Below are positions 1 through 64,000 of a stretch of DNA of 64,000 nucleotides, one piece after another. The stretch comes from Sipunculus nudus. Lineage: Eukaryota; Annelida; Sipuncula; Golfingiida; Sipunculidae. Location of the stretch: the NCBI GenBank assembly GCA_026874595.1, contig CM049320.1, forward strand, positions 20,593,714 to 20,657,713, read 5' to 3'. Position 1 is the stretch's first letter. Every line of letters starts with the position of its first letter. Under the pieces are notes generated by a model. That model saw nothing but the letters and a program-made list of their open reading frames with translations. It did no database searches and was not told the DNA's origin. A program made the translations under genes and the position numbers.

Positions 1-877
1 TGAATAAAATAGCAATTAGTTGATAATAAACTACTTAATAACCTCGTTTGATTTTAACCAAAATGACATTTGTTCCTCGCTCTAGCCGGTTGTTCTTCAC
101 GACATACCCTAAATTGAGTCAGAGTCATAGACAAGCTGTACATGACAAGGTTCAGCCTTAAGAACACAGCAGTCTCCAGTTGTCCGTGGAATGATACCGA
201 CATCATTAACATGACCGACACGGGCTTCGTATTTCTCATTTTCGGGTATCGTGAACACCTTGAAACATATATATATATATACCAGGCTAATAGTGCTACA
301 ATGGTTATCTATAATCCTCACACTTTCAAAACATACTGTAACTGGAAGTATATTTAACTGATATTTTGTATTATTTACATAAGCAACATTTAACATAATA
401 AAAAAAAATAATTAATTTATATTAATTTTTCTTATATTTTATATTTTTATACAAAGATACATATCAGATAATTATTAGATGTTAACAATTACGTGAGTTA
501 AACGTTTTAATGACCAATTAATCTAACAGATAATTCTACATTAGGTCACATGTTAAAATAAAATAAAATCCTTAGGATTTAAACCTTGTTGCAAATCACT
601 CGTGTGGTTGACAAAAAGATTATAGGAATTGGGTGATATTACATTATTGAAACAAGCCCCACAGCTGTGACTGTGATATATGATTTGTTGTAGAGACGGT
701 ATCTGTCTTGTCCTAGGTTATCCCACAGGCTTTATTCTATCTTCCCTGTCTTTTTTGCAACGAATTCCCGGATTACGACTGTGCCGGACACATCAATACC
801 AACAGAGAGGAGGAAATTCAATTAGTTGCCTTGTGTCTCTGGCATATCCCTGGCAGCGGTACCTGACTTGTAAATTA
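1..877 (-). pseudogene. Decayed copy A of the tandem secreted-protein gene family (exons B and C; last exon lies outside the window)
   Basis: Read on the minus strand, 877-660 matches the 227-base exon B of the open copies and 258-43 matches their exon C. The start of exon B keeps an AG acceptor and reads VIYKSGTAARD, but two TAA stops interrupt it, and its 3' end with the donor site is gone: about 90 bases present in copy C are missing near 651-660. Exon C reads VFTIPENEKYEARVGH and IIPRTTGDCC, is about 25 bases shorter than 241, and runs into a stop after VQLVYDSDSI. The last exon would lie before base 1. The pairing of a lost donor with internal stops makes this a pseudogene. It resembles copy C (43,308-44,804) much more than the open copies, so it belongs to an older duplication. 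A (TA)n-like stretch lies just upstream of exon C at about 270-282. Confidence 0.8.
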
Positions 878-910
878 CTATATAACAAAGGTAGATTTAT
901 TAAGTAGGAA
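1..910 (+). repeat. Segmental duplicate of 43,846-44,840
   Basis: The first 910 bases run collinear with 43,846-44,840, including the decayed exons and the AT-rich intron between them. Similarity stops where unit A continues into a 2.8-kb stretch that is absent from the other copy. Confidence 0.85.
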
Positions 911-929
911 ATACGACTCATTGTTATCG

Positions 930-1404
930 TGAGAATCGAGAAATGTATTTTGAGCTAACCCCTGTTTATGAACCAAGAACATGAAGGATCTACATCTAGG
1001 TCTCTAAACGCAATGGTTACTAGTACGCTAGAAATGACAATTTTAACCAGATTCATTGAATATATAATTCATGACATATTTTTATCTACTTTGGGATAAC
1101 GTACCACCGGACACTCATTTTAAAAGTTTAATAATATTAGATAGTATATAAAATAGAGTAAATAACTATAAATTACATTTTGTTACTAAGGATAAGATAC
1201 AGGGATCTTCCTGATTGATTTGGGAATCATTCGTTTATTGACACTTGTGATAAAAAGTCCGTAATCCTACCAACTGTACATTGAAACTTGTATACAGTCT
1301 TGTCTCAATATAAAGAGTTATGCAAGTTTAGTTTTCACTAAACAACAAATACAATCACAAATCACAAGTGCGAACATCAAGAGGTGTGTTAGAAAGATGC
1401 AATG
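930..1404. other. Non-coding, no gene seen
   Basis: AT-rich sequence without a supported reading frame. The first bases still resemble the region upstream of exon B in the open gene at about 10,505. It leads into a long (TA)n tract. Confidence 0.5.

Positions 1405-1467
<63 letters not shown>
1405..1467. repeat. (TA)n microsatellite, left flank of Penelope-like element 1
   Basis: About 31 uninterrupted TA dinucleotides. A matching (TA)n tract at 3,515-3,569 lies on the other side of the Penelope-like element, suggesting insertion into a TA tract. Confidence 0.95.
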
Positions 1468-1468
<1 letters not shown>

Positions 1469-1506
1469 CTCTAAAGAAAAACAACACTGTTAATTCACAA
1501 CAGTCT

Positions 1507-1534
1507 GTTTCAAGGGATGCGACCCGATCATCAG
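1507..1534 (-). ncRNA. Hammerhead-ribozyme-like core in the 3' region of Penelope-like element 1
   Basis: On the minus strand CTGATGA (1,534-1,528) is followed after 16 bases by GAAAC (1,511-1,507), the two invariant core boxes of the hammerhead ribozyme in the right order and orientation relative to the element. The spacer contains GGG and CCC that can pair around a six-base loop, but two U-U or C-U oppositions lie next to the core, so stem II is imperfect. Stem III and the cleavage site are not clear. It may be a decayed ribozyme. Confidence 0.4.
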
Positions 1535-1539
1535 GAGAA

Positions 1540-2100
1540 TGTGGTTAGAATGAAGCTAACGGCGTGGTTTGAAACGCCGAGACTTTACGAGATTACGAGA
1601 TTATGCTTTGTGCGATTCGGGGCGGGGGAGGGGGGCATGTGAAAGACTGACACTGAGCCTATTGTCCTCGGATGCACAATAGGATTGGTCGGGGTACACG
1701 TGCGATACTGGAACATAACAGGGCAGGGCAAAGAGGTTATTTATTGCTTTAAATTTTATAAATAATACAAAGATATATACCAGGATGCTCAATTAGCATA
1801 TTGAACTGATTTCTAATAGGTTCTTGGAAGCAGTAAACATATGAGTAGTATACATAAAAATACACACATACTATGAAAATACACAATATACAAGGCAAAT
1901 ATACAATATAAAAGGCAAATATACTATTCTATACTCATACCAAATGCGATCCACTCGGTAAACTCACCATGATGTAGTGGTAACGCCATGTCCCTCATCA
2001 CTGCAAAGCAATGAGAGAACAACTACCTGAACAGGTAAGTTTGCCCAGCGGATCCTCGTTGGGGAGGGGGGGGGGGGTTAAGGGGGTGAATATTAGTACG
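1540..2100. other. 3' untranslated part of Penelope-like element 1; no gene seen
   Basis: No supported frame. A short hairpin lies at about 1,559-1,577 (GGCGT/ACGCC arms) and a G-rich tract at 2,061-2,077. Confidence 0.45.
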
Positions 2101-2104
2101 AATG

Positions 2105-2757
2105 CTAGGTTTTAAAATATTCCAGGGTGAATTTGTTTTGATGGCGGCACTTAGAGAGAATTTCAGGTCTTGAGTTCAACAATGATCCGGGGGGGGGGGG
2201 GGGGGGCGTTGCTATAAGTAGCTTTTCAGACAAGCAGAGATCACACTTCCCACAGAAGTAATGTGCAGCCTTGGCAGATATTTCCAAGGAGAGCTTGTAA
2301 TTGATATTGTTGTCTTTTAGTGACCACATGTGTTTAGACAGTTCAGTATTTTTAGCGTGGGATCTGTTCCGAAAGGATTGCTTGTGGTTATTGTATCTTG
2401 TCTTGAAATCACCTTCAGTACACCCTATGTAGTGTTTCACGTCATTGTCTGTTCTAACTGTTGCCTTATAGACAATGCATTTCAGTTGACATTGACCATT
2501 CATAGGACATTCGTCTTTTTTACGGCAGTTACATTGTTTTTGAGGTACATTCACAGCATTGTCAGTATTTAAAACCTTCATATTATGGTTGCTGATCAGG
2601 TTAGATATGTTGGGTAGACAGCTATAGCTAATTTTCAAATTGTTCCTGTTGAATAACCTGTGGTACCTGTGATGTTGAGGGAAGTGTTTTTCAACTAGTT
2701 TCATGAATTGTCCGCCAATGTTGGTTTTTACATGACGGCTGTAGGGGGGATTAAACC
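2105..2757 (-). pseudogene. C-terminal GIY-YIG endonuclease part of Penelope-like element 1
   Basis: The frame opens with IWFNPPYSRHVKTNIG just upstream of 2,704 and continues to 2,105. It contains a cysteine cluster (CNCRKKDECPMNGQC), then the nuclease motif as VYKATVR ... YIGCTEGDFKTRYNNHK, then an LSKHMW segment and a C-terminal SKCRHQNKFTLEYFK. This is the layout of the Penelope-type GIY-YIG domain, which nicks target DNA for primed reverse transcription. A run of 18 G on the plus strand (2,189-2,206) inserts about six consecutive prolines before GSLLNSRPEIL, where related elements have none, so this domain is probably damaged. A frameshift near 2,755 separates it from the RT. Confidence 0.85.
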
Positions 2758-3300
2758 ATATTTTTCCTTTTCCTGTTTCTTTTGCTTTTCACTGTGGGTT
2801 CAACATATTTTAAGCTTTCTGAGAACCCGCTTTTCGCTAAAGCTTTGTCATACATAGGTTTGGCTTTCATAAATAGCTCTTTATTGCAGGAGTTGTCAGA
2901 TACACGTTTGCTGATCATCATAGGTATCTGCCTAATGATAGCTTGGGTTTGATTGGATTGTGCGTGGATATAAAGCGGGTCATTGTTCGGTTTTCTGTAA
3001 GGGTAGAAAATGTCATTTTGGAGGTCAAATGTTACGTCTAAGAAATCTGTGCAGGTCAGGTTAGTTTCAATGGTTATCTTTAACCCAACATTGGAAAAGA
3101 GTTTGATCATTTTCTTACGGGTGCTGTCTGCTTTGGGTCCAGACATGTTGGGGAAACAACCTAAACCGTCATCACGATACAGGCCTAGAGCATTTTCACC
3201 AAATTCCTTTTTCAACATATCTAGGATGTATAAACCAACAATTTTGCATACTTCAGCGCCATCAAAACTGCCCATGGTGACGTCAAAACTAGTATGATTT
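2751..3300 (-). pseudogene. Reverse transcriptase palm and thumb of Penelope-like element 1
   Basis: Minus-strand frame with FDVTMGSFDGAEVC at the start, the catalytic motif C as LGLYRDDGLG, then FLDVTFDL and a basic tail. The YRDD box with the following DGLG and FLDVTFDL segments is typical of one branch of Penelope-like RTs. The frame is separated from motif A upstream by a shift within a run of nine A near 3,300, which turns the expected reading into a stop. It acts, in an intact element, on its own RNA primed from nicked chromosomal DNA. Confidence 0.85.
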
Positions 3301-3514
3301 TTTTTTCACCCAGGTGTTACCGTTGCTAAACAGTAAGCTTTTCTTGCTGTGCAGGATCGTTTTAATAACATCCTTTGGAATGGAGACCATGGTTTTGGCA
3401 AATTCGAGGGCTTTCATGAGGAGATCTTCTGTGATCGAGGGGTAAAAGTCAACAATATCAAACTTTATGAACTTAGATTTTTGTTTCAGCTTCAATTTCT
3501 TGAACCAAGATATT
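3289..3514 (-). pseudogene. Reverse transcriptase motif A segment of Penelope-like element 1
   Basis: Reads SWFKKLKLKQKSKFIKFDIV and then DFYPSITEDLL, the motif A of Penelope-like RTs with its catalytic aspartate. The reading frame begins directly at the (TA)n tract, so everything N-terminal of this point is missing. Confidence 0.8.

Positions 3515-3569
<55 letters not shown>
3515..3569. repeat. (TA)n microsatellite, right flank of Penelope-like element 1
   Basis: TA dinucleotides with one TACA interruption, mirroring the tract at 1,405-1,467. Confidence 0.95.
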
Positions 3570-3571
<2 letters not shown>

Positions 3572-3689
3572 CTCGAGAAATCTTTGCCGGGTGCTTGAAT
3601 CTTGGGGTTCAAGCGTCCGATGGAAGAAAAATTCAGGGTGTATTACCAAGAGAATCAAAGTGCAGGGTGTCTCGAAAACTACACAGACA

Positions 3690-6600
3690 GTTGAAATAAC
3701 TTTAACTGAAATCAAATGATCAATCAATGACAAGGTTTCTAACCATATAATACGATATTTAAACAAATATATAAGATATGAATTCTTTATAACCATTACA
3801 AATTTAATAATGTAATGACGCTTGTAAACGCTCCAAACTCAGAACAAACTTTTACGACATTTTGGCCTTAGATTGTTCGTAAATCAGTCACATATCCGAA
3901 TAAATAAAGCGAATATTTGAATATTGAATAGGACAAAATGCTACAATATAAAAAGACTTTATACTGCGCGAGTTTTGTATGAATTTCACTTTCCATTGAG
4001 CACGACATTTGTATTGCCATGGTAACCAAAAACGGCACTAGAACAGTCATTCTGAAGGCAAAGGTTGGTTGTTAACTCCAGGCCAGCAGGATTTACACTG
4101 ACACTGGCAGGTAGTGCATTTAGTTTTTTTTCATTCATACTTCGGGAATAAGGAATCCATTGACATTTTAATGAACGCATGCAACTGGTTTTACCAAATG
4201 CCATGAAATGACTTGGGGTTTTCTCAGGAAAATTCAGCTTATAGGGTTCCTAAGATAAATCATGACCTGTCAACAACGTTTTTGCCGGAAAATTTGTTTT
4301 GTGCAATTGCTAAAACACATCATTTATGCTTTTGCCCGGTAAAAGCCATTCAGCGACTCAGTCGTTTGTCACACAATACACCGTGTATAGAGCGCACCAT
4401 AAAGATCTTTTACAATGAAGAGTCACGTGTGTAGACAAATGTATTATTACTGAATAATGTCTTACCAAAATTAACTGCGTGTTATATTTATTCTCCTCGG
4501 CCTAGAGCAAAGCATTTTTTTCTGCAAAGGAAATTATGTTCACATAATGTTTCTAAATAATACAATTATCTGGGGAATTTAATTTTTCTCCTCGGACCTA
4601 TATCATTATTTTTTATTCCTGTGTATGGTGTTCCTGGTCGGCTCATCAAGTGCTTGCAAAGTATTTACCCGACAGTGGATATTTGTTTCTTATATCCATA
4701 TTTTCCCATCGAGACACGTATGTAAACTACATTTGAACGTTTGTTCAGAATGTTCTTGTGTTTAGCACGTATGTTGGCCAGTTCCTTGCCTCCTTAGAAG
4801 TTGTACCTGACTGATAATTTCATCAAGATGTTAGATTTGTTGATTTTATGATACATGTGACTGTAAACCTATCCTGTTTGTCTGTCAGGCTTAAAAGATG
4901 TATTGATATTTCTGTTTCTTTAAAGAAATGTTGCTCGGAAGCTTGCGTAATTGGCCGAATACTGTCATGGGAAAGTACATTCTGGAGTGTACTTCCATTC
5001 TGCCTGGTTTACTAAAATGTCATTTAACATAAAGCCCTTTCATAAACACGTTTTGTTTTCTCACTACTTTAATCATGAAATATAACTCAAACTGCATTGA
5101 AATCCAGATATCAGGTATGTATTTAACCAATCTTATGAACCCAGAGCTGCCAATTACTGGTATTAAAGCGGTCATTAAGGCTGGCCAGGCTTATGCTGAT
5201 TAACGTCAAGAGAGAGGGTGCAGTGATCAGGATAACTTGTATCCAGCTAAAAGAGATCTCTAGTCACCGTATCACCAATCAAACAAAAACCACATCTATT
5301 GGGGAAATATTTTTTTATCCCGACGTCAAACTTATGGTTTCATGCACACCCTACTTGGGTAAAGTTAATTAATAGGTGTTCTTTCACCTAAAGAAAATAT
5401 AATCATTTCAGCAACGCATTTTCGCGACAAGATAGATATATAAGAAATGAACGAATGCTTCACAAATTTCAGTCCTTAATAAGACCATCGTCAATGTCTG
5501 AATTACTTGGTGGAATAAACAAATTTTCGGCAAATATTATCTTTCGTAAACCAATATTCAACATATTCAACAGGCCGCTTAAATCTGGGAAGTATCATAT
5601 ATAAGTATTGTAATGTAATGCTTAGCGTCAGCTATTTTGTAATTTTCTCCTATGTGTTGTGGAACATAAAATGTATGCAAGTAAAGTGTTCTGGCAGAAA
5701 AAAGCACATTATGCTATATATGGACAGTGGATCAATGTATTTCTGGAAGAATATGGTCACAGTAATAGTTACAATGAGGCGAAAAGGGTTTCTACTAATT
5801 ATTGCTGCAATAATCCTGTACATATTACATGGCCGATTGTACCTGCTGGCTAAAGTGAAAGAGGTGGGCTCAGAAACTATTTGTTGCAGTTATTGTATCT
5901 CTTCTGTAGAGGACACCACTGTCTCATAACATAGGCTACGACTAGGTATGGTTACGGAAAGGAATCTATAGTCAAGTACCCGATTTTTTATTATCATTTA
6001 GTTAAAGGGATATGCAGAGGAGGGTGAATATAACTGTATATCTTTGTGAATAAAGTCAAGTTTACAACTGTATATAGAAAACTTAAAATATATATCAGCA
6101 AGCTAGTCGAAGGGCATTAAATCGTGGCATTTTGTTAATTCACACCTGCTTAAAAAACTTGGTAATTGTAGCTTCGAAACACCGTATGTGGGACCATGAA
6201 TGATCCCGAGATCAGTATCATAAGGTTATTCCACAGAAACTCTCAGGTAAGGTTAACAATAAATAAGAATTACATGATATCTAAAAAAAAGTATTTCTTT
6301 CTTCTTCTGTCTACTTTTGTTTAAGATTCCACGGGTTATGTATTTTCTATCTTTTAACTGACTTCATTCACTACGAGTTTAAAATGTTATATGCGTCATT
6401 CACGACTTCACCTAAAATTTACATGATTTTGCCAATAAATGGAGATGATTCTTGAAATATATATTTTTGTTTTGTTTCAAATGATTGTATAAGTAGTTAT
6501 AATGACCAAAACTCCTTCCATGACTCGGATGCTCACGTGCTTTCTGTAGGGGTGAATGCAGTCTGCAGGGGTGAATGAATCCAGGAGACTGGAAGAACCA

Positions 6601-7035
6601 CCAACATTGGTTGGGCCACTCTCGAAGCCAAGTCGGAAATCGAAATTGGGTTGGAAGCTGAGACAGCCGAGTGTGTTAGATACTGAATGTGATTTCAATC
6701 CTATACTTAAATATTTAAATAGATCCGAGTCTATGTTAGATAATGTGACAGATAAAAAGGGTGATATTATTTCTTTATTGTAACCGATTTACAAATGTGT
6801 CAGGCCAATATGTCCATACCCAGTTAGTATATTACATACAATGGACAACCTGCTAGAACTTTCAGTTGCAATATAACCTGCATGCTTAACCTGAGATGAA
6901 TATCGATCGCCCAAGTTGATTAGAGGCAGCACAGGTAATATTATCTCCCGCCTGTGCTTCAAACCCCATTACGTTATTGATAAAACTAAGTGGCCGTGCA
7001 TAAATATGTGACAAGCGAGCTTGAACCACTAAATT
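3690..7035 (+). repeat. Segmental duplicate of 44,855-47,555
   Basis: Collinear and highly similar to 44,855-47,555. Two blocks here, about 3,903-4,302 and 4,915-5,185, are missing from the second copy. No host gene was recognised in it; frames at 5,618-5,929 and 6,556-6,783 are interrupted by indels in the other copy and are probably not coding. Confidence 0.85.
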
Positions 7036-7140
7036 GCGTAATTCCAAAGGCGTACTGCTCTGTACCGAGCCCACACAAGGCATCATTGTCATGAGAATAC
7101 TAAGTATCCAATCAGAATGTAAATACGCTGTTTCTGGCAA
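6886..7140 (-). other. Unrecognised open frame kept in both duplicates
   Basis: An 84-codon minus-strand frame starting around MPETAYLHSDWILSIL and ending SNQLGRSIFISG. The other copy keeps both halves in frame, with similar residues, although Penelope-like element 2 (47,556-49,627) is inserted between them. A hydrophobic stretch near its start (WILSILMTMMPCVGS) could be signal-peptide-like. No family is recognised, there is no ATG with clear support, and splice sites were not resolved. It may be only a chance frame. Confidence 0.2.
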
Positions 7141-7649
7141 TTATGGACTTTAAACATTGTCATTTCACCAATTACAAACTTGAGAGTCCAGAAGTTTGGT
7201 AAAATCCGAGTTGCTATTTGCGGCAGCATGTCGTGTCAGCAATACCGAGTCCACTCTGTTTACGACACAGATGTCAACGAAAAAACGATTTTCCCATCAC
7301 TGCATCATCTTTTTCTGATTCCCGTTTTCTTTGGAAGCATGTTTTGGTGACAACCGTCCTCGAACGCTGTGGCATTCTGACACTTTTCTGGCGGCACAGT
7401 TACACAGAGAGTGATAAGGGTTTTTATCCAAAGACCACGTGCCTCATTAGCTTAAGATGGTGGATGAACTAGGCGTGACCTGAAAAATGCTAGTCAAAAG
7501 TGAAAACAAAAGTTGGCCTTGCACAACAAACAAGTATTTTAGATCACGCATTATCAGCCTGGTTTATCCCTTTGATTACAACGGGACTCGCAGATATGAT
7601 TTTTTTCCCATAGACTTTCACGTATCCTGATTGCAGGTATCAGGTGCAG

Positions 7650-7805
7650 TTATTCTGGGTCCGTTGCCGCCAGTTAGGGTCAGGTACCGCTAGTCGGCGC
7701 CCTGTGCCGCCAGTCGAGGTCCAATGCCACCAGTCAGGTCAAGTACGGCTAATGGGGTCTCGTGCCGCCAGTCGGGGTTCAGTGCCACAAGTCAGGATCG
7801 AGTAC
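7650..7805. repeat. GC-rich minisatellite, unit about 21 bases
   Basis: Some seven to eight degenerate units of the type GTGCCGCCAGTCGGGGTC follow each other, with variants such as ATGCCACCAGTCAGGTC. The GC content contrasts sharply with the AT-rich surroundings. A matching array is at 50,245-50,396. Several frames are open across it because the unit length is a multiple of three; I do not take this as coding. Confidence 0.85.
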
Positions 7806-7919
7806 CTTGTAACGAACTTTTTAACTTGATTTTTTTTTCAACATCTCGGTCAAGTCATATAATTACGGAAATTCATATGGTTACCGTATCTCAGGATCTC
7901 TACTTCACATTTATGCATT

Positions 7920-8129
7920 ATGGCTTTATATAAATCGCCAAGCAATTTAAAGCAACATCTTGTGCTAGCCAATGAATTATTATTAAGTATGCACAAGAAA
8001 TTGTCACATGAACACAGAGCTATTGTAGTTTGGGAGAGTAAATTGCGTCATATTAAATCAAATCAAACAGCCGGCGACCAAAGCCCTATCATCGTGTATG
8101 TTTTTTTGCCGTCTCTCCGTAGATTTTAA
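7920..8129 (+). other. Short open frame kept in both young duplicates, probably not a gene
   Basis: Reads MALYKSPSNLKQHLVLANEL onward for 69 codons; the partner at 50,507-50,710 has the same start with few changes and a different tail. It lies opposite the 3' flank of the minus-strand gene. The older copy (about 42,260-42,470) does not keep the frame. Preservation here reflects the youth of the duplication, so it is weak evidence. Confidence 0.15.
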
Positions 8130-8896
8130 AAAAAATCCTTAAAGGTAAAGTCTTCAAACTTTGTCAACAGAATAGAAACCTGTTAATTTCTATGCGCCCA
8201 TGGTCAACAGGAGGCGTTGAAATGGAAAGATGTGTGTTTATTTATTTGAAATGTGAAACTAACTCTATCTACCGGAAACCCATAACTTTTCTAATTGTGT
8301 CAGAGTCGGCATCCTGCTCGTCGGGAAGGACCTTCTGCCCTGAAGACGGCAGAATTAAGAAAAAAAAAACGGTGAAAAATGGCATTTGAGGTGAAAAAAT
8401 ACTTAATTTGCATAGAATGCAAATTGCAATCCAATTTATTATTTAAATAATAATACAAAGCAACTTTATATTTCTTTATACCCATCTTACATTTGATGTA
8501 CAAATTGAGACATGAATTGTACATGAAACTGATTTACGTCCCTCTAATTGCAACTGTTATTTACCATGGCCTGTTGTTTACAACAATACAAAATTGTAAA
8601 TTTATCAGTTTTATTGACAGTAAAGTACAACATTTAATAGGCACACCTCTAAATTAAGCATAGGATTTCATTGTTGTAGTTCAGTTCATTTCAAGCGCTA
8701 AAAATACAAGCATTATGAAGAATCTGCACATTTGAAATATACAATATACATAAGAATAAAATATGTTTAAATGTGTGTATATAATTGTCATGCATGTCGT
8801 CCGTTATCTCGTTTGCATGCAGTCCATATCAGCTTTCTGACATTTTACATTGTTTCAGGGTATTTGTTCAAGAAGAAACAGTAATCCCTCTGAAGC

Positions 8897-10479
8897 TCAA
8901 ATATTTTCCACGTCAACAGAATAAAGCCCCACTGCCGCTCTATGGGGCTCGATAATACGAATGTTGATTGTGGAGTTCATTCGCTCAGATTTCTCAAGAT
9001 CCGTGTAACATGTGAATCCGCAGCGTGTGTGCTCTTCAGCCAAACGATTCTCAAAGCGACAACGCCGATAAAGGACCCCCCTTCCGTCTTCCTCGGTAGA
9101 CACTGGCCAGTAAACATACACGTTGTCACACCCGATGTCTCTTACATACACATTCACAAAGAGGTCGGGTAAAGGGAAAAGGTAGTCAAGCTGGACACTG
9201 AGAATTCCAGGAGGATGAGTAGGTACCTGGACGAATGTACCAGCCATGCTCCCCTCAGGAAACCAGGGGTCTCTGCCCATCACTGTAATGATTGGATCTG
9301 AAGATACATCATGTAAAAGGACTTCAGAAAAGAATAGATTTTCAATGTCATCAATTAATGGTAATCTGGCATAGGAGCATGACCAGAACATCATTTGCCA
9401 CGACAAAATTTATTTAATCAAAACAAGTTAAATGATTTGTAATCAAAAACTAAATAAAATAGCATAAAATTGATAATAAACTACTTAACAACCTCGTTTG
9501 ATGTGAACCAAAATGGCATTGGTTCTGCGCTCATGCCGGTTGTTGGTAACGGTATACCCTACAGGGAGGCCAGAATCATAGACAAGCTGTACATGAGTTG
9601 GTTCAGCCTTTAAGCCACAGCAGTCTCCAGTTGTCCGTGGAATGATATTAGCACCACTAGCATTCATACTGTGAACCCCAACCACCTGACCAACATGGGC
9701 CTCGTATCTCTCATCTTCGGGTATAGGGAATACCTTGAATCATATAAGCACTGAGTGTGATGTAATGTTTGTGAGTAATATGCACACTTTCAAGACATAT
9801 TATCACTGCTAGTATATTTGACTGGTATAAACTTTCGGAGTACTTAATAGAAGATAGTTAATAGATAATTTAAAAAGTTTATATCTATCAGATGTTACAC
9901 AGATCCAGACCCTGTGAGAAAAGTCATAGACAGGTATTAGATCAATATAACATATATAATATATACATATACTATTAATATAACGTACGCTTTACGTTTT
10001 AATGGCCATCTTATCTAGAACAGCGTTCATTGTGTTACATAACCCGTGATGATAAAACAAATCCTTATAATATTAACTTTGTCTTGAATTACTTGTTTGG
10101 TTTACATACGTTTTTAGGTATTTGGTAATATTACACTAAATCGACAATACTTCAGGGTTCTCTTTTGCTTTATATACAGTATAAAGATTTAGGAACATTC
10201 CAGGATAATGCAGTTAATGTTCTTTCTTCATAAAAAAACAGGGGGTACCTACCTGGCGGCCCACTGATGTAACTGTGATGTATGTTTTGTTATACAGACG
10301 GTATCTGTCTTGTCCAAGGTTATCCCAAAGGCTTAACACTGTCATCCCTGTCTTTTTTGCAACAAATTCCCAGGCTACGACTGTGCCGGACACATTAATA
10401 CCAACAGCGGGGAGAATGTTCAGACAGTTACCTTGTGTCTCTGGCAAGTCCCTGGCAGCGGTACCCGACTTGTAAATTA
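8897..10479 (-). CDS. Open copy B of the tandem secreted-protein gene family, last three exons
   Basis: Three exons on the minus strand: B 10,479-10,253 (227 bases), C 9,733-9,493 (241), D 9,297-8,897 (401, with stop). Acceptors TTTTACAG, ATTCAAG and TATCTTCAG and donors CAG/GTAGGT and GAG/GTTGTT give phases 1, 0 and 1 that join without a shift. The 288 complete codons form a first domain of about 155 residues (GTVVAWEF, LSLWDNLG, YNKTYITVTS, GQVVGVHSMN, GDCCGL), resembling the beta-sandwich repeats with a G-x-V-x-x-W-E-F and G-x-V-V-G core seen in invertebrate extracellular proteins, and a second of about 130 residues with four cysteines (IGCDN, YRRCRF, TRCGFTCY) ending in GLYSVDVENI. Four N-x-S/T sites (NVS, NKT, NAS, NST) fit the secretory pathway. 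The preceding exon, which must end in phase 1, was not found. Function unknown; adhesion or lectin-like binding is only a guess. Confidence 0.8.
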
Positions 10480-10499
10480 CTGTAAAACAAAGGTAGAAT

Positions 10500-11580
10500 T
10501 ATAAAATCGAAGTTATGACTCACTGTTATCATGACACATTTCCTAAATAGGACCATGTGATAGAACCGCTATAAAAGGACTATAACCGCTCCTATATTTG
10601 ATCTTATATTTCAATTACACGGTATTCCTTCTGAAGAGCATACAAAGCAAAAAAATATGCATAATTCCCTTATGAACAGCAAGCCATTCTTATCAAATGG
10701 TGTTTTCATCTGTATGATTTTTGTAATTATACTGTTATTGTTATGTCCAAAAGAAAGCTAACACCATATGTAGTGATGAGGATATAATATGATAAAAGTG
10801 TGAACCATATAATTATAAACCGACGTAAGCTTTAGTATTGCGCCAGATTTTCTAAAGTCCTGAAACATTTTAAAAGACAGTGTCATGTTCGGAAAACTAA
10901 ACTATGACAAGTTTAGATTTGATCAATATAAGAGATAGCCGCTTATACTTTCGAATTTCGAATACATCCTCTAAGAGTCGAGTGTCACCATCCCGTCGAT
11001 TTTGGATGTCATAGAATACAGGTCCTTTTAGGTATGTTAGTCTAGTACATATTCCATACCATGATTCTCCTATCGGATTTACGCAATTTTGGGATTATTC
11101 TGCTTACAAATGCTTATATGCTCCCTTTTTGTGGATCCCCCCCCCCCCTTATCATTGAACCCCTCCTCCTGCAATACTGAGTCTTTCTATAATGACTTGG
11201 GTAAAAGTCTCCTTTCCAAGCCCTGGTTCAGCCGTTTCTACTGGTCATAATAACCTATTTTGATACCTCTCGCTTTCCGGAAAGTTCACCGCTGGACGAC
11301 GGGATATTGTTACATGTTTTCTTTTAAACGACGGTTGATAGTAAGGGCCACACTAGTTAATTGTAAATTGGTTCTAATTTTAAATCCCTAATGAATATTT
11401 TGCTTGATTACATGAGACAAACTGACAAGCTGTTAGCCAAACATATAGTTTGTGCCCAGATAGTTTATTTAGACTGTTTTACCAGCAATATTTCTATATA
11501 TGGGTCTTATATCACAGAGAGTGGACTGTTTGATCGAACGAAGTGATACATCATTGGTCAGCTTTCTATTGAAATTAGAA
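10500..11580. other. Upstream flank or intron of copy B; no exon seen
   Basis: Searched on the minus strand for a short signal-peptide exon ending in phase 1 before a GT donor; none was convincing. A C-run lies at 11,140-11,149. The partner region is at 53,090-54,160. Confidence 0.4.
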
Positions 11581-11588
11581 AAAAACAG

Positions 11589-12136
11589 TGGTTTATTACA
11601 AAGGACTATTTGCCTCAAATGGAAACCTATCCTGGTCTTTCACCTGCCAGTATCGTTATTCGAGTGAGGATCAAGGACGCTGAGCCAGGTATTGCTTGTA
11701 AGGTGCCTTCTGAATCCTACCGTATCGTTCGAGCTATAAGGTGAGCCCCTGCATTTGTTAATCTATTATTGGGGAAAACATTCTCCAAAACCTTAACTAT
11801 TTTTGCCGTGTAAATGTTAGTATATTATTGAAGACTGTCATTATAAATACCATTAATAATCAAGGATAAGCCGAAGTTGCAATTGGAGTCACAATTTGAT
11901 CTTGTTTTCATACTCCATCTGATATCTCATGCCCATCCTATATCTGTAGATATAGAAACATATGTAGCAACGTGTATTTACTTATAAGAAAACAATGTCA
12001 GCTGGCTGTAATCGTTTTGACCAATCTAAGGACGGTCATTAGTTGGAATTTACTGTTTCTTTGCAGTATTGTATCCCTGGATAACCCACTCCCAATACAA
12101 AACCTGCTTGGCCGCATTACGAAGATACTATTATGA
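11589..12136 (+). other. Candidate two-exon coding segment on the plus strand, upstream of copy B
   Basis: A stretch 11,589-11,740 after an acceptor-like AAAACAG reads WFITKDYLPQMETYPG onward through IVIRVRIKDAEPG to YRIVRAI, ending at a strong donor AAG/GTGAGC in phase 2. The next strong acceptor, TTTCTTTGCAG at 12,066, continues in frame as SIVSLDNPLPIQNLLG and stops at 12,136. In the partner (54,165-54,700) one extra T shifts the first segment and an earlier stop shortens the second. No family recognised. Good splice sites and an open join argue for an exon pair; the partner's damage argues against a living gene. Confidence 0.25.
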
Positions 12137-13194
12137 TTCTTAAGTTAGGAGAAGATTTGGAATAATACACCCAGGTCAGACAAGGAAAGAAAGACTCTTC
12201 TCATCGGAAAAATTATAAATCTGGACAAATATTAAGTATGTACACTGAAAGTAAACTGCCGGATATATAAGTGAGCAGCCAGGCCTTGTGTGCCAGTCGC
12301 CTAGTTACTTTTTTTTTTTCATTTAAGCATTTTAGGATATGTGTATATAAATAAGGAGACAAGTCAATATGACAGAGCGTGTACAAAACATACGTTACAT
12401 CCATTTTACTTTATTTTGTCGTTTCTGTCATAATGGTGTAAACGGTTAGGTCATTTTCCATGGAGAAAGAAACAGGCTGAAACTCAAACTTACACTCTAA
12501 AAGACAAATAAGTTACGAGTAAACAAGACAAATAAATATTTATATATATATTAAAAAAGAATGCACTCACACATCTCTGGAGAGGCGCTCAATATATATA
12601 AACACTGATCACAAGCGTTCAATAAGAACACAAAATCTCTAAGAATTTTTAAGTGAAAGCATAAAGCCAGGTTTTGACATGATAAGTAATAGTGCAGTGC
12701 CCTTACCAGTGCATATGGATAATCATAAGTAAGCTGTGTTATACAGAGAGGCCAAGGAGGCAGAAATAATGAAAGAAATACCATTGTGAAAGTATGTGTG
12801 GTGTGGGACTTGATCAAGTATCATTAGTTCGCTCGGGGCCATTCCGAAAGAGGATGGAACAATAAGACACATTCATGACTGAAGTCTGCCTGCAGACAGG
12901 GCTGTCAATGATTATGCTGAATAAGAGTATCAGGCTAAGTTCAAAACAGTTGATCATGCAGCTAAACTGGTCACAACAGGCTAAAGTGAATCTTAAATCT
13001 GCGTATCTTTCAGTTAGGATTTCTGATAGAGATATTTAGTCATAAAATAACCTGACTTTCTTTAACTGATTTGAATGGTTTAACTAGTTATTTCTATGAC
13101 ACTACACTACCGTTTGGTGCAAGGCAGGCGCCCGTAATTTTTAACCGTTTAACACAAGCATTGACAAGATTTATTATTTATCAAGGGTTATAGG

Positions 13195-14312
13195 GGAATC
13201 TATATATAATAAATATCAGCAATGTATTACCATAGAGATAGAATTTATTCTATCTTCATATTATTAATATCCAAGTAAATCCCCATCCTGATTAACCTAG
13301 TCTTGAGAATTTGCTTTGAATGTGCCCCCTCCCCCTCATGACAGACTGTATTATGTCTGAGTGGTCCGCATGCTATCTCTGTACAAAATGTCCTGTGAGT
13401 TGAGATTCAGGTTCCTTGTCACTGATATTTTTGTGTCAGATTGGTCAGCATACTGTACAGGCAGGCCAAATCAGCTCAACTCAGCAGTACATAACCATGA
13501 GTATTCCACATAAAATTGAGCATTGAGACAGGGATTTTCAGCAAGAAAGTGAACGTTAGTCAGCAATCTAATTTGGAGTATCATGTGAATCAGCCCTGTT
13601 CTTGAGGATGTACATGTCAAGGTGAATCTGTAAAGACTGGCCTACACGGAGTTATTTCTCCGTACAGCCGGAAGATGATACAGCTGATGAAAGACATGGA
13701 GACGGGGTATAAAGATAATGGGGAGTTCAGTGTGTGTCAGTGATCAAGACCAATGTGAAAACTGCCTTTCGCGGCATTTGGTGTGTGACAACTAACCTGC
13801 CACACACCTGCTTGGACAAATGAAAATGCTTAAGATAACAGGAATAAAGCAAATTATTTTCATTCTGAAACTTGTAAGGATATTTATTTTTTTTACTTAA
13901 TCAACATGAAGCAACAAAACCCCCCTGAGAGGAATACATTCATATGACCAGGCTGAGCACATGGCTCCATTTATGTTTACTATTCATAGGCTCCACCCTG
14001 TTTATCCATGTGACTTAGTCATGTGACTTATACCGGCAAATTCAAAATGGGTATTACCACTGACTGTTGTTTATTCTCTCATATATTACAACAAACAGGT
14101 GAGGAGTTGAGTGTTTTTACTTAGCTCATTTTATTCACAATACATTAATCTTTACCTCAGACAAAAACTGGATGTATACAGATTGTTTTAAACTTAATAA
14201 CTCCAAAATTGTGTAAAAATCTGCCTGAGCTCTGTACTGCAAGCACAGACCACCCCCACTGATGGTGGGCTCCCATTGGGCCCTTTATATACCCAGCGTT
14301 CCCCTTTAAGAT
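13195..14312. mobile_element. 1.1-kb insert in the DIRS-like RT, candidate non-autonomous DNA transposon
   Basis: Absent from the partner, where the sequence runs on from the equivalent of 13,190 to that of 14,313. The ends look like short inverted repeats, AGGGGAATC at the left and GTTCCCCT at the right, next to TTA-like bases on either side. No transposase frame is present. About 19 bases of target appear to be lost at the right junction, so the exact ends are uncertain. Confidence 0.4.
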
Positions 14313-14910
14313 GATTTTTTTTAAATTATTTCTGACAACAAATGTGATAGTGCCTTGGGTATGTACACTTTGGTTGGAATACTTAGGAAGCTTTGGTTTA
14401 TGATTGGATGGAATAAGATAGTTTGACCTTGCCAGTGTTTAACTTTTCTTGGGATTAATATAGATGCATTAAAATGTGTTTAAGTTTGCCAGCGGATAAA
14501 CTCAGCAGCATAAGAGAGGAGCTGGTGAGTGCGTTTGTCATTGAAGCGTATGACAAAACGCCAATTGCAAAGTCTTATCGGTTAACTTACTAATCAACAT
14601 ATGTAGTCAGAGGCGGGCGAGTATTTCTCCGGAAACGTATTAATACTGTTACCATGATGAAGAACAAAATTGATCCGCGGCTGATAGACCATCAAATGAG
14701 AAGTGATATTCATCGATGGTATAATTGGAACATCTATTTTAACGGGTTTGCATTTATTTTTCATTATAAACCTATACTGGGGGGTTTACACGGATGCCTG
14801 TAATCAGGGATGTGCCGGAGTTTTGGCACAGACTGGTACTACTGCAGCTGGGCATTGGAATTACCAACATGTACTAATTTACATATTTTAATGCCAAAGA
14901 GACGCTAGCA

Positions 14911-15174
14911 GTGATTATAACAGCCTACAGATATGCATCACTGTGGCGTAATAGACGTGTCATAATAATGTCGGATAACAAAACAACTGTCTCAAACATT
15001 AACAGCGGTGTAACTAGGAAAAATATGGTTATGACTGCCCTGAGGGGCTTATTTTGGTTGTCAGTGTTGTTTACTTTTCATTTGACTGCAACTCATATAG
15101 AAGGCAAGGTTAACAAGGTCGCGGATTGTTTATTACACCTACATGATCCAGTCTATTCCCGGTGCATGTTATAA
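14911..15174 (+). pseudogene. RNase H domain of the DIRS-like element, copy 1
   Basis: The longest still-open piece of the element. It holds the second half of the RNase H fold: a helix with ITAYRYASLWRNRRVI, the acidic MSDNKTTVSNIN box, and the ATHIEGKVNKVADCL segment with its histidine and aspartate. The first acidic motif, YTDACNQG, lies just upstream at about 14,780 in a frame that ends at 14,891. Confidence 0.7.
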
Positions 15175-15199
15175 TAGGAATTTTACCTTGAACTGTTTC

Positions 15200-17720
15200 C
15201 TTTAACTTATCATATGTCACTTAGGTTTATGTGTAAGTTTTGTTGCTGTAAGCCAACAGCCAAGGTACAATTTCCTTCAGGAGCTAGCTGGAGTCTAATT
15301 CAATTCGACCGAATGTGGATTCTCTTTACATCCCAGATGAATAGACCAAAGTGGATTTATTGTTTAGCTTGCTTCATTTGCTCAGCGGAGGGGTTAGGAG
15401 GGGGATGTCACCTTATTATCATTATATTCAATTATGTTTAAGTTTTACATTGTGGAAAGTATGGTCCTCTATACCTAGCTAGTGACAGTAAATATTTCTT
15501 TCTACGTCCCGTCAGAAATATCCAAGGATGCGTTCACCAATTATTTAAATGAATTATTATTAATAGACAGGATGTGGCAATTATTTTTGTCAAAATAATT
15601 GAGAAGCTGTTGATCATAATTTTACATTCGGGAGGTGTTGATATAACTTTTATTTATTTTCACCCACAAAACATCCATTGTAGGTTGATGCAGGTAAACG
15701 AGAACCCACACTATTACACATAACTCTTTGTGATAAAAACATACCTATCTGCTCATTTTTAATCTGACTATATTCAATTTTGCATAGGTTTTACAGGAAA
15801 TTATGGTCTCTTTTACCATGGTAGTTAAAGTAAACATTTCTGTGTACATTACGGTAGAAGCATCCTCATATATGTTCACCAATTATTTAGAGGAATTATT
15901 TATTATCAATAGACAGGATGTGGCAATTGATTTTTCAAAAGATTTGCTAGGTTGTTGATTGTAGTTTTACATTGAGGCTGTGTTGATATAACGGTAAATC
16001 GTTATCGTCCACACAACATCACTTGTAGGTTGAGGAAGGTACAGGGAGAAGCACACTGTTGCAAAAAGCTCCATGTCTAATAAAAATGTCTATCGACTTA
16101 ATTAATTTGACTTATGGACCAATAAAATGAATATTAAAAATATCTTAATATGTTTGTTGTTAGCTACATCCATACACATTAAGAAAAACCCCAAAAGGCA
16201 TAATTATAACTAGGATTTGTATTCAGCAAACATCATGTCTTATAGCATTACATTTACACAATGGCATATTACACATGATCAAATTGTTAACCTCTAAAAC
16301 CCAATTTATTACACCTTCTCTACTTGGTCATAGTTCAAAAGAACTGCGTTCACCGGAATTTAGTTTCCTATTTTTATTAATAACCGGAACAATTCCACCT
16401 CCCTGCGAGTGACAAAGTAGGCGAAATAATATGAAGGCAAGTCAAGCCATACAAAAACGAAAGGCAATACGCTATAATAAGTCGCTCTAGCGACCTTAAC
16501 AGCATTACACAAAACATTAATGATTGAGCAGCCGAGCAGTCAGGGGAAGTGGAGGTAGCGATGTATGGGAAAATGCTATTAGTGTGAGTGAAAACAACAG
16601 CGGCAGATGAGAGGGCTCCATGAATCACAGTCGCAAATAGCACATTTTTGCTAGCCAAAAAAGGGAGGGGGCAAGAAGTTTTATAGCAGGAGCAACGGGT
16701 GTTATATCTGTCGCCAGGAGCAGTGGAGATCACAGCGAGCGAGGAGAGGGCCTCACTGAATAGATTCAGAACCTTCCTGAAATCTCCAAGGACGTTGGAA
16801 AATGAAAGTATGTTTCCGATACCAGTACATCCTTAACATACAGGGATTGATTAACAGACTAAAGTATGTAGTAGAAGACAACAAACCTTCCTCTGGAATC
16901 TCATTATGAGCCAAGTGTTCATATGTAAACACTCACGGGCTTCAGTAATATGGGTTCAAAATATGTAATGGTGATTTTTTCACATTATAAATATGAACCC
17001 GGGACACTGCTTAACAGAAGAGCGCCATATACGTGAATTATTTTGCAACTTCTTACAAAGACATTATTATTAATATTAATCATATATTATTTTATATAGA
17101 ATACGTGACACGACAATAAAGACACGACAATAATATTCCCGCATGCTTTGCACTTATTGGTATGATAACTTACCAAAATACGCACATGCGCCATGATTCG
17201 GATGACTTTTTGACAATTTAAATTAATTGATTAACAGTTTGTTCTGACATTTAATTAAATCAATGATTAAACTTAGCACATTAATAACTATTATTGTCAT
17301 GTTGTTTTCAAACATTTCGTTAAAATAATATGCAGCCATTTCGTTTGCATTTGAAATGGAGACATCAGTCAGGTCAGATATGTTTGTAATAAGCTATTTT
17401 TAAAAGAGGACGATCTAAAAAATCTTTTCCAAAACCGTTTCATAATGAAAATGAACATATACTTATTTCAAACAAATAGAATAAACAAATATGATCACTC
17501 ATGTCTCTGGTATGAATCAATGTTTCTAACGATTAATTTAAAAATAATACTTTTATTACTTTAAAATCGAAACATGAGAATAAAACGGCGGTGCTACGCC
17601 GGTCAAGGATGTTAACGTGTCGTTCTATTACATCGTTACCAGTGTATTGCCATTGATTTGTTTGATGGGAATCGCTAGAGCATGACATAGAGCGTGTTAC
17701 ACGTGTTCACTACATAAACA
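15200..17720. repeat. Member of an old repeat family (also 22,400-25,000, 32,330-35,800, 58,500-60,980)
   Basis: Shared, diverged blocks occur in the same order in all copies, for example GTCTAATTC with ATAGACCA near the start, CACCAATTATT blocks, a GCAGCC block near 16,530 and a TAAGCTATTT block near 17,390. The first 850 bases also repeat internally: 15,440-15,730 resembles 15,790-16,060. No gene seen. Confidence 0.7.
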
Positions 17721-18750
17721 ATGGTGGTCTACCCTTATGTGATGTATCCTCGCGACAGCTTGCTTGCTAAAGTCACAGGATTTTTTTTGGTGAATTCCCA
17801 ACTGCTGTTCTCGCTTTACTGATAATGGAGACACACATGTATAATATATAGGAGGAAACACTTACAACGGTTAACATGATATATCCTGGTAAGGGATAAC
17901 TATGGCGCCACAATCACAATAAAAAATATAGAAGCGTAATATTTTTTGCATGTCGATAGAGTAAGTATTACAATGGAAAATTTACTAGGATATATGTGTC
18001 TTACTTAATCGACATTCTGATCAATATTAGTTTGTAAAAAAATTTACATTAAGTTACACAGCTGGGTTGCATTTGAATTAATTGTCATAAAAGGACCTTT
18101 GCCAAACAAAATATATGTTATTATTTAAACTCTAATGTTTATGGGTAAATAAAAAGCTCCGTGGGAAGATTATATATTCGACTTTTTATGGCAATTCTAA
18201 TCAAGTAATACCACGCAAACTTGCGTGCAGACATAAGAGTTGCTTACACAAGAATTCCTCATCTGGTGCTATTGCATACGGTTTTTTGCTTGCTGCAAAA
18301 CAATTTAACCTGATGTGAAATAAATGAAATAATTTATAAACACATAGGCCTCTCAGAGAATTGTAATTAAAAGAAAGACTTGAATCAGAGCGTTAGCTTT
18401 TAATTTCAATTTTAAGTTTAAATTATAATGTTTGACATTCTAAGATGAAATTAATAAAAATACTGGGATAAGGTAGATAAAAGACTTATTTAACAGATTT
18501 ATATATGTGATCAGACTGCATGTGATATAAATGAATTTCCTCAAATTGACTGGTCCATCTGATTTGCTTTTTTTTTTTTTTGCTTTGGTGTGAAATAACG
18601 GTATATCGAAATATTTGTCTACGTAAATAAATCGATAGAATTATCGATGGTTTTGGCTAGACTCATTCTTTGACTGACGTCCCTGATATTCGTGTAAAAA
18701 GAAGCGCACTGTTCTTATTTCGCTGAATCGTGCTAACGTTGGTACCGGGA
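17720..18750. other. Non-coding repeat DNA, no gene seen
   Basis: AT-rich, without a supported frame, duplicated at 60,980-62,010. Confidence 0.5.
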
Positions 18751-18751
18751 G

Positions 18752-18753
<2 letters not shown>

Positions 18754-18819
<66 letters not shown>
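18754..18819. repeat. (TA)n microsatellite
   Basis: About 33 TA units after GGGAGCCAA. The duplicated tract at 62,014-62,057 has about 22 units and follows the same flank, showing length change since duplication. Confidence 0.95.
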
Positions 18820-18825
<6 letters not shown>

Positions 18826-19675
18826 TCTTTCTGTGCATCAAAAGCGACCTGTATAACTATGGTCTGAAGATATGATGACATTTCATTAATTTCGTATACC
18901 CTAGTTTTCAAATTAGTAATATATTTTACATCACATTATTGCAAAATTTAATGTTTCATATAATAATATGCGTCCATATGGCTTAATTCCGGTTCTTGCA
19001 TTTTGTCGTCATATGATTTGTTAAAGTTTCACTGTCTCGGGGGTGGGGGGGAAGCAATATTGGTAAAAATAACAGGGAAATTAAAAAAAAATCAAATAAA
19101 AGTTTTTAAGAAAAAATACTTGGGGGGGGGGGGGGCAAACGTCCCTGAGAACCCTCCACCTCTCAGCCCTACCCCTTAGATCCACAGCTAGTTGTTTTTG
19201 AGTTCTTAAAATCTGCAGGAATTATTTAATATTTGCTTTAATACCTGGGTATCATAATATCATGAGAATGAACAAATCATGTCACATTCCTAATCATCGT
19301 TTTAAATTTAGTTATTTCTGAACGGTTACACTTAATTTTTATTTGCGGAAACGTTTACACATTTTTGTAAATGATTCCTATTAACAGATTGAAATCAGAG
19401 CCTATATTTATTGTAAAAAAATATTCTTTTATACGACAATTTGGGATTGGGGTCTTTTTCAGGCCTCTTAAGTTGGAAAATGAAATTGACTTTTGAATAT
19501 AATGTCGGCAAAATATATGATTAGGGAAACGAAGCTTACGACAGATCAGCTGTCACTGGTCCTATCTTCGCTCTCAATGCGGCAATTGAACGTGCAGAAT
19601 TCATAATCTGTACTTAAGGTCATTTGAAGAGTACGTTAAATAATTCAGCTAATATATTAATAAAGATAATAGCTA
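18820..19675. other. Non-coding, two G-runs, no gene seen
   Basis: Contains a G-rich stretch near 19,039-19,050 and a run of 14 G at 19,122-19,135; otherwise AT-rich and duplicated at 62,060-62,935. Confidence 0.5.
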
Positions 19676-21151
19676 CGGCCCATGCGGCTTGAAAACAGAA
19701 GGCAGGTTAGTGGAAGGAAATATAAGTTACTATGTCAAACCAGAAATAAGAAGTTGCAATAGTCACTAACAATAAAATCACTATTTTAAATGGTTTTATA
19801 TAGATCCTCTAATCACCATAATTTTCAAGATGCAAACTGAGTTGTTAATCAGGTCATCAAAGTTTAAAGTTTTTTAGTGGACCAACACACAATCTATTAG
19901 GCCCATCTGATTCTTCAAACTGGGAAGAACTGATCTGATCTCTAGTTCAGTATCAGTTGTACTTTTACGTTAAGATGTGGCTTTGGCGCTGTTTTAACCT
20001 ATCACATCTGTTAAGTAACTGTTAGATTTTTAGAATGTCAGATAAAGTAAATAATTCCACCGGATGTTCACCATTAACGTTTCACCTTTGATGGGACATT
20101 GTGGCTTTTGAACGAACACTTCCTGAAAGTACCCACTTCTCACCCAACTACATAGAGATATATTCGACAAATAAATGAACACTATACTTTACAATGATAT
20201 GTACAATACTTATACATTATATCAATAATTAAGGGTTTTATTCATCTATTATCATAGGAAATGTAATATAAATGTCTTTACAACAACTGCTGTAAATATA
20301 ATTTAGTGATAACCAATAACACAAACATACACACATAAATATACATATATAACTAATAAACCAATATAAAAAAGATCATGTCATTTATAAGGGATGCCAA
20401 ATTTTATTCCTAACATAACTGGAGCGGGCATGAAAATGTCTATGTGAACACCTGATGATATTTTTGACATTGTGCGTTCTTCTAACTGTTTATAAGACTC
20501 TCACTTTAATACATTCACCTACATAAATATATATAAATAAACAATAATTTTATGCGGGGAGGAATTTAATTTGACTACAGCAATCGAGAAAATAAATAGA
20601 TAGGTGGTATGCTTTTGTAAATATCATTGATCGGTGAAGGGTGATTTTCCCTCCTCTCATTGAGGGTATCCCCGTGTCTGCTTACAGAAAATTAGCTGCA
20701 TTGATTGCCACTCAAATGAAAAGTCTGACCAGTGATTCAATGATCTTGACACGCTGCAAAGAAGCTGCACGCATACGACTGGGTGATCGTTAACCCTGCA
20801 TCATCTTCCATACAGGAAACTTTATATAAATGAAAATATATCAGTTTAGAAAATAACAAAACGGAATGTCAGGTTTCTGTAGTATTTATGTTCCCCCTCA
20901 GATTCCATTTTCATTTATTTTCGTTTTAGCATATGTAAGAGCTTCAATGTTTATATGGTCAGAAAAGCTACTCATTTGACAACGCTTTATTGGAGACTGC
21001 AAATTTTCCACAGAGGTATGATATAATTTCCGCCTCCTTGATATCGAAAAAGTGTAAGGGTAGACCTAATTTCACTGAAATATAGTGCCTCCTAATCAAT
21101 CTATGAACCTAACTAGAGAAAGTTATGTATTTAATATTATATAATATTTAA

Positions 21152-22243
21152 GTATAGGATGTTTACTATTTTAACTATTTCTATTTAATTAAGCTTAATA
21201 CTTAGTACCTAGTGATGTACTGATTACCGGGCCTGAAGTACGGGTTGTATTTATCTTAAGCGAAACACTAAACTATGTTAATAATCAGGATGGGGTGACA
21301 AGTATGGTATGGGGGGGGGGGGGGGGGTGCTCATTTCAGAGAATGATATGATGAACTTTAAATTACTCCATATCATATCATATTTCATATATTTTCAAGT
21401 GTGGGTGTAAGATGTATAGCAATAGTAAATAATTAATAATGTCATTCCTATTATGACCTTATTGGCAGGAAGGCCAATATTAAATATTAACAAATAAATA
21501 CAACAGTAAAATAATTATAAAAATAAAACTCCAAATGTCGTCAAACCACATATACTATCTTTCCTGTTCGATCACAGTTGTGTGGAGCATTTCTTTACAT
21601 TTTGTGCAACTGTTCTACACTGTTAGTGTCTTGGGCAGGAATAGATGGTTGATGAGATGATGTCATATATCTGGTATCAAGATCAGTTTACCATGTCTTG
21701 TTTTAAAAGTACCAGTTATATTCACATCATCTTGTCATGGAGTTCAGAACACTCTCAGAGGTTCTGTACTCCCAGAAGCTGTGGTTGGGTTCTAACTCTA
21801 CCTTCATGCAGAACACAACATGAGTATTCTGATATGTTAATATATGTTGCAGTAAGCATATTACTGTTTAAACTTCAAGTTTCATGTTGGATTTTCTTTC
21901 AAGTATTACATATATTTTGTTTATTTGTTTCATTTAGTGTGTTATATCATCTACACTCCTATCGTGACTATCAAAGGGAGATATACAACTTCAGATACAA
22001 GGTACATGTAAAATTGAAATATCCAATTTTATGTCAAGATTGAAACTCTTTAGTTTAAATGTAAGGGGCCTAAATATTCAACTTAAACGTAGGTCTGTCT
22101 TCAGATGGGCAAAAAAGATTAATGCGACTTGTTTTCGTGTACATGTACCGTGTCTTAGTTTATATGTATGCAGACTAGCATGAATGTTATTGCATAAAAA
22201 TGTAGATTTCTTTGGAGTGAATAAAAAAACGTATAGGATGTTT
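21152..22243 (+). mobile_element. LINE-derived insert with 13-base target-site duplication
   Basis: GTATAGGATGTTT occurs at 21,152-21,164 and again at 22,231-22,243; the partner unit near 32,025 has one copy (with one change) and no insert. The 1,066-base body ends with AATAAAAAAAC before the second repeat. It contains a run of 17 G at 21,311-21,327. These are the signs of target-primed insertion of a short retroelement containing only the very start of a LINE endonuclease frame. Confidence 0.75.
22031..22183 (+). pseudogene. N-terminus of a LINE endonuclease (ORF2-like), truncated
   Basis: Fifty codons from an ATG: the start LKLFSLNVRGLN with QLKRRSVFRWAKK matches the beginning of APE-type endonucleases of L1-like LINEs, in which the asparagine of LNVRG takes part in catalysis. 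The match ends after about 33 residues; the rest of the endonuclease and the RT are absent. A longer frame of 132 codons (21,645-22,043) overlaps its start; I do not recognise it and treat it as leader sequence. Confidence 0.65.
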
Positions 22244-22399
22244 CAGTGTGGTATTCTTAGTAGTTGCAGAGCTGTAAGTATAGTGTCTATTAACTGCAGA
22301 CCTCGATGTTGAGTATAATCAATGATCATCCGTAAAATTTCTTTAATTTTTCCTCACCAGTTAGAGGCTATAAAAACATCCATATTAATCTCCCAGTTT

Positions 22400-25000
22400 A
22401 ATTAAAAAAATAGAGTGAGATTTACACTCAAAACTTAATTGCAATATACATTGGCTGGCTCACCTTTTGTTGAGTACGTAATGTGTAGTTCCATAAACAC
22501 AAGCAAAATGTCTAGAAGGTACATAGTGACGCGGATGTTTCTAAAACTCCCTTTGAGAATGGCTGTACTTGACTGGTGTCTAATTCTATTCAACCGTCTA
22601 TGAACACTTTTCACATCCCCACTGGATAGACCATGGTAAATGAATTATATAGCGGGTTTTGTTTGGTCAAACGGAATATGTTTAAGCAGTGTGATGTCAT
22701 CATGTTAAATTATGAATTAGTTTAATAACTGTGGTTCCTTTTACCAGGGTAGTGTGAAGTCAAACATTTCTGGGCATGTCACGGCAGAAATATCCCCGCA
22801 TGTGTTCACAAATTATTGAGAGGAATTATTTTTTATTTATAGATAGGACCTTGGAGGTGTAGGCTGAAGACCTTTTGAGACTGAAATAAAGTTATTAGAA
22901 TGTTATGGGAGGGCAAGATAATACATTTGAAAAGGGAAATGTACATGCCTATTTCGATCAATCACCAATTTCACTTACTATTAGACATAAGCGGAAGAGG
23001 TTTCAGGATTTGATAGGTTTAAGGCAAAAGTGAGTGAGCTTTACCCCACCGGTCAGTCGGTCTTCAATTGTCACTCTATCGTACACGATTGGTAATTGTT
23101 TTCTTATGTTTGTGTGTCGCTCTATTTGCTCAATTGGCTATTGGTTTATGACAGGTTTCCCTGGGTCATAAGAAGTTTGTTGAATCTGAAGCGCACTGAG
23201 GTTGATAAATATATCATAAAGGAAAAACAAAACTGATTTACAAGAAAATGCTAAAAAAATTTTATTTTTGCAACCGATTTCCAAAATATTTGAGAGGTAA
23301 TTGATCGTAATGCTAAATTGAAGCGGTATTGATGTAACACTGTCAGTTTTACTATTAAAGAACCTCATAAACTATAAAACGGTTTTGTAACGGATCATAA
23401 AATATAAATACGGACTTGGATATGTTTCTCCTTATAATGATGCAACTATGTTGTTTTCATCAGAATGGAAGAAATATATAGCAATAACATCACCTTGATA
23501 ACATCATATTATTCGATGTTTAAAAGAAAAACGATCTGCGGAGGGAGTTTTAAAAAAAAACGGATCAGGTAATCTGGCTGCGTGGGAAAGACAAGGAGGC
23601 TTACTAGACACAGGAGATCAAAAGGCGGCAAGCAAACTGCTATAAAATATATTTTGGCAATTGTTTTGAGAGTCCATTGATTCTCCGGCTTTTTCTAAAT
23701 AGAGGCTATGTTGAGGAAAGTACACAAGGAACAACACTAATGCTCATAGATATATGTGTAATAAAAGATTTATTCTGACTTAATTAAACAATAAATTGCA
23801 TAACCCAACATGTTAATATGTCTCTTGGTCTTTCCTTTAAGAAACATTAAACCATTATTAACAATGGAAAAATTCTAACTTCGATTGATATACTGAACAC
23901 ATATTGCCTGACTGCATTAACTATACACAATGACATTCACACATAAGAAAGCGAAAGTATGATTGCTAATGTACCCCTCACAAATGGAGAACCTTTCACA
24001 ACCCATTATATCTTTTGTACATGGCCGCCGGTTAAAAGAACTATGTTTACCGGATGAAGTTTCTTTATTTTTAGAATAAGCAGAACAGATGACTAGTCTG
24101 CGAGTGAAAATCAAGGCGATATATTATAGAGACAAGTCATATAAGGGAAAACAATAATCTATAATGATTCACTCTGGCAACCTCCACAACATTGCACAAA
24201 ATATTGGCCATGGGGCAGCCTAGCATTCAGAGCTTAACTAATTCCAGTTTCCAATCTTTGCCCAATCAATGACCTGGGAACGGCATGGCGGGTTTCTGTT
24301 GCAACAATAATGAACCCACTACCTGTATTACATAGGGAATATAAAACATTCTCCAACTCAATCTCCAACAAAAAAGAGATTTTCAGGGCTTAAAAGGGAT
24401 AATAAATCATCAGGAAACATTAACGTTATGTGATGATAATAATAATAGCAAATAGCAAAAGTGATATCGTTGAAATGTTTGGCTTAAGTGTCCATTGTAA
24501 ACTTTCAGTGAAGCTACATTTTTATCAATGGGTCCTGCATTGAAGAGAGTGGACTTTTGGACTGTTCGGTGTAATATTTTACCGGTCAGATTTCTATTGA
24601 ACTTTGCAGTTCTAAAGGTGCCTCATAGACATTAACACATAGAAATACACATTTTAACGTAGTATGTCACATTAAATGCCGTGAATAACGGTGGATAATA
24701 CGCAGCTGTATCTGCCGTCACAAAAGCATCTTGTTTTTCATGCTCTATCCGATTTCGTTTAATAGGTATGCAACCTTTATTTTGGCATATAAAGTGAAGG
24801 CAGTTGTCAGTTTAGAAATGCATGTAATGAGCTATTTACAAAAAGTACGACCCATTTTTTTCCCAAACCGGTCCTTGATGAACATGATCATATACTTACT
24901 TAGGCAAAATAAAAGAAACTGCCCAAGTAAAAAAGCACCGAGGAAAATCAGTTACATACGAACTAAATGTAGTGCCTAATAGCACAGATCTGAATGCCAT
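22400..25000. repeat. Member of the old repeat family of 15,200-17,720
   Basis: Collinear, diverged similarity; closest to 32,330-35,100. At 24,541-24,640 it also resembles the flank upstream of the open gene (11,515-11,570). No coding sequence seen. Confidence 0.65.
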
Positions 25001-25679
25001 ACAGGTGACAATTGAAATAACATGTTTCACAATATCTTTTACCAACATGTCATGATAGACACGATAGAATGATTTATCATAAACCAATCGTTGAAAAAAA
25101 AAACAAGCAGAAAAAAATTTAATTGCTGTATATTTCCTGTCTTTGAAGATGGTATATGAATTTCCTTCAAAGTGAGCTAAGTGTCTAGACAGTTATAAAG
25201 GCCGTTCCTCTTTCAGATTAAATTAACAAATTTTAACTGGAGAACTGATAGTAACCCCGGTCAGACTAATCCGTACAAGGATGTTTTACCTTTCTCCATT
25301 GTCACATAGACTTCGTGATAGACAGGTTTGCCTGTGTTCATAGAGTTCAATTATATGTCAATTTCAATTACAAAGAAATTATTCACATTCTACTTCACAA
25401 AATAATTAAAATATACTGACATAAAAGAAATATTGAAGAAAATATATACGATGAGACTTAGCGTGGAAAAAATAATTATGCTCAAATTGATTACTCTATC
25501 TCAAAACGTTTCCATTGTCGTATAATATTAGTACATGTAAATCAAAATATCAATAAACATGAGGATTATCGTTGGTTCTGACAGAAAACAATGTAAATAA
25601 CGAGGGGTTTTACCAGAATAATACCCCGACTGATGATTTAACAGTCTCTCCTGTAAAACGGAAACAATTAATGATTTTG

Positions 25680-26620
25680 TCTCATCACCTCGTCATTCAT
25701 CAACTTGAACCTGCAACCCACAAAAGACCGCGTTTTGTGCATGGCTCACGAACTGATTTGTGTATATATAAAATAAGGCCCAGTATATATAATATATATA
25801 CCAGAGTGCGGCGTATGTCCTTTGCAGATATTTACCAAGATAATGTAATTCCTAAAAAGCAATTTTTAAGGAAAATATAGGCGAATATTTCGATAGACAT
25901 ATATTCCTTCAACACACACACACATATATAACCTATTAGGATATGAAATTGTTCCGAAAATATAGTATAATCTTCACAGTATGTCAATATCATCCGTTAT
26001 ATAAAGAAGTCTTGAATTGATATATCGATACGTATTGATACACATTGGACTGCTAATAAAAATTGTTACAAGCACAATCCGAACATACTGTAAGGCTTAA
26101 GTCCATTCAACTGCCTTCCGAAAAAGAATTTATGTGATTTCTGTCCTTGACTCTGTAAATATAAATGATCCAAGGGTAATTTGCATGTGAAATGTCTTAT
26201 AAGGTCTTCGTAATAGATGAATAAACATGTTTATCAAAAACGTGTTTGTAAACACAGCTTTATTGGCAAATGGGAAAGCATATGACCTACGGCGGTATTT
26301 TGCACATATACGGATGTAGAAAGGTCACTTGTTACAAAACGCTATTTGCAAAGGTCTGGCTTATTTGACTTGCTGCCAGATGCCTTTGTTCATTTAGTTT
26401 TAATTATTTTGGCAGGCCTCCACATATTATAAACACGTTACTGTAACAAATCAAGCGGCTTGTGTGCAGTAATATCCACGTTTTCTTGCCTTTTTTTATA
26501 AAAGCTCAAGGGAGTACCTTTATAAAGGTCGGATACGTGACTGCGCCCTTTTAAATGTGAAGACATAAATTCACATGAAGTATCGCATTGTTCAACTGGA
26601 TACGGAATTTACACTTGCCG
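25680..26620. repeat. Copy of the gene family's 3' flank (partner 40,930-41,975) without a following gene
   Basis: Matches the region that precedes gene copy C on the plus strand. A short frame, SRTDLCIYKIRPS to FADIYQDN, is partly kept in the partner (40,998-41,252) but with indels. After it comes a (TA)n tract and then no recognisable exon of the family, so the gene of this unit seems to have been lost. Confidence 0.6.
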
Positions 26621-26661
26621 GTGCTTCCATGATCATGATCAAAAGCCGTTGATAGAGGAAT

Positions 26662-26665
<4 letters not shown>

Positions 26666-26714
<49 letters not shown>
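26666..26714. repeat. (TA)n microsatellite
   Basis: About 24 TA units. Its position corresponds to where gene-bearing units continue toward the last exon. Confidence 0.9.
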
Positions 26715-26719
<5 letters not shown>

Positions 26720-28320
26720 AATAAATAGTAATAGTAGTATTACTTATCTTTTTAATTTTTAAGGATAAAATGTTACATAAAGAAAGATGAAGCATTGGAT
26801 TTCTTTGGGTTTATGCATCAATCATCCTGAAATATGACATTACAGTACGTAGTACTGGTAAAATGCATATATTTAAAGTATGATCACCCATCAAAATCAC
26901 ACTTTCTTTGAAAAACGTATATTTGATGACAATGAACACCATTTCAACCCTAACGCGGTAGACAAAATATTCAGTCTCTATTCTACACTTTTTTTCAATC
27001 CTCCCGATTTTTTTTAGACAGAATGTCATATCCATATATGCCTGTACTTTTGCTATTGCGTTTAACTAATATACATTAAAAAGATATAAATAGTCATTGT
27101 CCAGTCTGCAATATTGACATCTTGGTTTATATTTGTAGTGAAATAGTTGTAGGTCCAAGGCAAATATCTGGCTATTAAAACGCTAAAAGAAAATACAAAT
27201 CTTAATTTATTCATATTAATGGATCCGTATAATTTCTTAACGGTATAGCTTACAATAAAGAGTGGATTATTTACAAACGATATGGCAGTAAACTGAACAC
27301 AATCATTATTTTACAATATTGCCCTGGGGGCTCTGTAGTCTAGAGCCTTAGCAAAAGTAGTCTTAGTAGTTTAATACCTAAGTACCTCATTTGCGATACC
27401 ACCTACCGGATGGCTCTATTAATAAACATGTAGAATATATCAGTTATTTTATGATATACATCCAATTCATTGTTCATTGTCCATCAGATAATATGTATTA
27501 ACATGCATTAAAACTGCCAACCATGACCATTTTCTTGAAAACCATGTTGTTTTGTCGGAACAAAAGCAGTGAGAAAAAAAAAATGCAAACTGTGAAAATA
27601 TAATCGTCAATGAAACTAAATGTAATAACATAATAAATAAAACATACCAAAAATATGAACATATGCATATAATTTCACCATAAAGTAAAGCGATTTGGGG
27701 CATTTCGATTTAATTTACAGTACATTAATTGAAATCGTACGTAAATATTTAAAAAGTGATGTATACATACAGAAAATAGTGTTAACATTATTATCATCTG
27801 TTGGAAAAATAACCGGGAACATATGTTTGTCGACGGAAGTTCAACGTTTATTAAATACAGTGGTAGTTTTCGAATTGCTTGAATCGCATTAATTATATAA
27901 CTGAATGTTAAGCACGTCGGAACATATTGTTATTAATAGAGTAGTAGATGGTACCAAGACTCGGGCGATATCTAGATAAGTGTCACTCTTGGGTGACCCA
28001 GCTGGTACTATTCCTTTCACTCTGCACGGATGCATTATTTACCTGTCACTTTTGTTTTTTATTTTCTCCTCCGTACAGAGGTTGCATTGATACGAGGTAC
28101 GTTTAATTGTGCTGAAGTGTTGCATAATTAATAAGGTAGTTGAATATTGCCTGTTCTTTCTCTTAAGAGTCCAAATATGCTTCAAAGTCCTGTTTTTTTT
28201 TCTCGTAACATTCACAAAAGCGACAAGTCAACAATCCTTTTTTACAGGCGTAGTGAATAAGTTCCTGAATACCGACACCTACCGAACTGGCCAAAGAGAA
28301 GGTCACAGCACCATCTAGAT
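26720..28320. other. No recognisable gene
   Basis: AT-rich; frames at 26,811-27,035, 27,467-27,703 and 27,695-27,892 have no recognisable motif. A perfect 11-base palindrome TGGGTGACCCA is at about 27,992. This is the interval where the gene of the 10-kb unit would be expected. Confidence 0.4.
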
Positions 28321-28329
28321 CCCCGAGTG

Positions 28330-28560
28330 CCAAAGAACATCTGAGACTGAGATGAAAGGATTAGGATTTTTATGAGCGGGTGGAGATAATATTTTGAAAA
28401 TATAAATGAATGTGTTTATAAATCAATCAAAGTTTTCAACATTTACGGGGGCAGTGTCAGGACTTGAAAGCTTCAGGCAAAAGTGAAAGGACGCTTTTTG
28501 GCACCTGTCAGTTGATGTAAACGTGGCAGTCCTCAACGTATTATTGGCTTCTGATGAGTT
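28330..28560. repeat. Short diverged repeat of 22,865-23,060 and 32,710-32,910
   Basis: Shares GAGACTGA, a GGCAAAAGTGA block and the CCTGTCAGT type block in the same order. It indicates the broken edge of another unit. Confidence 0.5.
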
Positions 28561-28669
28561 TCGCTTGATGGTTAGAAGTTGTTAACTATAAATAAGAAAT
28601 ATAATTGGCGCACTAAATACATGTACTAAAAATCTGATACTATTCTAAAGCTGTCGTAAACAAAATGTC

Positions 28670-29063
28670 TCATGCTCCCCGTGTACTACGGAACATTAAA
28701 ATGACTATCGCAGGTCTCAGAATAAGCCGATCTAAGGCGTCAATAAGCAAAATTAGGTGAATCCCCACAGAGCAGTTCCCTCTGCCGCCTGTCATATAAA
28801 AATAGTCACAGTTAGGACATGAATGCATACCTCCCTGCTCTAACACTGTCAGATTTCCAAAGCAGACCATCATGCCTTAACTTTTGCATGTACACATTAA
28901 AAAACCTCAAATAATCCGGGAAAACACGGGCAATTACTTTCATCCAAGATATGGGCTTGAAATTTTCTGATGAAGAAGCTTGATAATTACAGTAGAGCGG
29001 CGGTGATACATATTGCGAATAATTTGTGTACCCTAGCGCAGATATTATGTGTGAAAACACCAC
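28670..29063 (-). other. Two overlapping unrecognised frames
   Basis: One frame (28,670-28,873) reads GGMHSCPNCDYFYMTGGRGN in part, the other (28,812-29,063) FPDYLRFFNVYMQKLRHDGL. The region is single-copy in the window and less AT-rich than its surroundings. I considered a remnant of the family's last exon but could not align it. No function assigned. Confidence 0.15.
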
Positions 29064-29099
29064 CCGGCAGGTCGGTGTTGTCCTTGGCTTGCTTTTATC

Positions 29100-29797
29100 A
29101 AAGTGCCGAGGCCTGAGTAATTAACTTGTACCAAAATCATGGTACAACAGACAATAACTAAGCAGCCGACCGCAGGTAGGTGTGATAAGCCCCTCTGGCC
29201 AGTGTAATCTCGGCTTAGCTTTGATCAGGGTGGCATTAAAGGATATATCTTATTTTCGTTCCGGTAGATGTCCAGGCCTCGAGTACTACCGTGTGCAGAT
29301 GTTAATATATGTGCTCTTCCGTTATTTACAAATTCTATTGGCCAGATTATTCCTGCTTGAAATATGGGAATTTCGAAAGGTTAGAATCGCCACTTATGAG
29401 AGCGGTTTGAGGAATCAGTATATCTGGTAACGTACGAAACTCGGCGCTAATCATAGTGATTCCAAGTCGTCTCATGCATATCGTTCATCCGAAAGATCGT
29501 TTATCTAAACATGAATCTTGTGCCCGAAGCTTTCTACTAAGCGTTGCACTACTGTATATGTATTATAAAAGAGAAAGTACCACAACCGCATTTGTTTATA
29601 TTTGCGTTGTCCCAACCTTAATATTGATACATTTAAAGCACATCTGTGTAAAATGCCAGTTGTTTTCATAACTAATCAAGCCTCGTGTTTGCCGTCTTGC
29701 ACGATGTTAAACTGACAAAAGACAGCGGCTCTTTTAGGTTTACCTACTTAAACCATTGAAAAAGTATGTAATGTTTAGGGGTGTAGTACATATATTA
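29100..29797. other. Unrecognised single-copy stretch
   Basis: Two plus-strand frames (29,182-29,430 and 29,456-29,671) follow each other without recognisable motifs. AGGCCTGAGTA near 29,109 and AGGCCTCGAGTA near 29,274 form a loose direct repeat. Confidence 0.2.
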
Positions 29798-32700
29798 GCT
29801 ACGGCTCCTGGGGCTTGAAAACAGAATGCAGGTAAGGGGAAAGAAGATACTATGTCAAATCAGAAATAGGAAGTTGCATTAGTCACAAAACATTAAAAAT
29901 CTTTATTTTAAATGGTTTTATATAGAGCCTATAATCACCATAATTCTATAAACTCTAAGTTTTGAGAGGATTTAAAATTCGGGGTTTCCTAGCCTTTCAA
30001 CCATTTATCAACAAAAAGTTTGTCATTGTATCGGGATGTTTTATAAAGAAATTCAGACGTGATTAGTCTAATGATGAAATAACCAACAAATTTATAATCT
30101 TAAAGGTTGTTCTACAATCCTTTCAGTAGATAACCATTTATAACAAGGCTAGCATCTCTTTATACTAGACAAATGCTTTCAAAGTTTTTGACAGCAATAT
30201 AAGCATCATATTTTAGTAACACATTGCTACATAATTACAAAATCTTAAAATCAGGCACCGGTTCAGACAGCTTATATATAAATACGTTAAATCAAATAAT
30301 TTTCGTGTAAGGAAAGTAGACGGACATGGCAATTTATTATGTAAAGAGAACATTAGTGTTTTAGTACCATTCAAGAAGACCAATAGCTGTAGCCGGAGTT
30401 GGATACCATAACGTCCTGTTTTTTTCTGTTAATTTTTACTATGCATGATATGGGGAAACCTGCCCAGAAGTTTTCAAATTAATGCAGTCATTTTATTTAT
30501 AGGTCTGAAAGGATCTTCTACAAAGCGGAAAAACTAGAAACAACCTTTACCTTAAGAATGATAGATGTATGCATTCAAGATTATTGTATCACTAAGTCGC
30601 ACAGATACATGGCACATATCAAGTTTGTATATACAAGGATTAAAATCAACCCTGATGTTTTAGCATGAGCAACAGATAAAAGCATATATTCTTAGTGTTT
30701 ACACGTTTTATTGTGTCGCAGTAGTATGTAAATTCATGCATTTATTTGACGAAACTATCCCTTTGGTTAGTGCACCAACACACAATCTATTAAGCCCATT
30801 TGGTTCTTCAAACTGGGAAGAACTGATCTAATTTCTAGCTTAGTATCAGTTGTACTTTTACAATATGATGTGGCTATAGTAAGTTAGCGAGATGTTCATC
30901 ATTAATGGTTCACAATTGACGGGACATTTTGGCTTTCGAACGAACATTTCATGAAAGTACCCACTTCTCACCCAACTGCATCCAGATATATTCGACTTAT
31001 AAATGAACACTATACTTAACATAAACTAAAAAATGATATGTACTATACTTATACATTATATCAATAATTAAGGGTTTTGTTCATCTATTATCATAGGAAA
31101 TGTAAAAACAATTGCCTATACAACCACTGCTGTAATTATAATTTAGTGATAACCAATAACACGCAAATACAAACACACACACATATATATATATGCATAT
31201 AAAACAAATAAACCAATATAATAAGACCATGTCCTAACATAACTGCAGAGGGCATGAAAATGTCTATGTGAACACATGATGACAATTTGTCAATGTGCGT
31301 TCATGTAACTGTTTATAATACCCTCACTTTAATCAATTCACTTTAATTTATTATATATACAATAACAATAATTTTATGCGACCTGAATGAGAATTATCAG
31401 CAGGGGCTTGGAGGTTTTTTATTGGACCACAGCAACCGCGGAAATGAATAGTCAGAAGGTATGCTTTTGTAAATAGCATTGATCGGTGAAGAGTGATTTT
31501 TCCCTCCTCTCACTGAGGGTGTAAACGTGTTCGCCTTAAGAAAATCGCCTGCCTTGATTGCCACTTATAGGGATACCCTGACCAGTGATTCAATTATCTC
31601 TATCAAACCTTGAATTTATTGACAAAAAAAAACTGTCTCCAAATAAGCTGCACGTATACGACTGGGTGATCTTTGACCCTGAATGAACCTGCATAAATAA
31701 AAATATATCAGTTTAGAAAATATCAAAAGGGAATGCCAGGTTTCTGTAATTTTTGTCTTCCCCCTCAGTTTCCATTTTCATTTGATTCCATTTAAGCATA
31801 TGTAAGAGCTTCACTGTTTAAATGGTCAGAAAAGCTACTCATTTGGCAACGCTTTAATTGAGACTGCAAACTTTCAACAGAGGTAGGTATAATTTGCCGC
31901 CTTTTTGATATCGAAAAAGTGTAAGAGTAGACCTAATTTCACTGCAATATATTGCCTTCTAATCAATCCATTAACCTAACGAGTGAAAGTTATGTATTTA
32001 ATATAATATAATATTTAAGTATAGGACGTTTCAGTGTAGTATCCTCAGTAATAGCAGAGCTGTAAGTATTGTATAAATTAACTGCAGACCTCGATGTTGA
32101 GTATAATCAATGTTCAATTTCCTTGATTTATTCTCACCAGTAAAAGAGGAATGGGACTATAAAAACACTTATCTGGCTTCTTCCGAAACAACTCTTTAAC
32201 TGTGAACTTGACATTTGACCTACTGATCCAACAATCAAGGATGTCTGCCTTAACCCCTATATTATCCTCCCAGTATATATTTTTTTTTTATATTGGAGTG
32301 AGATTTAAACTAAAAAAACTTAATTGCAATATACATAGGCTTGCTTACCTTTTGTTGAGTACGTAATGTGTAGTTTCATTAACACAAACAAAATGTCTAG
32401 AAGGTACATAGTGATGTTTCTTGAAACTCCATTTGAGAATGGCTGTGCTTGACTGGTGTCTTATTCGATTCAACCGTATATGAACACTTTTCACATCCCA
32501 GCTGGATAGACCATAGCGAATGAATTATATAGCGGATGTCATCATGTTAAATTATGAATTAGTTTAACATTGTGGAACCTTTGGTTCTTTATACAAAGTT
32601 AGTGTAAAGTCAAACATTTCTGGTTATGTCACGGCAGAAATATCCCCGGATGTGTTCACAAATTATTAAGAGGAATTATTAATTATTTACAGATACGACC

Positions 32701-35670
32701 TTGGGGTGTCGGCTGAAGAACTTTTGAGACTGAAATAAAGGAATTAAGAAGTTTTGGGAGGGCAAGATAAAACTTTTGAAAAGGGAAATGTAAATGTTTA
32801 TTTCGATCAAACATAAGATCAAGATTCAGGATTTGGTATGTTGAAGGCAAAAGTAAAAGTGAGCTTTACGGCATCGGTCAGTCGGTGTTCAAGTGTCGCT
32901 CTATCGTACACGATTGGTAAGAGTTTTCTTATGTTTGTGTGTCGCTCTAATTGCTCAATTAGCAATTGGTTTATGACAGGTTTCCCTGGGTCATAATAAG
33001 TTTTGTTGAATCTGAAGCGCATCGAGGTTGATAAATATATCATGAAAGGAGAACTAAATTGATTTACAAGGAAATGCAAAAAAAAAATTATTTTGGCAAC
33101 CGATTTCTAAAATATTTGAGAGGTAATTGATCGTAATGCTAAATTGAAGCGGTATTGATGTAACACTGTCAGTTTTACTCTTAAAGAACCTCAAAACCTA
33201 TAAAAACGGTGGTATTGTAACGGATCTTAAAATATAAATACGGACCTGGATATGTTTCTCCTTAAAATGACGCAACTATGTTGTTTTCATCAAAATGGAA
33301 GAAATATATAGAAATAACATCATCTTGATAACATCATATTTTTCGATGTTTAAAAGAAAAACGATCTGCGGAGGGAGTTATCTAATTTTAGAAGAAAACG
33401 GATAAGGTAATCTGGCTGCATGGGAAAGATCTCCTGTCTACTGGACACAGGAGATCAAAAGGCGGCAAGCAAACTGCCATAATCTTTATTTTGGCAATTG
33501 TTTTCAGAGTGCATTAATTCTCGGCTTTTTCTAAATAGAGGCTATGTTGATATCATAATATATCATTATCACCGGCAAAATTTCACTTTCCGGTTGAGGA
33601 AAGTACACAAGGAACAACACTAATGCTCATAGATCTATGTTTTATTAAAGATTTATTCTGACTTAATTAAACAATCAATTGCAGAACCCAACATGTAAAT
33701 ATGTCCCTTGTTCCTTTCTTTAAGAAACATTAAACAAATATTAACAATCGAAAAATTCTAACTTCGATTGATAAACTGAAAGCATTTTGCCTGACTGCAT
33801 TAACTATATACAATGGCATTCACACATAAAAAAAAACAAAAGTATGATTGGAGAACCTTTCACATGCCATTCATTATATCTTTTGTACATGGCCGCCGGT
33901 TAGAAGAACTATGCTTACCGGATAATGTTTCTTTATTTTCAGAATAAGCGGAACAGTTGATCAGTCTGCGACTGAAAAGCAAGACGATATATTATAGAGA
34001 CAAGCCATACAAGGAAACAATAATCTAAAAAGATTTCCACTGGCAACCTCCACAACATTGCACAAAATATTGACAACGGGGCAGCCTAGCATTCAAAGCT
34101 AAACTTGTTCCAGTATCCAAGTTTTGCCCAATCAATGAATCGGGAACGGCATGGCTGGCTTCTGTTGCAATAAAGTACCCACTATCTTTATTACATAGAG
34201 AATATCAAACATTCTCCATCTATATCTCCCACCAAAAAAGATTTTGAGGGCTTTAAAGGGATAATAAATCATCAGAAAACGTTGTCACATTAACGTCATC
34301 TGAAGATAATAATATTAACAACTAGCAAAGTAAAATCATTCAAACTGATTAGGTTTAGTGACCATTGTGAACTGTAAGAGAAGCCACAATTTTTTTTTTG
34401 CGAGTCCTGCATTTAAGAGAGTGGACATCAGAATTGTTGGTTGTAAAATTTTACCGGTCAGCTCTCTATTGAACTTTGAAGTTCTATTTGAGTCGTAGCC
34501 TAATACACATTAACACCTAGAAATACACTTATTAATGTAATATGTCACATCAAAAGCCGTGAATGACCATGGATAATACGCAGCTGTAATTGCCGTCACA
34601 AAAGCATGTAGATGTAGCACATATAGAAAAGCATATTTACATAACCAGTCAAAGAAAGATTGCTGTTATGTCTTGTTTTGACAAATTAAGGAGGGGTTTT
34701 CCAAATCTAAATGTTGATTTTGGATGTTTGCTGTTAATGTTAAGTTAGTGCTGTTTGTTACTCCAGCAATGTTTGGACACTACATCCATGTAGATTGGGA
34801 ACGAGAGTCTCTTCTCATCGAGACATATCAATATGGACAATACATCAGAATAAATTATGTATACTGAAAAAAAATCTCAGTGAACAGCAAGGCATTTGTC
34901 CAACAGCCAACTATCTTTACAAGCATTACATGATAAACACGATCCTAAACCAAACATTGAAAAGAAAAACAAGGTGAAAAATCTAAATTGCTGTATATTT
35001 CCTGCCTTTGAAAATGAAATATGAATTTCCTTTAACGTGATCAAAGTATCCAGACAGCTGTAAAGGCCATTCTTCCCTTTAGACTGAATAGACAAATTTT
35101 AACTGAAGAACTGATAATAACCCAAGTAAGACTCATCCGTATAAGGACTTTTTACAATACTCCAATGTCACAAAGACAGTTTATTTTGTACTTTCGGCAT
35201 TATAAACTTCTTACTTCATTTAAACATATCAGGTCTACTTGTTTCAATGTTAGCAAGGCTTAATTGAAACATGAAAAGAACACAGTTTTTACAAGTTATT
35301 AAAACTAAAACATAATGTTCAATGTAAATGTCAATTTCAATTACAAATAAATTTTTGACAAGTTGCTTTCCAAAATAATTAAAACATACTCACATTAAAG
35401 AAATATTCAAGAAAATATATACGATGAGACATCACGTGATATTAAATAATACTGATTTTAAATAAATATTATAGAAAATATGTGCAATGATGCTTAAAGT
35501 GATGTAAATGAATATGCTAAAATTATATATTCTGTTTGCAAACGTTATTTCCATAGTGGTAATAAATTAGTATATGTACATGTATATCAAATATCGACCA
35601 ACGTCAGGATTATTGATGTTTCTGACAAGAATGAATGTAATTATTACACGCGTTTCAGGGTTTGTACTAT
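29798..35670 (+). repeat. 10-kb-period tandem unit, second copy (partner 19,676-25,650)
   Basis: Collinear with the first copy. It carries an additional 600-base stretch near its start (about 29,980-30,760) and lacks the LINE insert. No gene seen; the frame at 32,819-33,079 lies in the repeat and is not kept. Confidence 0.8.
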
Positions 35671-35800
35671 AAAATCGAAACATCAAAAGAATCTGGCTTT
35701 CAAACAATAATATCGTGTTGCACTATTACTTCATTACCAGTCCATTGCCACTGGTGTGTTTGATGAGAATAGGTAGGGCATGTGATGCTTGTGCACGTAA
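35670..35800 (+). repeat. Segment resembling 17,560-17,715
   Basis: AAAATCGAAACAT, a TTACCAGT box, TTGCCA and GTTTGATG occur in the same order and spacing as at 17,565-17,700, but not at the matching point of the 25.6-kb unit. It marks where the first 10-kb copy and this one go different ways. Confidence 0.6.
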
Positions 35801-36660
35801 TATCCAAAGGTGGGCATCAACCAGTTCTACTGAATTCAAAATATAAAAAAAACCTGAAGCATTATGAAAAAAACTGTGGGTTTTTCTTAATTTCGGAAGG
35901 GAAGAAAGATGCTGTGACTCGGGTATTTTTAAGGGGGGAGAACTTAGGGACTTTTAATTGTATTATAAATTTTGGATTCATAGGTCGGAGAGGCCAAACG
36001 GACAAAGGACGAAGAGCGTTGCTTGTAGCTCAGATGACAACGTCAGCTGAGCTAAACATTAGCAGAAAATGTATAAACATATAATTTGTAATTGAAAATG
36101 TTAATTCCTTGATCCTTTAAACCTACGGGCCAGGTTGGTTGTGGTCCAAATGAAAAGTAAGCTGACAGATAATGGAAGTAACTCCAGGTTGAAGATGGTG
36201 GGCGGTACATAAAGGGTGTCGTAGGTTTAGTTGTTTGACCAGCGCAGGTCCCCTTGTAGGTGATGATTCTAGTAATCGTTCCTTTACCATCGCATTAGTG
36301 TTGGGTGAACAGATATCCAGTTTCATTTAAAATGTTAGCAGACATATTGGCTACTTTCAATTTATTACATCTAATCTTTCCAAATTATATCAGACTACAT
36401 TGACATTTGGGAATGATATATACCAATCAAGACCAGAAATATGCAATTAATTTGGTGGGAAAGATAATGGCCCTTGTCAGATCAGTCACTTCAGCAACTG
36501 GAGCGCTCACTTTAGCTGTCAGATTAATTTTAGACGGAGCACATTTGAGTCATGAGGTCCACCTGTGTCGTACTTCTCCTGGATCCCAGAGAACCTTTAC
36601 ATATAAAATACCTTCCCGTCATATACCAATGATCATTCATTGGCAGGACACTGTCTGAGA
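35782..36660. other. Single-copy region with unrecognised frames on both strands
   Basis: Plus-strand frames 35,782-36,084 and 36,407-36,658 and minus-strand frame 36,123-36,326 overlap a stretch of higher GC than the flanks. On the minus strand near 36,600-36,440 an alternative frame reads VLWDPGEVRHRW and, after a stop, KINLTAKVSAPVAEVTDLTR, which looks coding in composition. I cannot assign a family. A decayed exon or an old element is possible. Confidence 0.2.
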
Positions 36661-36679
36661 CACCAACAAGGTTACAATC

Positions 36680-37075
36680 TTTTTTTTAAAAAAATTACAA
36701 ATTGATTAAAACAGTATTCTTTAACGTTTTTATTTCACTCTGCTTTTACACATATTTGTCTAGGGTTTATTATTAATCCGTAAACATATTCAATATATTA
36801 CATTTTAATATTTTATTTCCGGTGCCTTTCAGCAGGCATTAGACTGCACTTTTAAAGTGCAACAAAGAGGTTCATTTAAGTGACAATATATTGTCATGTT
36901 TTATATTTTAATTACAATATAATTCTATATTTTAATTTTTTTTTCAAATCTTTTTAAAAAAATTACAAATTGATTAAAACAGTATTCTTTACTTCTTTAT
37001 TTCACTCTGTTTTTACTCTATGTTTTATATTTTAATTACAATATAATTCTATATTTAAAATTTTTTAAACTATTT
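36680..37075. repeat. Local imperfect tandem repeats
   Basis: AAATTACAAATTGATTAAAA with the following TTTCACTCTG occurs at about 36,695-36,742 and 36,960-37,010; ATTTTAATTACAATATAATT occurs at about 36,904 and 37,028. A near-perfect palindrome with arms TGCACTTT/AAAGTGCA is at 36,845-36,861. Confidence 0.8.
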
Positions 37076-37079
37076 TATT

Positions 37080-38627
37080 TCCCTTACAGACCTCTCCCGC
37101 AAATCTACCGTTGTTCCTATAACAGTCGTGTTCTGTGAACAGCTCCAGAATGAGAAAACGTTTCCTTTCGTAACTTTTATGTCGATAAATACATCAAAGC
37201 CCGCCTGTATTAAGTTGTGTTGGTTGTTTCATTGATTCCTCTGGATTATTTCCCTACACAATACTTTTTACCAAAACTCAGACAGAAAAAAAGAACAGAC
37301 ACGGGGGTCTTCCTTTCGAAAAACTTTTCTTGGTAAGCTTAACACTTGTGTACACAAAATGAATGTACGAGAGTCTTGAATTTTAGAGTATTTTACAAGT
37401 CAATATCAGATTTGTGCTAACCAGTAGATAAAAAATAGACATTTAAATTTAATATCAACTTACCAAGGGCCTAGGTAATGATTGGTTAATTGAATCTTAC
37501 GTTATAGGTAATTTGTCCATATCAGACAGCTTTTTATTTTTTGTCAGTTTCAGAAATAAATACATAAACGGCTAAGAATATAACCTTAGCTAATAGATAT
37601 GCTTATAAAATAAATACAAACATAAGAAAAATACAAGAGCGCGAGTAATCTTGGGTTAAGAATATAAGAACTAAGTCCCATCATAAATGATTTTTGGTTT
37701 CCTTGGTCGCCTGTGTTTGAATATATACTTTTTTTTTATTAGTCGAGGTAGTTTACACAGGCCTTTCGGTCTATCATAACCTTTCAACAGTTTCAAAGCT
37801 GCTCATCCTGCCAGATGTTTGGACCACCTTAACCAAAAGACCAAATGAAATACCGAGCGTCACACACCCTGCCATTCTACCATCAATAGGGGTGCCTAAA
37901 CGTTAGATGAGTCCTCCTAAGGAAAATATGTAGTATAATTACGTTTTAAAATCAAAATATACATCGCTAGTTAACCATACCTAATTGGAAACTGGTCAGT
38001 AAGCTTACCGATAAGCTCGATACTTCTAACAGAATAGATATAATTTCTGAAAATGCATAACATAAATATGTAATGGATAAATTATACTTTCAATAAAGCA
38101 TAATTGAAATTGGATTATGTATTGTATTAAAGTTTGTTTAAATATTGGTAAAGTTAAATCAGCCATTCCAAATATGAGTAGCACTTGCATTCAGCTATCA
38201 TTTATAAAATATTTACCTGTGCAGATGATTAGCTTATATTAAGATTTGAAATGTCACAATATTGTACTTATGATAGTGATCATCTGATCAATGCTAATGC
38301 AAAACTAATCCTTTTTTTATGAATTTGGAAATAATATGATAATAATTGTGTTATTTCTGAAGGAACTGAATCGTTTATTGCATTTAGTTCAGATTTGTTG
38401 TAGTCGAGCCTTAGGATTCGACATGAGTAGAATTGTTGTGTTTAGTGTCTATACCAAAGCAAACCAAGCTTGATAAATTTATCATTGTCATTAAAAATCA
38501 CGAAAACGGCCTTTTGGCCTGAAAACCAGTGTATAGTTGAGTCATTTAAATATTGAGTCAATACATGTACCTGAAATTTGTCAAAAATAAATTTTATACA
38601 TAATCAATAATTGAGATAATATATAAA

Positions 38628-38629
<2 letters not shown>
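37080..38629. other. No gene seen
   Basis: AT-rich, apparently single-copy in the window, without a long or recognisable frame. Confidence 0.45.

Positions 38630-38633
<4 letters not shown>

Positions 38634-38686
<53 letters not shown>
38634..38686. repeat. (TA)n microsatellite
   Basis: About 26 TA units followed by CGCCAGGAGCCA, similar to the GGGAGCCA bases beside the tract at 18,754. Confidence 0.9.
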
Positions 38687-38688
<2 letters not shown>

Positions 38689-38689
38689 G

Positions 38690-40925
38690 CCAGGAGCCAT
38701 GTTTAACTGACCAACCACTAAGAAAGATTTAAATCATCAATAAGAAATGTTTCGCATATAATGTTTATGGTGAAATATTCCTTTGAAAGGAAATGGTCCT
38801 CACAGTTTTTTTAATAAAAGCTAAGCCAATTAGCAGAATTTCTGCTGAAGTCATTTTTATAATGTCAACACAATTGTTAAAAATACAAAATGTACGTGTT
38901 TGCAGAGAAAAACTGTCCCTTTAGGAACCGATGAAATGTATTGAAGTAGGTCCTTAAATTAGCGCAGTATAAGCTCCCGCAAAAATTGTAATATTGTCAA
39001 TTCGTAAAGGTTCGGTCTGAATAAATAATCTTACAATTTGCTGTAAGGAATGTTATTTTCCAGTTCTTACTATGGTTTTGTAATTAGATAATATGAATGA
39101 TAATTCCCCAATATCAGAAGCGATAATGTTTTACCAATTAGTTAAAAGTTGAACACCTGGGTCGGAGGATAACTGCTACGCTGTTCTACGTTGAAATGAT
39201 TTAAGTTTGTCATAGATTCGGGGTTAGCCTTCCACACCATATTTTCCGTGCAGCTGCCGATAATCCACAGCTTAAACTAATTTCAGTGTCTTGCTTTATC
39301 CTCAAAGGAACAATATATGCGTCCTGAATGCATGGGGCAGTCGTTTATTTGCATCACAGATGTGCAAGCAGTGAATCGATATAACAAAGAGAAAATAATA
39401 CGCTGTCCCATCATTCAACGCATACACTGGTGTAACAAGACTTTTAAAGCAGCTCAAACGGAAATCTATTACGTCAGGATGACTCAGATATAAATCTGTC
39501 AAACCGGATGTGAAAAATTAATCAATATGTAGCGCTTGTGAATGTTTCTGGGGAAGTGAACATCAATTATTTTAAATCTTAATGAACAGAAAGAGGCTAA
39601 AAAGTGTTTGATAAAATTATGAAAAAGCAAAAGGCTAATGCGTATTAAATAAAATAATTTCTTGAGCTTTCAATAAAAGTTAGTCGCAGTGTGCACATCC
39701 TGAGGTGAACATGTTGTTTGATTTGTTCATATTCATATAAATCAGTCGAACCCGATATTTATAAATAATAAATTTGCCATTTACATCACGTGCTCTAACC
39801 AAAAATAAATAGCGACCTCTGAAGTCCGCACATGCGCAGTCAACCGATCACATGATTCTGTCAACTTGTCAGAGTGGACACTGGTACCGTTTAGCTTGAA
39901 TATAACAGTGCTTGTACGTCTTTCACAGGGGCCTGAAAAATCTTTTGTCACCACGCATTATATGCAGTTCCCAGATTTTCCCAGATCTAAACTGGGCGGG
40001 GGTTCCATAAATGTTACAAATAAGACCGGGGAGTTTTCTCATTTTATTATTTTCTGTATCTACTTTTTTTATATTTTCAGATAATCTGAACGTTAATTAT
40101 TTTAAATGGTTTGATGATGGATAAAATTTGCTAATGTGATCAAATGTACTCACTGATGCAGTGTTGCTATATTTTATAACATGAAAACAGCACACATGAC
40201 CAAAAATATTTCTCTAAACGGTCAAGACATATTAAACATTTTGTAAAAAGGAATAATGCCTTCGTGTTTTGTTTGGGTTGTATCATTTAAAAAATATTCA
40301 TCCGTTATATCTACCGTTTGTTCGTGATATGAATGACATAAGTATTTACATGTTCGATATTTTTTAACAGGCTGTGAAAGAACTCAAGTGGTGTAATCAC
40401 CAAGTTGAGAGAACTTTTATTAAACAGACTAAAAATTTACATCAATATAAAACAAACATTTTGAAACAACGAATAGTTATACTTATAGCATATCATTTTA
40501 GCATTATTTGATCTCTTTATAAACAGATAGTTATATACCGTTTATAACTATATTTAAATGTTGGAAAACTTAGCAAAATGGCACAAGGGTACAAATATCT
40601 TAATCTACAGTCCAGCACTTTACGGGGTTGTTTCACATTACAATACAGAGAGTTGTTTAAACAAAGGATCTGACAATCCAAGCAAATTTTGCAGTTACGG
40701 CACCATTCCCACTTGTTTAATCCTGTAGCGACTCAGATCGATATATTCGAGCAAGTATTTTTTCTGATGGCCTTTAAGCTTTGGTGGAATGAAGCAGGAG
40801 GATTTTACGCTGTCAAAATAGTACACCTAGTTTTCACAGAGATAAAAATTTGCTAGCTAAGAGTAGCTTCAATCTTCAAATTATATTTTAATGGAATTTG
40901 TATTGTACACTCCTTTAAAGTAAAA
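38690..40925. other. No supported gene; one weak exon-like frame
   Basis: Mostly AT-rich. At 39,866-40,084 a plus-strand frame includes GPEKSFVTTHYMQFPDFPRS and GGGSINVTNKTGEF after a CTTTCACAG acceptor-like site. Upstream, 39,780-39,850 holds CACGTG and CGCACATGCGCAG, close to the NRF-1 binding pattern. This could be a promoter with a first exon, but nothing links it to a known gene. Confidence 0.2.
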
Positions 40926-40929
40926 TAAT

Positions 40930-41166
40930 GGAATTTTGTCACGCAATCTCGTCAATCTTCAACTTGAACTTGCAACACACAACAGACCGCGTTTTGTGTG
41001 CATAGCTTACGAACTGATTTGTGTAGATATAATATAAAGCCATATATACCTACGAAACTATGGCATATGTCCGTTGCAGATATTTACAAAGATGATGTAA
41101 ATCCACTAAAACAAAAAATATTAAGGAAAATATGGGCAATCATTTCGATAGACATATATTCATTCG

Positions 41167-41228
<62 letters not shown>

Positions 41229-41975
41229 AATTTGGATATGAAATCGTACTGAAAAGGTTTTACCGGCCATATTATAATCTTCACAGTATGTCATTATCAT
41301 CCGTTCTATAAAGAAGTCCTGAATCGAAATATCGATACGTATTAATACACTATGGTTATACGATTCCTGATATCCTTTTTTGTATTCGTCGTATCAAGGG
41401 GACAAAATGACTGTTGATAAAAATTGTTATAAACACAATCCGAACACAATATAAGGCTTAAGTTACTTTAAAGTTGTCCATTTATCTGCCTTTTAAAACA
41501 GAATTTATGTGATTTCTGGCTTCATCTGTGTAAATATAAATGATCCAAAGGTAATTAGGTTTATGAAATAACTTGTAAGGTCGCCGTAGAAGATGTATGA
41601 ACTTGGTAATCAACAAATTGGAAAACATGTAACCTACTGTGGTAGGTTGTATATAAACAGATGTAGAAAGGTCACTTGTTAATAAACGATATTTGCAAAG
41701 ACCTTGCCTATTTGACTTAGATGCTATTGTTTAATTTTTTTTTTATTTTTGCGGGCCCCCACATATTATAAACACGTGAATATTACAAAACAAGCGGCTT
41801 GTGTGCGGTGATATCCACGTTTTCTGGTCTTTCTTTATAAAGGCTCGAAGGCGATTACCTTCATAAAGGTCAGATACGTGACTGCGCCCTTTTAAATTTA
41901 TGTTTTTCTTTGAAGACATAAATTCACGTATTATCGCAAGTATTTTTGTAGTCAAGGCGACACACGGAATACAGG
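40930..41975. repeat. 3' flank repeat preceding gene copy C (partner 25,680-26,620)
   Basis: Diverged but collinear with 25,680-26,620, for example TTTGTGTAGATATA, ACCTTCATAAAGGTCAGATACG and ACTGCGCCCTTTTAAA. It contains a (CA)n(TA)n tract at 41,168-41,226. Confidence 0.65.
41168..41226. repeat. Compound (CA)n(TA)n microsatellite
   Basis: About ten CA units followed by about 20 TA units; the partner at 25,910-25,930 has only a short CA and TA stretch. Confidence 0.95.
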
Positions 41976-42259
41976 TGACATTTAATCTATGTCTGTAAAT
42001 ATTGTAAACCTTAAACTTATTATCACATGAAACAATGGACAATTTTAAAGGCAAACGTATAAAAATAACTTCTATTCGCTTTTAAAAAGAAATTAAAAAG
42101 TTATCTGAAAATATAAGAAATGTCACCTCAATTCTGTGACCTTCAGTCCATAGACAATATATTCGCTGTCACAACAAGTTGTCAAAACCTATTTAGGAGT
42201 TAGGGCGACATTGGCATATAATATTACGTAATTATACATATGTTGCCCTAATTTAAGCC

Positions 42260-44840
42260 TTTTGGCTTTATGTACATGGCAAAGTTATTCAAAGCTTCAT
42301 CTTGTGTTGACGTGGGAAATAACATTAAGTTCCCTGATTCTCGTTTCGGCGATGTACAAATAAATTGAGGAAGAATGTACAAGAAATACTTACATGATCA
42401 CACATTTATTGTAGTTTGGGATAGCTGATTGCATCATATTAAATGAAATCAAAAAGCCGGCGACCATACCGTGTCGTCGTGTATGTTTGTTTGCCGTCTC
42501 TCCACATTTTTTCTAAGACATTCCAAAGGACAGGGTCTTCAAACTTTGTCAGTATTGACCATTATTCACTTCTTCCTACCCATTGTCTACAGGAAGCCTT
42601 GGAGAACATTATGAACTGTAAAGGTGTGTGCTTATTTATTAGAAAGCTTGATGCTAACGCTATCTACCTAAACCCCATAACTTTTCTAATTGCCTCTCAG
42701 GGTCGGTAGGCTGCCAGCCGGGAAGGGTCCTATAACTGTTTACGGCAGACTTGGGATAAAACCCCGGCAGGAAATAAAAAGAAATTGGCATATAGGGTGA
42801 AGAACCTGTTAAATATGACAATAATTCATATTTCATCACATTTTTCATTTAAAAAATATGCAATATGGAAATTACTTATTTATAACTATCATTCATTTGA
42901 TGAAGAAGTTAAGATAAATAATTTCACAGGAAAATGAGGTATGTTCCTTTTATTTCAATCAATATTTACTACTGTTTGTTCTTTTCAATAATACAAAACA
43001 GTATATTTATGTTTTTTCTTGAAAGTAAAATACAAGATGAAATAGGAACACCTTTCAGTTAAGCATAAGATCTCATTTTTGTTGTTAAAATCATTCCCAG
43101 TACTAATAAATCCGTGCAGTTTTAAAAAATCTGCACTTATTTGAAATATAAAACATATATCAAAATATACTCCAATAAATATATGCATAACTGTCGTTAA
43201 TTGTTCACTTTTTAATCACGTGTGCATCCAGTGCACATCAGCTTTTATCCGCTTTACAGTGTTTCAAGGCTCCGTTCAAGTAAAACCGGTGATCACTCCG
43301 AAGCTAAAATATTTACGATGCCAAGAGAATAAAACCTCACTGCCTCTCCATGAGGCTGAAAGATACGGATATTGATTGTAGACTTCATTCGCTCAGAGTT
43401 GTCAAAGTCCGAGAAGCAAGAGAATCCACAGTGTGTGTGCTCTCAAAATGGTTCTCTAAGCGACACAGCCGGTAAAGGACTCCTCTTCCTTCTTCTTCAG
43501 CATATATTGGCCAGTAAACATAGACATGGTCACACCCAGTGTCTCTTACAGACACATTCACAGAGAGGTCGGGCAGAGGGTAAAAAAGGTAGTCAAGATG
43601 AACACTGAGTATTCCAGGAGGATGAAAAGGTACCTGGACAAATGTACGAGACAGGCTACCCTCAGGAAATCTGGGATCTCTCTCAATAAGTTTAATGATT
43701 GGACCTGATGAAAACTCATGTTAAAGGATTTCAGATAAAATAGATTTGTATAGTATTTAATTAACGTGTAAACCGGCATGATCAGAACATTTGCCATAAA
43801 AAAAATATATCAACGAAAAAAGTTTAATGATTATCAATACAAAATTGAACAAAATAGCAATTAGTTGATAATAAACTACTTAATAACATCGTTTGAGTTT
43901 AACCAAAATGGCCTTTGTTCCTCACTTTAGCCGGTTTTTCGTCACGACATACCCTTAATTGAGGCCAAAGTCACAGACAAGCTGTACATGACAAGGTTCA
44001 GCCTTAAGAACACAGCAGGCCCCACTTGTGCGTGGAACTATACCGACACCATTAATATGACCGACACTGGCTTCGTATTTCTCATTTTCGAGTATCGTAA
44101 ACACCTTGAAACATATATATATATCAGGCTAATAGTGCTACACTGGTTATCTATAATCCTCACACTTTCAAAACATACTGTAACTGGAAATATATTTAAA
44201 TGATATTTTGTATTATTTACATAAGCAACATTTAACATAATAAAACAAATTAATTAATTTATATTAATTTTTCTTATATTTTATATTTTTATACAAAGAT
44301 ACATATCAGATAATCATTAGATGTTAACAATTACGTGAGGTTAACGTTTTAATTACCAATTAATCTGACAGATAATTCTACATTAGGTCACATATTAAAA
44401 TAAAATAAAATCCTTAGGATTTAAACCTTGTTGCAAAGCACTTGTGTGGTTGACAAAAAGGTTAAAGGAATTGGGTGATATTACATTATAGAAACAATAC
44501 TTTTATTGTGGTTTGCTTTATACAGGGCATTCAGGTTTATATTCTTTCTTCATTCAAATAAAATAGAGGATTCCTACCTGACGGCCCACAGATGTGACTG
44601 TGATATATGATTTGTTGTACAGACGGTATCTGTCTTGTCCTAGGTTATCCCGCAGGCTTAATACTATCTTCCCTGTCTTTTTGGCAACAAATTCCCGGGC
44701 TACGACTGTGCCGGACACATTAATACCAACAGAGGGGAGAATATTCAGATAGTTGCCTTATGTCTCTGGCAGATCCCTGGCAGCGGTAACTGACTTGTAA
44801 ATAACAATATAACAAAGGTAGATTTATTAAGTAGGAAATT
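42260..44840 (+). repeat. Older duplicate of the gene-bearing block (partner 7,920-10,500)
   Basis: Clearly diverged from 7,920-10,500 and its young partner, and closer to 1-910 where they overlap (43,846-44,840). Carries the pseudogene C. Confidence 0.8.
43308..44804 (-). pseudogene. Decayed copy C of the tandem secreted-protein gene family
   Basis: All three exons are visible on the minus strand: B 44,804-44,578, C 44,103-43,888, D 43,704-43,308. Exon B reads VIYKSVTAARDLPET, then a TAA replaces a glutamine codon, and the rest (GTVVAREFVAKKTGK) is open; its acceptor AG has become TG. Exon C keeps NEKYEASVGH and PRTSGACCVLKAEP but has two stops. Exon D keeps FVQVPFHPPGILSV and GCDHVYVYWP, then loses four bases after LENH and shifts. 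The donor of exon B is intact, the one of exon C is altered (CGAT/GTTA). The copy cannot make the family protein. Confidence 0.85.
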
Positions 44841-44854
44841 CGACCCAGAAAGTT

Positions 44855-47555
44855 GAAATAACTTTAACTGAAATCAAATGATCAATCAATGACAAGATTT
44901 CTAACCATATAATACGATATTTAAACAAATATATAAGATATGAATTCTTTATAACCATTACAAATTTAATAATGTAATGTCGCTTGTAAACGCTCCAAAC
45001 TCAGAACAAACTTTTACGACATTTTGGCCTTAGATTGTTCAAAAATCAGTCACATATCCGAATAAATAAAGCAATTTTTTAGTGCAATTGCTAAAACAAA
45101 TCATTTAGGCTTTTGCCCGGTAAAAGCCATTCAGCGACTCAGTCGTTTGTCACACAATACACCGTGTATAGAGCGCACCATAAAGATCTTTCACATTGAA
45201 GAGGCACGTGTGTAGACAAATGTATTATTACTAAATAATGTCTTACCAAAAGTAGCTGCGTGTTATATTTATTCTCCTCGGCCTAGAGCAAAGCATTTTT
45301 TTCTGCAAAGGAAATTATGTTCACATAATGTTTCTAAATGATATTCAATTATCTGGGGAAATTAATTTTTCTCCTCGGACCTATATCATTATTTTTTATT
45401 CCTGTGTATGGTGTTCCTGTTCGGCTCATCAAGTGCTTGCAAAGTATTTTTCCCGACAGTGGATATTCGTTTCTTATATCCACATTTTTCCATCCAGACA
45501 CGTATGTAAACTACGTTTGAACGTTTGTTTAGAATGTTCTTGTGTTTAGCACGTATGTTGGCCAGTTCCTTGCCTCCTTAGAAGTTGTAGCTGACTGATA
45601 ATTTCATCAAGGTCTTAGATTTGTTGATTTTATGATACATGTGACTGTAAACCTATCCTGTTTGTCTGTCAGGCTTAAAAGATGTATTGATATTTCTGTT
45701 ATTTATAGGCTTATGCTGATTAACGTCAAGAGAGAGGGTGCAGTGATCAGGATAACTTGTATCTAGCTAAAAGAGATCTCTGGTCACCGTATCACCTATC
45801 AAACAAAAAACACATCTATTGGGGAAATATTTTTTTATCCCGACGTCAAACTTATGGTTTCATGCACACCCTACTTGGGTAAAGTTAATAAATAGGTCTT
45901 CTTTCGCCTAATGAAAATATCATTATTTCAGCAACGCGTTTTCGTGACAAGATAGATATATAAGAAATGAACAAATGCTTCACAAATTTCAGTCCTTAAT
46001 AAGACCATCGTCAATGTATGAATTACTTGTTGGAATAAACAAATTTCCGGCAAATATTATCTTTCGTAAACCAATATTCAACATATTCAACAGGCCGCTC
46101 AAATCTGGGAAGTATCATATATAAGTATTGTAATGTAATGCTTAGCGTCAGCTGTTTTGTAATTTTCTCCTATGTGTTGTGGAACATAAAATGTATGCAA
46201 GTAAAGTGTTCTGGCAGAACAAGCACATTATGCTATATATGGACAGTGGATCAATGTATTTCTGGAAGAATATGGTCACAGTAATAGTTACAATGAGGCG
46301 AAAAGGGTTTCTACTAGGTATTGCTGCAATAATCCTGTACATAATAGATGGCCGATTGTAACTGCTGGCTCAAGTGAAAGAGGTGGGCTCAGAAACTATT
46401 GTTGCAGTTATTGTATCTCTTATGTAGAGGACACCACTGTCTCATAACATAGGCTACGACTAGGTAAGGTTACGGAAAGGAATCTATAGTCAAGTACCCG
46501 ATTTTTTATTATCATTTAGTAAAAGGGATATGCAGAGAAGGGTGAATATAACTGTATATCTTTGTGAATAAAGTCAAGTTTACAACTGTATATAGAAAAC
46601 TTAAAATATATATCACCAAGCTAGTCGAAGGGCGTTAAATCGTGGCATTTTGTTAACTCACACCTGCTTAAAAAAACTTGGTATTTGTAGCTCCGAAACA
46701 CCGTATGTGGGACCATGAATGGTCCCGAGATCAGTATCATAAGGTTATTCCACAGAAACTCTCAGGTAAGGTTAATAAAAAATAAGAATTACATGATATC
46801 TTTAAAAAAGTATTTCTTTCTTCTTCTGTCTACTATTGTTTAAATTTCCACGGGTTATGTATTTTCTATCTTTTAACTGACTTCATTCAATACGAGTTTA
46901 AAATGTTATATGCGTCATTCACGACTTCACCTAAAATTTACATGATTTTGCCAATAAATGGAGATGATTCTTGAAATATATATTTTTGTTTTGTTTCAAA
47001 TGATTGTATTAGTAGTTATAATGATCAAAACTCCTTCCATGACTCGGATGCTGACGTGCTTTCTGTAGGGGTGAATGCAGTCTGTAGGGGTGAATGAATC
47101 CAGAAGACTGGAAGAACCACCAACATTAGTTCGGCCACTCTCGAAGCCAAGTCGGAAATCGAAATCGGGTTGGAAGCTGAGACAGCCGAGTGTATAAGAT
47201 ACTGAATGTGATATTCAATCCTATACTTTAATATTTAAATAGATCCGAGTCTATGTTAGATAATGTGACAGATAAAAAGTGTGATATTATTTCTTTATAG
47301 TAACCGATTTACAAATGTGTCAGGCCAATATGTCCATACCCAGTTAGTATATTACATACAATGGTCAACTTGCTAGAACTTTCAGTTGCAATATAGCCTG
47401 CATGCTTAACCTGAGATGAATATCGATCGCTCAAGTTGATAAGAGTCAGCAGAGGTAATATTATCTCCCGCCTGTGCTTCAAACCCCATTACGTTATTGA
47501 TAAAACTAAGTGGCCGTGCATAAATATGTGACAAGCGAGCTTGCAACACTATATT
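44855..47555 (+). repeat. Segmental duplicate of 3,690-7,035
   Basis: Collinear with the first copy, lacking about 400 bases (equivalent of 3,903-4,302) and about 270 bases (equivalent of 4,915-5,185). It ends where Penelope-like element 2 is inserted. No gene seen. Confidence 0.85.
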
Positions 47556-47557
47556 GA

Positions 47558-47690
47558 TTCACTGTAAAATAAGTAACCCAAGGGAATAATATGACAAAGG
47601 TTTCTTTTGCGACATCATGAAAAATTCACTTTAAAATAAATGACCCAAGGGAATAACATGACAAGGGTGTCTGTTGCAACATAATAACAA
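47558..47690. repeat. Two-unit tandem repeat, about 69 bases each
   Basis: TTCACTGTAAAATAAGTAAC begins the first unit and TTCACTTTAAAATAAATGAC the second, each followed by CCAAGGGAATAA and ATGACAA. Confidence 0.85.
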
Positions 47691-47867
47691 CCTATATGAA
47701 GCAAACATAACAGAGAGAGAGAAAAAAACATTGAAAAAGGAATATTGATATTCTGTAGGGAGTTTGTGTGTCTAACAGTTACACTTTTGAAAATAAAAAC
47801 ATTAACCCAGCAGGTAACAGCAAAAAATCACAAATGGTTTGACTAGTTTGAGAAAAACATGTTTCCT

Positions 47868-47990
47868 TGCTCAAATAGGTCAAATATTAACCATATTCAA
47901 CATATAAATTGCAATAGGTCAAACTGTTAACAAAGTGAAAAATTGTTACCTCTAATAGGTCAAAATGTTAACAAAATGTCAAATGTTAAT
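47868..47990. repeat. Short repeats of the type AATAGGTCAAAnTGTTAAC
   Basis: At least three imperfect copies at about 47,872, 47,912 and 47,956, plus a partial one near 47,978. Each contains AGGTCA, the half-site bound by many nuclear receptors; at this spacing and within a transposon I regard that as coincidence. Confidence 0.6.
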
Positions 47991-48295
47991 TTCCAGTATA
48001 AACCCAGGGTAAAGATTGGGTGGTCCGGAGAAATATAATGAAAATTGACAAATATGGTATGATACTTATAAAACAATAATAATATAAGGTAGTCAGTATG
48101 GACGTGTACAAGATATTTTTCACCAGTGTCCGTAGAAATATATATAAATATATCTCACTTTCTGTTATTCTCTCAGTATTATCTTTAGGCTACTCTCGAT
48201 ATTGCGTGACACAATGGACTGCTAATTTGACCTTATTAATTTCAACTGTTTAACTAAAGTATGGAACTAGAAAACACAGAAAAGCCGATTATATA

Positions 48296-48312
48296 TGTGT
48301 GTGTGTGTGTGT
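48296..48312. repeat. (GT)n microsatellite
   Basis: Eight to nine GT units. Confidence 0.9.
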
Positions 48313-48599
48313 CACAGTCAGTCTGTGAAATCAATCATTTCATGAAAATTGCTAAACAAATTTTAGAAAAATTGTAGGTGGTAGAAAAAACAGGGTCCGC
48401 TGTTAGAAGGGGTTGTTACCTCTGTGCAACTCTCCTTAAATGCTTGAGATGTGGGTGCTTAGTTACGATCAGTGGTGTTCGGTTATTTTTTCGGAGTTTT
48501 CTTTCATACATTTTCACGTGGAATGTTGGTGGCTTTGGTTATATGTTTATCTATGTTATGTCGTTTGTATCCCTTGTTGATGAATACCTTCTTTAGTTT

Positions 48600-49210
48600 G
48601 AGGAGTTGTTGTGATATTTCTTACAGCTTGACTATAAATGATTGATATGCCGACAAAGGGTGGATGGTAGCTTGGTAGATGCGAACAGTTGTGACGATCA
48701 GTACGCTTACGGTAAAGTGAAGTCTGGATATTTCCGTCGGCTAGTTTAATCGTTGTGTCCAGAAAATTGATTGTGAAATTCTAAAAGTTTATTCTCGCCG
48801 TGGTGCCAAATTATAAATATGTCGTCAATGTATATTGTATAAATTAGTGTTTTAAGAGATTGATTAGCCAAGAAATCTTGCTCCAAGGTAATCATGGAGC
48901 AATTAGCATACTGTAGTGCAATACGCGTACCAATAGCTGTGCCCTTTATTTGCAGATACATATTTTCTTCGAATTCAAAATTATTGGATGTAAGGATAAA
49001 TTCAGCCAAATCAGTACTGATATCCGGTGTTATATCATTATGTTTATTATTATAAATTAGGAGTTTCTTGCATGCCTTGAGGCCATCCACGTGAGGTGTA
49101 TTGGTGTATAAACTATTGTCATCAAAAGTTACCAAAATACTGTCTTCTGGAATATTGTTGATCATGTTAATTTTGTTAAGAAAATTGATAGTATCGCGGA
49201 AATAGCTATA
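48600..49210 (-). pseudogene. Reverse transcriptase remnant of Penelope-like element 2
   Basis: Minus-strand frame 49,165-48,746 reads LVTFDDNSLYTNTPH (motif A, with a DDNS variant where relatives have DVxS), then YLQIKGTAIGTRIALQYAN (motif B) and IYIDDIFIIWHHGENKL (motif C). Upstream, RDTINFLNKIN is in frame but a stop follows just before it; downstream a shift leads to LADGNIQTSLYRKRTDRHN and YHPPFVGISIIYSQAVR. Order and wording fit a Penelope-like RT palm and thumb. Shifts and stops make it inactive. Confidence 0.85.
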
Positions 49211-50244
49211 ATAATTTTAAATGATAGGCTTTAGATTGGTTTCACAAATCCAAAAATAAGTTCAGTAAGAGTTCCTTTACAGTAAAATAAATAGGTTTGC
49301 GTGGATTTTTTTTCTTATGGATTGTTGGGAACGTGTAGAATATGTTTGTTTTTGGGTTTTAAGGTATGTACTTAAAACGTTCCAGTTGGATGTGTTTTGG
49401 AAAAATTATCATGATTATTTGTTCCCATTCTTTTAAGAATTTTTCAGTTGTATCTCGGTCTATTTTTCTGTAATGTTTTTATCATTTTTTAAAGGACCGT
49501 TTGTGGCATTCGACAGTCGACATGGTTTGGGACTATTATTCGAAATGGCGCGCTGTACCATGCACGGAGGGCTGCATTTTGGACCGAGCGACTCTTCGTC
49601 ATAATGTGGATGAGGTCGACCTTCGCGTAATTCCCGAGACGTACTGCTCTGTACCGAGCCCAAACAAGGCACCATTGTCATAAGAATACTAAGTATCCAA
49701 TCAGAATGTAAATACACTGTTTCTGGCAGTTATGGACTTTACACATTGTCATTTCACCAATTACAAACTTAACAGTACAGAAGTTTGGTGAAATCCGAGT
49801 TGCTATTTGCGGCAGCATGTCGTGTCAGGAATACCGAGTTCACTCTGTTTACGACACAGATGTCAACGCAAAAACGATTTTCCCATCACTGCATCATCTT
49901 TTTCTGATTCCAGTTTTCTTTGGAAACATGTTTTGGTGACGGCCGTCCTCGAACGCTGTGGCATTCTGACACTTTTCCGGCGGCACAGAAACACAGAGAG
50001 TGATAAGGGTTTTTATCCAAGGACCACGTGCCTCATTGGCTTTAAGATGGTGGATGAACTAGGCGTGACCTGAAAAATGCTAGTCAAAAGGGAAAACAAA
50101 AGTTGGCCTTGCACAACAAACAAATATTTTAGATCACGCATTATCAGCCTGGTTTATCCCTTTGATTACAAAGGGACTCGCAGATATGATTTTTTTCCAT
50201 AGACTTTCACGTATCCTGATTGCAGGTATCAGGTGCAGTTATTC

Positions 50245-50396
50245 TGGGTCCGTTGCCGCAAGTTAGGGTCAGGTACCGCTAGTCGGCGCCCTGTGCCGCC
50301 AGTCGAGGTCCAATGCCACCAGTCAGGTCAGGTACAGCTAATCGATTCTCGTGCCGCCAGTCGGAGTTAAGTGCCACAAGTCAGGATCGACTACCT
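50245..50396. repeat. GC-rich minisatellite, partner of 7,650-7,805
   Basis: The same run of about seven degenerate 21-base units, GTGCCGCCAGTCGAGGTC and variants; unit number is the same as in the partner, with point changes only. Confidence 0.85.
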
Positions 50397-51487
50397 TGCA
50401 ACGAACTTTTAAACTTGATTTTTGTTTCAACATCTCTGTCAAGTCATATAATTAAGGAAATTCATATGGTTACCGTATCTCAGGATCTCTACTTCACTTA
50501 TGCCTAATGGCTTTATATAAATCGCCAAGTAATTCAAAGCAACATCTTGTGCTAGCGCGTGAATTATTATTAAGTATGCACAAGAAATTGTCACATGAAC
50601 ACAGAGCTATTGTAGTTTGGGATAGTAAATTGCGTCATATTAAATCAAATCAAACAGCCGGCGACCAAAGCCCTATCATCGTGTATGTTTTTTTTGCCGT
50701 CTCTCCGTAGATTTTTTTAAAAAATCCTTAAAGGTAAAGTCTTCAAACTTTGTCAACAGAATAGAAACCTATTAATTTCTATGCGCCCATGGTCAGCAGG
50801 AGGCGTTGAAATGGAAAGATGTGTGTTTATTTTTTGAAAACGTGACACTAACTCTATCTACCGGAAACCCCTAATTTTTCTAATTGTCTGTCAGAGTCGG
50901 CATCCTGCTCTTGGGGAAGGACCTTCTGCCCTGAAGACGGCAGAATTAAGAAAAAAAACGGTAAAAAATGGCATTTGAGGGGAAAATACTACTTAATTTG
51001 CATAGAATGCAAATTGCAATCCAATGTATTATTTAAATAATAATACAAAGCAACTTTATATTTCTTTATACCCATCTTACATTTGATGTACAAATTGAGA
51101 AATATTATTTAACATGAAACTGATTTACGTCCCTCTAATTGCACCTGTTATTTACCACGGCCTGTTGTTTACAACAATACAAAATTGTAAATTTATCAGT
51201 TTTATTGACAGTAAAGTACAACATTTAATAGGCACACCTCTAAGTTAAGCATAGGATTTCATTGTTGTAGTTCAGTTTATTTCAAGCGCAAAAAATACAA
51301 GCATTCTGTAGAACCTGCACATTTGAAATATACAATATACATAAGAATAAAATATGTATAAATGTGTGTATATAATTGTCATGCATGTCGTCCGTTATCT
51401 CGTTTGCATGCAGTGCATATCAGCTTTCTGACATTTTCAATGGTTTCAGGGTATTTTTTCAAGAAGGAACAGTGATCACTCTGAAGC

Positions 51488-53068
51488 TCAAATATTTCCC
51501 ACGTCAACAGAATAAAGCCCCACTGCCGCTCTATAGGGCTCGATAATACGAATGTTGATTGTGGAGTTCATTCGCTCAGATTTCTCAAGATCCGTGTAAC
51601 ATGTGAATCCGCAGCGTGTGTGCTCTTCAGTCAAACGATTCTCAAAGCGACAACGCCGATAAAGGACCCCCCTTCCGTCGTCCTCGGTAGACACTGGCCA
51701 GTAAACATACACGTTGTCACACCCGGTGTCTCTTACATAGACATTCACAAAGAGGTCGGGCAGAAGGAAAAGGTAGTCAAGCTGGACACTGAGTATTCCA
51801 GGAGGATGAGTAGGTACCTGGACGAATGTACCGGCCATGCTCCCTTCAGGAAACCAGGGGTCTCTGCCCATCACTGTAATGATTGGATCTGAAGATACAT
51901 CATGTAAAAGGACTTCAGAAAAGAATAGATTTGCAATGTCATCAATTAATGGTAATCTGGCATAGGAACATGACCAGAACATCATTTGCCACGACAACAT
52001 TTATTTAATCAAAACAAGTTAAATGATTTGTAATAAAAAACTAAATAAAATAGCATAAAATTGATAATAAACTACTTAACAACCTCGTTTGATGTGAACC
52101 AAAATGGCATTGGTTCTGCGCTCTTGCCGGTTGTTGGTAACGGTATACCCTACAGGGAGACCAGAATCATAGACAAGCTGTACATGATTTGGTTTAGCCT
52201 TTAAGCCACAGCAGTCTCCAGTTGTCCGTGCAATGATACCAGCACCACTAGCATTCATACTGTGAACCCCAACCACCTGACCAACATGGGCCTCGTATCT
52301 CTCATCCTCGGGTATAGAGAATACCTTGAATCATATAAGCAATGAGTGTGATGTAATGTTTGTGAGTAATATGCACACTTTCAAGACATTATCACTGCTA
52401 GTATATTTGACTGGTATAAACTTTCGGAGTACTTAATAGAAGATAGCTAATAGATAATTTAAAAAGTTTATATCTATCAGATGTTACACAGATCCAGACC
52501 CTGTGAAAAAAGTCATAGACAGGTATTAGATCAATATAACATATATAATATATACATATACTATTAATATAACGTACGCTTTACGTTATAATAGCCATCT
52601 TATCTAGAACAACGTTCATCGTGTTACATAACCCGTGGCGATTAAACAAATCCTTATAAAAATTTTACTTTGTCTTGAATTACTTGTTTGGTTTACATAC
52701 ATTTTTAGGTATTTGGTAATATTACACTAAATCGACAATACTTTAGGGTTCTCTTTTCCTTTATATACAGTATAAAGATTTAGGAACATTCCAGGATAAT
52801 GCAGTAAATGTTCTTTCTTCATAAAAAAAGAGGATACCTACCTGGCGGCCCACTGATGTAACTGTGATGTATGTTTTGTTATACAGACGGTAATTGTCTT
52901 GTCCAAGGTTGTCCCAAAGGCTTAACACTGTCATCCCTGTCTTTTTTGCAACAAATTCCCAGGCTACGACTGTGCCGGACACATTTATACCAACAGCGGG
53001 GAGTATGTTCAGATAGTCGCCTTGTGATTCCGGCAAATCCCTGGCAGCGGTACCAGATTTGTAAATTA
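51488..53068 (-). CDS. Open copy D of the tandem secreted-protein gene family, last three exons
   Basis: Exons B 53,068-52,842 (227 bases), C 52,324-52,084 (241) and D 51,888-51,488 (401, with stop) have the same splice sites and phases as copy B, and no stop or shift interrupts the join. By hand count the 288-residue product differs from copy B at about 15 positions: for instance PESQGDY against PETQGNC in exon B, which removes a cysteine, GIIA against NIIP in exon C and DTGC against DIGC in exon D. All four N-x-S/T sites and the four cysteines of the second domain are kept. In exon D I count six replacement and six silent changes, which at the usual ratio of sites suggests moderate constraint. 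The signal-peptide exon was not found, as in copy B. Probably a recent functional duplicate; role unknown. Confidence 0.8.
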
Positions 53069-53089
53069 CTGTAAAACAAAGGTAGAATT

Positions 53090-55231
53090 ATAAAATCGAA
53101 GTTATGACTCACTGTTTTCATGACAAATTACCTAAATAGGACCATGTTATAGAACCGCTATAAAAGGACTATAACCGCTCCTATATTTGATCTTATATTT
53201 CAATTACACGGTATTCCTTCTGAAGTGCATACAAAGCAAAACAATATGCATAATTACCTCATGAACAGCAAGCCATTCTTATCAAATGGTGTTTTTATCT
53301 GTGATTTTTACTGTTATACTGTTATTGTTATGTCCAAAAGAAAGCTAACACCATTTGTAGTGATGAGGATATAATAGGATAAAAGTGTGAACCATAGAAT
53401 TATAAACATACGTAAGCTTTAGTATTGCGCCAGATATTCTAAAGTCCTGAAACATTTTAAAAGACAGTGTAATGTTCGGAAAACTAAACTATGACAAGTT
53501 TAGACTTGATCAATATATGAGATAGCCGCTTATACTTTCGAATTTCGAATACATCCTCTTAGTGTCGGGTGTCACCATCCCGTCGCTTTTGGATACCACA
53601 GAATACAGGTCCTTTTAGGTATGTGAGTCTGGTATATATTCCATACCATGATTCTCCTATTGGATTTACGCATTTTTCTGATTATTCGGCTCACAAATGC
53701 TTATATGCTCCCTTTTTGTGGATCTCCACCTTATCATTGAACCCCTCCTTCTGCAATACTGAGTCTTCCTATAATGACTTGGGTAAAAGTCTCCTTTCCA
53801 AGCCTTGGTTCAGCCGTTTGTACTGGTCATAATAACCTATTTTGAGACCTCTCGCTTTCTGGAAAGTTCACCGCTGGACGAAGGGATATTGTTTACATAT
53901 TTCCTTTTAAACGACAATTGATAGTAAGGGCCACACTAGTTAACTGTAAATTGGTTCTAAATTTAAATTCCTATTGAATATTTTGCTTGATTACATGAGA
54001 AAAACTGACAAGCTGTTAGCCAAACATAGTTTGTGCCCAGATAGTTTATTTAGACTGTTTTACCAGCAATATTTCTATCTGTGGGTCTTATATCACAGAG
54101 AGTGGACTGGTTGATCGAACGAAGTGATACATTTTTAGTCAGCATTCTATTGAAATTAGAAAAACCAGTGGTTTATTACGGAGGACTATTTGCCTCAAAG
54201 GGAGACCTATCCTGGTCTTTTCACCTACCAGAATCGTTATTCGAGTGAGGATCAAGAAAATTGAGCCAGGTGTTGCTTCGGAGGTGCCTTCTAAATCCTA
54301 CTGTATCTTTCGAACTATAAGGTGAGCCCCTCCACCTGTTTATCTTTTCTTTGGGAAAACATTCTCCAAAACTTTAACTATTGTTGCCGTATAAATGTTA
54401 GTATATAATTGAAGCCTGTCATTATAAATACCATGAATAATCAAGGATAAGCCGAAGGTGCAATTAGGGTTACAATTTCATCTTTTTTCATACATCATCT
54501 GAAATCTCATGCTCCTCCTATATCTGTAGATATAGCACCATATGTAGCAACGTGTATTTACTTATAACGAAACAATGAAAGCTGGCTGTTATCGTTTGAC
54601 CAAACTAAAGACAGTCATTTCAAATTAAAATTTAAGTTGGAATTCTTTGCAGTATAGTATCCCTGGATAACCAACTCCCAATACGAAACCTGCTTTAGAA
54701 AGATACTATTATGATTTTTAAGTTATGAGAAGATTTGGAATAATACACCCAGGTCTGACTTGGGAAGAAAGACTCTTCTCAACGGAAAAAAATATGAATC
54801 TGGACAAATATTACGTATGTACACTGGAAGTAAACTGCCGGATATACAGGTGGGCAGCAAGGACTTGTGTGACAGTCGCCTTATTGCTAATTTTTTTCAT
54901 TTAAGCACTTTGAGATATGTGTATATAAATAAGGAGACAAGTAAATATGACAGAGCGTGTATCAAACATACGTCACATCCATTTTACTTTTATCTTGTCG
55001 TTTCTATCACACCCCGAAGGGTGTAAACGATTGGATTCTTTCAAGTGAAAAAAAGAAACAGGCTGAAACTCATACATACACTCTAAAAGACAAATAATTC
55101 ACGAGTTAACGAGAAATCAATATATATATATATAGATTAAAAACGAAGGCACTCACATAACTCTGGAGAGGCGCTCAATATATATAAACACTGATCACAA
55201 GCGTCCAATAAGAAACACAAAATCTCTAAGT
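53090..55231. other. Upstream flank of copy D; only a decayed exon-like pair
   Basis: Partner of 10,500-12,640. The plus-strand exon-like segment (54,176-54,326) reads WFITEDYLPQRETYPG, then an extra T shifts the frame; the second segment stops after SIVSLDNQLPIRNLL. Confidence 0.4.
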
Positions 55232-56960
55232 CCGTTTATCACACTGCAAAGGGAAGTTCTCCTTGTTTACACTTCTACCGATCACATGACGATCGCGCAC
55301 ACGTGACATCGAAGTCTAGCTGCTGGCATCACAGTTCGCTCGCTCTTGTGTATATGCACAGGGTCCAACCACCAACAATTGCTCACCAGAGTACTCATTT
55401 GCCCCTCAAGGCAAAGTTCACGCAGCCCTGATTGAAAGACGCTCAGCCTATTCTATCTGAACCAAGAATCAATGCCTTTCACAGCAGTGGTCTCCTAGAA
55501 TTATCGAGCTCTAGGTAACTGAATCTGTCTCTACACGACGATATCCAATACCTCTACAGTTTCGCGTGTAAAACAAATGTCCTTGGCCTGTTCCGTGAAG
55601 CGCTCACAACAGATACAAATCGGCATATTACCAGTCCGTCGACAATTGCGATTTCCGCTCGGAAGTCCGTTACAACATGGCCTTCCTCATACACCAACTC
55701 TTTACGCCCTTTAGGCATCATCTCTCAGCCGTCCAGACTCTGATGTACGCAGACATGCCTCTAGATTGCAGGCATTGTCAGACTTCACTCATTGGTGCGC
55801 TGAACAGTCAATTAAAGCGAATTTCTTCACAATCACGGCTTATATATGCTTGCTGATGTCATAAGTCCTGACCGTCTTCTGGTCAATCATCCCTTTCCAT
55901 CATGCCAACTGTCAATAATTACTTGAATATGATGATGGATACGTGACTCTGAGAAAAACAAACTAAGCAGGTGTTCGACCTTTGATGTCTACAATAAACA
56001 ACGTTACTATGGAGATCGTCTAGACAGAGACGGCTCTCATGGAATTAAACTGTGCTGAAATTAACACCAAACGAGGCACGTGACCTTTCAAACCTAAGTT
56101 CTCAAGCTAATCATGTTACTGGATATCAATGTACAATAAATTATAAAATCCATTATTTGGTTATCATCCCTACTTGAACAAGAAATAATATAACTTGTTC
56201 ACAGTCCACTGAGGAGATTTTTTTTTTGGAGTGGCAATACTCTTTTCCCCGCAAATGTAGTATTTATTGGAGATCAAGGTGTAAATTTAAGCAAACAAAA
56301 ATTACGCGTTACCCAGGAAATGTTTTTATCACGGATACAACACCGACGACATACTTACTAAACTTTTTCTCTGTAAATAGTTCTGGTCGCCTTATTTGAT
56401 TGATTAAAGACAATTAAAGACAGTTAAATATGCCCTATGTAACAGAGTGTGATAGAAACGTATTTACTAAAAATGACTTTTATCACAATTTTTTTTCCAC
56501 GTAAGTTTATAGATATGATTATCGATAGCTCTGGCATGAATAATTCTGTTACTGATGCCTCTGATGGATCGATATATAAAGAAATGCAGTCTTCTTATTT
56601 AGTTGAACCTTGAAAACATTAATGCCAGGAGCCATTGTATAATATGTATATGAATTATATTATTTCTGTACTCATCAAAAAGATCGAGTGCCTATCTATG
56701 ATCGCTTGCTTTTAGTTGAAATTATAATTTCTTTGAAACGGCTCTTTTGTATGGACAAACAGTCTCGAATTTCCATTCCGCAAGACAACTAACCTCAATA
56801 TATTTTGCCAATAATAATAATCTAAGATGGTATTGTACACATAATGCAACCGGTGCACATAATGCAAAATCGCAATGAATAGCAATATTCTTGTTTTGAA
56901 TTGGCGAAAGTAACAGAGAGAACGGAACAATGCCTGCATCTGCATTAGTTTTGACATTAG
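55232..56960. mobile_element. Block present only in the second duplicate, probably the 5' part of the DIRS-like element
   Basis: The first duplicate jumps from the equivalent of 55,231 to that of about 57,050. The first 700 bases (55,232-55,950) are much richer in GC than the surroundings and have no long frame; they could be a terminal repeat or promoter. The block runs directly into the N-terminal part of the DIRS-like RT frame, so the simplest reading is that this is element sequence deleted from copy 1. A separate insertion is possible. Confidence 0.4.
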
Positions 56961-57614
56961 CAAGACCCGGTTTGTGTCTAACAGTTGTGTTTAAATGATC
57001 CTGAAATGCAAAGCTATCTTGATGAAACAAATGATCCGAATAGAGAATTTATATGTGAAGGCATAAAGAAAGGTTTTGACATAGTAAGTAATACTGCAGT
57101 GCCCTTACCAGTGCATATGGATAACCATTAGTTAGCTGTGTTATATAGAGAGGCCATAGAGGCAGAAATAATGAAAGAAATACCATTGTGAAAGTATGTG
57201 CGGTGTGAGACTAAACCAAGTACCATTAGTTCGCTCGGGGCCATACCGAAAGAGGATGAAACAATATGACACATTCATGAATGAAGTCTGCCTGCAGACA
57301 GGTCGGTCAATGATCTTACTGAATTAGAGTATCAGGCTAAGTTCAAAACAGTTGTTCATGCAACTAAACTGGTCAAGCCTGGCTAAAGTGGATCTTAAAT
57401 GTGCGTATCGTTCAGTTAGGATTTCTGATAGAGATATTTAGTATGAGAATAACCGGACTCTCGTGGACTGATTTGCATGGTTAAACTAGATATTTCTATG
57501 ACATTAAACTACCGTTTGGTGCCAGGCGGGCGCCCGTAATTTTTCACCGTTTACTACAAGCAGTGACAAGATTCATGGTTTATCAAGGGTTTAGAAATGT
57601 GATCGCTGATCTGG

Positions 57615-57887
57615 ATGATTTTTTTAATTATTTCTGACAACAAAAATGATTGTGCCTTGGGTATGTACACTTTGATTCGGATACCTAGGAAGATTGGGTT
57701 TATGATTGAATGGAATAAGGTAGTTGGACATTGCCCGTGTTTAACTTTTCTAGCGATTAATATAGATAACATTAAATTGTGCTTAAGTTTGCCAGCGGAT
57801 AAACTCAGCAGCATAAGAGAGGAGCGGGTAAGGGCGTTTGTCATTGAAGCGTATGACAAAACGCCAATTGCAAAGTCTTATCGGTAA
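57615..57887 (+). pseudogene. Catalytic and thumb segment of the DIRS-like RT, copy 2
   Basis: Open for 90 codons. The LDDF box that begins it supplies the two aspartates of the RT active site. WNKVV and LTFLAINID are the conserved thumb-proximal segments of this family. Confidence 0.7.
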
Positions 57888-58111
57888 CTTTACTTATCAG
57901 CATATGTAGTCAAAGGCGGGCGAGTATTGCTTCGGAGACGTATTGATACTGTTACCATGATGAAGAACAAAAACGATCGGCGGCTGCTAGACCATCAAAT
58001 GAGAAGTGATATTCATAGGTGGCATAATTGGGGCATCTATTTTAACGGGGTTGCATTTATATTTCATCCTTAACCTATACTAGGGGTTTACACGGACGCC
58101 TGTGATTAGGG

Positions 58112-58354
58112 ATGTGCCGGAGTATTGCCACAGAATGGTACTACTGCAAATGGGCATGTAATTTGCCAACATGCACTTATTTACATTTTAATACCAAAGA
58201 GACGGTAGCAGTGATTATGACAGCCCACAGATGGGCATCACGGTGGCGTAATAGACGTGTCATAATAATGTCCGATAAAAAAAAAGTCTTAAACTTTAAC
58301 AGAGGAGTAACTAGGAATAAGGTGGTTATGACTGCCCTGAGGGGCTTATTTTAG
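58112..58354 (+). pseudogene. RNase H fragment of the DIRS-like element, copy 2
   Basis: Contains KETVAVIMTAHRWASRWRNR and the MSDKKKVLNFN box, in which the second acidic motif DN has become DK. It stops at TAG after MTALRGLF, where copy 1 continues. Confidence 0.65.
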
Positions 58355-58499
58355 TTGTCAGCGTTGTTTACTTTTCAATTGACTGCAACTCATATTCAAG
58401 CAAGGTTAACAAGGTCGCGGATTGTTTATCACGCCTACATGATCCAGTCTATTCCCGGTGCATGTAGGAATTTGATTTTTACCTTGAACTGTTTCCCTT

Positions 58500-61400
58500 A
58501 ACTTATCATATGTCATTGAGGTATACGTGTATGCTTTGTTGCTGTAAGCAAATCTTAAATCGTATGTAGGTTATTGTAAGCAAACACACACACGTTGGTG
58601 CCATTAAACCATAGGGAATAGTTGCGTTATGTAGCTTACTTACCTAATATATTGTGTTTTTCGTCAATGAGGCAATATTTGAACATTGGTCCTCTTTACC
58701 TTGTTAGTGACAGTAAATATTTCTCTGTACGTCACGTCAGAAATATCCCATCATGCGTTCGCCAATTATTTTAATGAATAGTTATTAATAGACCGGATGT
58801 GGCAATTATTTTTTCAAAATATTTGAGAAGCTGTTGATCGTAATCTTACATTCGGACGGTGTTGATATAACCTTTATCTATTATCACCCACAAGACATCC
58901 ATTGTAGGTTGAGGCAGGTACACGAGAAATCACACTGTTACACATAACTCTATGTGATACAAAACATATTTATTGACTCATTTTTAATCTGACTATAATC
59001 AAATATGCATAAGTTTTATATTGTGGAAATTATGGTCCCTTTTACCATGGTAGTTAAAGTAAACATTTCTGTGTACATTACGGTAGAAGCATCTTCACAT
59101 TGTTCACCAATTATTTAGAGAAATTATTTATTATTGATAGACATTATGTGACAATTGATTTTTCAAAATATTTCAGAGGTTACTGATTATCATTTTTACA
59201 TTGAGGCGGTGTTGAAGAACCGTATATCATTTTCGCCCTCATAAGATCACTTGTAAGTTGAGGAAGGTACACGGGAACTCAAACGGTCGCATATAGCTAC
59301 ATGTATCATAAACATGTCTATCGACTCAATTAATTTGACTAAATGAACCATAAAATGCATAATAAAAATATCTAAATATGTTTGTTGTTAACAACATAAA
59401 TAAACAAAGAAAAAACTGCAAAAGGCATAATTCTAACTACGATTTGTATTCAGCAAACATCATGTCTTATAGCATTACATTTACACAATGGCATATTACA
59501 CATAATATGGTCACATCACTAATGATAAAATTGTTAAAATCTAAAACCCAATCCATTATGCCTTCTCTACTTGGCCACAGTTCAAAAGAACTGCGTTCAC
59601 CGGAATTTAGTTTCCTGTTTTTTTTTATAATAACCGGAACTATTCCACCTGCTTGCGACTGACGAATTAGTCGAAATAATATGAAGGCAAGTCAAGCCAT
59701 AAAAAAACGAAAGGCAATACGCTATAATAAGTGGCTCTAGCGACCTTAACAGCATTACTCAAAATATTAATGATTGAGCAGCCGAGCATTCAGGGGGAGT
59801 GGAGGTAGCAATATGTGGGGATATTGAAAATCTGCTACTAGTGTGACTGAAAACAACAGCGGCAGGTGAGAGGGCTCCATGAATCGCAGTCGCAAATAAC
59901 ACCTTTTTGCTAGCCAAAAATTGGGAGGGGGCAAGAAGATTTATAGCAGGAGCAACGGGTGTTATATCTGCCGCCAGGGTCAGTGGAGATCACAGCGAGC
60001 GAGGAGAGGGCCTCCATGAATCACAGTATAGATTCAGAACCTACCTGAAATACCCAAGTACGTTGGAAAATGAAAATATGTTTCCGATAACAGTACATCC
60101 TTAACATACAGGGATTCCGTTAACAAACTAAATATGTAGTAGGAGACAACAAACCTCCCTCTGGAATATCATTATGAGCCAAGTGTTCAAATGTAAACAC
60201 TCACGGGCTTCAGTAATATGGGTTCATATATATAATGGTGATATTTGAACATTATTAATATGAACCCCGGACTCTGCTTAACAAAAGAGAGCCATATACA
60301 TGAATTTTTTTTTGCAACTTCCTACAAAGACATCATTATTAATATTAATTATATATTATTTTATATAGAATACGTGACACGACAATAAAGACACGACAAT
60401 AATATTCCCACATGCTTTGCACTGATTGGTATGATGACTTACAAAAATACGCACATACGCCATGATGCCGAAGACGTTTTGACCATTGAAATTAATTGAT
60501 TAACAGTTTGTTCTGAAAAATTAATTAAATCAATTATTAAACTTAGCCCGTTAATGACCATTATTTTCATGTTGTTTTCAAACATTTAGTTAAAAGTAAT
60601 ATGCAGCCATTTCGTTCGCATTTTAACTGGAGACATCAGTCAAGTCAGATATGTATGTAATAAGCTATTTTTGAAAGAGGACAATCTAAAAAAAAAGCTT
60701 TTCCAAAACCGTTTCATAATGAAAATGAACATATACTTATTTCAAACAAATATAGACTAAACAAATATGATCACTGATGCCTCTGGTATGAATCAATGTT
60801 TCTAACGATTAATTTAAAAATAATACTTTTATTACTTTAAAATCGAAACATGAGAACAAAACAGCGGTGCTACGCTGGTCAAGGATGTTAACGTGTCGCT
60901 CTATTACATCGTTACCAGTGCATTGTCATTGATTTGTTTGATGGGAATCGCTAGGGCATGACATAGAGCATGTTACACGTGTTCACTACATAAACAATGG
61001 TGGTCTACCCTTATGTGATGTATCCTCGCGACAGCTTGCTTGCTAAAGTCACAGGATTTTTTTTCTGTTGAATTCCCAACTGCTGTTCTCGCTTTACTGA
61101 TAATGGAGACACACATGTATAATTTATAGGAGGAAACACTTACAACGGTTAACATGATATATCCTGGTAAGGGATAACTATGGCGCCACAATCACAATAA
61201 AAAATATAGAAGCGAAATATTTTTTGCATGTCGATACAGTAAGTATTACAATGGAAACTTGACTAGGATATATGTGTCTTATTTAATCGCCATTCTGATC
61301 AATATTAGTTTGAAATAAAATTTACATTAAGTTACACAGCTGGGTTGCATTTGAATTCATTGTCATAAAAGGACCTTTGTCGAACAAAACATATTTAAGA

Positions 61401-62011
61401 TTATTTAAACACTAATGTTTATGCCTAAATAAAAAGCTCCTTGGGAAGATTATATATTTGACTTTTTATGGCTATTCCTATCAGGTTAATACCACGCAAA
61501 CTTGTGTGCAGACATAAGAGTTGCTTACGCAACAATTCCTCATCTGGTGCTATTGCATACGGTTTTTTGCTTGCTGCAAAAACAATTTAACCTGATGTGA
61601 AATAAATAAAATAATTTATAAACACATAGGCCTCTCAGAGAATTGTAATTATTAGAAAGACTTGAAACAGAGCGTTAGCTTTTGATATCAATTTTGAGTT
61701 TAAGTTATAATGTTTGACATTCTAAGATAAAATTTATAAAAATACTGGGATAAGGTAGATAAAAGACTTATTTAACAGATTTATATATGTGATCAGACTG
61801 CATGTGATATAACTGAATTTCCTTAAATTTTTTTTTTTTTTGCTTTGATGTGAAATAACGGTATATCGAAAAATTGGTCTACGTAAATAAATCGATAGAA
61901 TTATCGATGGTTTTTAGCTAGACTCATTCTTTGACTGACGTCCCTGATTTCGTGTTAAAAGAAGCGCACTGTTCTTATTTAGCTGAATCGTGCTAACGTT
62001 GGTACCGGGAG

Positions 62012-62058
<47 letters not shown>

Positions 62059-64000
62059 CTGTGCATCAAAAGCGTCCTGTATATCTATGGTCTGAAGATA
62101 TGATGACATTTCTTTAATTTTGTATACCCAAGTCTTCAAAATAGTAATATATTTACATCACATTATTGCATAATTGAATGTTTCATATAATAATATGTGT
62201 CCATACGGCTTAATTCCGGTTCTTGCATTTTGTCGTCATATGATATGTTAAAGTTTCACTGTCTGGGGGGGGGTGGATGTAGGCGGGTGATCCCTTGGAA
62301 AATTTCGTTCATAATGTCAGCAATTTTGAAGCAATGTTGGTAAAAATAACAGGGAAATTAAAAAAATCAAATAAAAGTTTTTAAGAAAAAATTCTTAGGG
62401 GGGGCAAACGTCCCTCAGAACCCTCCACCTCTCAGTCCTACCCCTTAGATCCACAACTAGTTGTTGTGAGTTCTTAAAATCTGTAGGAATTATTTAATAT
62501 GTGCTTTAATACCTGGGTATCATAATATCATGAGAATGAAAAAATCATGACACATTCCTAATCATCGTTTTAAATTTAGTTACTTCTGAAAGGATACACT
62601 TAATTTTTATTTGCGGAACGTTTACACATTTTTGTAAATGATTCATATTAACAGATTGAAATCAGAGCCTATATTTATTGCAAAATAACATTCTTTTATA
62701 CGACAATATGGGAATTGGGGTCTTTTTCAGGTCTCTTAAGTTGGAAAATGAAAATGACTTTTTGACATAATGTCGGCAAAATATATAAGATTAGGAAAAC
62801 AAAGCTTACGACAGATCAGCTTTCACTGGTCTTATCTTCGCTCTTAATGCGGCAATCGAACGTGCAGAATTTATAGTCTGTATTTAAGGTCATTTGACGA
62901 GTACGTTAATCAACTAATATATTAATAAAGATATAAGCTACGGCCCCTGCGGCTTGAAAACAGAATGCAGGTTAGTGGAAGGAAATATAAGTTACTATGT
63001 CAAACCAGAAATAAGAAGTTGCAATAGTCACTAACAATAAAATCACTATTACATCGGTTTATATAGATCTTCTAATCACCATAATTCTCAATATGCAAAC
63101 TGAGTTGTTAATCAGGTCATCAATTTTTAAAGTTTTTTAGTGGACCAACACACAAACTATTAGGCCCATCTGATTCTTCAAACTGGGAAGAACTGATCCA
63201 ATCTCTAGTTTAATATCAGAGATATAATTCCACCGGATGTTCATCATTAACGTTTCACCTTTGATGGGACATTTTGGCTTTTGAACGAACACTTTCTGAA
63301 AGTACCCACTTCTCACCCAATTGCATAGAGATATATTCGACATATAAATGAACACTTTACTTAACAATGATATGTACTATACTTATACATTATATCAATA
63401 ATTAAGGGTTTTATTCATCTATTATCATAGGAAATGTAATATAAATGTCTGTACAATAACTGCTGTAAATATAATTTAGTGATAACCAATAACACAAACA
63501 TACACACATAAATATGCATATATAACTAATAAACCAATATAAAAAAAAGATCATGTCATTTGTAAGGGATGCCAAATTTCATTCCTAACATAACTGGAGC
63601 GGGCATGAAAATGTCTATGTGAACACACGATGATATTTTTGTCATTGTGCGTTCTTGTAACTGTTTATAATGCCCTCACTTTAATACATTCACCTTAATT
63701 AAATATATATAAATAAACAATAATTTTATGTGACCTGAATGCGAATTATCAGTTGGGGCTGGGAGGAATTTAATTTGACCACAGCAACCGAGAAAATAAA
63801 TAGATAGATGGTATGCTTTTGTAAATATCATTGATCGGTGAAGGGTGATTTTCCCTCCTCTCATTGAGGGTATCCCCGTGTCTGCTTGCAGAAAATTAGC
63901 TGCCTTGATTGCCACTCAAATAAAAGTCTGACCAGTGATTCAATTATCTCTATCAATCCTTGAATTTATTGACATAAAAAATGTCTCCAAACAAGCTGCA
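58500..64000. repeat. Repeat DNA, partner of 15,200-20,760; no gene seen
   Basis: Holds the old-family member 58,500-60,980, a (TA)n tract at 62,014-62,057 and, from 62,937, the start of another 10-kb-type unit that runs off the window. Frames at 59,378-59,662, 59,907-60,104, 60,973-61,191, 63,137-63,367 and 63,676-63,915 lie in repeats and are not kept in the partners. Confidence 0.75.
62014..62057. repeat. (TA)n microsatellite
   Basis: About 22 TA units; partner of the longer tract at 18,754-18,819. Confidence 0.95.

Follow-up and report, generated by a model that had tools for sequence, protein, structure and literature searches.

Four copies of one gene family are located on the minus strand of the window, i.e., the whole 64,000-nucleotide stretch of DNA that was analysed (C15:20,593,714-20,657,713, in a genome of 1.43 Gb): c1 (1-877), c2 (8,897-10,479), c3 (43,308-44,804) and c4 (51,488-53,068; Table 1). 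Translation and the list of lesions revealed that c2 and c4 are open and c1 and c3 broken, as the first-pass annotation had described. In c2 and c4 three exons with GT/AG boundaries encode exactly 288 residues each with no internal stop, and the two proteins are 94% identical. Both retain N-x-S/T motifs at all four potential glycosylation sites and all four cysteines of the last domain, as was proposed before. The conserved splice phases and intron lengths, to which the annotation had likewise pointed, are real for c2 and c4 but provide no independent evidence, because the introns are 96.5% (A-B) and 97.9% (B-C) identical and result from a single recent duplication. In c1, codons 18 and 48 of exon A are stops and the reading frame of exon B is shifted by 1 bp; this copy is truncated by the window edge and its exon C, also with a stop, is found ~140-530 bp further left. 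In c3, stops are present at codons A15, B58 and B69, and exon C has a 4-bp frameshift.

Table 1. Features of the gene family and of the segmental duplication in the window (window coordinates).
Feature	Position	Strand	Basis
c1 exon B, 24-bp in-frame deletion and 1-bp frameshift	43..258	-	lesion list
c1 exon A, two stops	657..877	-	lesion list
c1 first coding exon, MTVLVPFLVTMAIQMSCSME	3990..4050	-	first-exon search
c2 exon C (domain 2, four cysteines, stop codon)	8897..9297	-	translation, repeat ORF comparison
c2 exon B (domain 1, second half)	9493..9733	-	translation, c2/c4 comparison
c2 exon A (domain 1, first half)	10253..10479	-	translation, repeat ORF comparison
c2 first coding exon, MYLLDILLVFMELHITYSTK + 1 base, phase-1 donor, ~12 kb upstream of exon A	22464..22524	-	exon class common to other copies
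Second, spare first exon of c2's type, MYLLDILFVLMKLHITYSTK, in sub-repeat	32349..32409	-	repeat comparison
c3 exon C, 4-bp frameshift	43308..43704	-	lesion list
c3 exon B, two stops and 24-bp in-frame deletion	43888..44104	-	lesion list
c3 exon A, one stop	44578..44804	-	lesion list
c4 exon C, including stop codon	51488..51888	-	translation, c2/c4 comparison
c4 exon B	52084..52324	-	translation, c2/c4 comparison
c4 exon A	52842..53068	-	translation, first-exon search
c4 first coding exon, beyond window	L029:611-671 (window coordinate ~64,611-64,671)	-	first-exon search
Left arm, ~43-kb tandem segmental duplication (counterpart: 43,846-63,949)	1..20746		repeat comparison
Right arm, ~43-kb tandem segmental duplication	43846..63949		repeat comparison

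The three exons do give the 288 residues reported before, however the whole product is longer, since a separate first coding exon exists upstream. This exon of ~61 bp is signal-peptide-like, a designation made solely from a hydropathy scan and from conservation, and is present upstream of 13 of the 15 main copies of the array described below (exceptions: 20455k and c3). A GT donor follows it in all six open copies, and with its inclusion the six open models comprise 308-311 residues. For c2, two positions are candidates (22,524 and 32,409), the latter as an alternative first exon. No first exon was found for c3; its counterpart in c1 sits in 3,918-4,291, a stretch that is absent from the unit of c3. 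Exon 1 is identical between c2 and c4 over 61 of 61 bases, while the flanking 401 bp are 94% identical (chance 0.02). A different candidate at 13,797-13,863 (MKIICFIP..., phase-1 donor), the sole ATG in the window that passes the signal-peptide scan, was rejected as it is positioned inside a 1.12-kb insert (13,190-14,309) within a reverse-transcriptase-like stretch. This insert is missing in the other unit and no good match to the candidate was found elsewhere in the searched array stretch, while the exon 1 shared by most copies is a different one.

The window represents one end of a main array at 20.41-20.65 Mb that contains 15 main copies, not counting diverged or single-exon fragments, of which 6 are open and 9 broken. 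The four copies described before are thus correct for the window, but the array is far larger. Diverged relatives form three more clusters, two elsewhere on C15 and one on C7. The four window copies represent a pair of old paralogues, A (the broken c1 and c3) and B (the open c2 and c4), that were duplicated once as a block of ~43 kb. The arms of this duplication are 80-97% identical in 500-bp bins, 93-97% over much of both units, and contain private insertions. Across the array five such A-B units are present, spaced by ~30 kb and ~43 kb, with A broken in five of five and B open in four of five. In the tree the A copies are separate from the B copies and the two alternate along the five units, some branches being modestly supported (0.785-0.827). 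The A copies 20479k, 20509k and 20539k have a stop at A51 and frameshifts at B70 and C68 in common; indels at exon-C codon 1 and at the exon-B ends of three A copies were not scored as lesions, being an effect of how the sequences were cut. No stop or frameshift is common to c1 and c3. Both carry a Trp-to-Arg change at a residue that is invariant in all eight aligned members, and therefore their common ancestor may already have been impaired.

At the level of the whole protein, each of the 15 pairs that the six open models form has an omega of 0.20-0.54, and judged from these ratios the open copies are under purifying selection. The description of the family as quickly changing is thus not supported in an adaptive sense. 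Values above one were obtained for the signal-peptide exon in 4 of the 15 pairs (1.27-1.34, very few sites) and, outside of it, for exon B of c2/c4 only (1.09, few changes). For c2/c4 as a whole omega is 0.31 (Fisher p=8e-4); here dN (0.028) is not lower than the intron divergence (~0.03), so that the low omega is due to a high synonymous count. Over all exons the c2/c4 differences (18N:17S) deviate from the neutral ratio (p=0.001). After the duplication c2 acquired 5N:5S and c4 10N:11S, with 3N:1S unassignable, and by these counts both copies look constrained. When exons A and B are reduced to their gap-free codons, the changes private to c1/c3 amount to 30 N (3 of these being stops) to 9 S, a neutral ratio, which differs from the fixed A/B differences (23 N:21 S, p=0.024) and not significantly from c2/c4 alone (14:10 in exons A and B, p=0.16). 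The signal is also more than expected by chance: when 238 ORF comparisons between repeats of the window (at least 40 codons, at least 6 differences, one ORF can recur against several partners) were sorted by synonymous excess, the first four places went to exons of the family (A, A, C and B, in this order). As the best p-value of 2.2e-4 yields only ~0.05 after multiplication by 238, the force of this comparison lies in the four top ranks jointly.

The cysteines 233, 256, 269 and 273 (c2 numbering), which might form disulphides, are retained in all six open array models. Cysteines 198 and 302 are both present in 20416k, L030, L031 and L034 and both absent in the other five array models. As a guess, both domains may be rich in beta strands, with disulphides among the first four cysteines and, in older members, one between 198 and 302. 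Exon layout and conservation make the two-domain organisation proposed before plausible, but it gains nothing from structure prediction: the AlphaFold2 model of exon C, built from four window rows, reached a mean pLDDT of 40.3 and was discarded for fold comparison. A match to a named family was looked for in Pfam, NCBIfam and PDB sequences and none was found, in line with the earlier view of an unnamed family. DUF4082 (PF13313) weakly matches domain 1 of the distant member L030 (E 0.064, 13.7 bits), however this score is below the gathering cut-off of 28.4 bits and was obtained for one of eight members. As Ras matches L030 equally well (E 0.062), the score is at noise level, and on this evidence the family does not belong to DUF4082. 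Scores for a Ras/Roc GTPase are likewise below the gathering cut-offs (12-14.4 bits versus 21.6/27), and the PDB alignments depend on a short WDxxGQxRxR-like stretch. Matches to Rab/Ras/Roc, subtilisin, bleomycin hydrolase and nsp4 were judged as due to chance. Relatives were not found in viral and prokaryote contig collections, and five peptide strings of the family did not occur in the literature searched.

Birth-and-death multigene families consist of tandem paralogues with interspersed broken copies, group by lineage and show purifying selection on open copies. The array resembles them in these respects, as its copies group by lineage and are not homogenised, and with nine of 15 main copies broken among six constrained open ones the earlier classification as a birth-and-death tandem array holds. 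It differs in that its amplification unit is a block of two genes, of which A is broken in every unit. Expanded secreted recognition families of invertebrates are known with named domains, e.g., FREPs, C1q-domain proteins and C-type lectins. The array family shares with these a signal-peptide-like start, N-glycosylation motifs and tandem expansion, however eight members searched against Pfam matched five families at E<=1, and no fibrinogen, C1q, C-type lectin or Ig model is among these.

Our preferred reading, to which we assign a probability of about 0.6, is that of a secreted-glycoprotein multigene family that grows by duplication of A-B blocks, in which B is kept and A decays. Its product would be a secreted glycoprotein of ~309 residues, with a predicted signal peptide of ~20 residues on its own phase-1 exon spliced to exon A. 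Domain 1 would be encoded jointly by exons A and B, and domain 2, which bears the cysteines, by exon C. Growth of the array would have proceeded by tandem duplication, presumably through unequal crossing over; the duplicated blocks measure ~30 kb and ~43 kb and contain one A-type and one B-type gene each. B genes are mostly retained by purifying selection, and A genes lose constraint and are broken in every unit. An extracellular binding or adhesive protein, for which dosage is more important than diversity, is weakly suggested as the most likely function; the recognition or adhesion role put forward before stays tentative. A recognition or lectin-like binding role in mucus or haemolymph is conceivable, and a structural or secretory matrix role is conceivable to about the same degree.

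The proteins might be made in bulk for mucus, shell, byssus or egg coat, with copy number selected for amount and not for recognition. This is quite possible, as the purifying selection in 15 of 15 open pairs, the few amino acid differences between close copies and a near-identical array block (98.3% over 23.8 kb) are all consistent with it. However, visual inspection of the six models shows no evident low-complexity or repeat composition, and dosage alone does not need the diverged clusters. These clusters, together with the tandem array and its many broken copies, would fit a recognition family whose members undergo adaptive diversification as their binding targets change, and the elevated omega of the signal-peptide exon in four pairs points in the same direction. 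Such an arms race is nevertheless unlikely, given whole-protein values below one in every open pair and the single excess in exon B of c2/c4 outside the signal peptide.

It is more improbable still that the open copies are dead relics that stayed open by chance, even though adjacent copies are broken and dN of c2/c4 about equals the intron divergence. The c2/c4 substitutions deviate from neutrality where those private to c1/c3 do not, splice sites and first exons are retained, and the identity of exon 1 exceeds that of its surroundings. Least probable is an assembly artefact with two haplotypes laid in tandem in some or all of the repeated blocks. The close blocks, i.e., the 98.3% block and the two units of the window, would be compatible with it, but five A-B units with unequal spacing, stretches diverged to 80-90%, private insertions and deletions and unit copies on their own tree branches argue against it.

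The analysis provides complete gene models for a family that is absent from the profile libraries searched, and adds the signal-peptide-like exon that the 288-residue version lacks. Moreover, the five amplified blocks, with one partner mostly surviving and the other dying, represent a natural experiment: expression and population data can test whether the amplification was caused by dosage, by an expression switch or by recognition. A more specific proposal is tentative and somewhat doubtful, namely an undescribed animal family of secreted two-domain proteins in which the linked A-B pair is the amplification unit, A was lost repeatedly (at least two separate lesion sets), B was kept, and B genes swapped their first exon. 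If this exchange is true, near-identical proteins would gain new promoters and expression sites. A distal class of exon 1, 6-12 kb away, is found for 20549k, c2 and c4; in exons A and C 20549k is the sister of 20488k and 20519k, which carry the proximal exon-1 class.

The four copies of the gene family in the window (c1 to c4 from left to right) all lie on the minus strand (see table). The first-pass annotation had described two open and two broken copies on one strand, and this was borne out by translation: c2 and c4, which are 94% identical in protein sequence, are free of stops and c1 and c3 are broken. In an open-frame test between the window repeats, which covered frames of at least 40 codons in 238 comparisons and did not presuppose the family exons, the ranks 1–4 of 238 for excess of synonymous changes were taken by the family exons A, A, C and B (exons A and B encode a putative domain 1, exon C a putative domain 2); the best single p-value was 2.2e-4, i.e., approximately 0.05 once corrected for the 238 comparisons.

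Positions of the family copies and of their signal-peptide-like first coding exons (exon 1); plain coordinates are window positions
Feature	Position	Strand	Description
c1	1-877	-	broken
c1 exon 1	3,990-4,050	-	found by peptide search
c2	8,897-10,479	-	three exons, 288 residues, stop-free
c2 exon 1	22,464-22,524	-	found by peptide search
c3	43,308-44,804	-	broken
c4	51,488-53,068	-	three exons, 288 residues, stop-free
c4 exon 1	L029:611-671	-	found by peptide search; just beyond the window

Positions 1-20,746 of the window match 43,846-63,949 as duplicate arms, so that c1/c3 and c2/c4 are two pairs originating from one duplication of ~43 kb. The older split separates type A (c1/c3) from type B (c2/c4); the intron between exons A and B is 72% identical in c2 and c3. 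It had been pointed out that intron lengths are kept in c2 and c4. The lengths are indeed alike, but this is because the duplication is recent, as the introns themselves are 96.5% (A-B) and 97.9% (B-C) identical. At window positions 11501-16500 against about 54100-59700 the identity of the units drops to 80–90% with flanks of 92–97%, which could be due to gene conversion or to independent element histories.

To the window (C15:20,593,714-20,657,713) we added the sequences C15:20,400,001-20,600,000 and 20,657,714-20,663,713 of the same assembly (1.43 Gb, 153 contigs), the only one used. Probes of exons A, B and C revealed 15 main copies at 20.41–20.65 Mb, named here by C15 position: six are open in every exon (20416k, 20442k, 20519k, 20549k, c2, c4) and nine are broken (20455k, 20460k, 20479k, 20488k, 20509k, 20539k, 20565k, c1, c3). 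This count excludes diverged or single-exon fragments, e.g., near 20426k, 20452k, 20466k, 20475k and 20495k, and three opposite-strand fragments near 20472k, 20502k and 20533k. Searching the whole genome at the protein level yielded at least 118 exon-level matches at E≤0.01, located in the main array, at 20.68 Mb, at C15 18.36–18.91 Mb and 3.53–3.56 Mb and at C7 61.12–61.15 Mb, with weak single matches on C12, C13 and C3. Hand-picked from this list, exon A occurs at 31 places (17 at 20.41–20.68, nine at 18.4–18.9, two at 3.5 Mb and three on C7).

The tree built from exons A and C of the 15 copies and of the further members L030 and L031 resolves a B-type clade (c2, c4, 20460k, 20549k, 20488k, 20519k) and an A-type clade (20442k, 20479k, 20509k, 20539k, c1, c3), each with support of 0.97. 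20455k and 20565k are placed with the A side (0.82–0.83) and 20416k falls outside both clades. On the chromosome, A and B genes alternate in five units (20479k/20488k, 20509k/20519k, 20539k/20549k, c1/c2, c3/c4), to which 20416k, 20442k, 20455k, 20460k and 20565k do not belong. Within units the A gene is broken in 5/5 and the B gene open in 4/5, the exception being 20488k, which lacks exon B; outside the units the pattern is reversed in 20442k (type A, open) and 20460k (type B, broken). One stop and two frameshifts are common to 20479k, 20509k and 20539k, showing that these A genes were dead before the units multiplied. c1 and c3 have no stop or frameshift in common. Exon B of both has lost the same 24 bp in frame, and in both a residue invariant elsewhere has changed from Trp to Arg; their ancestor may thus have been impaired before the duplication.

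The family had been regarded as quickly changing. The data on the open copies speak against rapid adaptive diversification: omega of the whole models is 0.20–0.54 in all 15 pairs of the six open models; in a few of the single-exon comparisons dS is saturated. For c2/c4 (NG86) dN is 0.028, dS 0.089 and omega 0.31 (p=8e-4), with 0.16, 1.09 and 0.29 for exons A, B and C; the signal-peptide exon gives 1.27–1.34 in four pairs, at few sites. With two complex sites excluded, changes private to c1 or c3 in exons A+B amount to 30 N:9 S (the 30 N being 27 N and 3 stops), a ratio consistent with neutrality. Against this ratio, the fixed differences between A and B types in these exons are 23:21 (p=0.024) and those between c2 and c4 14:10 (p=0.16); the c2/c4 differences of all exons together number 18 N:17 S (p=0.001 vs. 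neutral). However, dN of c2/c4 is close to the intron divergence, which counts against constraint, so that constraint on this pair rests on the synonymous excess.

Exon 1, located by scanning upstream of all copies and searching with the resulting peptides, comprises 20 codons plus one base family-wide and ends in a phase-1 donor; a candidate from a scan of the window only proved wrong and was replaced by this exon. It was found for 13 of the 15 main copies, giving full open models of 308–311 residues. Upstream scan and peptide search found none for 20455k and c3; the unit of c3 lacks the corresponding stretch. The GT donor is present in all six open copies. Four exon-1 defects all fall in broken genes: 'at' replaces 'gt' at 20510k and 20567k, 20541k is displaced by one base and the last exon base is altered in c1. 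A proximal class of exon 1 lies upstream of 20442k, 20460k, 20479k, 20488k, 20509k, 20519k, 20539k, 20565k and c1. Its sequences have no match upstream of 20549k, c2 and c4, which carry only a distal class, identical in c2 and c4 at 61/61 bases; by exons A and C, 20549k is sister to 20488k/20519k (0.98–0.99). The simplest reading would be an exchange of exon 1 among B genes by recombination between exons 1 and A. The distal exon 1 sits in a separate sub-repeat, itself multiplied (20063-25465, 30891-35438, 63137-68237 in extended coordinates; about 75–92% identity).

That the family is unnamed agrees with the profile check: no family was found in Pfam (eight members plus two further sequences), NCBIfam, PHROGs (three exons of c2) or, by single or profile search, among PDB sequences. 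The sole lead worth mentioning is DUF4082 against domain 1 of the distant member L030, far below the cut-off (E 0.064) and not superior to the match of L030 to Ras. The domain-2 cysteines 233, 256, 269 and 273 are kept in all six open array models. In L030 the CxFxC motif lacks its last cysteine and is therefore not strictly invariant. Cysteines 198 and 302 are both present in 20416k, L030, L031 and L034 and both absent from the remaining five array models, a pattern suggestive of a single loss of a disulphide. Judged from sequence, the product is probably secreted and glycosylated. Most likely, if weakly so, it is a putative binding or adhesive protein of the extracellular space that is retained for dosage, a recognition and a structural role being about equally likely.

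Further elements were observed. On the plus strand, 11589-11741 is an exon-like open stretch (WFITKDYLPQMETYPGL...RIVRAIR) flanked by AG and GT, without a Pfam family (best DUF7743, E 0.29); its duplicate near 54,170-54,320 is frame shifted, and an overlapping minus-strand frame (11643-11762) ranks 5/238 for synonymous excess (8N:10S). A 1.12-kb insert of the left unit only (13190-14309) interrupts a reverse-transcriptase-like element that lacks it in the right unit. By eye, this insert is bounded by short inverted ends (AGGGGAA); it contains a TATA-like box and an open stretch resembling a signal peptide. Two reverse-transcriptase-related minus-strand stretches are presumably Penelope-like: 48746-49216 matches RVT_1 weakly (E 0.005), and 2105-3305, without an RVT_1-type match, is located in c1 between exons A and 1, in a stretch that the other unit lacks. 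In an inter-unit gap, C15:20571315-20573107 and 20578453-20580245 form a 1.8-kb direct repeat, 99.8% identical and 7.1 kb apart, perhaps the terminal repeats of a recent element.
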